Source: Caldifarciminota bacterium
Lineage (GTDB): Bacteria > Hydrothermota > Hydrothermia > LBFQ01
Reading direction: 5' to 3'
NCBI GenBank assembly: GCA_015494805.1
Contig: WGAN01000119.1
Coordinates: 1 to 36,086 of the forward strand
Length of the DNA stretch: 36,086 nucleotides
Positions 1 to 36,086 of this stretch are shown here, piece by piece (position 1 is the stretch's first letter; the number at the start of each line of letters is the position of its first letter). The notes beneath the pieces were generated by a model. That model ran no database searches. It was not told where the DNA came from and worked only from the letters and a program-made list of their open reading frames with translations. The position numbers and the translations under genes are program-made.

Positions 1-775
1 AGGTCCCTTCGGACCCCATTATTATGGCGCCGGCGTGGCCCATCCTCTTCTCCTTGGGGGCGGTGCGGCCGGCGATGAAGGCCACCACGGGCTTGTTGAA
101 CTCCTTGGCTATGTAATCGGCGGCATCCTGCTCGTCCGTACCCCCTATCTCCCCTATCAGGACCACGGCCTCGGTCTGGGGGTCGTCCTTGAAGAGCCTA
201 AGGGCATCTATGAACTTGGTCCCGATGATGGGGTCCCCACCTATACCGATGGCCGTACTCTGGCCGAAGCCGTTGGCCGTCAGGTGGGAGACTATCTCGT
301 AGGTGAGGGTACCGCTGCGGGATACGACCCCGACACCCCCCTCCTTGAAGATATGACCGGGCATTATACCCACCTTGGCCTGACCGGGGGTGATGAGGCC
401 GGGGCAGTTGGGTCCTATTATCCGGGCGCCCCTCTCCTCGGCGAAGAGCTTGGCCTTCATAACGTCGTTTACGGGGATGCCCTCGGTTATGGTGACCACG
501 AGCTTTATGCCGGCGTCTATAGCCTCCATCATAGCATCGGCGGCGAACTTCGCTGGCACGAAGATTATGCTGGTGTCCGCCCCGGTCTCCTTGACGGCCT
601 CCTTAACGGTGTTGAAGACGGGGACGCCGTGGACCTCTTGCCCACCCTTTCCGGGGGTGACGCCACCCACGATGTTGGTGCCGTACTCTAACATCAGCTT
701 GGTGTGGAAGGAGCCGTCCCTGCCGGTTATCCCTTGGACGATGACGCGGTTGTCCTTGGTTAGAAGTATGGCCAT
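1..775 (-). CDS. sucD: Succinyl-CoA synthetase alpha subunit, 3' end cut by window edge
   Basis: ADP/GDP-forming succinate-CoA ligase alpha subunit (TCA cycle, cytoplasm). It carries the CoA-binding Rossmann domain and the histidine that is phosphorylated during catalysis. The translation opens [18 protein letters not shown], a typical SucD start, continues with the [11 protein letters not shown] segment, and reaches the active-site motif GHAGAII just before the edge. About 258 residues are present; the family is about 290, so roughly 30 C-terminal residues lie outside. ATG is chosen because a TAGAAT -10 ends 8 nt upstream, and the family start agrees. It heads its own transcript; no sucC lies upstream, where the usual sucC-sucD order would put it. 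The identification is secure. Confidence 0.95.
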
Positions 776-783
776 AGTCGTCT

Positions 784-789
784 ATTCTA
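784..789 (-). promoter_or_regulatory. -10 element of sucD
   Basis: TAGAAT on the minus strand, ending 8 nt before the ATG. No Shine-Dalgarno is visible, so the mRNA is probably leaderless. It is divergent from the promoter at 865-870. Confidence 0.6.
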
Positions 790-864
790 CTGTCGGATCG
801 TACCGGTTGGGTAGGCTCAACGAGGATTCGGTGGGCGGCTACGGCCCCGTTGCGATGGCACCCT

Positions 865-870
865 TAAAAT
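865..870 (+). promoter_or_regulatory. -10 element of the duplicated hypothetical gene
   Basis: TAAAAT ending 7 nt before the GTG start. The intervening AGAGGAC resembles a Shine-Dalgarno but sits too close to the start codon to be normal. Confidence 0.5.
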
Positions 871-877
871 AGAGGAC

Positions 878-1498
878 GTGAAGGGCGAGGACCTGATAGA
901 GATAAGAGGAATTGATGGAGAGGTTTCATATATAGGCCTCAATACGATCGTCTATGTGGATTCGTTTGTGATTGGTAAAATCGGCGATCTAAACGTGTGG
1001 AAACACAGATACTACCCCTACCACTCGTATTTCATTGATATGTACTTCGTAGAGGTTATGACGGTATGCCCGTACCCGCTTTACGACATGAACAACGCTG
1101 AAGTGAAGATTCATTATTTTGAGGATTATAGGGAAAAGTACGAAAAATTTACAAAAAGTGGTCGTATATCCCCAATAAAACACCCAACAAAGGAGGAGGT
1201 TGAAGCGATGAAAAGGAAAGGGTGGATAAAGGCGGAGCTGTTGGATGGAAACATTCTCCACATAAACCTCTCCCAGATATTCTACATAAAGTCGGCCGTT
1301 GTTGATGAGATAGATGGGCGGAAGATATACAAACACTCCTACTACCTCTTCTACGGCGATGATAGGGAAAGAACGTTGGACATCTTCACCACGACACCCT
1401 CACCCTTCTCCGATCTCAAGGACGCCTTGGAAGAGGACCCCTCACATCCCTACAGGGATACGTACTATTACTACAAGTACGGGAAAAAGGGGAGGTAA
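878..1498 (+). CDS. Hypothetical protein made of two tandem repeats
   Basis: I do not recognise this 206-residue protein. It is an internal duplication: residues 7-46 align without gaps to residues 117-156 at a constant offset of 110. Matched positions include Ile7/117, Asp13-Gly14/Asp123-Gly124, Leu21/131, Ile24/134, Tyr26/136, Lys42-His43/152-153 and Tyr45-Tyr46/155-156. Each unit looks like a small beta-rich domain followed by a charged helix and an aromatic tail. The pattern of a DG turn followed by a hydrophobic strand is loosely like a LytTR domain, but nothing supports DNA binding. There is no signal peptide. The codons are more AT-rich than in the neighbours, which may mean recent acquisition. 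GTG is chosen because of the -10 seven bases upstream. It is a single gene between sucD (divergent) and a non-coding island. Confidence 0.75.
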   Translation: MKGEDLIEIRGIDGEVSYIGLNTIVYVDSFVIGKIGDLNVWKHRYYPYHSYFIDMYFVEVMTVCPYPLYDMNNAEVKIHYFEDYREKYEKFTKSGRISPIKHPTKEEVEAMKRKGWIKAELLDGNILHINLSQIFYIKSAVVDEIDGRKIYKHSYYLFYGDDRERTLDIFTTTPSPFSDLKDALEEDPSHPYRDTYYYYKYGKKGR

Positions 1499-1920
1499 GC
1501 GATCAGGAATTGTCTTCAAATGTGGATTACACTGCTGGGAGATGGCCCACCGGTATTAAGCCGATAGAGGGGGTAATCCACCGTCCGCATAGTCTCGTAG
1601 AACTTCTGAATTTTTGAGTCATCAGGAAAAATGTATAAGATATGGAAATGCCTCGTAAATTTGTGAAAATATGCGGTTATTGCTATTAAGTTGCCTAAAA
1701 TTCTGCAAATATCTCCGAAGAATTCCAAAATTCCTTTATTTTCCCGTTTGATGAGACTGCGGGGCAATCGCCATTCTATTAGTAGAATCCCCAAATCTTG
1801 GACCGCATCAAGTAATACGCCCCACCTTTAAACGGAAATCGTTCTGGCATATGCAGTACGAAAAACTCCTTACATTGGGGAATACATCTCCCTATCAGCC
1901 AAATACCAACCTCCGACGGC
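1499..1920. other. Non-coding island with dispersed repeats
   Basis: These 420 bases between the convergent hypothetical gene and trxA hold no credible gene and are clearly more AT-rich than the flanking genes. They contain two members of the dispersed repeat family: a minus-oriented copy near 1553-1578 and a plus-oriented copy at 1748-1791. The two make a loose inverted pair about 240 bp across. No intrinsic terminator was recognised. Confidence 0.5.
1748..1791 (+). repeat. Dispersed repeat, copy matching 33072-33115
   Basis: The 44 bases match 33072-33115 at 36 positions without gaps (counted by hand), and seven of the eight differences are transitions. The core CCATTCTATTAG recurs in diverged form at other non-coding sites in both orientations. 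Confidence 0.65.
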
Positions 1921-2229
1921 CTATCCCCTCACCTCCTCCAACGCCTTCTTATACACGTGCTTGGGCTTGGCTCCAACTATCCGCTTCACCTCCTTGCCGT
2001 CCTTGAAGAAGAGGATAGTCGGGATGCTCACGACCCCCAACTCCATCGGAACCTCCGGATTCTCGTCCGTGTTCAAGCGGATGAACTTAACGTCCGTATA
2101 GACCTTGGCAAGCTCGTAGAGGTAAGGCTCTATCGCCTTGCAGGGACGGCACCAGTCCGCCCAAAGGTCTACTACCACCGTCCCATCCTTTACCTCCTCC
2201 CAGAACTGCTTGGCATCTACGTCCTTCAT
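1921..2229 (-). CDS. trxA: Thioredoxin
   Basis: Small cytoplasmic dithiol-disulfide oxidoreductase of 102 residues, the usual thioredoxin length. The active site is WCRPCK, with Cys27 and Cys30; the variable position is Arg rather than the common Gly (WCGPC). The cis-proline motif SIPT and the FFKDGKEV strand are in their normal places. No signal peptide. The start ATG lies 7 nt after a TAGAAT -10 whose first three bases are the TAG stop of the upstream beta-solenoid gene, so it has its own leaderless promoter. Together with the PDO at 27966-28637 it suggests active thiol-disulfide chemistry. Confidence 0.95.
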   Translation of the reverse strand: MKDVDAKQFWEEVKDGTVVVDLWADWCRPCKAIEPYLYELAKVYTDVKFIRLNTDENPEVPMELGVVSIPTILFFKDGKEVKRIVGAKPKHVYKKALEEVRG

Positions 2230-2236
2230 AGTTGGT

Positions 2237-2242
2237 ATTCTA
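2237..2242 (-). promoter_or_regulatory. -10 element of trxA, fused to the upstream stop codon
   Basis: TAGAAT on the minus strand, 7 nt before the ATG. Bases 2242-2240 are at the same time the TAG stop codon of the gene at 2240-2758. Confidence 0.6.
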
Positions 2243-2758
2243 ATCCTGTCCTTCGGCCCGCTCCAGATCCCCTATCCCGATGGAGACCTCTCCTTTTATC
2301 TTCCCGTTCCCTCGGACGTCCCCTATCCCGACCTCTACGGAGCCTAAGGTCCCCCCGTTATCCACGTCCCCTATGCTAACCTTTAGGAACCCGATATTCC
2401 CCTCGTTTTTTACGTCTCCCACGCTCAAACGCAGCGTGTCTATGCGTCCCCTGTTTATTACGTTCCCTACGTATATCTCCAGATGGCCCACCTCACTGCC
2501 CACCTCCACCGTCCCGACGGATACGTTCATCCTCCCTACCGGGGCGTCGACCTTAACGTAGTAGCACCTGTCGGTCAGTTTTATCCTCTTCGCCTCCGTA
2601 TCCACAACGACCGTATCTACCTCATTGCAGGAGTAGTCGCTGCTGCTGTACTCGGGGAGGTCGGAGAGTACGGGGAGTACGATGCCAGCGACCGTACCGG
2701 CGACGTAGAGGACCATCCCTAGAAAGGTAAATAGAGCTATGCCCACAACTACACTCAT
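2240..2758 (-). CDS. Membrane-anchored protein with 16-residue beta-solenoid repeats
   Basis: 172 residues. Residues 1-31 form one hydrophobic segment (signal anchor or uncleaved signal), followed by a Ser/Tyr-rich linker. Residues 74-169 consist of six consecutive 16-residue repeats with consensus (I/V)G-x-L-x-(V/I)-S-(V/I)-G-D-V-x-N-x-G, starting at 74, 90, 106, 122, 138 and 154. This strict period with alternating hydrophobics predicts a right-handed beta-solenoid of six coils, similar in style to DUF4097 or polymer-forming (bactofilin-like) proteins. Membership of either family is inference. The C-terminus is acidic. The solenoid probably lies outside the inner membrane. ATG is chosen because a TAAAAT -10 ends 9 nt upstream. 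It is divergent from the secreted protein gene. Confidence 0.75.
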   Translation of the reverse strand: MSVVVGIALFTFLGMVLYVAGTVAGIVLPVLSDLPEYSSSDYSCNEVDTVVVDTEAKRIKLTDRCYYVKVDAPVGRMNVSVGTVEVGSEVGHLEIYVGNVINRGRIDTLRLSVGDVKNEGNIGFLKVSIGDVDNGGTLGSVEVGIGDVRGNGKIKGEVSIGIGDLERAEGQD

Positions 2759-2767
2759 AGAGAGAAA

Positions 2768-2773
2768 ATTTTA
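2768..2773 (-). promoter_or_regulatory. -10 element of the beta-solenoid gene
   Basis: TAAAAT on the minus strand, 9 nt before the ATG; the spacer is pyrimidine-rich, with no Shine-Dalgarno. Confidence 0.55.
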
Positions 2774-2811
2774 CAGCCGCTACACCCGGCCAAAAGTTCC
2801 GACATCCGGTT

Positions 2812-2817
2812 TAAAAT
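2812..2817 (+). promoter_or_regulatory. -10 element of the secreted multidomain protein gene
   Basis: TAAAAT ending 8 nt before ATG 2826. It decides the start: an earlier in-frame ATG at 2739 lies upstream of this promoter and would run across the divergent promoter. Confidence 0.6.
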
Positions 2818-2825
2818 TCTGGGTC

Positions 2826-4802
2826 ATGCTAAACGTTATCTTTGCAGGGATAACACCCCTCGCAGGCGGACCGGACGGGTACGGCTACAGGTACAGGTCC
2901 ACGCAGGACGGAGACTCCGTAGTGATGAACTGGATAGAGATCTCAACCACCGGTACCCCTACGGGGGCTACCGACGACTGGTGTTCGGGGTACTCGGCTT
3001 CAAGACTCTACTACCTCGGCTTCTCCTTCCCCTTCTACGATGGGGTAACGGACTCCATTTCCATATGTTCCAACGGAACCGTGATCCTGCGGGACTTAAG
3101 CACATACCTTGGCTTTTCCAACTACGCCCTACCCTACACCTCCACGTCTGCCGGTTTCATCGCTGCCCTGTGGAACGACCTCAACCCCAACGGCTCTGGG
3201 GCTGACGACATATACTTCCAGTCCTTCTCCTCCTGTCCCGACGGGTACTCCGGAGCCTGCGCCGTAGTTGAGTGGCACAACGTACCGAGGTTTGGAGGGA
3301 GCCTGTTGATGAACTTTGAGGTGATCCTCTACGACAACGGGAACATAAAGCTCCAGTACAACTCCGCCGTAGATTACGGGGACGCCACCGTAGGTATCCA
3401 GAACTCCGGAGCCGACACCCTCAACGATTACTATATGGAGTACGTCTATAACGGGAACCCGTCTTCCCACATCCCCGACAGCGGTACCGTTATTATGTTC
3501 TACTACCCCGTCCCCATAGACTACAACGTAGGGGCCTTGGAGGTCTCCCCTTCGGGTCCCATAGATGTTGCCCCCATATCCTTTAGGGCGACGGTGGAAA
3601 ACGGCGGACTCGTCCCCACGACCTCCACGGCAGTGATCCTGAACGTCTACGACACCTCCTCCTCAACCCTGGCCTTCAGCGATACCCAGACTGTAGCCAT
3701 ACCGGAGACCTCCACCGTTGAGGTGACCTTTGACCCCTTCACCCCTTCGCCAAGTAAGGTCTATAGGGTGGAGGTAATGGCTGTAGAGCCGGCGGATACG
3801 GTGCATTACAACGATACGGCCTCAACCTATGTGCGCACCGTTTACCTCTTCGGAGAGGTGGTAAGGAGGTGGCAGTTCCCCGATATAGGGGATGGGAGCG
3901 GATACAGCTTCGCCGGTATGACCTACGTCCCGGACAGTGGCAACTTCTACGTCGTCTCCCTCAATCCGAGGGGTGTCTTGACCTTTGACCCCGACGACCC
4001 GTCAGGCACCTTGGACCTGTCCTCTCTGGGCCTCCATCCCTTCTTCGGCGGGGACGACTACGCTTGGGGCATAGCCTACGGGAACGGCCGCTTCTACGTC
4101 TCCCACTTCGGATACGATGGCTCCTCCATCACGGGGAGCGTGATAGGATACTACGACAGCAACGGCAACCTCGTAGACAGTCTTGACGTATGGTCCAACG
4201 TTGAGAGCGGCGGCTACATGGCCGGTATGGACTGGGACGCATCCACGGGGCTGCTCTGGGGAGTTTACGGACAGGGGTCCAACTCCATCTACAAGATAGA
4301 CGTAGCCGCCAAAGACACGGTCGGCACCTTCCCCAACGCCTCCGGGGGGACGCTCCTAGACATCTCCGTCTTCAAGCCCCTCAACGAGGTGTATTACGGG
4401 GGAATGCACGTCAGCCAGATATTCAGGGTTTCCTACGGTGGGACCCTCTTAGAGGCCGACTCCCTCCCCCTCGTCGTGGGTATGGACGTATGGCCGGAAT
4501 GCACCTCCCCCGACGATCCCATCTTCCTCTTCGTAAGTCTCAACGACCGGAACAACACCCTCCTGAAGGTGGCCACGGGCCACACGTGCGGTGAGATGAC
4601 GTCGGTAGCCGAGGCCCGCCCCTCCACTCCCCCTTCTTCGGTTAGGGTTGTGGGCCGTACGGTTGAGGTGGAAGGCTCCGCCGTCCTCTACGATGCATCC
4701 GGTAGGTTGGTGGCCCGCTTCAAGGACTCCTACACCCTGAAGCGTCCGGGGGTCTACTTCGTAAGGGCGGGAGGTAGGCTCCTCAAGGTCGTGGTGAGGT
4801 AG
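2826..4802 (+). CDS. Secreted multidomain surface protein with type IX-like C-terminal sorting domain
   Basis: About 658 residues. A short hydrophobic N-terminus (MLNVIFAGITPLAGG) looks like an export signal without a basic n-region. The next 210 or so residues form an aromatic, Asp/Gly/Asn-rich beta domain. Residues 230-340 resemble a CARDB adhesion module. Residues 345-605 contain GMTYVPDSGNFYVV-like strands typical of a beta-propeller. The last 55 residues (VLYDASGRLVARF, then RPGVYFVRAGG) match the style of Por/type IX sorting domains, with a final Arg. It is probably outer-surface bound or released; adhesion or enzyme function is unknown. The C-terminal resemblance is by eye. ATG 2826 is preferred over 2739 because of the -10 at 2812-2817. 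Single gene. Confidence 0.8.
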   Translation: MLNVIFAGITPLAGGPDGYGYRYRSTQDGDSVVMNWIEISTTGTPTGATDDWCSGYSASRLYYLGFSFPFYDGVTDSISICSNGTVILRDLSTYLGFSNYALPYTSTSAGFIAALWNDLNPNGSGADDIYFQSFSSCPDGYSGACAVVEWHNVPRFGGSLLMNFEVILYDNGNIKLQYNSAVDYGDATVGIQNSGADTLNDYYMEYVYNGNPSSHIPDSGTVIMFYYPVPIDYNVGALEVSPSGPIDVAPISFRATVENGGLVPTTSTAVILNVYDTSSSTLAFSDTQTVAIPETSTVEVTFDPFTPSPSKVYRVEVMAVEPADTVHYNDTASTYVRTVYLFGEVVRRWQFPDIGDGSGYSFAGMTYVPDSGNFYVVSLNPRGVLTFDPDDPSGTLDLSSLGLHPFFGGDDYAWGIAYGNGRFYVSHFGYDGSSITGSVIGYYDSNGNLVDSLDVWSNVESGGYMAGMDWDASTGLLWGVYGQGSNSIYKIDVAAKDTVGTFPNASGGTLLDISVFKPLNEVYYGGMHVSQIFRVSYGGTLLEADSLPLVVGMDVWPECTSPDDPIFLFVSLNDRNNTLLKVATGHTCGEMTSVAEARPSTPPSSVRVVGRTVEVEGSAVLYDASGRLVARFKDSYTLKRPGVYFVRAGGRLLKVVVR

Positions 4803-4830
4803 CCGCACCGGGGCGTTCGGATTTAGAATT

Positions 4831-4836
4831 TACACT
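4831..4836 (+). promoter_or_regulatory. -10 element of the cation exchanger gene
   Basis: TACACT ending 6 nt before the ATG. An alternative TAGAAT at 4824-4829 would leave 13 nt. Either way there is no Shine-Dalgarno. Confidence 0.45.
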
Positions 4837-4842
4837 TTTGGT

Positions 4843-5850
4843 ATGGGGGTGGTGAAGGACGTCCTCTTGGTGGTCGTGGGGTTGGCGGTGGTGATAAAGG
4901 GGGCGGATCACCTCTTGGACGGTGCGGTTTTCCTGTCGCGGAGGTTGAGGGTGCCGGAGTTGTTGGTGGGTCTCACGGTGGTGGCCTTCGGTACCTCACT
5001 GCCGGAGCTGGTAATAAACGTTCTGGCCAGTTTTAGGGGGGAGGCGGGGATAACGGTAGGAAACATAGTCGGCTCCAACGTCGCCAACATCCTCCTGATC
5101 CTCGGTATAACCGCCCTCGTCTCCCCCTTAAAGAGCCACGCCCTCATCCTAAAGAGGGAACTTCCCGCCAACCTCCTACTCGTCCTCCTCCTGGTCACCC
5201 TCGTACTCCTCCCAAGCTCCGGTGGTCTGCTCATATCCCGTACGGAGGGCCTCATCCTACTCCTGTTCTTCGCTATTTACCTTTATCTCACCATCTTCCG
5301 CTCCAAGGGGGAGGGGATGGAGGTAGAGGGTGTAGACGGTACGGTTCCCAAGGCCCTCTTGAGGGTGTTCGGGGGCAGCGTAGCCCTGGCCTTCGGATCG
5401 GAGTGGGCCTTGGACGGGGCGGTTTCCTTCGCCCATCATCTCGGCATAAGCGAGGTCTTCGTCGGCCTATTCGTCCTGGCCGTTGGCACCTCCCTGCCGG
5501 AGTTGGTCACCTCCACCCTCGCCGCCCTTAGAGGCAACCCCTACATAGCCCTCGGCAACGTCTCCGGCTCCAACATCTTCAACGTTGCTATGATCCTCGG
5601 CCTTAGCGCCCTCATAAACCCCATCTCACTGCCAAGGAGGGCGGTCTTTGACGTCCTCTTCCTCCTGTTTGCTACTTTTCTCTTCCTCCTCTTCGCCCTA
5701 ACCGGCGGAGGGAAACTCCTCGGCAGGAGGAGGGGGATGGTCTTCCTCTCCCTCTACGCCCTCTACCTATTCCTCTCCATCCAGATGGAAGCCTCCGGCG
5801 GAGGCTCCCCCTTTCTCGCCCTCCGGGAGGTCCTGCTCCACCTACTCTAA
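4843..5850 (+). CDS. Ca2+/Na+-type cation antiporter, YrbG/CaCA family
   Basis: Inner-membrane antiporter of 335 residues with the two inverted alpha repeats of the CaCA superfamily. Repeat 1 has GTSLPE at 50-55 followed by VGNIVGSNVANILLILG. Repeat 2 has GTSLPE at 215-220 followed by LGNVSGSNIFNV. The two Glu residues (55 and 220) are the conserved ion-binding ones. About ten hydrophobic segments are visible, with a hydrophilic loop near 152-170. Length fits YrbG-like exchangers (about 320-350). The ion pair cannot be read from sequence. Its 3' end overlaps the convergent DUF4175-like gene by 9 bp. Confidence 0.9.
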   Translation: MGVVKDVLLVVVGLAVVIKGADHLLDGAVFLSRRLRVPELLVGLTVVAFGTSLPELVINVLASFRGEAGITVGNIVGSNVANILLILGITALVSPLKSHALILKRELPANLLLVLLLVTLVLLPSSGGLLISRTEGLILLLFFAIYLYLTIFRSKGEGMEVEGVDGTVPKALLRVFGGSVALAFGSEWALDGAVSFAHHLGISEVFVGLFVLAVGTSLPELVTSTLAALRGNPYIALGNVSGSNIFNVAMILGLSALINPISLPRRAVFDVLFLLFATFLFLLFALTGGGKLLGRRRGMVFLSLYALYLFLSIQMEASGGGSPFLALREVLLHLL

Positions 5851-8691
5851 TATCCCCCTTATGTACCTCTCGTAGAGCCTCCTCTCCTCCGGGGAGAGCT
5901 TACCCTCCCGCAGGTACCTCCGGTATATCTCTACGATCCTCTCCCTGTCTATGACGGGTTTGATGTGCGCCCTCTCAACCTTGAAGGGCTTGGGCCTCTG
6001 GGCCTCGTACTTCGGTTCCGTCCTCTGGCGTCGGAGGGCCTTGCGGGCCTCAAGGAGGCGTATGGTGATGCGATGCGCCCTCCTCTTCAGCTCCTCCGCC
6101 CTCTTGAGGGCGTCGGGCGACCTCATCTGCCTCTCCAGCTCCTTCATCTCCCTTAGGGCCTCCTCCATTCGGTTGAGGGCGTCGGAGGGGGCGCCCCTGC
6201 TCCTCATCCCCTCTATCAACCCCTCAAGGGCCTTGCGGAGGGCCATCTGGCGGGCGAGCATCTCGGCGAGCTGCTCGGAGGTCATCCCCTTACCGAGCTG
6301 TTGGGATATGCTGTTCTGTTCCCCCGCCATCCGGGCGAGCTGTCTCATATAGGCCTCCATACCCGTTGAACCCCCGGCGTTCTGGCAGGCCTGGGCGGAG
6401 GAGGAAGTCATAAGGGAGAGGGTCCGTAGGAGGGCCTGGGCCTGCTTTACGTGGGCCTCCGCCCCCTTCCTGTCTCCGCTCTTCAGCTCCTGCCTAGCCG
6501 CCTCCAACTCGTTATGTACGAGACGGGCTATCTTGGAGAGCTTGGGGGATACGAAGACGCTCTTCTTGGAAAGTTCCTTCAGCCTCGCCTCCATGTCAAG
6601 GGATACGGCCTTACCCGCCTCAAGGGTCTTCTCGCCTAGGTCCCTCTCTAGACGCATGTCCATAAAGGCGGCGGCGTCCCCTATCTCCTGAAGCGTCTGC
6701 ACCACCTCCCTCTTCCTTTTATCCACCGTCTCCTCGTACGTCCTCTGGGCGAGCTGGGCGGCCTCCTCAAGGTTCCTACGGGCTTCCCTCTGCTCCCTCC
6801 GGAAGTCCCCCCCGCTCTCCATCATCCTCATTGCGGCCTCCATCCTCCTCTCCGCCTTGTCCATCAGCTCCTCAAGTCTCTTCAGGTTCTCCTTACTTAT
6901 ATCCTTGGCCTCCTTGAGACTGTCCAACTTCCGCTTTAGATCCTCAACCTCCCGGCGGAGTTTCCCCTGCTCGTAGGGGGACCTCTTACCCTCTATCTCC
7001 GCCTGCTTGGTGGCGAGGTCCTGGAGCCTATCCGCCATTTCACGGAGCCTCTTCTCCTGTACGTACCTTTTCAGGAGGGCCTTGAACCTCTCCAGCTCCT
7101 CCCTCAACTCCCTCTGGTTCATGCGGAGGTCCTTTAGGGCCTTGGCGACGGCCTTGGGGTCCATCTTCCGCATCGCCTCCTGGAGCTTTTGGAGGGCCTT
7201 GGCCAGCTCCTCGTCCATACTCTCCTGAAACAGCCTCTGCACCTCCATAACGAGGCGGGCCAGGTCCGGGTCCCTTATCTGGGAGGCTATCCTGTCAAGG
7301 GCCTCCTTTATGTCCTTGTACGTCCTCTCCGTCTCCTTTATGGCGCTGGAGATCTCCCTCTTCGTCCCCTCCGATAGGTTCTGGGAGACCTCCAAGTCCT
7401 CCTGCAGTTCCTTCAGCCTCCTCTCAAGCTCCTTAACCTCCTCCCCCTTCTCCGTTAAGAGCTTCTCCTTAAGGACCTCCTCCGGTGCCTTGGGCAGAAG
7501 TATGAGGGTGTCGGATAGGGAGACCTGACCGGCGACGTCCACAGCGTAGGCTACGGCCTTAAGGGTGTCCCCTCCCCGGAAGGTTACGTCGTACGAGGCG
7601 TTGGGGGTGCGGCCCCGGAGACCGAGGGAACTCCTCTCCCACCTCCCCCCCTGATACACGTAAAGGCCTACGTCCCTAAGGGCGATGTCGTCGTAGGCCG
7701 CCACCACTCCCGGTACGTCCCCCTCCGTCTTCAGTATCCCCGTCGGCTGCAGGGTTACGCTCGGAGGCCTGTCCTCTATCACCCTGACCTTGAAGGCGGG
7801 GTACCTGAACCTCTCCCCCATCCGGAAGACGTCTGCGAAGACCTCAACGTCCTCCTTCAGGGTATCCGGCAGATTGACGAAGTGGGCGCTGTCCCCACTG
7901 TGCCGGATCCGGAGGCTGTCAAAGGTGCTGTACTCGTATGCTACGTTCTCCCTCTGAAGGGGACGCTTTCCGAGTCCGGTGTAGGGAGGGGGGACGATGT
8001 AGCCATCCACACCGTAGAGGACGGGACGGGGTAGGACCTCAAGATTTCCTTTACCGGATCTCCCCTTGACGCTTAGGACGTATCTACCCGGAGGGAGGTC
8101 GTACAGCCTGACCGTACCCTCCACGGGTACCTCCCTGTTGGTCTCACCACGGATGACGAGGGTAAACCGCTCCCTTCCCCCTCCCTCGCCGATACGGACT
8201 ACGAGGGTATCCCCCACCCGGAGGCCGGAGACCTTAAGGGTGTCCCCGGCGAGGACCTTTAGGGCCTTCGGGCGGAAGATGACAGGGGGCCTGTGGGGGA
8301 AGGGAACGAGGGCGGATAGGAGGAACAGGGCGGAGGGTATTAGAAACGGCAGGAAGAGGCGGAAGTTGGGGCGATAGCCGAAGGGTTGGGAGGATACCTC
8401 CCGCCGGAGCCTCTCCACCGAGGGGTGGGATACCCCCCTCTCCACCAGCTCGTAAAGGGATACGAGCCTCTCCCGTAGGGCGGGGTTGCTCTCCTCAAGG
8501 TACCATACGAACCTCCTCTTGTCCCAGGGCCTGACCCACAGGAGGAAGGCAAGCGATAGGATGATGTGGGCGGGTACGAGCCACGGCCAACCCCTCCAGA
8601 GGAGGACGGCGGAGACCAAAACTCCCGTACCGACCACCAAACCGAAGGTTATGGCCAGATGGATCCTGAAAAGCCTATCTACCCTTTCCAC
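5842..8691 (-). CDS. DUF4175-like membrane protein with very long coiled coil
   Basis: About 949 residues. There are two transmembrane segments near 10-32 and 36-53 and a third near 127-147. A beta-rich, probably periplasmic, region of about 280 residues follows (VLAGDTLKVSGLRVGDTLVV style). From about residue 430 to the end it is Glu/Lys/Arg/Leu/Met-rich heptad coiled coil with several breaks. This layout matches the large DUF4175 proteins (TIGR02302 style), whose function is unknown. GTG at 8691 is chosen because a TAAAAT -10 ends 8 nt upstream. An in-frame ATG at 9051 would add 120 residues antisense to efp with no membrane-protein character. A structural or envelope-spanning role is inference. 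Confidence 0.75.
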   Translation of the reverse strand: MERVDRLFRIHLAITFGLVVGTGVLVSAVLLWRGWPWLVPAHIILSLAFLLWVRPWDKRRFVWYLEESNPALRERLVSLYELVERGVSHPSVERLRREVSSQPFGYRPNFRLFLPFLIPSALFLLSALVPFPHRPPVIFRPKALKVLAGDTLKVSGLRVGDTLVVRIGEGGGRERFTLVIRGETNREVPVEGTVRLYDLPPGRYVLSVKGRSGKGNLEVLPRPVLYGVDGYIVPPPYTGLGKRPLQRENVAYEYSTFDSLRIRHSGDSAHFVNLPDTLKEDVEVFADVFRMGERFRYPAFKVRVIEDRPPSVTLQPTGILKTEGDVPGVVAAYDDIALRDVGLYVYQGGRWERSSLGLRGRTPNASYDVTFRGGDTLKAVAYAVDVAGQVSLSDTLILLPKAPEEVLKEKLLTEKGEEVKELERRLKELQEDLEVSQNLSEGTKREISSAIKETERTYKDIKEALDRIASQIRDPDLARLVMEVQRLFQESMDEELAKALQKLQEAMRKMDPKAVAKALKDLRMNQRELREELERFKALLKRYVQEKRLREMADRLQDLATKQAEIEGKRSPYEQGKLRREVEDLKRKLDSLKEAKDISKENLKRLEELMDKAERRMEAAMRMMESGGDFRREQREARRNLEEAAQLAQRTYEETVDKRKREVVQTLQEIGDAAAFMDMRLERDLGEKTLEAGKAVSLDMEARLKELSKKSVFVSPKLSKIARLVHNELEAARQELKSGDRKGAEAHVKQAQALLRTLSLMTSSSAQACQNAGGSTGMEAYMRQLARMAGEQNSISQQLGKGMTSEQLAEMLARQMALRKALEGLIEGMRSRGAPSDALNRMEEALREMKELERQMRSPDALKRAEELKRRAHRITIRLLEARKALRRQRTEPKYEAQRPKPFKVERAHIKPVIDRERIVEIYRRYLREGKLSPEERRLYERYIRGILE

Positions 8692-8699
8692 GCACCCGT

Positions 8700-8705
8700 A
8701 TTTTA
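8700..8705 (-). promoter_or_regulatory. -10 element of the DUF4175-like gene
   Basis: TAAAAT on the minus strand, 8 nt before GTG 8691; divergent from the efp promoter 31 bp away. Confidence 0.6.
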
Positions 8706-8736
8706 GAGGGGAACGGCGACGTAGGGTGTCCTCCCG

Positions 8737-8742
8737 TATAAT
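8737..8742 (+). promoter_or_regulatory. -10 element of the efp operon
   Basis: Consensus TATAAT ending 9 nt before the efp ATG. No -35 resembling TTGACA is visible at normal spacing. Confidence 0.65.
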
Positions 8743-8751
8743 TCCCGGAGA

Positions 8752-9300
8752 ATGGCAAGTCTGCGAGTTGGCTCCGTCATAAGGTACGAGGGTAGGGAGT
8801 ACATCGTCTTGGACTTTCAGCACATCCACAAGGGACGTGGAGGTGCCACCGTCTCCGCCAAGCTCAAGGACCTCAACACGGGTAGGGTGCAGACCTTCAC
8901 CATCCGGGACCTTGACAGCATAGAGTTCGTGATGGTGGAGCGGAAGCCCGCCATATTCTCCTACAGGGACGGCGACTTCTATCACTTCCTTGACGCCGAA
9001 ACCTACGAGGACATAACCTTCTCGGCCGAGGACCTGGGGGAGGCCGTCCATTACCTCAAGGAGGGTCTTGAGGTCCAGATAGTCTACGCCGACAACCGCC
9101 CCGTTACGGTGGAGCTGCCCACGGTCGTGGAGTTAGAGGTCGTAGATACCCCTCCCGGCGTAAGGGGGGACACCGTGAGCGGAGGCTCCAAGCCCGCAAC
9201 CCTTGAGACCGGAAAGGTCATAAAGGTCCCCCTCTTCATCAACCCCGGAGACGTCGTAAAGGTGGATACCCGTACGGGGGAGTACATAGGCAGGGCTTGA
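8752..9300 (+). CDS. efp: Elongation factor P
   Basis: EF-P enters the ribosomal E site and relieves stalling at proline runs (cytoplasm). It has 182 residues with the three-barrel layout: N-terminal KOW-like domain (1-65), the OB domain with FVMVERKP-type strands, and a C-terminal OB domain ending in GDVVKVDTRTGEYIGRA, the family signature. The tip loop that reaches the P-site tRNA reads HKGRGGA, with Arg29 at the apex where many species carry a modified Lys. No modification enzyme (epmA/B, earP) is in the window. It is first gene of the operon efp-accB-DUF502-corC-hprK; accB starts 1 nt after its stop. Confidence 0.97.
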   Translation: MASLRVGSVIRYEGREYIVLDFQHIHKGRGGATVSAKLKDLNTGRVQTFTIRDLDSIEFVMVERKPAIFSYRDGDFYHFLDAETYEDITFSAEDLGEAVHYLKEGLEVQIVYADNRPVTVELPTVVELEVVDTPPGVRGDTVSGGSKPATLETGKVIKVPLFINPGDVVKVDTRTGEYIGRA

Positions 9301-9301
9301 T

Positions 9302-9775
9302 ATGGCCGATTCCAAGAAAGGCAGGGGCTTCAGTCTGGACCTCCTTAAGGAGATAGTGAAGGTGTTTGAGGAGAGCGGCGTAGCGAAGTTGGAGCTATCC
9401 ACGAAGGACTTCAAGCTGAAGCTCTCCAAGTACGCCGAGGCTCCGGCGCCATCCTATACGCCCCCTCCCCCTCCATCCCCGGAACCTCCCAAAGCCGAGG
9501 GATCTAAGGAGGAGGCGAGCGAGAAGGAGGAGAACGTCCATTACATACGGGCGCCTATGGTGGGGACCTTCTACAGGGCGCCGGCGCCGGGGGCGGAGCC
9601 TTTCGTCAAGGAGGGGGACAGGGTGAGGAAGGGGGACGTGGTGTGCATAATAGAGGCGATGAAGATAATGAACGAGATAAAGTCCGACGTGGACGGCATA
9701 ATAGAGGAGGTCCTCGTGGAGAACGCCCACCCCGTGGAGTACGGGCAGCCCCTGTTCAAAGTTAGACTGGTATGA
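9302..9775 (+). CDS. accB: Biotin carboxyl carrier protein of acetyl-CoA carboxylase
   Basis: Carries biotin between biotin carboxylase and carboxyltransferase in the first step of fatty acid synthesis. It has 157 residues: an N-terminal helical segment (9-44), a Pro/Ala-rich flexible linker (about 45-75), and the biotinyl domain (80-157). Biotinylation site is Lys121 in EAMKIMNEI. The APMVGTFYRAPAPGAEPFV stretch at 84-102 includes the thumb region typical of AccB. The usual partner accC is not adjacent. The gene follows efp by 1 nt and overlaps the DUF502 gene by 4 bp (ATGA), so it is within an operon. Confidence 0.96.
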   Translation: MADSKKGRGFSLDLLKEIVKVFEESGVAKLELSTKDFKLKLSKYAEAPAPSYTPPPPPSPEPPKAEGSKEEASEKEENVHYIRAPMVGTFYRAPAPGAEPFVKEGDRVRKGDVVCIIEAMKIMNEIKSDVDGIIEEVLVENAHPVEYGQPLFKVRLV

Positions 9776-10386
9776 ACGAGGGCGGTGAACGGCGGTTGAG
9801 GTTTCGCCAGAGGCTGATAGCAGGGGTGGTTGTTCTCGCCCCCCTGTTCGTGACGGCCTGGGTGGTCGTCTTCATTACTAACTTCATAGCCGGATGGCTG
9901 GCCCGTCCCCTATCCAGAGTGTTGGAACCCGTCCCCTACGTCGTCCTCCTTGTCCCCTCCCTCCTGATAATGTTGGCCGTCATATACGTCGTAGGTTGGT
10001 TTGCCACGACCTACCTCGGAAAGGCTCTATTCGGCTTCCTTGACGAGATCTTCCTAAGCATCCCCGTCCTCCAGCACATCTACCGTATAGCCAAGGACAC
10101 CATAAACGCCGTCTATAACATACCGCGGAAGGTGGCCTTCAGGAAGGTTGTGTGGATAGAGGTGGGGGAGGGGAAGAGGATGCTCGGCTTCGTGACGGAC
10201 GAGACCACAGACGAGTACGTGGTCTTTCTACCCTCCACCCCCAACCCCACTACGGGGTTCCTCCTTCTGGTCAGGAAGGGAAAGGTGTCGGAGGCCAAGA
10301 TGAGCGTAGAGGACGCCCTGAAGGCCCTAATATCCGGAGGACTGATAAATGTTTTTCAAGAGGAACGGTCTGGACGAGCTGCTTAA
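9772..10386 (+). CDS. DUF502 family membrane protein
   Basis: 204 residues. Two transmembrane segments lie near 14-38 and 52-76, followed by a soluble C-terminal domain. Family markers are a segment FLSIPVLQHIYRIAKD after the second membrane helix and FLPSTPNPTTGFLLLV at 150-165, close to the DUF502 (PF04367) signature PTSPNPTSGFL. Function is unknown in the family. Translation is probably coupled to accB through the ATGA overlap. Its end overlaps the corC-like gene by 38 bp in another frame. Confidence 0.85.
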   Translation: MNEGGERRLRFRQRLIAGVVVLAPLFVTAWVVVFITNFIAGWLARPLSRVLEPVPYVVLLVPSLLIMLAVIYVVGWFATTYLGKALFGFLDEIFLSIPVLQHIYRIAKDTINAVYNIPRKVAFRKVVWIEVGEGKRMLGFVTDETTDEYVVFLPSTPNPTTGFLLLVRKGKVSEAKMSVEDALKALISGGLINVFQEERSGRAA

Positions 10387-11128
10387 CGATCTGAAGAAAC
10401 GGGCGGAGAAGGACAAGGAGGTGGAGAAGCTCCTGAAGGGTGTCCATCGTCTCCTCTCCAAGACGGCGGAGGAGGTTATGAGGCCCCGCGTGGACGTGGT
10501 GATGGTCTCGGAGGACGACACCCTGATGGACCTTGTCGCCAAATTCAGGGAGCATCTGTACTCCAAGTACCCTGTACGTTCCTCTGGGGTGTCCGAGGGG
10601 GCGGATATAGTAGGGGTGGCTTACATGAAAGACGTCCTGCTCCATCTGGACAAAGACCTGAACCGTATGAAAGTTGCGGATATAATGAAGCCCCCCTTCT
10701 TCGTCCCCGCTACCCAGAGCTGCTACAACGCCCTGAAGGAGATGCAGAAGAGGAGGGTGTCCATCGGGATAGTGGTGGATGAGTACGGCAGCCCCATCGG
10801 GATAGTCACCATAGAGGACCTCGTGGAGGAGATAGTGGGGGACATATACGAGGAGCATGACAAACCGGAGAGCTTGTACGAGGAACTCCCGGATGGGGGT
10901 TACCTCGTAAACGCCCAGATGCCCATAAGCGAGTTGGAGGACCTGCTTGAGGTGGACTTCGGGGAGACCGAGAGTACGAGCGTAGGGGGGTTTATGATAG
11001 AGAAGTTGGGGAGCATGCCGGAGGAGGGGGAGGTGTTGAGGGTGGATGACGTGGAGTTCAAGGCGGTGGAGGTGTCCCCCCAGAGGATCCTGAAGGTGAT
11101 GGTTCGGAAGATGGGAGGGGAGAGGTGA
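10349..11128 (+). CDS. corC: CBS-domain protein of the CorC/HlyC family
   Basis: Soluble 259-residue protein: a short N-terminal helix, two CBS domains (about 42-105 and 110-167, with the VTIEDLVEEIVGDIYEEHD motif at the end of the pair) and a C-terminal CorC_HlyC transporter-associated domain (about 178-255). It lacks the DUF21 membrane domain found in larger relatives, like E. coli CorC. A link to Mg2+/Co2+ efflux is known for some members; here it is inference. A GGAGG Shine-Dalgarno lies 8 nt before the ATG, inside the DUF502 gene. It overlaps hprK by 4 bp (GTGA). Confidence 0.88.
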   Translation: MFFKRNGLDELLNDLKKRAEKDKEVEKLLKGVHRLLSKTAEEVMRPRVDVVMVSEDDTLMDLVAKFREHLYSKYPVRSSGVSEGADIVGVAYMKDVLLHLDKDLNRMKVADIMKPPFFVPATQSCYNALKEMQKRRVSIGIVVDEYGSPIGIVTIEDLVEEIVGDIYEEHDKPESLYEELPDGGYLVNAQMPISELEDLLEVDFGETESTSVGGFMIEKLGSMPEEGEVLRVDDVEFKAVEVSPQRILKVMVRKMGGER

Positions 11129-12078
11129 GGTCCCCGACCGTGAGACTTGAGGAGGTGATCCGCCACTTTCCGGGACCCCTTGAGATCATATACGGGAGGA
11201 GGCTCCTACGCCGTAAGGTGAGGTCCCCGGACCTCAACCGTCCAGGGCTACTACTCGCCGGCTTCACCCGTGAGTTCCCCCGCGAGAGGATCCAGATCCT
11301 CGGCCTCACCGAGAGGGCCTACCTCCTTCACCTTATGCGTGAGAAGGGCCGAAGGGAGGTCCGGAAGGCCCTGTCCCTCCTCTTCTCTAGGAAGGTACCG
11401 GCTGTCGTCCTAACTGCCTCTGGCAGGAAACTCCCCGACAGCCTAATAACCGTAATCCTTGAGGTCGCCCGAACCTACCGTACCCCTGTCCTATCTACCC
11501 CTATCCAGACTCCGTACTTTATGGCCCGTATGGCCGATAGGCTAACCTACCTCCTCGCCCCCCGTACGACTGTCCACGGCGTCATGGTGGAGATCTACGG
11601 CGTCGGCGTCCTCATAGTTGGGAAGCCCGGCGTAGGAAAGAGCGAGACCGCCCTTGAGCTGATAAGGAGAGGCCATCGCTTCGTAGCGGACGACGTCGTC
11701 CTGATCCGTAGGTACCCCCCGAACTCCCTCCTCGCGGAACCCCCTCCGGGTAGGGAGGACTTCATGTTCTTTATGCTCATTAGGGGGGTGGGGACGGTGT
11801 ACGTACCCCACTACTTCGGCGTGGGGGCGGTCAGGAGGCAGTACCCTCTCCACGTGGTGGTTGAACTCTCCGAAGGTGAGGAGAGGCCAGTTGAGGAGAC
11901 GGAACTGCTCGGCATAACCTTACCCAAGTACAGGGTGAAACTCCACCCCCTTAAGGCGACGGCTACGGTCGTGGAGAGCATGGCCCTCCACTACAAGGCG
12001 AGGGTCCTGCGGGACATCATCCGCCTCCCCGACTTTGAGAGCCTCCTTGAGGCCTACCTAAGGGGCGAAACCCCTTAG
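11125..12078 (+). CDS. hprK: HPr kinase/phosphorylase
   Basis: Bifunctional enzyme that phosphorylates and dephosphorylates a serine of HPr, linking carbon status to regulation. It has 317 residues, family length. The N-terminal domain (1-130) is followed by the kinase domain: catalytic His151 in HGVMVEIYGVG, P-loop GKPGVGKS at 166-173, and Asp189-Asp190 in RFVADDVV. The C-terminal K-loop region lies near LGITLPKYRVKLHPLK. No ptsH or other PTS gene is in the window, so its partner is unknown; a PTS-independent role is possible. GTG start overlaps the corC stop (GTGA) behind a GGAGGGGAGAG Shine-Dalgarno. Its TAG stop doubles as the start of the next -10. Confidence 0.92.
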   Translation: MRSPTVRLEEVIRHFPGPLEIIYGRRLLRRKVRSPDLNRPGLLLAGFTREFPRERIQILGLTERAYLLHLMREKGRREVRKALSLLFSRKVPAVVLTASGRKLPDSLITVILEVARTYRTPVLSTPIQTPYFMARMADRLTYLLAPRTTVHGVMVEIYGVGVLIVGKPGVGKSETALELIRRGHRFVADDVVLIRRYPPNSLLAEPPPGREDFMFFMLIRGVGTVYVPHYFGVGAVRRQYPLHVVVELSEGEERPVEETELLGITLPKYRVKLHPLKATATVVESMALHYKARVLRDIIRLPDFESLLEAYLRGETP

Positions 12079-12081
12079 AAT
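12076..12081 (+). promoter_or_regulatory. -10 element of the LEA14-like lipoprotein gene, fused to the hprK stop
   Basis: TAGAAT whose TAG is the hprK stop codon. It ends 6 nt before the next ATG. Confidence 0.6.
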
Positions 12082-12087
12082 AGCGGT

Positions 12088-12570
12088 ATGCGCACCTTCG
12101 TAGTTTTAGCCCTCTTTTCGGCGGCTGCCCTGACCGCCGGTTGCTCCCTCATCCAGAAGAGGGTCGCCCTGAAGGACTGTAAGTTCTCCCTGGCGGGCGC
12201 CCGGCTGAAGAGCGTAAGCTTGAGCGGCTTCTCTATGGACGTCCTCCTGTCCGTTCAGAATCCCAACCCGGTGGATGCCGTCCTGGACCGCTTCGTTGGC
12301 AGCGTAAAGTTGGAGGGCATAAAGGTGGCGGACGTATCCAATACCTTCGGGAGGACGGTAAAGGCCAGATCCTCGGCCACCGTACCCATCACCGTATCCG
12401 TCAGGTACTCCTACCTCAAGGGGGCCGCGAACCGGATAATGGGGGTGATAAACTCCCGGAGGGCGAACGTAGGAGTGGAGGGTAAGGCCTACATGGAGTT
12501 CAACCTACCCTTCGTAGGTAAGCAGAGTATCCCCTACCCCGTAAAGCTCTCCCGAACCCTGAAGTTCTGA
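12088..12570 (+). CDS. LEA14-like (WHy domain) lipoprotein
   Basis: 160 residues. A lipoprotein signal peptide ends in the lipobox LTAGC, with Cys19 as the lipidated residue. The mature part is one LEA_2/WHy beta-sandwich: VSLSGFSMDVLLSVQNPNPV (the Asn-Pro-Asn-Pro signature) and later strands such as ATVPITVSVRYSY. Members are found in bacteria, archaea and plants and are linked to stress tolerance, with no known reaction. It is probably anchored to the inner or outer membrane and faces the periplasm. The promoter is leaderless. Its stop is separated from the convergent ftsX stop by a single base. Confidence 0.9.
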   Translation: MRTFVVLALFSAAALTAGCSLIQKRVALKDCKFSLAGARLKSVSLSGFSMDVLLSVQNPNPVDAVLDRFVGSVKLEGIKVADVSNTFGRTVKARSSATVPITVSVRYSYLKGAANRIMGVINSRRANVGVEGKAYMEFNLPFVGKQSIPYPVKLSRTLKF

Positions 12571-12571
12571 A

Positions 12572-13399
12572 TCAGAGTCCCCTCTCCAGGTCCGTTAAGG
12601 CCCTCAAGCTCCCGAAGGTGGTCGTTACGAGTACGACGACGAGGATGCCGCCCAAGAGGAGGGCGTTGAACCGTAGGATACCCGGAACGGGGTCGTACCG
12701 TCCGGCAAAGTACAGAACCAACGGGGCGACCACTGCCCAAGATACGAGGGTGTAGAGGACGGAGAGGAGGACGTAGGGATAGCGGAGACGGAAGGGGGAA
12801 ACGCCGGCGAGACGGAGGATCTCTATCAGGTTCCTACGGTGATGCACGACGAACCTCACGGTGTAGAAGGAGACGAGGAGACTAACTACGAAGGCCGTAA
12901 GGAGGACCACCACGTTGGCGCCTAAGAGGAAGTTGAAGAAGTCTTGGGCGGCCTTCAGCCATTCCCTCCCGTAATACACCCCCGCCACACCCCTGTAAGC
13001 GGAGATCTCCCCGCTTAGGAGGTCCAGGAACCGTACATCCCTCCAGTGGTCCTTGGGATAGACCCGGAGCATAGGGTAGAAAACGTCCTCGCCCAGGCGG
13101 TTGAGGAGGTCAGCGAGCTGGGGATAGAGCTTCACGAACTCCTCGCGGGCCTCCCTCTCGCTCACGATCTCCACCCTCTCCACACCTCCGAGAACCTTCA
13201 GGAAGGACTCCACCTCCTCCGCCCTTACGGCGGGAAACACCTCTATACGTACGGCGTCCCTGATTCGGGAGTACGTGTAGTAAGACACGTAGGTGGCGTT
13301 AGCCGTCAGGACGACCATGAAGATGGATAGGGTTATACCGAGGACGGCGAAGACGCTCCGGTAGGAGGCGGCGAGGAAGGCCTTAAGTGCCTCTTTCAT
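12572..13399 (-). CDS. ftsX: Cell division protein FtsX
   Basis: Permease-like partner of FtsE, which controls peptidoglycan hydrolases during division. It has 275 residues: TM1 at about 15-38, a periplasmic domain at about 45-150 (EVFPAVRAEEVESFLKVL, typical FtsX), then three TM helices near 160-185, 207-230 and 240-262, and the C-terminal FGSLRAL. No ftsE is adjacent, which is unusual because ftsE and ftsX are normally paired. It is last in murB-ftsA-ftsZ-ftsX; its ATG lies 17 bp inside the end of ftsZ, consistent with translational coupling. Confidence 0.9.
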   Translation of the reverse strand: MKEALKAFLAASYRSVFAVLGITLSIFMVVLTANATYVSYYTYSRIRDAVRIEVFPAVRAEEVESFLKVLGGVERVEIVSEREAREEFVKLYPQLADLLNRLGEDVFYPMLRVYPKDHWRDVRFLDLLSGEISAYRGVAGVYYGREWLKAAQDFFNFLLGANVVVLLTAFVVSLLVSFYTVRFVVHHRRNLIEILRLAGVSPFRLRYPYVLLSVLYTLVSWAVVAPLVLYFAGRYDPVPGILRFNALLLGGILVVVLVTTTFGSLRALTDLERGL

Positions 13400-14507
13400 C
13401 CTGGAAACCCTTGAGGATCTCCTCCACCTCCCTCTCGGCGGCGGCGTCCTGGAGGGCGTTGAGGATATAGGAGTCGGGATTCACGCCGGATATGATTACG
13501 GAGATCTTGACCCGGTCCAGCATACCCTCCTTGTTCTTCGTGAAGTCTCCGGCCTTAACGTAAGGCTGCCGCCCCGCCATTATGATCTCGTTCTTCAGGA
13601 TGCTTACCACGGCCTGGGCCTTCTCCCACGTAAGGGACTTGCCGCTGTGGAAGAAGCCCACGAGGAGGGTACGGGCGCCGCTGAAGCTCTTTATGGACAG
13701 GTGCTTCTTCCTCTCGTTTAGGATGTCTGCCACCTTGGAGACGTCGTTGGCGCTCGGAAGCTCTATGGTGGAGACGAAGGCGAACTTGGAGACGTTCTGC
13801 TCCCCCGGTCTCGGCGGTTCCAAGGCCTTCTGGATGTCGTTGAAGTCGAGGTTGGGCTTACCGTAGTCTTCGCTTATGTCTAAGATGGTCATAATGGTGT
13901 TGGCCACGTACTTGTCGGCCAGCTCGTAGGCTTCGCTTATGGGTTTGTTGGGGTCCACTATGCTGCCGTTGTTTATGACGACTATGGAGTCAAGTAATCC
14001 GTAGTATTCCGCCAACCCCTGTTTCGCTATCTCCGTCTTCACCCCAGCCTCCATATCCTCCGGGTATATGAGTATGCCCATTATCAGAGCTTCGGGAAAC
14101 ATCTCCCTCAGGTACTCCACTATCACCGGACCCGATCCCGTCCCCGTTCCACCGCCGAGGCCAGCGGTCACGAGGATGAGGTCGTACTCCGGCGCCTCCT
14201 CACCGTCGGGGGAGTGCTTCAGGGCATCCAGCGCTCCGTCGCTTATGGCCTTCAGGGCCAGCCTCCTCCCCCTCTCCGGATCGGAGCCAGCTCCTCTTCC
14301 CTTCTTCCCCAGCTGTATGGTCATACCCACGTTCTGTAGATTGCGGAGGTTCTGCCTGTCCGTGTTTATGGCATACACGTCCACCTTATAGGGGTAGGTC
14401 GCTGGGTTGATATACTGACCGGCCACCTGATCCACGATGTTGCAGCCGGCTCCTCCGATTCCCACCAGTAGTATCTGCGTACTCTGTTCCTCGTCGCGAT
14501 CAATCAT
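13383..14507 (-). CDS. ftsZ: Divergent FtsZ, tubulin-like division GTPase
   Basis: 374 residues. The tubulin-type GTP-binding motif is GGGTGTGSG at 118-126; canonical bacterial FtsZ has GGGTGTGAAP. The T7 catalytic loop NLDFND at 219-224 keeps the acidic residues, so GTPase polymers are expected. The N-terminus ILLVGIGGAGCN and INTD (47-50) are standard. The middle and C-terminal parts diverge, and the tail ends VEEILKGFQDERGT without the usual conserved C-terminal peptide that binds FtsA and ZipA. Neighbours murB, ftsA and ftsX make it the likely division FtsZ rather than a CetZ- or TubZ-type protein. A strong AGGAGGT Shine-Dalgarno lies 5 nt before the ATG, overlapping the ftsA stop. Confidence 0.88.
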   Translation of the reverse strand: MIDRDEEQSTQILLVGIGGAGCNIVDQVAGQYINPATYPYKVDVYAINTDRQNLRNLQNVGMTIQLGKKGRGAGSDPERGRRLALKAISDGALDALKHSPDGEEAPEYDLILVTAGLGGGTGTGSGPVIVEYLREMFPEALIMGILIYPEDMEAGVKTEIAKQGLAEYYGLLDSIVVINNGSIVDPNKPISEAYELADKYVANTIMTILDISEDYGKPNLDFNDIQKALEPPRPGEQNVSKFAFVSTIELPSANDVSKVADILNERKKHLSIKSFSGARTLLVGFFHSGKSLTWEKAQAVVSILKNEIIMAGRQPYVKAGDFTKNKEGMLDRVKISVIISGVNPDSYILNALQDAAAEREVEEILKGFQDERGT

Positions 14508-14509
14508 AC

Positions 14510-15733
14510 TTAACCTCCTTTTTCCTCTATGCCGAAGACCTCCCTCTTCAGGAAGTCAAGGAACTTCTTACCCCACCCCTTCCCACGGAAGGAGCCGTTC
14601 CTGTTGGGCTTACCCTCAAGGGGGGAGATGTCCCTCATCAGCTTGGACGCCCCGTGGAAGACGAGTTGCTCCGGCGGTACGTCCGTAAAGGCCAACGGTT
14701 CGGGGAAACCGGCGTCGGATATGTACTCGTTTATACGGCGGTAGTTGGCTAGACCCCCGGATACGCTTAAGGTGAAGGCCCTGTCGCCGTTTCCAACGAC
14801 CTCCCTTACGGTGTCGCTCCCTAAGAACTCCGAGAAGGTCCGGCGGAGGATCCCTTCAACTATGGTGGTGTCTATGCTCTTCCCCTGAACCTGAACGATC
14901 CGGCTCCCCTCCTTGAGGTACCGCTCTAAGACCTCAAAGCTGTACCTCGGCGGTATGCTCAAGGTGGAGCTTATGGCCTTTATGATGCTGTGTCCGCCCT
15001 TTCCGTACTCGCCGTAGGAGAACACCCGGCCGTTTATGAGCTTTATTACCCGGAAGGAGGTGTGGCCGAGGTCCAGGTGGACGTGCAGGTCCACGCCCAG
15101 CTCCACCGCACCGAGGGCGGCGCATATGGGAGAGCTGTAAGCACCGAGAGGCTCCAGTTCGGGTTCCCCGTACAGGTGGTTGTACTCCCTGAACACGTCC
15201 ATCAGGTTCTCGTATATGTCCCGCGTCACGACCACCCCTACAGCCCTACCTTTCAGGATATCAACCCTAAGCCCTCTGGGATTCTCGACGTCCCTCTCCT
15301 TTCCCTTCTGCACCACCCGGTAGCGGGATACGGCGAAGAAGAGGGCGTGTCCGTCCGTCCCCGTTATTTTCTCCTTCAGCTCCGTATGGAGCTTCTCCAC
15401 CTGCTCGTTGGTGACCCGTCCGTCCTCGGAGGAGTGGGAGACCGAGATCTCGTGGTCGGATACCTTGAAGAGGGTACTGTCCTTCAGATGCACGGCCAGG
15501 ACCGTGGGTACGACCCCGTCCTGCGGTAGTTGGACACTGCTCGCAAGCCTGCTGACTATCTCCCGCACCGTTTCTGTAAGGGCGTCCAAGTTGGATATGT
15601 ACCCCGTAAAGCCCCTCGTCTTCACCTCTTCCACCTTGGAGACCCCTGCGGTCCCCACCATCGCAGCCCTCGTCCTGAAGGCTCCCAGATCTATCACCAG
15701 GACCCCAGAGATTTCCCTATCTGACGATCTCAA
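14510..15733 (-). CDS. ftsA: FtsA-like actin-fold membrane anchor
   Basis: 407 residues of the actin/Hsp70 fold. Phosphate-1 motif VIDLGAFRTRAAMVG lies near 13-27. A 1C-type insertion spans about 75-175. Phosphate-2 is HLDLGHTSFRV and the adenosine motif is FTLSVSGGLANYRRI. All are recognisable but diverged from canonical FtsA. The last 20 or so residues (KKFLDFLKREVFGIEE) form an amphipathic helix preceded by a basic, Gly/Asn-rich linker, as expected for the FtsA membrane-targeting sequence. It should tether the FtsZ ring to the inner membrane. The start is TTG, with a GGAGGT Shine-Dalgarno 6 nt upstream, 17 bp inside murB. Position between murB and ftsZ supports the call. Confidence 0.85.
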   Translation of the reverse strand: MRSSDREISGVLVIDLGAFRTRAAMVGTAGVSKVEEVKTRGFTGYISNLDALTETVREIVSRLASSVQLPQDGVVPTVLAVHLKDSTLFKVSDHEISVSHSSEDGRVTNEQVEKLHTELKEKITGTDGHALFFAVSRYRVVQKGKERDVENPRGLRVDILKGRAVGVVVTRDIYENLMDVFREYNHLYGEPELEPLGAYSSPICAALGAVELGVDLHVHLDLGHTSFRVIKLINGRVFSYGEYGKGGHSIIKAISSTLSIPPRYSFEVLERYLKEGSRIVQVQGKSIDTTIVEGILRRTFSEFLGSDTVREVVGNGDRAFTLSVSGGLANYRRINEYISDAGFPEPLAFTDVPPEQLVFHGASKLMRDISPLEGKPNRNGSFRGKGWGKKFLDFLKREVFGIEEKGG

Positions 15734-16574
15734 TTTCTACCTCCAGTTCTATACCAAAAGCCCTCCTTACGCGGTCGCGCACGTACTCTATGAGTCTTAT
15801 CGCATCGTCTGCCGTCCCACCCTCGTTCACGAAGAAGTTGGCGTGCTTCTCCGACACCTTCACACCTCCCACCCTGAACCCCTTGAGACCGGCTAGATCT
15901 ATGAGCCTCCCGGCGTACTCACCGGGGGGGTTTTTAAACATACAACCGGCCGTCCTCTCCGTCCAGGGTTGGCTCCTCTCCCGGTAGGTTAGGAACTCCT
16001 CTATCCGGTCCCTGATGGCGGCGGGGTCGTCCTCCTCCAACTTGAACAGGGCCTCCACGAGGATCCCAAGTTCCGGAAGTAGAGAGGAACGATAGGCCAG
16101 CCCCAGCTCGTCCCTTCTGTACGTGCGTACGTTTCCTTCGCCGTCTACGACGTAGGCCTCCACCAGGATGTCCCTTATCTCCCTACCGTGGGCGCCGGCG
16201 TTCTTCGCCACTCCCCCACCCACCGTACCCGGAACACCGACCACGTACTCAAAGCCACTCAACCCCCTCTCGGCCATCTCTCTCGCTATGCGGGGGAGAG
16301 GCTCACCGGCCATCAGGTAGGCCCTATCGCCCCTGACCTTCACCCCACGGAGGTTGGCCAACCTGATCACGAGGCCGTCAAATCCGGAGTCGGAGATCAG
16401 GACGTCCGAACCAGCGCCGAGGGGCAGAATCCGGAGGTTCCTGTCCAGGGCGAACTTCACACCCTCCACTACGTCCTCAACCGTACGGGCGTTGATGAAG
16501 TACCGGGCGGGACCACCGAGACGAAAGGTGGTGTAAGGGGCCAGGGGTACGTTCTCGCGGATGAGGGTGGGCAT
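15717..16574 (-). CDS. murB: UDP-N-acetylenolpyruvoylglucosamine reductase
   Basis: FAD- and NADPH-dependent reduction of the enolpyruvyl group to form UDP-MurNAc in peptidoglycan synthesis. It has 285 residues, type II length. FAD-binding motifs are GAGSDVLISD (53-62) and VGVPGTVGGGVAKNAGAHG (112-130). Tyr161-Arg162 lie in the substrate site. The proton-donor position is Cys211 in AGCMFKNPPG; Ser or Cys occurs here in type II enzymes. It heads the minus-strand operon murB-ftsA-ftsZ-ftsX. The ATG lies 8 nt after a TATAAT, so the operon mRNA is probably leaderless. Confidence 0.96.
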   Translation of the reverse strand: MPTLIRENVPLAPYTTFRLGGPARYFINARTVEDVVEGVKFALDRNLRILPLGAGSDVLISDSGFDGLVIRLANLRGVKVRGDRAYLMAGEPLPRIAREMAERGLSGFEYVVGVPGTVGGGVAKNAGAHGREIRDILVEAYVVDGEGNVRTYRRDELGLAYRSSLLPELGILVEALFKLEEDDPAAIRDRIEEFLTYRERSQPWTERTAGCMFKNPPGEYAGRLIDLAGLKGFRVGGVKVSEKHANFFVNEGGTADDAIRLIEYVRDRVRRAFGIELEVEIEIVR

Positions 16575-16582
16575 AACGGGGA

Positions 16583-16588
16583 ATTATA
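16583..16588 (-). promoter_or_regulatory. -10 element of the murB-ftsA-ftsZ-ftsX operon
   Basis: Consensus TATAAT on the minus strand, 8 nt before the murB ATG. Confidence 0.65.
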
Positions 16589-16641
16589 GGGCAGGCACGT
16601 TAGGTCCGGGGCCTACGATACATCGGACATAATTTCCAAGA

Positions 16642-16808
16642 TATTTATCGCAAAAATTCTCCACCCCCTGTCATTTCTTTTGTTTAGCAATTTTCAAAAT
16701 CATAACTCACCCCGGCATAAAAGAACGTTAAAACACTTAGGTGATGTTTGCAATAAACGTTGAACTCCACCTTTGCGATAAATACCCACCCCCACCCGCT
16801 TCAGGCTA
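16642..16808 (-). ncRNA. Possible structured RNA in the murB-maeB spacer
   Basis: The 300-bp spacer is AT-rich and has no credible ORF. A minus-strand TATAATATC (-10 at 16815-16820) matches the tRNA promoters in this window. Downstream, 16772-16784 and 16642-16654 are perfect 13-bp inverted repeats that would close a stem over about 120 nt; inside it AACGTT occurs twice. This would fit a small stable RNA with a terminal stem, and 6S-like size is conceivable. No family signature was recognised, so function is open. Chance pairing cannot be excluded. Confidence 0.25.
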
Positions 16809-16814
16809 TCAGAT

Positions 16815-16820
16815 ATTATA
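16815..16820 (-). promoter_or_regulatory. Possible -10 element with no gene behind it
   Basis: TATAATATC on the minus strand, the same nine bases as upstream of tRNA-Val and tRNA-Asp. No ORF follows; it could serve the structured RNA candidate. Confidence 0.35.
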
Positions 16821-16846
16821 CGGTTGCAGAGGGGTGGATGCAACCG
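16821..16846. repeat. Perfect 8-bp hairpin upstream of maeB
   Basis: CGGTTGCA (16821-16828) and TGCAACCG (16839-16846) form a perfect inverted repeat around a 10-base loop. It lies 15 bp upstream of the maeB -10 at 16862. It could be an operator for a dimeric regulator of maeB; this is inference. Confidence 0.4.
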
Positions 16847-16861
16847 GAAAAGCGGCCCCCG

Positions 16862-16867
16862 TAGAAT
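16862..16867 (+). promoter_or_regulatory. -10 element of maeB
   Basis: TAGAAT ending 9 nt before the ATG. Confidence 0.6.
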
Positions 16868-16876
16868 CGCAGTACC

Positions 16877-19135
16877 ATGAAGATCTCCAAAGAGGAGGTA
16901 TTTAGGTACCACGAAGAGGGAAAACCCGGTAAGCTCTCCATCGTACCCTCCAAGCCCGCCGAGACCCAGAGGGACCTCTCCATAGCATACACCCCCGGTG
17001 TGGCCGAGGTCTCAAAGGCCATACACTCCAACCCGGAGGACGTCTATCGCTTCACCCTCAAGGCCAACCTTGTGGCCGTCATATCCGACGGTTCCGCCGT
17101 CCTCGGCCTCGGAAACATAGGTCCCCTCGCCGCCAAACCCGTAATGGAGGGGAAGTCCCTCCTCTTCAAGCGACTCGCCGACGTGGACTCCATAGACATA
17201 GAGGTCAGCTCCGAGGACCCCGACCACTTCATAGAGGTGGTCAAGGCCATCTCCCCCACCTTCGGTGGGATAAACCTTGAGGACATAAGGGCGCCCAAGT
17301 GCTTTTACATAGAGGAGAAGCTCATAGAGGCCTTAGACATACCGGTCTTCCACGACGACCAGCACGGTACGGCCATAATCGTCCTGGCCGGCCTCATAAA
17401 CGCCCTTGAACTCCAAGGGAAGCGGATAGAGGACGTCAAGATAGTGATACTCGGAGCCGGGGCGGCCGGCATAGCCATAGCCCGTATGTTGGTGCATTAC
17501 GGGGCGAAAAGGGAGAACCTGCGGCTGATAGACTCAAGGGGCGTGATATACAGGGGCCGGAAGGAGGGGATGAACCCCTACAAGGAGGCCTTCGCCGTGG
17601 AGACGGAGGAGAGGACGGTGAGGGATGCCCTCAAGGGTGCGGACGTATTCATCGGTGTCTCCGGCCCCAACCTCGTAAGTGCGGAGGACATCAAGGGGAT
17701 GGCGGAGAGGCCCATAATCTTCGCCCTCGCAAACCCCGTCCCGGAGATACCCTACGAGGTCGCCGTCCAGGCTCGTCCGGACGCCATAGTTGCCACGGGG
17801 AGGTCCGACTACCCCAACCAGTTAAACAACGTCCTCGGCTTCCCCTACATCTTCAGGGGGGCGTTGGACGTCAGGGCCAGAAGGATAACGGACAACATGA
17901 AGGTGGCGGCGGCGGAGGCCCTGGCCAAACTTGCAAGAGAGGACGTGCCGGAGAGTGTCCTGAAGGCCTACAACCTCACCACCCTTAGTTTCGGCAAGGA
18001 CTACATCCTGCCCAAGCCCCTTGACCCCCGGCTCATATACTGGGTGGCCCCGGCCGTTGCCAAGGCGGCTATGGAGGACGGAGTGGCCCGGCTAACGTTG
18101 GACATAGAGGAGTACAGGGAGAGGCTCCGGGGCGTGACGGAGAAGGCCGTTAGCTTCACCCGCTCCCTCATCCACGTAAAGCCGAAGGAGGCCCCGCGCA
18201 TAGTCTTCCCGGAGGGGGACAACGAGACCATCCTCCGCGTGGCCAACACCCTAAGTCGGGAGGGTATGGCCTTCCCCGTCCTCATCGGTGATAGGGACGT
18301 GATAGAGAGGCGGATAAACGCCCTCCAGCTCAAGTTCCGGTACGAGATAGTGGACCTCTGGAAGTTTGACGTGAAGCCCTACGCCGAGAAGCTCTGGCAG
18401 ATGAGGTGGAGGAAGGGGCTGGCCAAGGCAGACGCCTGTGTCAAACTCCGGAGCAGGGGCTACCTCGGTACGATGCTCCTCCACGAGGGCTACGTGGACG
18501 GTATGCTCTACGGCGTCGTGCATAACTACAACGAGTCCCTAAGGCCCGTCCTTGAGATAATAAAGCCGAGGGAGGGCGTGAAGAAGGTGGCCGGCCTGTA
18601 CGTCGCCCTAAGCAAGCACCTTGGCCCCCTCTTCTTCGCGGACACCACCGTCAACCCCGACCCCACGGCCGAGGATCTGGCCCACATAGCCGTGATGGCC
18701 TCGGAGGTGGCGAGGAAGTTCGGACAGGAGCCGCGGGTGGCCTTCGTGTCCTTCTCTAACTTCGGCACCTCGGACCACCCCTCCGTTGGGAAGATGAGGG
18801 AGGCCCTGAAGATACTGCGTCGGACGGCCCCGGACATACTCGCCGAGGGTGAGGGCCACGCGGACGTCCTCCTCAACGCAAAGGTCCTGAAGGAGCTTTA
18901 CCCCTTCTCCGTCTTCGCCCAGCACAACACGAGGGCCAACATCCTGATCTTCCCCGACCTCAACTCCGCCAACATCTCCTACAAGGTCCTAAGCGCCTCC
19001 TGCCGTATAAAGATGGTCGGCCCCATCCTGATGGGCTTGAGCAAACCCGCCCACGTCATACAGAAGGGGGACGACGAGGAGTCCATCTTGAGCCTAGCGT
19101 ACTACCTCATCTCGGAGATATTGGAGGGGAGGTAG
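16877..19135 (+). CDS. maeB: Malic enzyme with C-terminal phosphotransacetylase-like domain
   Basis: Oxidative decarboxylation of malate to pyruvate, producing NAD(P)H (cytoplasm). It has 752 residues, the length of E. coli MaeB-type fusions. The malic domain (1-160) has AYTPGVAEVS at 37-46, the Lys98 region LFKRLADVD, and metal ligands near Glu135-Asp136 and Asp160-Asp161 (FHDDQHGT). The NAD(P)-binding domain follows, with GAGAAG at 193-198. From about 430 to the end is a phosphotransacetylase-like domain (PRIVFPEGDNETILRVA), which is regulatory rather than catalytic in known members. NAD versus NADP preference cannot be read here. Promoter is leaderless. ubiA follows from its own promoter. 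Confidence 0.95.
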   Translation: MKISKEEVFRYHEEGKPGKLSIVPSKPAETQRDLSIAYTPGVAEVSKAIHSNPEDVYRFTLKANLVAVISDGSAVLGLGNIGPLAAKPVMEGKSLLFKRLADVDSIDIEVSSEDPDHFIEVVKAISPTFGGINLEDIRAPKCFYIEEKLIEALDIPVFHDDQHGTAIIVLAGLINALELQGKRIEDVKIVILGAGAAGIAIARMLVHYGAKRENLRLIDSRGVIYRGRKEGMNPYKEAFAVETEERTVRDALKGADVFIGVSGPNLVSAEDIKGMAERPIIFALANPVPEIPYEVAVQARPDAIVATGRSDYPNQLNNVLGFPYIFRGALDVRARRITDNMKVAAAEALAKLAREDVPESVLKAYNLTTLSFGKDYILPKPLDPRLIYWVAPAVAKAAMEDGVARLTLDIEEYRERLRGVTEKAVSFTRSLIHVKPKEAPRIVFPEGDNETILRVANTLSREGMAFPVLIGDRDVIERRINALQLKFRYEIVDLWKFDVKPYAEKLWQMRWRKGLAKADACVKLRSRGYLGTMLLHEGYVDGMLYGVVHNYNESLRPVLEIIKPREGVKKVAGLYVALSKHLGPLFFADTTVNPDPTAEDLAHIAVMASEVARKFGQEPRVAFVSFSNFGTSDHPSVGKMREALKILRRTAPDILAEGEGHADVLLNAKVLKELYPFSVFAQHNTRANILIFPDLNSANISYKVLSASCRIKMVGPILMGLSKPAHVIQKGDDEESILSLAYYLISEILEGR

Positions 19136-19144
19136 AGTCCGCCT

Positions 19145-19150
19145 TAGAAT
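19145..19150 (+). promoter_or_regulatory. -10 element of the ubiA operon
   Basis: TAGAAT. It ends 9 nt before GTG 19160, and only 3 nt before the alternative GTG 19154. Confidence 0.55.
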
Positions 19151-19159
19151 CGGGTGTCC

Positions 19160-20101
19160 GTGCTACGGAAGGCCATAGACTTCGTCTTCCTGACGAGGCC
19201 CACCCTCATTCTGCCCGGCTGGGGGTTCTTCGTCCTCGGATACCTCCACGCCCGCGGCTACATGGGGGACCTCCGTCCCGTCCTTGAGGTACCGCCCTGG
19301 CCCACCTTCTGGTACGGCTTCCTGGCCACCACCTTCATAAGCGCGTACATCTACGTCCTCAACCAGATATACGACAGGGAGAGCGACAGGCTCAACCGCA
19401 AGCTCTTCCTGATAGCCGACGGCCACATATCCGTCGGCGAGGCCTACACCTTCTCTCTCCTCCTCCTCCTCCTCTCCTTCCTCTTCGGCGCCCTCGTCGG
19501 AAGGGACTTCCTCCTCCTCCTCGTCTTAGGGACGGTGGTCGGTACCCTCTACTCCCTCCCCCCCTTCCGGTTCAAGGGGAGGCCCTTCCTTGACATGCTC
19601 TCCAACGCCGTCGGCTACGCCGTCCTCAACGTTGCCGCTGGCTACGTCTCCGGGGGCGGGGGGATCTACGAAGGCATAAGGGCCACCCTCCCCTACTTCT
19701 TCGCCGTCTCCGCCCTCTACCTCAACACCACCGTACCGGATATCCCCGGAGACCGGAGGGCCGGCCTGATAACCACCGGTGTCCTCCTCGGAGAGCGTCC
19801 GACGGCTGTCCTCGGCGCCCTCTTCGTCCTCCTGACCGTCCTCTTCTCCCTCTGGCCCCGGTACAACCCCTTCATGCTGGTCGTGGGAGCGATCTCCCTA
19901 CCCTTCTACTCCTACGGGGCCGTAAGGGGGGACGAGTTCAGCATAAAGCTGGCCTACAGGGTTTCGGGGGTCGCCTTCGTCCTCGCCCTGATAGTGAAGT
20001 ACCCGCCCTTCCTCATCCCCGCCGTTATCGTCTTAATCGCCCTCAAGGTGTATTACCGCCTCCGCTTCAACCTGGACTACCCCTCCCTTACCGGAAGGTG
20101 A
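19160..20101 (+). CDS. UbiA-family prenyltransferase
   Basis: Integral membrane enzyme that transfers a prenyl chain to an aromatic or glycerol-phosphate acceptor. About 313 residues and about nine hydrophobic segments. The first Asp-rich motif is NQIYDRESDRLNRK and the second is DIPGDRRAG, the Mg2+-diphosphate binding pair of the family. The acceptor (quinone ring, chlorophyll-type or lipid) cannot be decided from sequence; no menaquinone genes are in the window. I choose GTG 19160 (MLRKAIDF) because the -10 spacing of 9 nt fits the rest of the window; GTG 19154 would add two residues. Its TGA overlaps an in-frame GTG of the next gene. Confidence 0.88.
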   Translation: MLRKAIDFVFLTRPTLILPGWGFFVLGYLHARGYMGDLRPVLEVPPWPTFWYGFLATTFISAYIYVLNQIYDRESDRLNRKLFLIADGHISVGEAYTFSLLLLLLSFLFGALVGRDFLLLLVLGTVVGTLYSLPPFRFKGRPFLDMLSNAVGYAVLNVAAGYVSGGGGIYEGIRATLPYFFAVSALYLNTTVPDIPGDRRAGLITTGVLLGERPTAVLGALFVLLTVLFSLWPRYNPFMLVVGAISLPFYSYGAVRGDEFSIKLAYRVSGVAFVLALIVKYPPFLIPAVIVLIALKVYYRLRFNLDYPSLTGR

Positions 20102-20103
20102 GC

Positions 20104-21039
20104 ATGTTCCTGGTGGCCTACGTCCTGACGGGAGCCGAGGTTAAGGCGATAGACTCCCTCTCCCATCTCCTATACACGGAGAGGTTCGCCGATTTTGAGA
20201 GGTCCCTGAAGGCGTTAAAGGGAAAGATGGACCCCTTCCTGTGGTCCGTCCTGAAACTGGCCTACCTCCAGCTCTACATGGCCGACAACGACACCGACTA
20301 CCGCTACGGGGAGTTCGTCTCCCTGATGGACTCCCTCATATCGGCCTACGGGAGGAAACCCCGCAAGAGTACCCGCGAGAAGATGCTCCTGGCCACGACC
20401 ATGGCTATGGGGGCCGTCTTCTACGGCCGGAGGAGGGACATCCCGAAGGCTCTCGCCCTCGGAAACAAGGCCTTCAACCTCTACAGGGAGGCCTACCGTG
20501 AGGACACCACCGTCTACGACGCCCTTCTCCCTATAGGCCTTTACGACTACGCCATCGGGTACCTGACCCGCTCCTCCTCCCGTAAGCGTAAGGGGATAGG
20601 GAAGATAAAGGTCGTCCTGAAGCGGGGGGTGCTGGCCAGACCCCTCGCCTACGCCGGCCTCGTCTACGTGTATATCTTTGACAACAAGCCGGGTAAGGCC
20701 ATAAAGTACGGCCTTAAGGCCCTCTCCATGTACCCGCAGAGCCGCACCTTTCGGTGGATCCTCGCCGAGGCCTACCTCAAGGCCGGTATGTATAACGAGG
20801 CCTACAGGACCTACGACGAGATAAGGCGGGACATAAAGCGGAGGAACCCCGGCTGTAAGGTGTGCGTTGCCGAAACCCTGTACTACATGGGGGAGAGCCT
20901 GTATGGAGCCGGAAAGGAGAAGGAGGCCCGCCGTACGTGGTATAAGGCCCTCTGGTACCTAAACGCCGAGAAGGACCGGTACAGGCAGAGGGAGGTAAAG
21001 GAGCTGAGGGGGAAACTGAAGAAGCGTGGGATAAGGTGA
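20104..21039 (+). CDS. Exported TPR-repeat protein
   Basis: About 311 residues, mostly helical. A short hydrophobic N-terminus (MFLVAYVLTGAEVKA) looks like an export signal without a basic n-region. Helix pairs of TPR type are clear in the second half: AIKYGLKALSMYPQS, ILAEAYLKAGMYNEAYRTY and YYMGESLYGAGKEKEARRTW. The C-terminus is strongly basic. No enzymatic motif, so a protein-binding role in the periplasm is inferred. ATG 20104 is preferred because GGAAGG lies 5 nt upstream; GTG 20098 overlaps the ubiA stop (GTGA) and would add two residues. Co-transcribed with ubiA. Its stop lies one base from that of the convergent HAD gene. Confidence 0.75.
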   Translation: MFLVAYVLTGAEVKAIDSLSHLLYTERFADFERSLKALKGKMDPFLWSVLKLAYLQLYMADNDTDYRYGEFVSLMDSLISAYGRKPRKSTREKMLLATTMAMGAVFYGRRRDIPKALALGNKAFNLYREAYREDTTVYDALLPIGLYDYAIGYLTRSSSRKRKGIGKIKVVLKRGVLARPLAYAGLVYVYIFDNKPGKAIKYGLKALSMYPQSRTFRWILAEAYLKAGMYNEAYRTYDEIRRDIKRRNPGCKVCVAETLYYMGESLYGAGKEKEARRTWYKALWYLNAEKDRYRQREVKELRGKLKKRGIR

Positions 21040-21040
21040 G

Positions 21041-21823
21041 TCAGTTGAGTACGGAGGAGAGGGAGGGGGCGTAGTAGGTGGGGATTATGCCCAGACGCTC
21101 TACGTCCTCTAAGCCGTGGACCCCGGTGAGGACGAGGAGGGTATCCAAGCCGGCCCGGTTCCCGCCGAGTATGTCCGTGTTCAACCTGTCCCCTACGAAG
21201 AGAACCCTCTTTTCCTTTAGGTCCCTCGTAGCCATACGGAATATGGTCGGGTTGGGCTTTCCAACGATGACGTCGGGATTCCTGCCCGCCGCGGCCGATA
21301 TAGCCGCCACCATGGACCCGGCACCGGGGAGGACACCGTTCTCAACGGGGAGGGAGGTATCGGGGTTGGTGGCGACGAACCTCACACCGGAGTACACGAG
21401 GGATGCTGCCCGGCGAAGCTTTCGGTAGTTGAAACGCGGATCCATACCCACGACCACTACCTCCGCCCCCTTGGGGGAAAACCTCACACCGTACCGCCTC
21501 AAAACCTCCCTAAGGGCGGGGGAACCGACGACGTAGGCGCTGGAGATCCCCTCCTCCTTGAGGTACATACCCGTAGCCAGACCGCTCGTGATGACGTCCC
21601 CCTCCCCTACGGCAAAACCGAGGCTCCTCAACCTCTCTACGTAATGTTCCGGCGTGCGGGTGGAGTTGTTGGTTAGGAACCGGACTACCTTCCCCTCTCT
21701 CTGGAGCCGGAGGAGGACTGAGACGTTCCCCTCTATCACCCGCCTACCCCTGTATATGACACCGTCCAGATCGCACACGATGGCATCGTAGGACTTCAAA
21801 TCCTCGGCCGTCAGCCTCTTCAA
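21041..21823 (-). CDS. HAD-superfamily IIA phosphatase, NagD-like
   Basis: Cytoplasmic phosphatase of about 260 residues. Nucleophile motif I is DLDGVIYRG with Asp18 and acid-base Asp20. Motif II is TNNSTRTP. A class IIA cap domain lies between about 80 and 180. Motif III Lys is in VGKPNPTIF and motif IV is FVGDRLNTDILGGNRAG. The family includes NagD, p-nitrophenyl phosphatases and phosphoglycolate phosphatases; the natural substrate is not predictable. The start is TTG, 6 nt after a TAGAAT whose TAG is the stop codon of the upstream dnaA-like gene, so it has a separate leaderless promoter. Confidence 0.92.
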   Translation of the reverse strand: MKRLTAEDLKSYDAIVCDLDGVIYRGRRVIEGNVSVLLRLQREGKVVRFLTNNSTRTPEHYVERLRSLGFAVGEGDVITSGLATGMYLKEEGISSAYVVGSPALREVLRRYGVRFSPKGAEVVVVGMDPRFNYRKLRRAASLVYSGVRFVATNPDTSLPVENGVLPGAGSMVAAISAAAGRNPDVIVGKPNPTIFRMATRDLKEKRVLFVGDRLNTDILGGNRAGLDTLLVLTGVHGLEDVERLGIIPTYYAPSLSSVLN

Positions 21824-21829
21824 GTGGGC

Positions 21830-21835
21830 ATTCTA
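21830..21835 (-). promoter_or_regulatory. -10 element of the HAD gene, fused to the dnaA-like stop
   Basis: TAGAAT on the minus strand; the TAG (21835-21833) is the stop codon of the dnaA-like gene. It lies 6 nt before TTG 21823. Confidence 0.6.
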
Positions 21836-22993
21836 CAGGAGGTCCCTCCGAAGCACCTTCAGCTTACCGTTGAACTCCTCCGCCTTATCGGGGTCGTTCT
21901 TGAGGATCGCCTTCGCCCGCTTTATGTAGTTATACACGCTCGCCCTTGAGCATCCGACCCTCTCTGCTATCTCCGTCGCCTTGAAACCGAGGAGTCTCAT
22001 AGCATATACGGCGAGGTAGAAGTTGGCCCCCTTCCTCCGGGTATCCCTGACACCGAAGAGGGAAAAGACGTCCTCTCCATCGTCGTCGGTGAGGTCGGAT
22101 ATGAGGTTGCGGAAGGTGGTAAAGTCCGGAAGCGTCCCGTAAATATCGGTATGCGCCCTAACCCTGACGGCGACCCCTAGGAGGGCGCGGGGGTTATGGA
22201 CCCTCTCAAGGACGTAGCCCTCGTAATCCGGAGGTAGGGACACCCCGTGGAGAGACAACCGGGCGTGGAGGATCCTCCTCCGTACGGCAGCAGGGTACGG
22301 GTGGATCTTGAGGACGAGGTTGGACATAAGCCTGTTGCGGAAGGATTTGGGCTTGCGGAAGCCTTTCGGCCCGATCTCCGAGGCCATGACCACCGTCCTC
22401 CCCGTTGAGTTGGCCCTATCCATAAGGCGGGATAGGAACTCCAAGGCGAAGACCTTGCCCTTGAGGGTATGGACGTCGTCTATCAGGACGACCTCGGCAT
22501 CCTTGAGGTTGGAGAAGTCCGGCCTCCCACCGCTCCTGTAAGCCCCCACCAGTCGCTCCATGATCTTGCCGGCGGTGAGATATACGGCCTTCCTACCGGC
22601 GAACTGGGCGAGGTTAGCCGTAGCCTTGAGGAGGTGGGTCTTGCCCATGCCAGCCTCGGCGGTTAAGAAGACGGAGGAAGCCAAACCTCCGCCGAGGGCG
22701 ACGCTCCGCAGGGCCGCCACCGTGAACTCGTTTTCCTTACCGTAGAAGAAGTTGTCAAAGGTCTCCCGGAAGACCTTCTTCCCCCCCTGTGGGTAGGTTA
22801 GCACCACCTTTATACCGAGCCTCGCTTCTACGTCCCGTATATGGTTGGCAAACCTCTCCTGCAGGAGGCGGGCTAGGATCTCGTTCCTACACTTCAGGAC
22901 TATGCTGTTTCCCCTCTCCTCCACCCCGTCCACGAAAGCGAGGAGCGAACCCAACTTGTGCAGTTTCAGGAGGCCGACTAGGGTCCTATCCAA
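21833..22993 (-). CDS. dnaA: Divergent DnaA-like AAA+ protein
   Basis: About 386 residues. A domain I-like N-terminus (1-67) is followed by the AAA+ core. TFDNFFYGKENEF (78-90) is the classic entry motif. Walker A is around AGMGKT (114-119), Walker B VVLIDD (168-173), sensor I VVMASE, and sensor II Arg in NPRALLGV. Two things are odd. The box VII arginine finger, normally RLxSRF, reads RLMSNL (221-226). The domain IV signature RDHTTVLHA is replaced by SRASVYNYIKRA (349-360) in a generic helix-turn-helix. It may be the lineage's initiator or a DnaA paralogue such as an Hda-like regulator. TTG 22993 is chosen from the -10 and from domain I alignment; an ATG at 23164 would add 57 unconserved residues. 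Confidence 0.78.
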   Translation of the reverse strand: MDRTLVGLLKLHKLGSLLAFVDGVEERGNSIVLKCRNEILARLLQERFANHIRDVEARLGIKVVLTYPQGGKKVFRETFDNFFYGKENEFTVAALRSVALGGGLASSVFLTAEAGMGKTHLLKATANLAQFAGRKAVYLTAGKIMERLVGAYRSGGRPDFSNLKDAEVVLIDDVHTLKGKVFALEFLSRLMDRANSTGRTVVMASEIGPKGFRKPKSFRNRLMSNLVLKIHPYPAAVRRRILHARLSLHGVSLPPDYEGYVLERVHNPRALLGVAVRVRAHTDIYGTLPDFTTFRNLISDLTDDDGEDVFSLFGVRDTRRKGANFYLAVYAMRLLGFKATEIAERVGCSRASVYNYIKRAKAILKNDPDKAEEFNGKLKVLRRDLL

Positions 22994-23002
22994 GGGTTGG
23001 AT

Positions 23003-23008
23003 ATTATC
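23003..23008 (-). promoter_or_regulatory. -10 element of the dnaA-like gene
   Basis: GATAAT on the minus strand, 9 nt before TTG 22993 (or the overlapping TAATAT, 7 nt before). Confidence 0.45.
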
Positions 23009-23193
23009 CTGCGGATGGAACGCAGGGATGAGGGAGCGGAAACCTACGGAGGAGCCTAACTCCATACAGCTTATGCGAAAATTGAACCACTTGAGGGGTG
23101 AAACGGAGGCGTACGGAAGAGAGGGAAATTGACCACCGCCTACGGTCTCCGTGCTAAGGGCCAAACTTCCCTACGAGTACGGAAAGAATTCTT

Positions 23194-23245
23194 AAATTTT
23201 ATGACAAAATTTATGCAAATTTTCTTAAACTTTCTTATAAACTTC
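23194..23245. repeat. Phased A/T-tracts
   Basis: AAATTTT or close variants (AAAATTT, AAACTTT, AAACTT) begin at 23194, 23206, 23217, 23227 and 23239, that is every 10-12 bp, about one helical turn. This predicts bent, easily melted DNA. Confidence 0.6.
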
Positions 23246-23309
23246 CCATCACAGGACTACCCACCCTACGCCCAAACATTCGCAGTAAAATCTCACATAA
23301 TTTCGGCCT

Positions 23310-23315
23310 TACAAT
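23310..23315 (+). promoter_or_regulatory. -10 element of the RAMP-like gene
   Basis: TACAAT ending 6 nt before GTG 23322, the same layout as at 31284-31289. Confidence 0.55.
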
Positions 23316-23321
23316 ACGTTC

Positions 23322-24056
23322 GTGTTCCTGCTGACTTGGACGAGGATCCTATCAAAGGGGCGAGCGTTCCCACGGGACGAGGACGGTAGGCCCTACGTAC
23401 CCGGCGATTACCTGACGGAGGCTGTAAAGGACGCCGTCGTCTTCTACTTCGTTAAGAAGGACGGTAGCCTTGAGGCGGCGGTTAGAAGGTACCTGACCGG
23501 CGGGAAGTTGGAGATGGAAGCCCTCGCGGAACGGGTATACGGAATGGTGTTTGAGAGGTATCCGATACTGAAGGGCTTACGTGTCCCGGAGCGTATCCCC
23601 CTACCCGAAGAGGGGCTTTCCAAGGTGGTGGTGGAGGTCTTAGACCTGAAGAAAGGGTACGATGTTCGGGACTTCCGTACCGAGGCCTTCTACGGCACGT
23701 TGGAAGTACCAGTTGAGGTGGAAGCAGAGGCTTGGGAGAGGCTTAAGTATGCGGGTAGGTCCTTCACGGAGGCCCTGATAAGGATGGAGCAGGGTTTCCT
23801 TAGGGACAACCCCGTCCTCGGTGAGTTCTACGGGAACCTCCTAAACGAGGTGAAGGAATGGGAGGTACCCCTCCGGCTCGGCAGATGGACCACGGCCCCC
23901 CATGGCGGGAGGCTACTCTTCTTCTGGAGGATAAAGGAGGTAAGGGACAGGATACTGCGGGACTACGGGGTAGATATAAGGCCGACGAAGGTCCTGTACC
24001 TCCCACGGGATAGGGCTACGGCCGGATGGTCGGAGATGAGGAGGGACCTGGGATAG
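23322..24056 (+). CDS. Stand-alone RAMP-fold protein resembling Csm5
   Basis: 244 residues, not recognised with certainty. The N-terminus FLLTWTRILSKGRAFPRDED followed by GRPYVPGDYLTEAVKDA (22-38) matches the RAMP pattern in which a YxPGxxLkgA segment follows a ferredoxin-like first strand. The C-terminal part has LRLGRWT (184-190), PTKVLYLP (221-228) and AGWSEM (234-239). These parallel the Csm5 RLGxGTG, P-x-R and GW motifs in the same order. Csm5 is usually over 300 residues, so this is a short or divergent version. No other cas gene and no CRISPR array are in the window. It neighbours the dnaA-like gene and an empty 1-kb locus. Possible roles include RNA binding. GTG is chosen because of the TACAAT -10. 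Alternative: an unrelated hypothetical protein. Confidence 0.55.
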   Translation: MFLLTWTRILSKGRAFPRDEDGRPYVPGDYLTEAVKDAVVFYFVKKDGSLEAAVRRYLTGGKLEMEALAERVYGMVFERYPILKGLRVPERIPLPEEGLSKVVVEVLDLKKGYDVRDFRTEAFYGTLEVPVEVEAEAWERLKYAGRSFTEALIRMEQGFLRDNPVLGEFYGNLLNEVKEWEVPLRLGRWTTAPHGGRLLFFWRIKEVRDRILRDYGVDIRPTKVLYLPRDRATAGWSEMRRDLG

Positions 24057-24354
24057 GGTTCCATTGGCCTTGATGGGCGAGGGCGTCGGTAAGTCTCACC
24101 TCAAGTTCTCGGTCCGATACCTGACGTTGCACTACCCTTGAAGGGTTTGGGGTGGGAAGGATCCTTCCGCCTACTGGTTGCTCTGCAAAATCTCAATTTT
24201 GAACTCAATTTGGCATTGCACCGATAGGGTGATGCTCCGTCCGGTATTTCACTGATAACGTCCTTGTACTCCTTATGGCCAATTTTGAACGGACGGCCCA
24301 CCTTTGGACGGGAAGGTGAGGGATAGCCTACCTTCCACCCGACATCACCCCAAC

Positions 24355-24447
24355 CGCACCTTCAAAAACTGAAAGTCAGACTTTAGGAAACTTGATGATA
24401 GTCGGACCTCAAGATTCCTATACTCCCATTAACGGATTTTGAAAGGG
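24355..24447 (+). repeat. About 90-bp diverged repeat, copy A
   Basis: Begins CACCTTCAAAAACTGAAAG and ends CCCATTAACGGATTTTGAAA. It is related to the block at 25033-25125. Its second half is also found inverted at about 32921-32965. Confidence 0.5.
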
Positions 24448-25032
24448 ACCAGGGAAAACCTCCCTCCTGTGATATGGAGAATTTCATACCGCCGACTCCC
24501 TTAGGATGGATATCACCCCATCCACAGAATGCCCTCAATTGGATAGGCTCTCCCCGTTGGTATTACGCCTGATGTCAAATTTTGAGTAGTATCGGTAAAG
24601 ACTCGCACTTTTGGTGAATTAAAGATGAATGGATGTTTGGGTATGTTTTAAAAACCGCAAAATTGACTTTAAAAAATATTAATTGCGTTTCAAAATTCCC
24701 GCAATCTCCGTCAAAGAATTCGGCACTACGCCGACAGGTACTCCTCCCGTTCGCACCTTCAAAAGTTGAAAAGCTGACAATCGCGCTTTGGGATTACTGC
24801 AAGCTGATGGCAAGATTTTGAAGTTTATTGCCGGGTCCTACCCCGGAGAGTTGAAGCCGGGTTTAGGGAGATCGCTCATCGGGATTTGGGATTTTGGCAC
24901 CTATCATACGGAGAATTCCGTTTCGGCGGATCATCGGGGGCCGTTGTCAAAGTCGCCGAATACTGGGAAGCGACCTATACCGATGGAGGGTCCATCGCCT
25001 GAAGTTGTATCCGGGAGGGATGTGAAGATCGT

Positions 25033-25125
25033 CTGTCCTTTCAAAAGCTGAAAATCAGACCTCAATAAACCGTAAGTTGTACTTCAAGATTCTTACAATC
25101 CCATTTGCGGATTTTGGAAGGCATC
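25033..25125 (+). repeat. About 90-bp diverged repeat, copy B
   Basis: Same order of blocks as copy A: CCTTTCAAAAGCTGAAAATC, a variable centre, then CTTCAAGATTCTTACAATCC and GCGGATTTTGGAAGG. It ends just before the tRNA-Val terminator. Confidence 0.5.
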
Positions 25126-25142
25126 TCCTATGCTCCACCAAC

Positions 25143-25164
25143 AAAAAAATGGGCCTTTCGGCCC
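25143..25164 (-). terminator. Intrinsic terminator of tRNA-Val
   Basis: On the minus strand GGGCC-GAAA-GGCCC is followed by A and seven T. It starts 3 nt after the tRNA 3' end and is the clearest intrinsic terminator in the window. Confidence 0.9.
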
Positions 25165-25167
25165 AAG

Positions 25168-25241
25168 TGGGCGCGGGAGGAGTCGAACCTCCGACCTCTC
25201 GCATGTCAAACGAGCGCTCTAACCGCCTGAGCTACGCGCCC
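25168..25241 (-). tRNA. tRNA-Val (anticodon GAC)
   Basis: Full cloverleaf of 74 nt: acceptor GGGCGCG/CGCGCCC with discriminator A, D arm GCTC/GAGC, anticodon stem CTCGT/GCGAG around TTGACAT, and T arm GGAGG-TTCGACT-CCTCC. CCA is not encoded. A TATAAT lies 14 nt upstream and a strong terminator directly downstream, so it is a single-gene unit. Confidence 0.97.
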
Positions 25242-25255
25242 AGTTAGAGGTTGAT

Positions 25256-25261
25256 ATTATA
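25256..25261 (-). promoter_or_regulatory. -10 element of tRNA-Val
   Basis: TATAAT on the minus strand. The leader TATAATATCAACCTC closely matches that of tRNA-Asp. Confidence 0.65.
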
Positions 25262-25299
25262 CGGTGGAAAGGTGGGTGTGGTGGGGCCTTTATCCGGCT

Positions 25300-25305
25300 T
25301 ACAAT
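25300..25305 (+). promoter_or_regulatory. -10 element of the HIT-GT4 operon
   Basis: TACAAT ending 8 nt before ATG 25314. It rules out an in-frame extension back to 25251. Confidence 0.6.
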
Positions 25306-25313
25306 TCCGGGCG

Positions 25314-25652
25314 ATGGAGTGCGTCTTCTGCCGCATAGCGAAGGGAGAGGAGAAGGCCCGCGTTGTATACGAGAGCGAGAAGGTGATAGCCTTCCACACC
25401 ATACGCCCGGAGGCCGATGTGCATATCCTCGTAATACCGAAGGAGCATTACGAGAGGCTTGACGAGATAGAGGACGAGCAGACGGCCTACGAGCTATTCA
25501 AGGCCATCCGCGAGGTAGCCCGGATGTTTAACCTGGACTCCTTCAGGGTGGTCAATAAGAACGGTGCCTCCGTGGGCCAAACGGTGATGCACGTACATAT
25601 CCACGTCCTATCTGGCAACCTCCCTAACCGCCTCCTCCCCGGCTCCGAATGA
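25314..25652 (+). CDS. HIT-family nucleotide hydrolase/transferase
   Basis: 112 residues, a normal size for Hint-branch HIT proteins. The N-terminal CVFCRIAKGE carries the CxxC of Hint-type members, and the catalytic triad motif is HVHIHVL (His-x-His-x-His) preceded by GQTVM. Members hydrolyse purine nucleoside phosphoramidates or dinucleotides; the exact substrate is not known. Cytoplasmic. The start MECVFC is supported by the TACAAT -10 and by family alignment. Its TGA overlaps the ATG of the glycosyltransferase gene (ATGA), so the two form an operon. Confidence 0.95.
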   Translation: MECVFCRIAKGEEKARVVYESEKVIAFHTIRPEADVHILVIPKEHYERLDEIEDEQTAYELFKAIREVARMFNLDSFRVVNKNGASVGQTVMHVHIHVLSGNLPNRLLPGSE

Positions 25653-26782
25653 GGGTCCTCATATTCTCCGAGAGCTTCCTCCCCCTGAAGACGGGGGTAG
25701 CCAAGTTTGCCTACGAGCTGGCCTATCACCTCCACCGCAGGGGGTACGAGACCGTCGTCCTGACGGGGGGATACGAAGGGATACCCGAAACCCCCTTTCC
25801 CGTTGAGAGGGTGGGGGGAGTGGGCAAGGTCTTCGCTAACGGGAGTTTTACGTGGTTCATAAAGGACCACCCCCACAGGGTCTATGGGAAGTTCAAGGAG
25901 GTGATAAGGAGGTACGGGATAACCGTCTTCCACAATCAGGGGCCTCTCGGCCCCCCCTACTCCATGCTCTCCGCCCTCTTCGTCTCAAAGATAGCCCCCT
26001 CCGTAAGGCGGGTGGGTACCTTCCACAGCAAGAGGATGGAGTTAAACGCCACCTTCCGGCTAACCGGCAGGCTCCTATCACCCCTCGTACGGCTTCACCA
26101 CGCCCTAACCGCTCCCTCCCGCTCCACGGCTAGGGAGATGGAGGAACTCTTCGGCATATCCGGGGTTAAGGTGGTCCCGAACGCCGTAGATACGGAGGTG
26201 TTCAGGCCGGACCTCCCCCCCCTCTCCCACCTCATTGACGGTAGGAAGACCGCCCTTTTCGTGGGGAGGTTGGACGCCCGTAAGGGGGTGGATACCCTGA
26301 TAGAGGCGTGGGGGATTCTATCCCGGAGGATGGAGGGCTTCGGGGAGAGGTACAAGTTGGTGGTAGTGGGAAACGGCCCCCTAAGGGACTCCGTCCTGAA
26401 GGCCAAGGCTACCTACGGCAACGTCCTCCTCTACGATAACGTCCCCATGGGAGACCCGGACTTCCCCCGCTTCTACACCTCCTCCGACTTCGCCGTCTTC
26501 CCCGCCAAGGGTGGGGAAGCTTTCGGCATAGTGATACTTGAGGCCTTCGCCAGCGGTAGGCCAGTGGTCGTAACGGACATTCCGGGGTACAACGAGGTGG
26601 CAACGGAGGATACCGCCCTGTTCGTTCCCCCCGACGACCCCCTCTCCCTCTCTAAGGCCATAGAAAGGATGTTTTTAGACGAAAGTACGAGGTTGGAGAT
26701 GGGTAGGAGGGCCTACGCCCGCTCCCGCCTCTTCTCCTGGGACAGGGTGATAGAGCAGTTCGTGGACCTATATACCGGTTAG
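25649..26782 (+). CDS. GT4-family glycosyltransferase
   Basis: 377-residue GT-B fold enzyme. The N-terminal acceptor domain opens RVLIFSESFLPLKTGVAKFAYEL, with the glycine-rich loop of GT4 enzymes. The C-terminal donor domain has FVGRLDARKGVDTLIEAW and the E-x7-E motif GEAFGIVILEAFASG. It is close in style to lipid-linked mannosyl- or galactosyltransferases (PimA-like), but donor and acceptor cannot be assigned. It probably works at the inner face of the membrane on lipid or polysaccharide. Its end overlaps the convergent plsX by 4 bp; the neighbourhood (plsX) is consistent with lipid work. Confidence 0.9.
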   Translation: MRVLIFSESFLPLKTGVAKFAYELAYHLHRRGYETVVLTGGYEGIPETPFPVERVGGVGKVFANGSFTWFIKDHPHRVYGKFKEVIRRYGITVFHNQGPLGPPYSMLSALFVSKIAPSVRRVGTFHSKRMELNATFRLTGRLLSPLVRLHHALTAPSRSTAREMEELFGISGVKVVPNAVDTEVFRPDLPPLSHLIDGRKTALFVGRLDARKGVDTLIEAWGILSRRMEGFGERYKLVVVGNGPLRDSVLKAKATYGNVLLYDNVPMGDPDFPRFYTSSDFAVFPAKGGEAFGIVILEAFASGRPVVVTDIPGYNEVATEDTALFVPPDDPLSLSKAIERMFLDESTRLEMGRRAYARSRLFSWDRVIEQFVDLYTG

Positions 26783-27768
26783 GCCTCCTCCAAGTACCTG
26801 CGAGTCTTCTCTAAGAGCTTGTGGTTGTGGAGGGTACGGGCGACGAGGATGGCGTTGTGTATGGCACGGGCGGAGGAACGGCCGTGGGCTATTATCACGA
26901 TACCGTTCACGCCTATTAAGGGGGCGCCCCCGTACTCCTCAAAGTCCGCCTTCTTCCGAACGGCCTTGAAGGCCGGTTTCAGCAGCATCGCACCGAGCAA
27001 GGCCCTCGGATTCCCCTTCACCTCCCTCTTTATGAACTCAAGGATGATACTTAGGACGCTCTCTCCGAACTTCAGGAGGACGTTCCCCACGAAGCCGTCC
27101 ATAACTATCACGTCGGCCTTGTCCATAAGGATCTCGTGGCCCTCAACGTAGCCGACGAAGCGGTAGTGGGCATCCATCGTCTCAAGCTTTCTCCTCGCCT
27201 TGACTATCACGTCCCCCCCTTTCCCCTCCTCCTCCCCGATGTTTAGGAGGGCGAGCCTCGGGTGGCGGTGGAAGAGAGCGTTGTAGAAGGCCGCCCCCAT
27301 TATGCCGAACTGTACGAGGATGTCGGAGGAGACGTGGATGTTGGCCCCCATGTCCAGGACGAGGGTCCTCCCTTCGTTTATGTTCGGGAAGAGGGCGCCG
27401 ATGGCCGGCCTCCTGACCCCCCGGATCCTCCCCAGCTTCCTTAGGGCGAAGGCCATAACGGCCCCCGTGTTGCCAGCGGATATGAAGGCGTCGGCTTCCC
27501 CTTTCCTTACCAAGTCCATAGCGATGGCCATGGAGGATTCGGGTCGCTTCTTCAAAACTTCCGAGGGTTTATCGTGGTGGAAGACCCTGTCAGGGGCGTG
27601 GACCACGTGCAGGCGGGGAGGAATCTCGTCAAGGTGGTCCCTTATTATCCTTTCATCGCCCACCAAAACTACCTCTATATCCCTCTCCTCCTCCAAGACC
27701 TTGAGGGCGCCCCTTATCTCCGGTAGCGGGGCGTTGTCCGTACCGAAGGCGTCCAGGGCGACCCGCAT
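26779..27768 (-). CDS. plsX: Phosphate acyltransferase PlsX
   Basis: Converts acyl-ACP to acyl-phosphate, the first step of the PlsX/PlsY route to phosphatidic acid. About 329 residues. Motifs: VALDAFGTDNAP at the N-terminus, DADAFISAGNTGA-type loop (here ADAFISAGNTGAVMAFAL), LDMGAN, VMDGFVGNVLLK and the C-terminal GVNGIVIIAHGRSSARAI. All are characteristic. The ATG shares one base with the rpmF stop (TGATG); an in-frame GTG one codon earlier is an alternative. The rpmF-plsX pair is a classic conserved arrangement. Confidence 0.97.
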   Translation of the reverse strand: MRVALDAFGTDNAPLPEIRGALKVLEEERDIEVVLVGDERIIRDHLDEIPPRLHVVHAPDRVFHHDKPSEVLKKRPESSMAIAMDLVRKGEADAFISAGNTGAVMAFALRKLGRIRGVRRPAIGALFPNINEGRTLVLDMGANIHVSSDILVQFGIMGAAFYNALFHRHPRLALLNIGEEEGKGGDVIVKARRKLETMDAHYRFVGYVEGHEILMDKADVIVMDGFVGNVLLKFGESVLSIILEFIKREVKGNPRALLGAMLLKPAFKAVRKKADFEEYGGAPLIGVNGIVIIAHGRSSARAIHNAILVARTLHNHKLLEKTRRYLEEA

Positions 27769-27950
27769 CACTTCATCTCAACCACTATGGCCACCCTCCC
27801 CTTGTAGTACCCACAGTGGGGACAGGCGAAGTGGGGAGGCTTGGGCTTGCCGCAGGAGGGACACGTGGATAGGGCCGGCCTCCTGACCTTCCAGTGGGTC
27901 CTCCTCTTCCTCCCTCTCGTCGCAGACTGTCTCCTTCTCGGTGAAGTCAT
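27768..27950 (-). CDS. rpmF: 50S ribosomal protein L32
   Basis: 60 residues, very basic. The N-terminal RRRQSATRGRKRRTHWK matches L32. The zinc-ribbon type has CPSC and, 13 residues on, CPHC, all four Cys present. A strong GAGGAGGT Shine-Dalgarno lies 7 nt before the ATG, in contrast to leaderless first genes. It sits between the PDO gene (15 bp upstream) and plsX (1-bp overlap). Confidence 0.96.
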   Translation of the reverse strand: MTSPRRRQSATRGRKRRTHWKVRRPALSTCPSCGKPKPPHFACPHCGYYKGRVAIVVEMK

Positions 27951-27965
27951 TGCCTAAACCTCCTC

Positions 27966-28637
27966 TTACTTAGTTAAGGCTGCCGCTTCCCTTATCTTCT
28001 CGGCGAAGAAAGGTTCCGGATATGCCCCCTCAAACTCAACGATGTCGTTTATAACGATCTTGGGTACGGCGTGAACGTGGTACTGGTCGGCCCAGTGGGG
28101 GTACTCCAAGGCCTCTATCATATAGCCCTTTATGTGGGGATTTGCTACGGCGAAGCGGTGGGAGGTGAGGACGGCACGGGGACAGTAGGGACACGTTGGC
28201 GTGACGAAGACGTAGATGACTATGTCCTTGTCTATGTCCTTTATCTGCTCCTCTATCTCCGGGGACAGACCGGAGCGACCGGTGGAGGCGAGGACGATGC
28301 TCTCTATCAGGGCGGAGAACTCGTAGCCGGCGGGTATGCCGAAGTACCTCATCCCGAAGTCTATCAGGTCGCCCTCCTCCGTCTTCTGAAGTATGGCGAG
28401 GGCAGGGGCGTCGTGGATGGCGTACTTCTCCGCCTCCGCCTTGTCGGTAACAACGTTCTTCACCACCACCTCTATCTTATCGGAAAGCTCCGCCACCTCT
28501 TTAAGGAGCTTTTCCTCGTCCTCACAGTAGTCGCACCCGATGTTTTTCTTAAAAAAGAGCAAGACGACCGGTTTCTCCAGCTCCGCCCCGAACTTTTGAC
28601 GCAAATAAGCCCTGTCTTCTTCCCTTAGAAAACCCAT
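27966..28637 (-). CDS. Protein disulfide oxidoreductase with two thioredoxin folds
   Basis: 223 residues of tandem thioredoxin/glutaredoxin-like domains, each with a CxxC site: GCDYCED in the N-terminal half and CPYCPRA in the C-terminal half. This two-fold cytoplasmic PDO is characteristic of (hyper)thermophilic archaea and bacteria, where intracellular disulfides stabilise proteins. The C-terminal cis-proline motif HAVPKIVIND is in place. No signal peptide. The ATG lies 10 nt after a TATAAT. It heads the operon PDO-rpmF-plsX. Confidence 0.92.
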   Translation of the reverse strand: MGFLREEDRAYLRQKFGAELEKPVVLLFFKKNIGCDYCEDEEKLLKEVAELSDKIEVVVKNVVTDKAEAEKYAIHDAPALAILQKTEEGDLIDFGMRYFGIPAGYEFSALIESIVLASTGRSGLSPEIEEQIKDIDKDIVIYVFVTPTCPYCPRAVLTSHRFAVANPHIKGYMIEALEYPHWADQYHVHAVPKIVINDIVEFEGAYPEPFFAEKIREAAALTK

Positions 28638-28647
28638 GGCACCCGCT

Positions 28648-28653
28648 ATTATA
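28648..28653 (-). promoter_or_regulatory. -10 element of the PDO-rpmF-plsX operon
   Basis: TATAAT on the minus strand, 10 nt before the ATG; 38 bp from the divergent -10 at 28692. Confidence 0.6.
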
Positions 28654-28691
28654 CGCCCGAAAGTTGGGGCGATGCAAACGCCCTACACAGG

Positions 28692-28697
28692 TATAAT
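28692..28697 (+). promoter_or_regulatory. -10 element of the LYS1-type dehydrogenase gene
   Basis: TATAAT ending 8 nt before ATG 28706. Confidence 0.65.
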
Positions 28698-28705
28698 CGC
28701 CGGTT

Positions 28706-29827
28706 ATGAAACCCAAGACCGTAGCCATAGCCGGTTCTGGCATCGTAGCCAAATCCACGGCCATACTCGTGCGGAGGTTCTATCCGGAGGCCCGCATCTT
28801 AGTGGGGGGCAGGAGGAGGGAAAAGGCGGAGGCCATAGCGCACCTCGTAGGCGGTGAGGCCTTCCACCTACCGTCGGAGGGCCTAAGCGAGGAGTTCCTC
28901 GCCATCCTGTCCGAAGCGGACGTCCTCTTTGACTGTCTCCCCGGTAGGGAGGCCACCCGTATGGCGGAGGCCGCTTTGAGGACCTCCACGAACTACGTCA
29001 ACCTCACCGAACACGTGAAGGCCACCGAAGCCATAAGGCGGATGGTGGCCGAGGCCGAGAACCCGCCCGTCTTCGTCCTCCAGGCCGGCCTGGCTCCCGG
29101 TTTCGTAAACGTCCTCGCCGTCTATCTCGCGGAGAGGTTCCTGAAGGAGTACGGTAAGTACCCCGACGAGGTGAGGATGAGGGTGGGCGCCCTCACCCCC
29201 AACGTCTCCTCCCCCTACTTCTACGCTAGGACCTGGAGCGCCGCCGGTGTGGCCGTTGAGTACGTTGAGCCTTCGGTGGTACTCCGGGACGGTGGGATAC
29301 AGCTCGTCCCCTCCCTATCGGAGCCGGAGACCCTGATACTCAACGGCAGGGTCCTGGAGGCGGATCTGACGTCCGGTGGGGCCTCCACCACGCCGGAGTA
29401 CTTCGCCGGTAAGGTACGGAGGTTGGATTACAAGACCTTGAGGTGGCCCGGACACTACGACTGGGCGAGGTCCCTCCTTGAGACCTGGCGGTACCTCCCC
29501 CACAACGAGAAGATAGAGAGGCTCCTTGAGGAGCTTAAGAGGATACCCTTGGTGGAGGAGGACTGGGTGGTGGTCTACGTCTCCGTTGCTGGATACGACT
29601 CCGAGGGGGAGCTAAGGGCTATGGAGAGGCTCGTTGAGGTCAGGCCCGCCCTCTACGGAGATTTCCGCCTATCGGCGATACAGGCCACCACGTCCGGAGG
29701 GGCCATAGCAGCCTACGACGTCCTCCCGGAGGGTATGCAAGGTGGGGTGGTCCTCCAGACGGATCTACCGGCGGAGGAGTACCTGAACAACAGGATAATC
29801 CGGGAGATATACGGGGAGGTCCTCTAA
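28706..29827 (+). CDS. Saccharopine dehydrogenase-like (LYS1-type) oxidoreductase
   Basis: 373 residues. An N-terminal Rossmann domain starts VAIAGSGIVAKSTAILVRR, then GGRRREKAEAIA and DVLFDCLPGREATRMAEAAL, as in saccharopine/lysine dehydrogenases of the Lys9/LYS1 superfamily. A central segment NYVNLTEH and QAGLAPGFVNVLA is also typical. The C-terminal catalytic domain contains GGASTTPEYFAGKVR and TSGGAIAAYD. Substrate (lysine, saccharopine, carboxynorspermidine or other) is not decided by sequence. Single leaderless unit. Its TAA overlaps the stop of the convergent hotdog gene. Confidence 0.85.
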   Translation: MKPKTVAIAGSGIVAKSTAILVRRFYPEARILVGGRRREKAEAIAHLVGGEAFHLPSEGLSEEFLAILSEADVLFDCLPGREATRMAEAALRTSTNYVNLTEHVKATEAIRRMVAEAENPPVFVLQAGLAPGFVNVLAVYLAERFLKEYGKYPDEVRMRVGALTPNVSSPYFYARTWSAAGVAVEYVEPSVVLRDGGIQLVPSLSEPETLILNGRVLEADLTSGGASTTPEYFAGKVRRLDYKTLRWPGHYDWARSLLETWRYLPHNEKIERLLEELKRIPLVEEDWVVVYVSVAGYDSEGELRAMERLVEVRPALYGDFRLSAIQATTSGGAIAAYDVLPEGMQGGVVLQTDLPAEEYLNNRIIREIYGEVL

Positions 29828-30210
29828 GGGAGGGCTATGAAAAGTCCCTCCGCGTCGGCGCAGACCTTCCCATCCGAGTCGTAGATTTCGGCGACGGCGA
29901 AGATCTTCCTGCCCTCCCTGCGGACGACCTTACCGCACACCCTGTACCTCCTTCCTGGCCGGACGGGGGCGTGGTACTCAACGCCTATCCGCTTACCCAA
30001 GAACCTCCCCTCAAGGAGGGAGACGGCCATGCCCATCGCCTCGGCGAGGACGGAGGCTATTATTCCCCCGTGAATGATCCCTTTGAAGCTCTGGAACTCC
30101 TCCGTAGGTCTAAAGGTGGCGCACATCCACCCGTCCCTCTCCTCAAAGTCCAGCCCTATACGGGAGTTCCTGCCGCATACGAAGCAGAGGTCATGACCGG
30201 GTATCCGCAT
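29824..30210 (-). CDS. Hotdog-fold thioesterase, PaaI-like
   Basis: 128 residues. CFVCGRNSRIGL near the N-terminus and IIHGGIIASVLAEAMGMA mark the 4HBT/PaaI-type hotdog fold, which hydrolyses acyl-CoA or aryl-CoA esters. The central HGG stretch forms the active-site helix region. Cytoplasmic; substrate unknown. It is downstream of, and overlaps by 20 bp, the Gfo/Idh gene, with a GGAAGGGG Shine-Dalgarno in front of its ATG, so it is in the same operon. Confidence 0.9.
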   Translation of the reverse strand: MRIPGHDLCFVCGRNSRIGLDFEERDGWMCATFRPTEEFQSFKGIIHGGIIASVLAEAMGMAVSLLEGRFLGKRIGVEYHAPVRPGRRYRVCGKVVRREGRKIFAVAEIYDSDGKVCADAEGLFIALP

Positions 30211-31159
30211 CCCCTTCCACCCTCCTTATTCGCTCGTATATCTTCCGCTTTATCGTATCGGCCACCTTCATACTCCGGTAGCCGTCTTCGGCGCTCACCG
30301 CCACCTCTCCCTCTCCCCTTACGGCCTTGAGGAAGGCCTCCAACTCCAACGTTATGGCGTCCTTCGTGGCATCTACGGGGGGGAAGTAGGGGATAAGCTC
30401 GTCCCCCACCTTCTGCACCATATCTATCCGCCTCCGGTAGAGGTCTATGGAGAGGTACCTGTCCATAACGAAGACCCTGAACTTCCTCATCTTCTCAAGG
30501 GAGACGCGGCTCGCCGTTAGATTGGCGGCGGAGCCGGAGGGGAACTCCAACCTGACGTTGGCGATGTCTATGTCTCCGGTTATGACCGGGATGCCGACGG
30601 CGCTCACGGATTCCGGCTCCTCCCCCATCAGGGAGAGGGTGAGGTCTATGTCGTGTATCATCAGGTCAAGGATGACGTCTACGTCCGTACCGCGGGGGTT
30701 GTAGACGCTCATCCGGACGCTCTCTATGAAGTACACCCTCCCTTCTATGTACTCCTTCGCAGCAATGAAGGCGGGGTTGAACCGCTCTATGTGGCCCACC
30801 TGAACCTTGACGCCGTACCTCTTGGAGAGCTGCACTATCTCCCTCGCCGTCTCAAGGGAGTCGGTTAGGGGTTTCTCAACGAAGACGTGCCTACCTTTGA
30901 CTATGCTCTCCCGCGCTATCTCGTAGTGGGCGGTCGTCGGGGCTGCTATCACCACGGCCTCAACGTCCTCTATGAGGGCTTGGAGGGAGGGGTAGGCTAC
31001 CGTACCGTACTCGGAGGCCACCTCCCCGGCGCGGGAGGGGTTTATGTCGTAGATACCGACCAGATGGGCGAAATCTATCTCTTTAAGCCTTTTGACGTGA
31101 AGCGAACCCAGATAACCCACCCCCACGACACCCACGCGGACGGGTTCAGAAAAAAACAA
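30191..31159 (-). CDS. Gfo/Idh/MocA-family dehydrogenase
   Basis: About 322 residues. Rossmann motif GVGYLG at 13-18, the EKP motif at 95-97 with the catalytic Lys96, and GHIERFNPAFIAAKEYI. The GHxERFNP form is common among Gfo/Idh enzymes of nucleotide-sugar and lipid A pathways (UDP-GlcNAc 3-dehydrogenase type); that specificity is inference. The first in-frame start is TTG 31159, one base after the 3' end of tRNA-Asp; a GTG giving a start at VGVVGVGYLG is the alternative. No promoter is visible between tRNA and gene, so it is probably co-transcribed with the tRNA. Confidence 0.88.
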   Translation of the reverse strand: MFFSEPVRVGVVGVGYLGSLHVKRLKEIDFAHLVGIYDINPSRAGEVASEYGTVAYPSLQALIEDVEAVVIAAPTTAHYEIARESIVKGRHVFVEKPLTDSLETAREIVQLSKRYGVKVQVGHIERFNPAFIAAKEYIEGRVYFIESVRMSVYNPRGTDVDVILDLMIHDIDLTLSLMGEEPESVSAVGIPVITGDIDIANVRLEFPSGSAANLTASRVSLEKMRKFRVFVMDRYLSIDLYRRRIDMVQKVGDELIPYFPPVDATKDAITLELEAFLKAVRGEGEVAVSAEDGYRSMKVADTIKRKIYERIRRVEGDADTRS

Positions 31160-31160
31160 G

Positions 31161-31235
31161 CGGGGACGACGGGATTTGAACCCGCGACCTCCGGCGTGAC
31201 AGGCCGGCGTTCTAACCGGGCTGAACTACGTCCCC
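31161..31235 (-). tRNA. tRNA-Asp (anticodon GTC)
   Basis: 75-nt cloverleaf: acceptor GGGGACG/CGTCCCC, discriminator G, anticodon stem CCGGC/GCCGG around CTGTCAC, T arm GCGGG-TTCAAAT-CCCGT. CCA is not encoded. It is followed directly by CTTG and a T-run inside the start of the next gene. Confidence 0.97.
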
Positions 31236-31248
31236 GTTTGAGGTGGAT

Positions 31249-31254
31249 ATTATA
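31249..31254 (-). promoter_or_regulatory. -10 element of tRNA-Asp and the downstream dehydrogenase
   Basis: TATAAT on the minus strand, 13 nt before the tRNA; leader TATAATATCCACCTC, nearly the same as for tRNA-Val. Confidence 0.65.
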
Positions 31255-31283
31255 AGGGGGTAAAGGGGTCGTTGTGGCGGCCC

Positions 31284-31289
31284 TACAAT
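31284..31289 (+). promoter_or_regulatory. -10 element of the beta-barrel gene
   Basis: TACAAT ending 6 nt before ATG 31296; it excludes an in-frame extension to 31272. Confidence 0.6.
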
Positions 31290-31295
31290 AGCCGT

Positions 31296-31994
31296 ATGCT
31301 CCTCCTGACCGCCTTCGTCTATATGCACCACGAGGCTTGGGCCTCCTTCTCCAAGTTCTCCTACAGGTACAGGGACAAGAGCGCCCTCGCCGACATCGGC
31401 GGCTATATGAGAGCCTTCAGGTGGGGTAGGTACGGCCTGGCCTTCGGGGGAGATTTCGTCGTATGGTTCGGATACGACGTCGGCCCCATACAGTTGGACC
31501 CCATATACGCCGACTACTACGCCTGGCTTGGGGGCTTCCGGGAGTTCGCCAAAGGGGTGGGCTACCTCTTTCTGGAGCATACCTGCTTCCACTACATAGA
31601 CCGCTTAGACACCCTCCCCCTCTACTGGAACGCTTTCCGACTCCTCTACCGTGAGAGGGACGTCGAAGTGTCCCTAACCCAGTACCTCTACGACCCCCGG
31701 TACAAGTTCCTATCCCAGGGGGCGGATTGGGGGACGGCCTTCTCCGCCTTCCGGAGGTTCAGGCGCCCCCTCAAGGGTGATATGGCAGCCTTCTTAGACG
31801 TCAGTTTGACCGTCGCCGCGGCGAGGGACTACAGGAGGGTTAGGGGTAGCCTGAAACTGGAGGGTGGGGTGGAGTTTCGGAGTAAAGAGGGAGACCTAAC
31901 CGCCGGTCTGGGCTACCGGCCGTACGATAAGATGGGGACGATAAGGGACGCCGAAGGGGTGCCGTACGTCTTCCTTCGGGCGAGGGGGTTTTAG
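31296..31994 (+). CDS. Predicted outer-membrane beta-barrel protein
   Basis: 232 residues, not assigned to a family. A short hydrophobic start (MLLLTAFVYMHHEAWA) ends in a plausible Ala-x-Ala-like cleavage site. The rest alternates polar and aromatic/hydrophobic residues in short strands (GGYMRAFRWGRYGLAFGGDF, VEVSLTQYLYDPRY, LKLEGGVEFRS, DLTAGLGYRPYD) and ends YVFLRARGF with a C-terminal Phe. This pattern fits an outer-membrane barrel of about 10-12 strands. Function unknown. The start is fixed by the -10. Its stop overlaps that of the convergent DUF5362-like gene by 4 bp. Confidence 0.7.
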   Translation: MLLLTAFVYMHHEAWASFSKFSYRYRDKSALADIGGYMRAFRWGRYGLAFGGDFVVWFGYDVGPIQLDPIYADYYAWLGGFREFAKGVGYLFLEHTCFHYIDRLDTLPLYWNAFRLLYRERDVEVSLTQYLYDPRYKFLSQGADWGTAFSAFRRFRRPLKGDMAAFLDVSLTVAAARDYRRVRGSLKLEGGVEFRSKEGDLTAGLGYRPYDKMGTIRDAEGVPYVFLRARGF

Positions 31995-32353
31995 AGGCTG
32001 TAGAGGTCGTAGAGGGAGGGCATGTAGGTGGCGAAGTAGAGGACGAAGGCGATTACGGATATGATAGTCAGGATTATCCCGATGACCACGAGGATGCCAG
32101 ACCATACGAAGTAGGAGCCGAGGTCATCAAGGGCGGCGTAGAGGGCCGTAGGGTCATCGCTGTACTTCAACCTGTCCAAGTTGTCGGCGGCACTCCAGAG
32201 TTTCATCCCCAAGATGATCGTTATAATGCCGAAGGGGATGGTGACGCATCCGAGGATGTAGCCGACGGCGGCTATGTAGTACATTATGGCGAGGAACTTC
32301 GCCCATCCCGTCCCCCTTATTACGCTGCGGAGTCGCTGCAAATCAACCTGCAT
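31991..32353 (-). CDS. DUF5362-like small membrane protein
   Basis: About 120 residues. An N-terminal amphipathic stretch, TM segments near 21-49 and 86-114, and a hydrophilic middle (SAADNLDRLKYSDDPTALYAALDDLGSYF). The order GWAKFLAIM, a membrane hairpin, ILGMKLWSAA and a second hydrophobic part matches DUF5362 proteins as I recall them. Function unknown. ATG 32353 is chosen because a TATAAT ends 7 nt upstream; an ATG at 32419 would place the start inside the tRNA-Pro gene. Confidence 0.75.
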   Translation of the reverse strand: MQVDLQRLRSVIRGTGWAKFLAIMYYIAAVGYILGCVTIPFGIITIILGMKLWSAADNLDRLKYSDDPTALYAALDDLGSYFVWSGILVVIGIILTIISVIAFVLYFATYMPSLYDLYSL

Positions 32354-32360
32354 CGCAGGT

Positions 32361-32366
32361 ATTATA
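32361..32366 (-). promoter_or_regulatory. -10 element of the DUF5362-like gene
   Basis: TATAAT on the minus strand, 7 nt before ATG 32353. Confidence 0.65.
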
Positions 32367-32391
32367 CCGGTGATAGGGTGGCTCCCATCCT

Positions 32392-32397
32392 TAGAAT
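32392..32397 (+). promoter_or_regulatory. -10 element of tRNA-Pro
   Basis: TAGAAT ending 14 nt before the tRNA, the same spacing as for the other two tRNA genes. Confidence 0.6.
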
Positions 32398-32411
32398 TAC
32401 GTCCTCGGCTA

Positions 32412-32485
32412 CGGGGCATAGCGCAGCCTGGCAGCGCGCCTGGTTTGGGACCAGGAGGTCCCGGGTTCGAATCCCGGTGCCCCGA
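32412..32485 (+). tRNA. tRNA-Pro (anticodon TGG)
   Basis: 74-nt cloverleaf: acceptor CGGGGCA/TGCCCCG with discriminator A, D arm GCGC/GCGC, anticodon stem CCTGG/CCAGG around TTTGGGA, T arm CCGGG-TTCGAAT-CCCGG. CCA is not encoded. No clear terminator follows. Confidence 0.97.
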
Positions 32486-32615
32486 TTTGGGGAGGGGGAA
32501 AAACTGAAGTCGTAGGGAGGGGTGGAACGTTAAAACGTCTTATTTTGGATGCGCTTCCAACCTTGAAAAAAGTCGCATTCAGCTGATGGAGTGATCCGGA
32601 TTTTAACGGGTCTCT

Positions 32616-32685
32616 GCGGACGGAGTGATACAAACTCCGAGGAGCCGTTAGGGTGAAATTCTCCCCATTACCGATACCAAAATAT
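32616..32685 (+). repeat. Local repeat, first copy
   Basis: Starts TCTGCGGACGGAGTGATACA. It aligns over about 70 bases with 32825-32894, which starts TCTGCGGATAGAGTGATGCC. Confidence 0.55.
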
Positions 32686-32824
32686 GACCCCGGATTGCCG
32701 ATTTTTTGAAGTTCAATTGCGTCTTTTGAATGTGCGTCCTATCGGTGTAATACCCGGATTCCAACCTCTTGGAGGAGGGATGTCGTACTCCATCTTGGAA
32801 TGTACCACAAGACCGAGTGGTATT

Positions 32825-32894
32825 CTGCGGATAGAGTGATGCCAACTTTCAAGAGGTCGCCGGTGAAACTTCCCGCATTGGCGATTCCCATTCA
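32825..32894 (+). repeat. Local repeat, second copy
   Basis: Diverged copy of 32616-32685, offset about 209 bp. Both continue through GGTGAAA, CCCC/CCCG, CATT and CGAT blocks. Confidence 0.55.
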
Positions 32895-33071
32895 AAGACT
32901 AGTCGTCCCTGATACCGTTCAGAATCCGTTAATGGGAAGTGCAGGGATCTTAAAACTTGCGTTGAAGGTGTGGATGGGATTATCCTCCTATTTACGTAAT
33001 TCCCAAAATTTACAGCGAGATCGCCTATCCAGGGGACACGTCCCTACGGTGGGATAAGTTTATGGGGCCGA

Positions 33072-33115
33072 TTGATAAGACTGCAGAGCAATCTCCATTC
33101 TATCAGCGGAATTCC
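33072..33115 (+). repeat. Dispersed repeat, copy matching 1748-1791
   Basis: 36 of 44 positions agree with 1748-1791, 31 kb away. It ends 3 bp before the dnaE stop codon. Confidence 0.65.
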
Positions 33116-33117
33116 GG

Positions 33118-36086
33118 CTAACGCCTCCTCAGGCCCTTAACGGCCTCCGTCCATCCGTCTATGTCCCTGATGAGGAGGGCGTAGGCGGCTTCGTCGTAGG
33201 GGTCCCTGCGCTCCAACAGCAGGGAGGTGTCCTTTACGGTTAGCCTCTTCAGGACCTTGAGGGCGAGGGGGTAGGGCAGGTCCTCGGCGAACTCCTCGCC
33301 GGCTATCTCCCTTATCCAGAACTTAACGAAGGCCCTCTTCCCCTCGTCTATGCTCTTGAATCCGTTGGGGGCGACTATCTCAAACTTCTTCAGCATCCTC
33401 TCAAGGGCGGCGTCCGGGTCCCCGTTGGCCACTATCCTGTTGCCCTTTACGAACTCCCTCACCGGTACGATGGAGGAGGCGTCCTTTATCCGGACCTCCA
33501 CCCTCTCCTCCTCCTCGTTCTCGTCGGATACCTTCCTGACCGTCCCCCTGACGACGAAGACGAGGTTGTTCTCTAACCTGTCCAGAAGCTCCGTCAGGCC
33601 CTCGGAGATAAACATACTGGCCTCAACCGTTCCGGTGTCGTCCTCAAGGAGGAGGGTGAGCTTGGTACCGCTGCGGAACTTCCTCTTGTCGTAGTACAGG
33701 AGGGAGGCGACGAAGGTGACCTCACCGTTCTGCGCCCCCGCCTCCAGGTCCTCTATCTTCGGGAAGCCGTAGGCCCTGGCGACGTCCCTGTAGGCCTCGT
33801 AGGGCTTGCCGGATATGTACAAGCCGAGGGACTGCCTCTCCATGTGCAGGAGGGTGTTCAGGTCCTCCTTCCGCTCCTTGGCCTTACGCTTCATCATATC
33901 GCCGAAGAGGTTGCCGGCGGACCTCTTGCCCACCTTACCGGCCCGGACGTCCTCAAGGAGCTGGGAGCGGGTCATTCCGGATATGGAGTCAAGCGCCCCC
34001 GCCCTGGTCAGGGCCTCAAGGACCTTGCGGTTGGCCTTGGTGCGACGGGCGAAGTCGGAGACGCTTCTGTAGGGTCCCCTCTCCTTCCTCTCCTTCACTA
34101 TCCTCTCGGCCATATCAAACCCGACGTCCTTCAGGAAGCCGAGGCCCCAGATTATGGCGTTCTCGTCCCTGGCCAAGGTGAAGTCTACGTCGCTGCGATT
34201 AACGTCAGGCGGCACCACTTCTATCCCCATCTCCCTCATCTCGGCTATGAAGAGGGGGGCGTTCTTGAAGAACCTCTGCTGCTGGGAGCCTTTGAAGGAG
34301 GATAGGGCGGCCGTATAGAACGCCAGAGGGTAGTGGGCCTTCAGGTAGGCGGTCCAGTAGGCCATGAGGCCGTAGGCGGCGGAGTGGGACTTGTTGAAGG
34401 AGTAGGAGGCGAACTTCTCTATGTCCTCCCAGAGCTTGACTATCTTCTTCTCGTCGTACCCGCGGGCGATGGCACCCTTTATGAACTTGTCCTTCATCTT
34501 CTCCATCAAGGCCTTCTTCTTCTTCCCGATGGCCTTGCGGAGGGTGTCGGCCTCTCCGGGGGTGAAGCCGGCGAGTATCTGGGACATCAGCATTACCTGC
34601 TCCTGATAGACGAAGAGGCCGTAGGTGTTCTTGAGGATAGGCTCCAGCTCCGGGAAGTCGTACTTGAAGGGTTTGCCGTGCTTTCGCTCTATGTACTCGT
34701 CCACCATACCGCTCTGGATGGGTCCCGGACGGTACAGGGCGTTGAGGGCTATTATGTCCTCAAGGGAGGTGGGCTTGAGCCTCATCAGGATCCGCCGCAT
34801 GTTGGCCCCCTCCAGCTGGAACACCCCCATGGTCTTGCCCTCCTGAAGGAGGCGGAAGGTGTCCGGGTCGTCTATGGGTATCCCCTCAAGGGTGAAGTGG
34901 GGGTCGTAATGCTCCCTCACCAACCTCTCGGCATGCTCCAACATTGAGAGGGTACGGAGACCGAGGACGTCTATCTTGAGCATACCGAGCAGCTCCAACG
35001 TCCCCATGTCGTACTGGGTTATTACCTGATTGTCCTTGCTAAGGGCGAGGGGGACGTAGTTTGTAAGCTCGTCGGGTGAGACCACCACCCCGGCGGCGTG
35101 GACGCTGGTGCCACGGGTGAAGCCCTCAAGCTTTATGGCCTTCTCAACTACCGTCTTCCAAGGTTCCTTCTGGACGGCCTTCTTGAAGTCCTCCACCCCC
35201 TCGTAGGCCTCGGCGAGGGTGATGGGGTCGGTGGGTACGTTGGGGATGAGCTGGGAGATGCGGTTGGCCTGCTCAAAGGGGGTGTCGTAGTACCGGGCGA
35301 CGTCCTTAAAGGCGGCTCTGGCCTTGAGCTTTGAGAAGGTTATGATCTGGGCGACCCTGTCGCTCCCGTACTTATCACGGAGGTAGTTTATGACGTCCTC
35401 ACGGCGGTTGTCCTGAAAGTCTATATCCACGTCCGGGGGAGATATACGCTCCGGGTTCAGGAAACGCTCAAAGAGGAGGTCGTACTTGAGGGGGTCTATC
35501 TGCGTTATGCCGAGGGCGTAGAGGACGAGGGAGCCGGCGGCCGACCCTCTCCCCGGCCCCACCTTCACCCCCATATCCCTTGAGGCCCTCACCAGATCCC
35601 ATATGATGAGGAAGTACCCGGCAAAGCCCGTACCCTCTATTACGGAAAGCTCGTACTCCAACCTCTCCCTGTACCTCTGCTTTTCGCTTTCGGGTAGATT
35701 CCCTATCTTCTCCTCCAACCCCTTCCTCGCCAGAGCCTTGAGGTACTCAACGTCCGAGGAGTACTCCTCCGGTATGGGGAAGTGGGGGAGCTTGAGCTTG
35801 GTAGCGTCCAGTTCTATCTCAACGTTGGCCATCTCGGCTACGAGGCGGGTGTTCCTGACGGCTTCGGGCATCCACGAGAAGAGGCGGAGCATCTCTTCCT
35901 CGCTCCTCATATAGAGCTGCTTGGTGCTTAGGGTGAAGCGGTTCTTGTCGCTTATCTTCTTGTTCTGGGCTATGGCCATCAGGATCTCCTGAAGTTCGTG
36001 GTCGCCGGGGTTTATGTAGTGGACGTCGTTGGTGGCCACGAGGGGTATGCCGTAGTACTTTGAGAACTCAAGCAGAGCCTTGTTTA
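33118..36086 (-). CDS. dnaE: DNA polymerase III alpha subunit, 5' end cut by window edge
   Basis: Replicative polymerase subunit of the DnaE class. About 988 residues are visible; the family is about 1,150-1,200, so most of the N-terminal PHP domain lies outside. The visible part starts in the PHP tail (LVATNDVHY). The polymerase core has GPGRGSAAGSLV and the catalytic PDVDIDFQD, with HAAGVVVSPD, FVYQEQVMLMSQILAGF and SFNKSHSAAYGLMAYWTAYLK downstream. An HhH region and an OB-fold (EVTFVASLLYYDKRKFRSG onward) follow. Start and promoter are outside. The ATG at 36039 would be internal because the conserved reading continues to the edge. Confidence 0.97.
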   Translation of the reverse strand, partial: NKALLEFSKYYGIPLVATNDVHYINPGDHELQEILMAIAQNKKISDKNRFTLSTKQLYMRSEEEMLRLFSWMPEAVRNTRLVAEMANVEIELDATKLKLPHFPIPEEYSSDVEYLKALARKGLEEKIGNLPESEKQRYRERLEYELSVIEGTGFAGYFLIIWDLVRASRDMGVKVGPGRGSAAGSLVLYALGITQIDPLKYDLLFERFLNPERISPPDVDIDFQDNRREDVINYLRDKYGSDRVAQIITFSKLKARAAFKDVARYYDTPFEQANRISQLIPNVPTDPITLAEAYEGVEDFKKAVQKEPWKTVVEKAIKLEGFTRGTSVHAAGVVVSPDELTNYVPLALSKDNQVITQYDMGTLELLGMLKIDVLGLRTLSMLEHAERLVREHYDPHFTLEGIPIDDPDTFRLLQEGKTMGVFQLEGANMRRILMRLKPTSLEDIIALNALYRPGPIQSGMVDEYIERKHGKPFKYDFPELEPILKNTYGLFVYQEQVMLMSQILAGFTPGEADTLRKAIGKKKKALMEKMKDKFIKGAIARGYDEKKIVKLWEDIEKFASYSFNKSHSAAYGLMAYWTAYLKAHYPLAFYTAALSSFKGSQQQRFFKNAPLFIAEMREMGIEVVPPDVNRSDVDFTLARDENAIIWGLGFLKDVGFDMAERIVKERKERGPYRSVSDFARRTKANRKVLEALTRAGALDSISGMTRSQLLEDVRAGKVGKRSAGNLFGDMMKRKAKERKEDLNTLLHMERQSLGLYISGKPYEAYRDVARAYGFPKIEDLEAGAQNGEVTFVASLLYYDKRKFRSGTKLTLLLEDDTGTVEASMFISEGLTELLDRLENNLVFVVRGTVRKVSDENEEEERVEVRIKDASSIVPVREFVKGNRIVANGDPDAALERMLKKFEIVAPNGFKSIDEGKRAFVKFWIREIAGEEFAEDLPYPLALKVLKRLTVKDTSLLLERRDPYDEAAYALLIRDIDGWTEAVKGLRRR

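Follow-up and report, generated by a model that had tools for sequence, protein, structure and literature searches.

A one-piece promoter with a conserved C at -18 and predicted leaderless starts at most operon heads in a family of candidate division WOR-3

The leaderless mode of expression is known from several prokaryotic groups. By prediction, it accounts for ~19% of genes in Actinobacteria and ~39%, up to 46%, in Deinococcus-Thermus (PMC3160421), and it reaches ~60% of the genes of D. deserti (PMC9031893). In Mycobacterium tuberculosis, 26% of the genes with a primary start site are leaderless, none of the ribosomal protein genes being among them (PMC3898074). The TA-led genes of Deinococcus-Thermus carry a TANNNT hexamer ~6-7 nt before the start codon and have no leader (PMC3160421, PMC12340547), in genomes that also contain Shine-Dalgarno genes, and M. 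tuberculosis combines a TANNNT -10 element, no -35 consensus, a pyrimidine before the start site and both initiation modes (PMC3898074). In Sulfolobus solfataricus, at least in the account cited in PMC3160421, single and proximal genes are leaderless and distal genes are led by Shine-Dalgarno sites. At bacterial promoters, an extended -10 element can replace a missing -35, and sequence at -17/-18 (the Z-element) aids recognition and is contacted by the beta' zipper, through residues Y34, R35, T36, and L37 in Thermus, and by sigma region 3.0 (PMC5101437).

We compared these systems with a window of 36,086 nt, contig 119 of a metagenome-assembled genome (1.88 Mb, 218 contigs, 86% complete, 4% contamination) that belongs to candidate division WOR-3, now Caldifarciminota in NCBI, and not to Deinococcus-Thermus or Actinobacteria, judging from its nearest named relatives by DnaE, which share 74-86% identity with it and are filed under WOR-3 or, in two cases, Thermotogota. 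The family of this genome (f1, 8 genomes) resembles Deinococcus-Thermus in its hexamer close to the start, its predicted lack of leaders and the presence of Shine-Dalgarno genes in the same genome. It resembles M. tuberculosis in the -10 hexamer without -35 consensus, the pyrimidine before the presumed start site and the two modes, Sulfolobus in the predicted division of labor between first and downstream genes, and Z-element promoters in the signal at -18. Unlike Deinococcus-Thermus, it belongs to another phylum, uses TANAAT preceded by a fixed C (-18) and a T-rich stretch (-21 to -19), and concentrates the element at operon heads. Its predicted share of all genes (53%) is similar to the ~40%, up to 46%, of Deinococcus-Thermus, hence high but not unheard of, whereas its heads, ~82% of them in the predicted leaderless class, set it apart from M. 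tuberculosis with 26%. It uses a bacterial -10 promoter, unlike Sulfolobus with its archaeal transcription machinery, and differs from Z-element and extended -10 promoters in having a near-invariant C at -18 genome-wide, without TG and alongside a changed zipper residue. Our own benchmark stretches showed weak TANNNT enrichment (4 versus 0.7 in Thermus, 6 versus 1.3 in Deinococcus, 3 versus 1.0 in Rhodococcus), being 50 kb of plasmid DNA each, too small and too plasmid-biased for comparing shares. A limited literature search, confined to papers available without subscription, found no report of leaderless genes in WOR-3 and, as far as such searches show, both the near-complete use at heads in this phylum and the promoter with C at -18 are undescribed. 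To the known cases the family would add a sizeable one, with predicted leaderless operon heads in a phylum that is uncultured. Where genomes are organized in this way, gene finders guided by Shine-Dalgarno sites will probably assign some start codons wrongly.

The analysed sample comprised contig stretches totaling 511 kb of the 1.88 Mb (27% of the genome), and all start codons are predictions. Starts were called in two ways: by our own gene caller from coding score alone, ignoring upstream sequence (“blind” starts), and by a model choosing start and signal jointly, as hexamer class or Shine-Dalgarno class. With blind starts, TANAAT at a gap of 5-10 nt was found for 148 of 259 non-internal genes, where neighboring positions predict ~6, and for 26 of 218 internal ones, where they predict 0.7, an odds ratio of 9.8 (p = 4e-26), so that the equal hexamer density at internal genes named by the first-pass annotation as grounds for refutation was not observed. 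In the window and 40 sampled contig stretches, TANAAT peaked 5-10 nt before the starts of divergent and head genes and nearly nowhere else, whereas Shine-Dalgarno words peaked before internal genes. The joint model placed in the hexamer class 82% of head genes (95% CI 77-87, contig bootstrap), 87% of divergent genes, 19% of internal genes and 53% of all genes; shuffled upstreams brought the heads down to 10%. Some 18% of heads thus fall outside the class, and the earlier proposal that leaderless heads are the rule, although it remains the best reading, has to be understood as ~80% of heads rather than all. The Shine-Dalgarno class held 53% of internal genes versus 10% of heads, but is weakly specific, shuffled purine-rich internal upstreams still scoring 45%; therefore, the case for Shine-Dalgarno use rests more on the sharp position peak. 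These sites dominate internal genes, as had been noted from a few examples. The C described below also accompanies the hexamer in 24 of the 26 internal-looking genes that have one, so that these are probably real second promoters and not noise. Within the window, 15 of 32 genes had TANAAT at a gap of 5-10 nt to their blind start (dinucleotide shuffles, n = 1000: mean 0.2, maximum 3 genes). The contrast between heads (11/19) and internal genes (4/13) was not significant there (p = 0.17) because several genes classed as internal by distance carry their own promoter.

The signal, a simple Pribnow box in the first-pass annotation, is part of a longer element, CNNCNKTANAAT, in which the sixth base upstream of the hexamer (-6) is a C. 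Among 121 confident heads aligned on the hexamer, with the model knowing the hexamer alone, this C was present in 92%, preceded by T-rich positions; a second C occupied the third base upstream in 66%, and the base directly before the hexamer was G or T. With a model blind to -6, C stood there in 137 of 148 hexamers near starts (93%) versus 23 of 104 inside genes (p = 3e-32). C enrichment stood out at -6, at -3 and, weakly, at -2 alone. An extended version of the start/signal model uses this C in choosing starts, which biases its C figures; for this reason, the unbiased figures are those of the hexamer-only model and the raw counts. As the hexamer occupies -12 to -7, the C corresponds to position -18, within the -17/-18 range where a Z-element shows base-specific signal. 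A TG extension one base upstream of the hexamer was found in 2 of the 121 heads, so these are not extended -10 promoters in the usual sense. No TTGACA-like -35 was found at 15-19 bp spacing (best match 2.74 versus 2.68 in shuffles), in agreement with what had been seen by eye.

In f1, all 16 tRNA genes that head a unit carry the element, 8-17 nt before the mature end, the remaining two lying directly downstream of an RNA gene or within a tRNA cluster. Judging from this use at tRNA genes, the element is a promoter acting on DNA and not a ribosome signal. Independent training on five further data sets from the genus, and on one from the sister genus, recovered the same motif. Among orthologs, 37 of 41 keep the start codon at the aligned position, 32 of these 37 keep the hexamer, and the C at -6 is identical in 91% of 33 aligned pairs versus ~35% for the flanks. 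Starts in the first-pass annotation had been chosen by eye, with the many options that three start codons offer, so AT-rich chance matches with start codons picked to fit might have produced such a list; blind starts, shuffles, fixed-distance controls, the C at -6, conservation and the tRNA genes exclude this explanation, to which we give practically no credence. An alternative sigma factor or regulon, in place of the housekeeping polymerase, might be suggested by the second sigma-70-like protein that the genome encodes besides RpoD and by a motif unlike the textbook promoter. We regard it as very improbable, given that the element stands before ~80% of the genes at heads, including murB, efp, and thioredoxin, and before all head tRNA genes found.

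A promoter of the housekeeping polymerase is thus the preferred reading, and the position of the hexamer bears on where its RNA would begin. At most heads a -10-like hexamer lies 6-10 nt before the start codon, close to the ~10 bp that define TA-led genes. The smallest gap between hexamer and mature 5' end at tRNA genes is 8 nt and, therefore, the start of transcription at these genes lies no more than 9 nt downstream of the hexamer. At gaps 7 and 8, the base immediately before the ATG is a purine in 7-15% of cases. The purine-low bases are the last two before ATG at gaps 7, 8, and 9 alike, meaning that the pyrimidines track the ATG and not the hexamer. Among blind starts, GTG and TTG concentrate at gap 6 and ATG at gaps 7-9, the GTG/TTG concentration being found separately in the source genome and in its genus relatives (p = 1e-4 to 1e-3). 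In our own reading, such a pattern would follow from transcription starting on the codon's first base, since a poorer initiating base does best at the default position and a good one over a range. Initiation is known to prefer purines, at a distance from the -10 element that varies between 7 and 9 nt and grows when the discriminator is rich in pyrimidines (PMC5101437). Another possibility is that the promoter is real, with transcription fixed 7 nt after the hexamer, and that most mRNAs have leaders of 1-4 nt. The gaps do span 6-10 nt, from which a fixed start would leave 0-4 nt, and wherever the gap is 9-10 nt there is room for a leader of 1-4 nt. However, base composition should then be tied to the hexamer, yet the pyrimidines keep their place beside the ATG, and which base opens the start codon depends on the gap. 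A variable start with a preference for purines is also, as noted above, known behavior of RNA polymerase (PMC5101437); we consider such short leaders improbable as the general condition.

Leaderless heads combined with Shine-Dalgarno internal genes are therefore the reading supported by hexamer position, ATG-tracking pyrimidines, gap-dependent start codons, tRNA promoters and conservation in relatives. The housekeeping promoter would consist of one piece, about TTTCNNCNKTANAATA, without -35 and without TG extension. With its hexamer ending 6-10 nt before the start codon at most heads, polymerase would start on the first base of the codon, by default the seventh base after the hexamer or, when pyrimidines precede, a purine at most a few bases further, usually the A of ATG. 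The resulting leaderless mRNAs would be read by ribosomes without Shine-Dalgarno contact, while downstream genes of the same operons keep Shine-Dalgarno sites. We hold this arrangement of one-piece promoters at most operon heads, RNA starting on the start codon and Shine-Dalgarno genes downstream to be highly probable.

Twenty units of the window had been listed as having a hexamer 6-10 nt before the start. Eighteen hold exactly, and 17 of these have the previously overlooked C at -6; at 23164, no TANNNT occurs at gaps of 3-15 nt. The unit at 4843, encoding a Na/Ca antiporter, had been assigned TACACT at gap 6, which lacks the upstream C, and is better explained by C-N5-TAGAAT at 4818..4829 (+), whose gap of 13 to the ATG at 4843 probably leaves a leader of a few nucleotides. 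The other promoters on the forward strand are C-N5-TAAAAT at 859..870 (gap 7 to GTG at 878) and 2806..2817 (gap 8 to ATG at 2826, a start shifted inward from 2739); C-N5-TATAAT at 8731..8742 (gap 9 to ATG at 8752, elongation factor P) and 28686..28697 (gap 8 to ATG at 28706); C-N5-TAGAAT at 16856..16867 (gap 9 to ATG at 16877, malic enzyme with PTA domain) and 19139..19150 (gap 9 to GTG at 19160, UbiA prenyltransferase), both conserved in L251; and C-N5-TACAAT at 23304..23315 (gap 6 to GTG at 23322), 25294..25305 (gap 8 to ATG at 25314, HIT protein, conserved in L248) and 31278..31289 (gap 6 to ATG at 31296). The sole exact unit without C at -6 has TAGAAT at 12076..12081 (+), gap 6 to ATG at 12088.

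On the reverse strand, C-N5-TAGAAT occurs at 784..795 (gap 8 to ATG at 775, succinyl-CoA ligase alpha subunit), 2237..2248 (gap 7 to ATG at 2229, thioredoxin, a gene internal by distance) and 21830..21841 (gap 6 to TTG at 21823, HAD-IIA hydrolase), and C-N5-TAAAAT at 2768..2779 (gap 9 to ATG at 2758) and 8700..8711 (gap 8 to GTG at 8691), the latter divergent from the promoter at 8731..8742. C-N5-TATAAT occurs at 16583..16594 (gap 8 to ATG at 16574, murB, conserved in L248), 28648..28659 (gap 10 to ATG at 28637, protein disulfide oxidoreductase) and 32361..32372 (gap 7 to ATG at 32353, DUF5362). Three tRNA genes have a promoter of the same type: tRNA-Val at 25256..25267 (-), gap 14 to the mature 5' end, tRNA-Asp at 31249..31260 (-), gap 13, and tRNA-Pro, with TAGAAT, at 32386..32397 (+), gap 14. 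The operon at 13383..16574 (-) appears to mix both modes, its murB head being predicted leaderless and followed by two Shine-Dalgarno genes, with TGGAGG at gap 6 for the start at 15733 (-) and AGGAGG at gap 6 for ftsZ at 14507 (-). Two further internal genes at 10349..12078 (+) have CGGAGG at gap 8 (CorC-like) and GGGAGG at gap 6 (hprK); the ftsZ, CorC-like and hprK sites bear out the earlier observation.

The phylum is represented here by 147 genomes in 37 families. The start/signal model overfits small (40 kb) sets, the leaderless share outside f1 being mostly not clearly above shuffles, and raw counts were therefore used there. The C at -6 was present in all four f1 data sets (138/148, 64/67, 25/29, and 16/16 non-internal hexamers) and was absent from the hexamers sampled in the sister families f2 (0/14) and f7 (0/13). 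Hexamers near the starts of non-internal genes are nevertheless enriched in f2 (7 versus 1.0) and f7 (8 versus 0.7) without the C; leaderless starts may therefore be older than the C, which looks like a family innovation of f1. In the remaining families, represented by small samples, a hexamer excess near starts was not clear.

The beta' zipper also changes in f1. Its aligned stretch reads INYKTL in f1 versus INYRTQ (or INYRTQR) in the other aligned families of the class, and we take the Thermus contact residues to lie in INYRTL. A DNA pattern search found the Lys form in every f1 genome (8 of 8) and in none of the 139 others; the Arg form occurs in 98 other genomes and no f1 genome, the remaining 41 matching neither pattern. 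That the zipper reads the C at -18 through a Z-element contact involving this f1-specific Arg-to-Lys change is a proposition to which we give somewhat less than an even chance, since the link is correlative and concerns one branch of the tree, on which many other substitutions also occurred. A 13-residue insert before the zipper was rejected as the reader of the C, being common to a sister family without it. A general promoter with a near-invariant base at -18, usually a position of minor weight, occurs here alongside a substitution at the contacting polymerase residue, and a specific pairing of base and residue could be tested by one point mutation per side. The RpoD residues that read the -35 look conserved against what we take to be the E. 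coli sequence, and a loss of -35 reading is therefore not visible in sigma.

The 16S rRNA end is also distinctive, reading GGAACACCTCC instead of GGATCACCTCC in 7 of 8 f1 genomes, including the source genome, and in no other of the 147 genomes of the phylum. This change, which we take to be U1532A in E. coli numbering, lies beside the anti-Shine-Dalgarno sequence, whose CCTCC is intact in f1. The eighth genome, G039, has the usual form alone, probably from contaminating contigs. A broader and rather doubtful scenario is that f1 might have rebuilt its general promoter, the -35 contact being replaced by the C at -18 through the altered zipper and transcription being set to the start codon, with U1532A indicating a concerted change in how both transcription and translation begin. 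Loss of IF3 or S1 was rejected as a cause, since IF3 and an S1-like gene are present; S1 in the source genome is a fragment at a contig edge.

The 16S rRNA of the family to which the window's genome belongs ends in GGAACACCTCC (stretches L295-L298; G000:C206:89-105), where an A replaces U1532 (E. coli numbering), a change that within the phylum is seen in this family only. U at 16S position 1532 is near-universal. Unlike the remaining family members, the assembly G039 carries a 16S rRNA (L294) with an ordinary 3' end, which is probably a contamination of that assembly.

In the rpoC alignment (L234, from the window's genome, with L275-L277 and L292-L293), a 13-residue insert directly ahead of the beta' zipper is common to this family and its sister family and is absent from the other aligned families, and a zipper Arg is replaced by Lys in this family only. 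Sigma region 4.2 of RpoD (L224, from the window's genome) bears family-specific substitutions, including residue 546, which is Glu here versus Lys, Arg, or Ala in other families.

Within the window, a minus-strand gene (21833-23164) encodes a DnaA-type ATPase domain followed, where a clear DnaA C-terminus would be expected, by a sigma-70 region 4-like helix-turn-helix (a weak match, E = 4e-6); the promoter motif is absent at its head. The 1.1-kb interval at 24057-25166, flanked by a predicted leaderless gene and a tRNA-Val, contains neither a called gene nor an Rfam match. Two similar minus-strand stretches of about 45 nt (ATTCNNCTNATAGAATGGNGATTGCNCNGCAGTCT...; 1778-1730 and 33102-33055), with no third copy in the sampled contigs, each include a promoter-like hexamer and may represent a small repeat or RNA.

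Follow-up and report, generated by a model that had tools for sequence, protein, structure and literature searches.

A Csm5-related RAMP-domain protein encoded with UPF0128 and apart from CRISPR systems in mostly thermophilic vent bacteria

The window, the 36,086-nucleotide stretch of DNA analysed here as a whole, comes from an 86% complete draft genome of candidate division WOR-3 (Caldifarciminota at NCBI). It encodes a gene that we call csm5L, which lies between a dnaA-like gene and a gene-free stretch (Table 1). The original prediction described a RAMP-like gene of about 244 residues, and the open reading frame has exactly this size and place. Its GTG start matches the conserved beginning of the family, MxLLTWTP. 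The motifs quoted for it are also present, at conserved places of the family (YVPG at residues 25-28, LRLGRWT at 184-190, TKVLYLP at 222-228 and AGWSEM at 234-239). Residues R185, G187, F200-F201-W202, K205, R208, D218, I219, P221 and G235 are invariant in 57 homologues, and a near-invariant block, RxGxWT....GxLLFFWRxKExR..........DIxP, is peculiar to the family.

Table 1. Positions of csm5L, its conserved segments and its neighbours in the window.
Feature	Position	Strand	Description
dnaA-like gene	21833-23164	-	AAA+ protein, 443 aa
csm5L	23322-24056	+	Intact ORF, GTG start, 244 aa; stand-alone Csm5-type RAMP-domain protein without capping domain
Beta-strand and helix 1 segment	23394-23432	+	YVPGDYLTEAVKD, residues 25-37; from HMM alignment to real Csm5 and column counts
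Family signature	23871-23948	+	LRLGRWTTAPHGGRLLFFWRIKEVRD, residues 184-209; where Csm5 has its Gly-rich loop
C-terminal block	23973-24041	+	DIRPTKVLYLPRDRATAGWSEMR, residues 218-240; counterpart of Csm5 PSSRRLT..GRPLGW
Gene-free stretch	24057-25160		1.1 kb; short dispersed repeats, e.g. CACCTTCAAAAACTGAAAGTCAGAC

The dnaA-like protein reaches 111 bits, far below the DnaA cut-off of 344. Its C terminus resembles sigma-70 region 4 or another HTH, and the usual DnaA C-terminal domain is not matched. The gene adjoins csm5L in the window, as first described, but is not beside csm5L in the congeners, and was rejected as a partner for this reason. The promoter of csm5L had been said to look active; no sigma-70-like site was found upstream of the gene on its strand. 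The downstream stretch had been put forward as the source of a partner RNA. However, its repeats are dispersed and private to the window genome, with 29 matches there (including one 250-base copy at G000:C108), and none in five congeners, carriers of csm5L included. The stretch is thus no candidate for a partner RNA, and the proposed link to csm5L was abandoned.

csm5L is a real gene under purifying selection. Values of dN/dS range from 0.03 to 0.16 overall and from 0.03 to 0.12 for close pairs; the window gene and its nearest relative give 0.16, with synonymous sites nearly saturated. Homologues of 232-247 aa, conserved from end to end, occur in WOR-3, Aquificota, Campylobacterota and Bacteroidota as well as in further vent bacteria. 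The gene is encoded in 12 of the 41 genomes of a kinship sample (the window's own genome counted) and was found at 65 loci in GTDB genomes. These belong to WOR-3, Aquificota (Persephonella, Thermovibrio and other Desulfurobacteriaceae), Campylobacterota (Nautiliaceae, Nitratiruptor) and Bacteroidota/Chlorobiota, and MAGs labelled Deferribacteres and Thermodesulfatator hold csm5L as well. Taxa and isolate names suggest that the hosts are mostly hydrothermal-vent bacteria. The distribution is patchy, and WOR-3 copies stand at several places of a tree whose deep support is low. A viral or plasmid gene was considered and rejected: none was found in viral contigs or plasmids, and the csm5L model had no match at E<=0.001 in a library of viral protein structures.

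Csm5 is an RNA-gripping subunit of CRISPR immune complexes, and Csm5-type RAMPs are known as CRISPR parts. It is the closest known counterpart of csm5L and belongs to type III-A Cas10-Csm (TIGR01899, COG1332; PDB: 7uzz, 6ldn, 6mur, 6o7e). An AlphaFold2 model of csm5L built from 57 homologues shows a confident RAMP fold (pLDDT 90.5, pTM 0.88), and in a Foldseek search of the PDB ranks 1-23 are all Csm5 chains (best E 4.9e-6, probability 1.00, TM-score by query length up to 0.64). Profile comparison with hhalign likewise bears out the specifically Csm5-like assignment. The csm5L family aligns with four Csm5 proteins from related genomes at a probability of 91 (E 1e-6, 150 columns), versus at most 5.1 for Csm3, Csm4, Cmr1, Cmr3, Cmr4, Cmr6 and Cas6; the RAMP gene of the window genome gives 7.3. 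A member from a genome whose label, Aquifex-like, is inferred (G166, locus L150) matches TIGR01899 at 1.7e-6 with 27.8 bits, the best among the members scanned and below the curated cut-off of 38.3 bits. The same protein matches six PADLOC Csm5 models (4.5e-7 to 2e-5), and the family HMM matches the real Csm5 of a type III-A operon at 5e-10. No member scanned matches the Pfam RAMP superfamily (PF03787) despite the modelled RAMP fold, and the window protein has no NCBIfam match. Single-sequence searches with the latter (Pfam, NCBIfam, PDB phmmer) were too weak to decide, and its identity was settled by profiles and structure. The motif order is collinear with that of Csm5, FIRDTYYRPYIPGSSIKGAIRTA pairing with FPRDEDGRPYVPGDYLTEAVKDA and, by eye, HIGYGGGYL with LRLGRWTTAPHGGRLLFF and PSSRRLTSNGRPLGWCKWE with RPTKVLYLPRDRATAGWSEM. 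We conclude that csm5L is a Csm5-related RAMP domain and not a Csm5, since the capping domain and the RNA-contact motifs are absent and the family has a near-invariant block of its own.

No cas gene or CRISPR array was found in the window, in agreement with the original prediction that cas10, csm2-4, cas6 and an array are missing, and Rfam gives only three tRNAs. When 78 csm5L loci (0.96 Mb) were compared with 26 type III locus proteins by BLASTP (E<=1e-4), only csm5L itself was matched, by Csm5 at up to 3e-7. A single CRISPR-like array was seen in this sequence, some 6 kb distant, where L071 ends. Among 136 Aquificota genomes, PF03787 RAMP genes occur in 30 of the 48 that carry csm5L and in 56 of the 88 others (p=1), and 18 csm5L genomes have no RAMP match at all. 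The proposal of a RAMP protein outside a type III locus thus holds for the family, with no cas gene near the 78 loci and, in Aquificota, a presence independent of RAMP genes. Neither of the two outcomes named beforehand as fatal to it, a confident model lacking the RAMP fold or a full type III locus from which csm5L had been displaced, was observed.

These data bear on two CRISPR-bound explanations. csm5L could be a csm5 that was displaced from a type III locus, or is a remnant of one, and still contributes to Cas10-Csm, a reading that fits its clear Csm5 homology and a Cmr6/Csm5-type RAMP gene elsewhere in the window genome, on a contig without Cas10. It is contradicted by the independence from RAMP genes, the lack of cas genes at the 78 loci and the lack of a Cas10 palm match in the window genome, where no type III locus that could have lost it was found. 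The capping domain is also absent, the signature LLFFWRxKExR is under strong purifying selection, and genome G280, which has a complete type III-A locus, encodes a real csm5 in addition to csm5L. We regard displacement as highly improbable. Alternatively, csm5L could be a decoy or regulator, a shortened Csm5 acting on Cas10-Csm complexes to poison or tune them, as an anti-CRISPR or a brake on autoimmunity. A Csm5 without its capping domain could in principle end the Csm3 filament wrongly, and type III RAMPs are present in many csm5L genomes. However, csm5L is equally common without RAMP genes, absent from the viral contigs, plasmids and viral protein structures searched, found in chromosomal housekeeping contexts and tightly linked to UPF0128, and we consider such a role very unlikely.

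The one Cmr6/Csm5-type RAMP gene of the window genome (L112:6354-7634, minus strand; G000:C29) lies near a contig end and has no Cas10 beside it. It appears to be a remnant or a cut-off type III-B locus, of which the congener G004 has a fuller version (L108).

The csm5L family is accompanied by UPF0128 (PF03673, TIGR00703), which in 47 of 62 loci is the next gene upstream, in the same orientation and mostly with an overlap of a few bases or within about 30 bases. The upstream neighbours scanned match PF03673 at E 1e-86 to 1e-100. In the 136 Aquificota genomes, 44 carry both genes, 4 only csm5L, 3 only UPF0128 and 85 neither (Fisher p=2.5e-27, which overstates the evidence because the species are related). 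Three of the four csm5L-only cases are fragments, as are, or are broken, two of the three UPF0128-only cases, and coordinates place the two genes next to each other in 39 of the 44 co-carrying genomes. The corresponding WOR-3 counts (both/single/single/neither) are 10/2/3/26 (p=1.4e-5). UPF0128 is found in 18 of 19 genomes picked by csm5L, non-adjacent cases included, and it is encoded elsewhere in the same genome where csm5L stands apart (G001, G002, G004, G015, G024, G032). Two WOR-3 genomes have UPF0128 without csm5L (G008, G037); in both, the contig breaks off within UPF0128, on the side where csm5L would be expected. Shared descent by itself hardly accounts for the association, given the unlinked cases and the separate placement of WOR-3 lineages on the tree (deep support low).

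In the genome of the window, an 86% complete draft, no UPF0128 was found. In the congeners the two genes stand apart; three of the four that hold csm5L also encode UPF0128. csm5L is lone, as first described, in some lineages including this one, but not as a family; the partner was missed at first because the window does not contain it. UPF0128 is also encoded by Methanocaldococcus jannaschii. In hhalign comparisons UPF0128 matched neither csm5L nor any RAMP family tried (below 1), and its scores against Csm5, Csm4, Cmr3, Cmr6 and Cas6 led to the rejection of the idea that it is another Cas subunit. Its model has no credible full-length fold match in the PDB (PilM matches at E 6e-4 have a TM-score of 0.16), and the literature searched holds no description of its function. 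We conclude that csm5L is very probably a CRISPR-independent Csm5 relative with UPF0128 as its functional partner.

Prefoldin alpha (PF02996) and two conserved small membrane proteins recur as neighbours in Aquificota, and Aquifex-like genomes additionally encode a prefoldin-2 protein (PF01920) and DUF505 by csm5L. The conserved Aquifex-like cluster (L150:5157-10314) comprises prefoldin alpha, the two small membrane proteins, UPF0128, csm5L, prefoldin-2 and DUF505. UPF0128 adjoins DUF505 in G016 (L117), a genome without csm5L. In the Aquificota genome G237, UPF0128 and prefoldin alpha are side by side with csm5L absent and about 240 bases remaining between them (L157:7332-8726). The module of csm5L and UPF0128 could thus serve protein folding or membrane assembly together with prefoldin and the small membrane proteins, the RAMP fold acting as a protein-binding scaffold. 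These neighbourhoods speak for such a function, as does the loss of the Csm5 RNA-contact motifs. However, UPF0128 is the only shared csm5L neighbour in Campylobacterota and Bacteroidota, which have no prefoldin gene there, and it is the sole near-obligate partner. We find a folding or membrane module somewhat unlikely.

We favour a reading in which this Csm5-type RAMP (RRM-like) domain has its function outside CRISPR-Cas, paired with UPF0128 in a module of two proteins. Without catalytic activity of its own, csm5L would bind RNA, probably jointly with UPF0128, as a subunit of a housekeeping ribonucleoprotein of thermophiles. By analogy with Csm5, it could hold a cellular RNA and recruit PNPase or RNase R, and UPF0128 would supply part of the RNA or protein surface. 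The non-catalytic character is suggested by Csm5, in which a nuclease site could not be located (PMC6447361), and by csm5L, in which none was recognised. Both proteins have a mean net charge of only about +1, and RNA may not be the ligand because those RNA-contact features of Csm5 that allow comparison (the Gly-rich beta1 loop and, in helix 1, K and R) have been lost. Given the lost contact residues and the low charge, a protein-scaffold role near prefoldin is also conceivable. A non-catalytic RNA-binding or scaffold subunit acting with UPF0128 is the likely function in broad terms. The narrower role of a putative RNA-binding adaptor is possible, at slightly less than an even chance, and the assessment of identity and adaptor role jointly is evenly balanced.

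Since csm5L occurs without an associated CRISPR system and keeps company with UPF0128, a component of the immune machinery seems to have acquired a different cellular task. No description of a Csm5 relative living outside CRISPR systems was found in the literature searched. On origin rather than present function, csm5L and Csm5 might both descend from a pre-CRISPR RAMP, csm5L having kept a cellular role and Csm5 having been recruited to CRISPR. The simpler architecture without a capping domain, the housekeeping context and the broad spread in thermophiles are compatible with this, but csm5L resembles Csm5 specifically and not all RAMPs equally, and the patchy distribution with WOR-3 copies at several places of the tree also argues against it; we judge it quite unlikely. 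Tentatively, a Csm5-type RAMP and UPF0128 may form a housekeeping ribonucleoprotein of thermophiles that is independent of CRISPR. It would represent either a Cas subunit recruited to work on cellular RNA or a surviving relative of the cellular protein that gave rise to the type III RAMP subunits. The pair occurs in at least four phyla, mostly in thermophilic vent bacteria, and gives two unknown families a shared context. With this pair, the question of how CRISPR subunits arose in the cell or were later put to use becomes experimentally approachable; Persephonella and Thermovibrio are genera with cultured members.

Csm5 is encoded with cas10 and csm2-4 near CRISPR arrays, whereas csm5L has no such partners or CRISPR link. 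Csm5 has a capping domain, located after strand 1 and before helix 1, which contacts the target RNA and Csm2 (PMC10289348), and the RAMP domain grips the 3' side of the crRNA while the protein recruits PNPase and RNase R (PMC10289348, PMC9762709, PMC6447361). csm5L lacks this domain of about 90 aa and has no room for it, as its residues 13-16 align to positions 91-110 of the Csm5 profile. The disordered region that Csm5 requires for PNPase binding (PMC9762709) is seemingly absent from the short, well-ordered csm5L model. The crRNA-contacting helix-1 motif of Csm5, PGSSxKGAxR, corresponds to PxNxxxEAIxSA in the csm5L consensus, so that K-G-A-x-R becomes x-E-A-x-x-S without K and R; in the window protein YVPGDYLTEAVKD is the counterpart of YIPGSSIKGAIRT, its basic K..R replaced. 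The Gly-rich beta1 loop is likewise exchanged for RxGxWT....GxLLFFWRxKExR. Csm3, Cmr6, Cmr4 and other Cas7-group RAMPs share the superfamily fold with csm5L, and their profile similarity to it is much weaker or none. The likeness to Csm5 itself consists in a RAMP/RRM fold along the whole of csm5L, significant profile matches and the collinear motifs FxRD..xPYxPG, LxLG and PxxxxL..xxGWxE.
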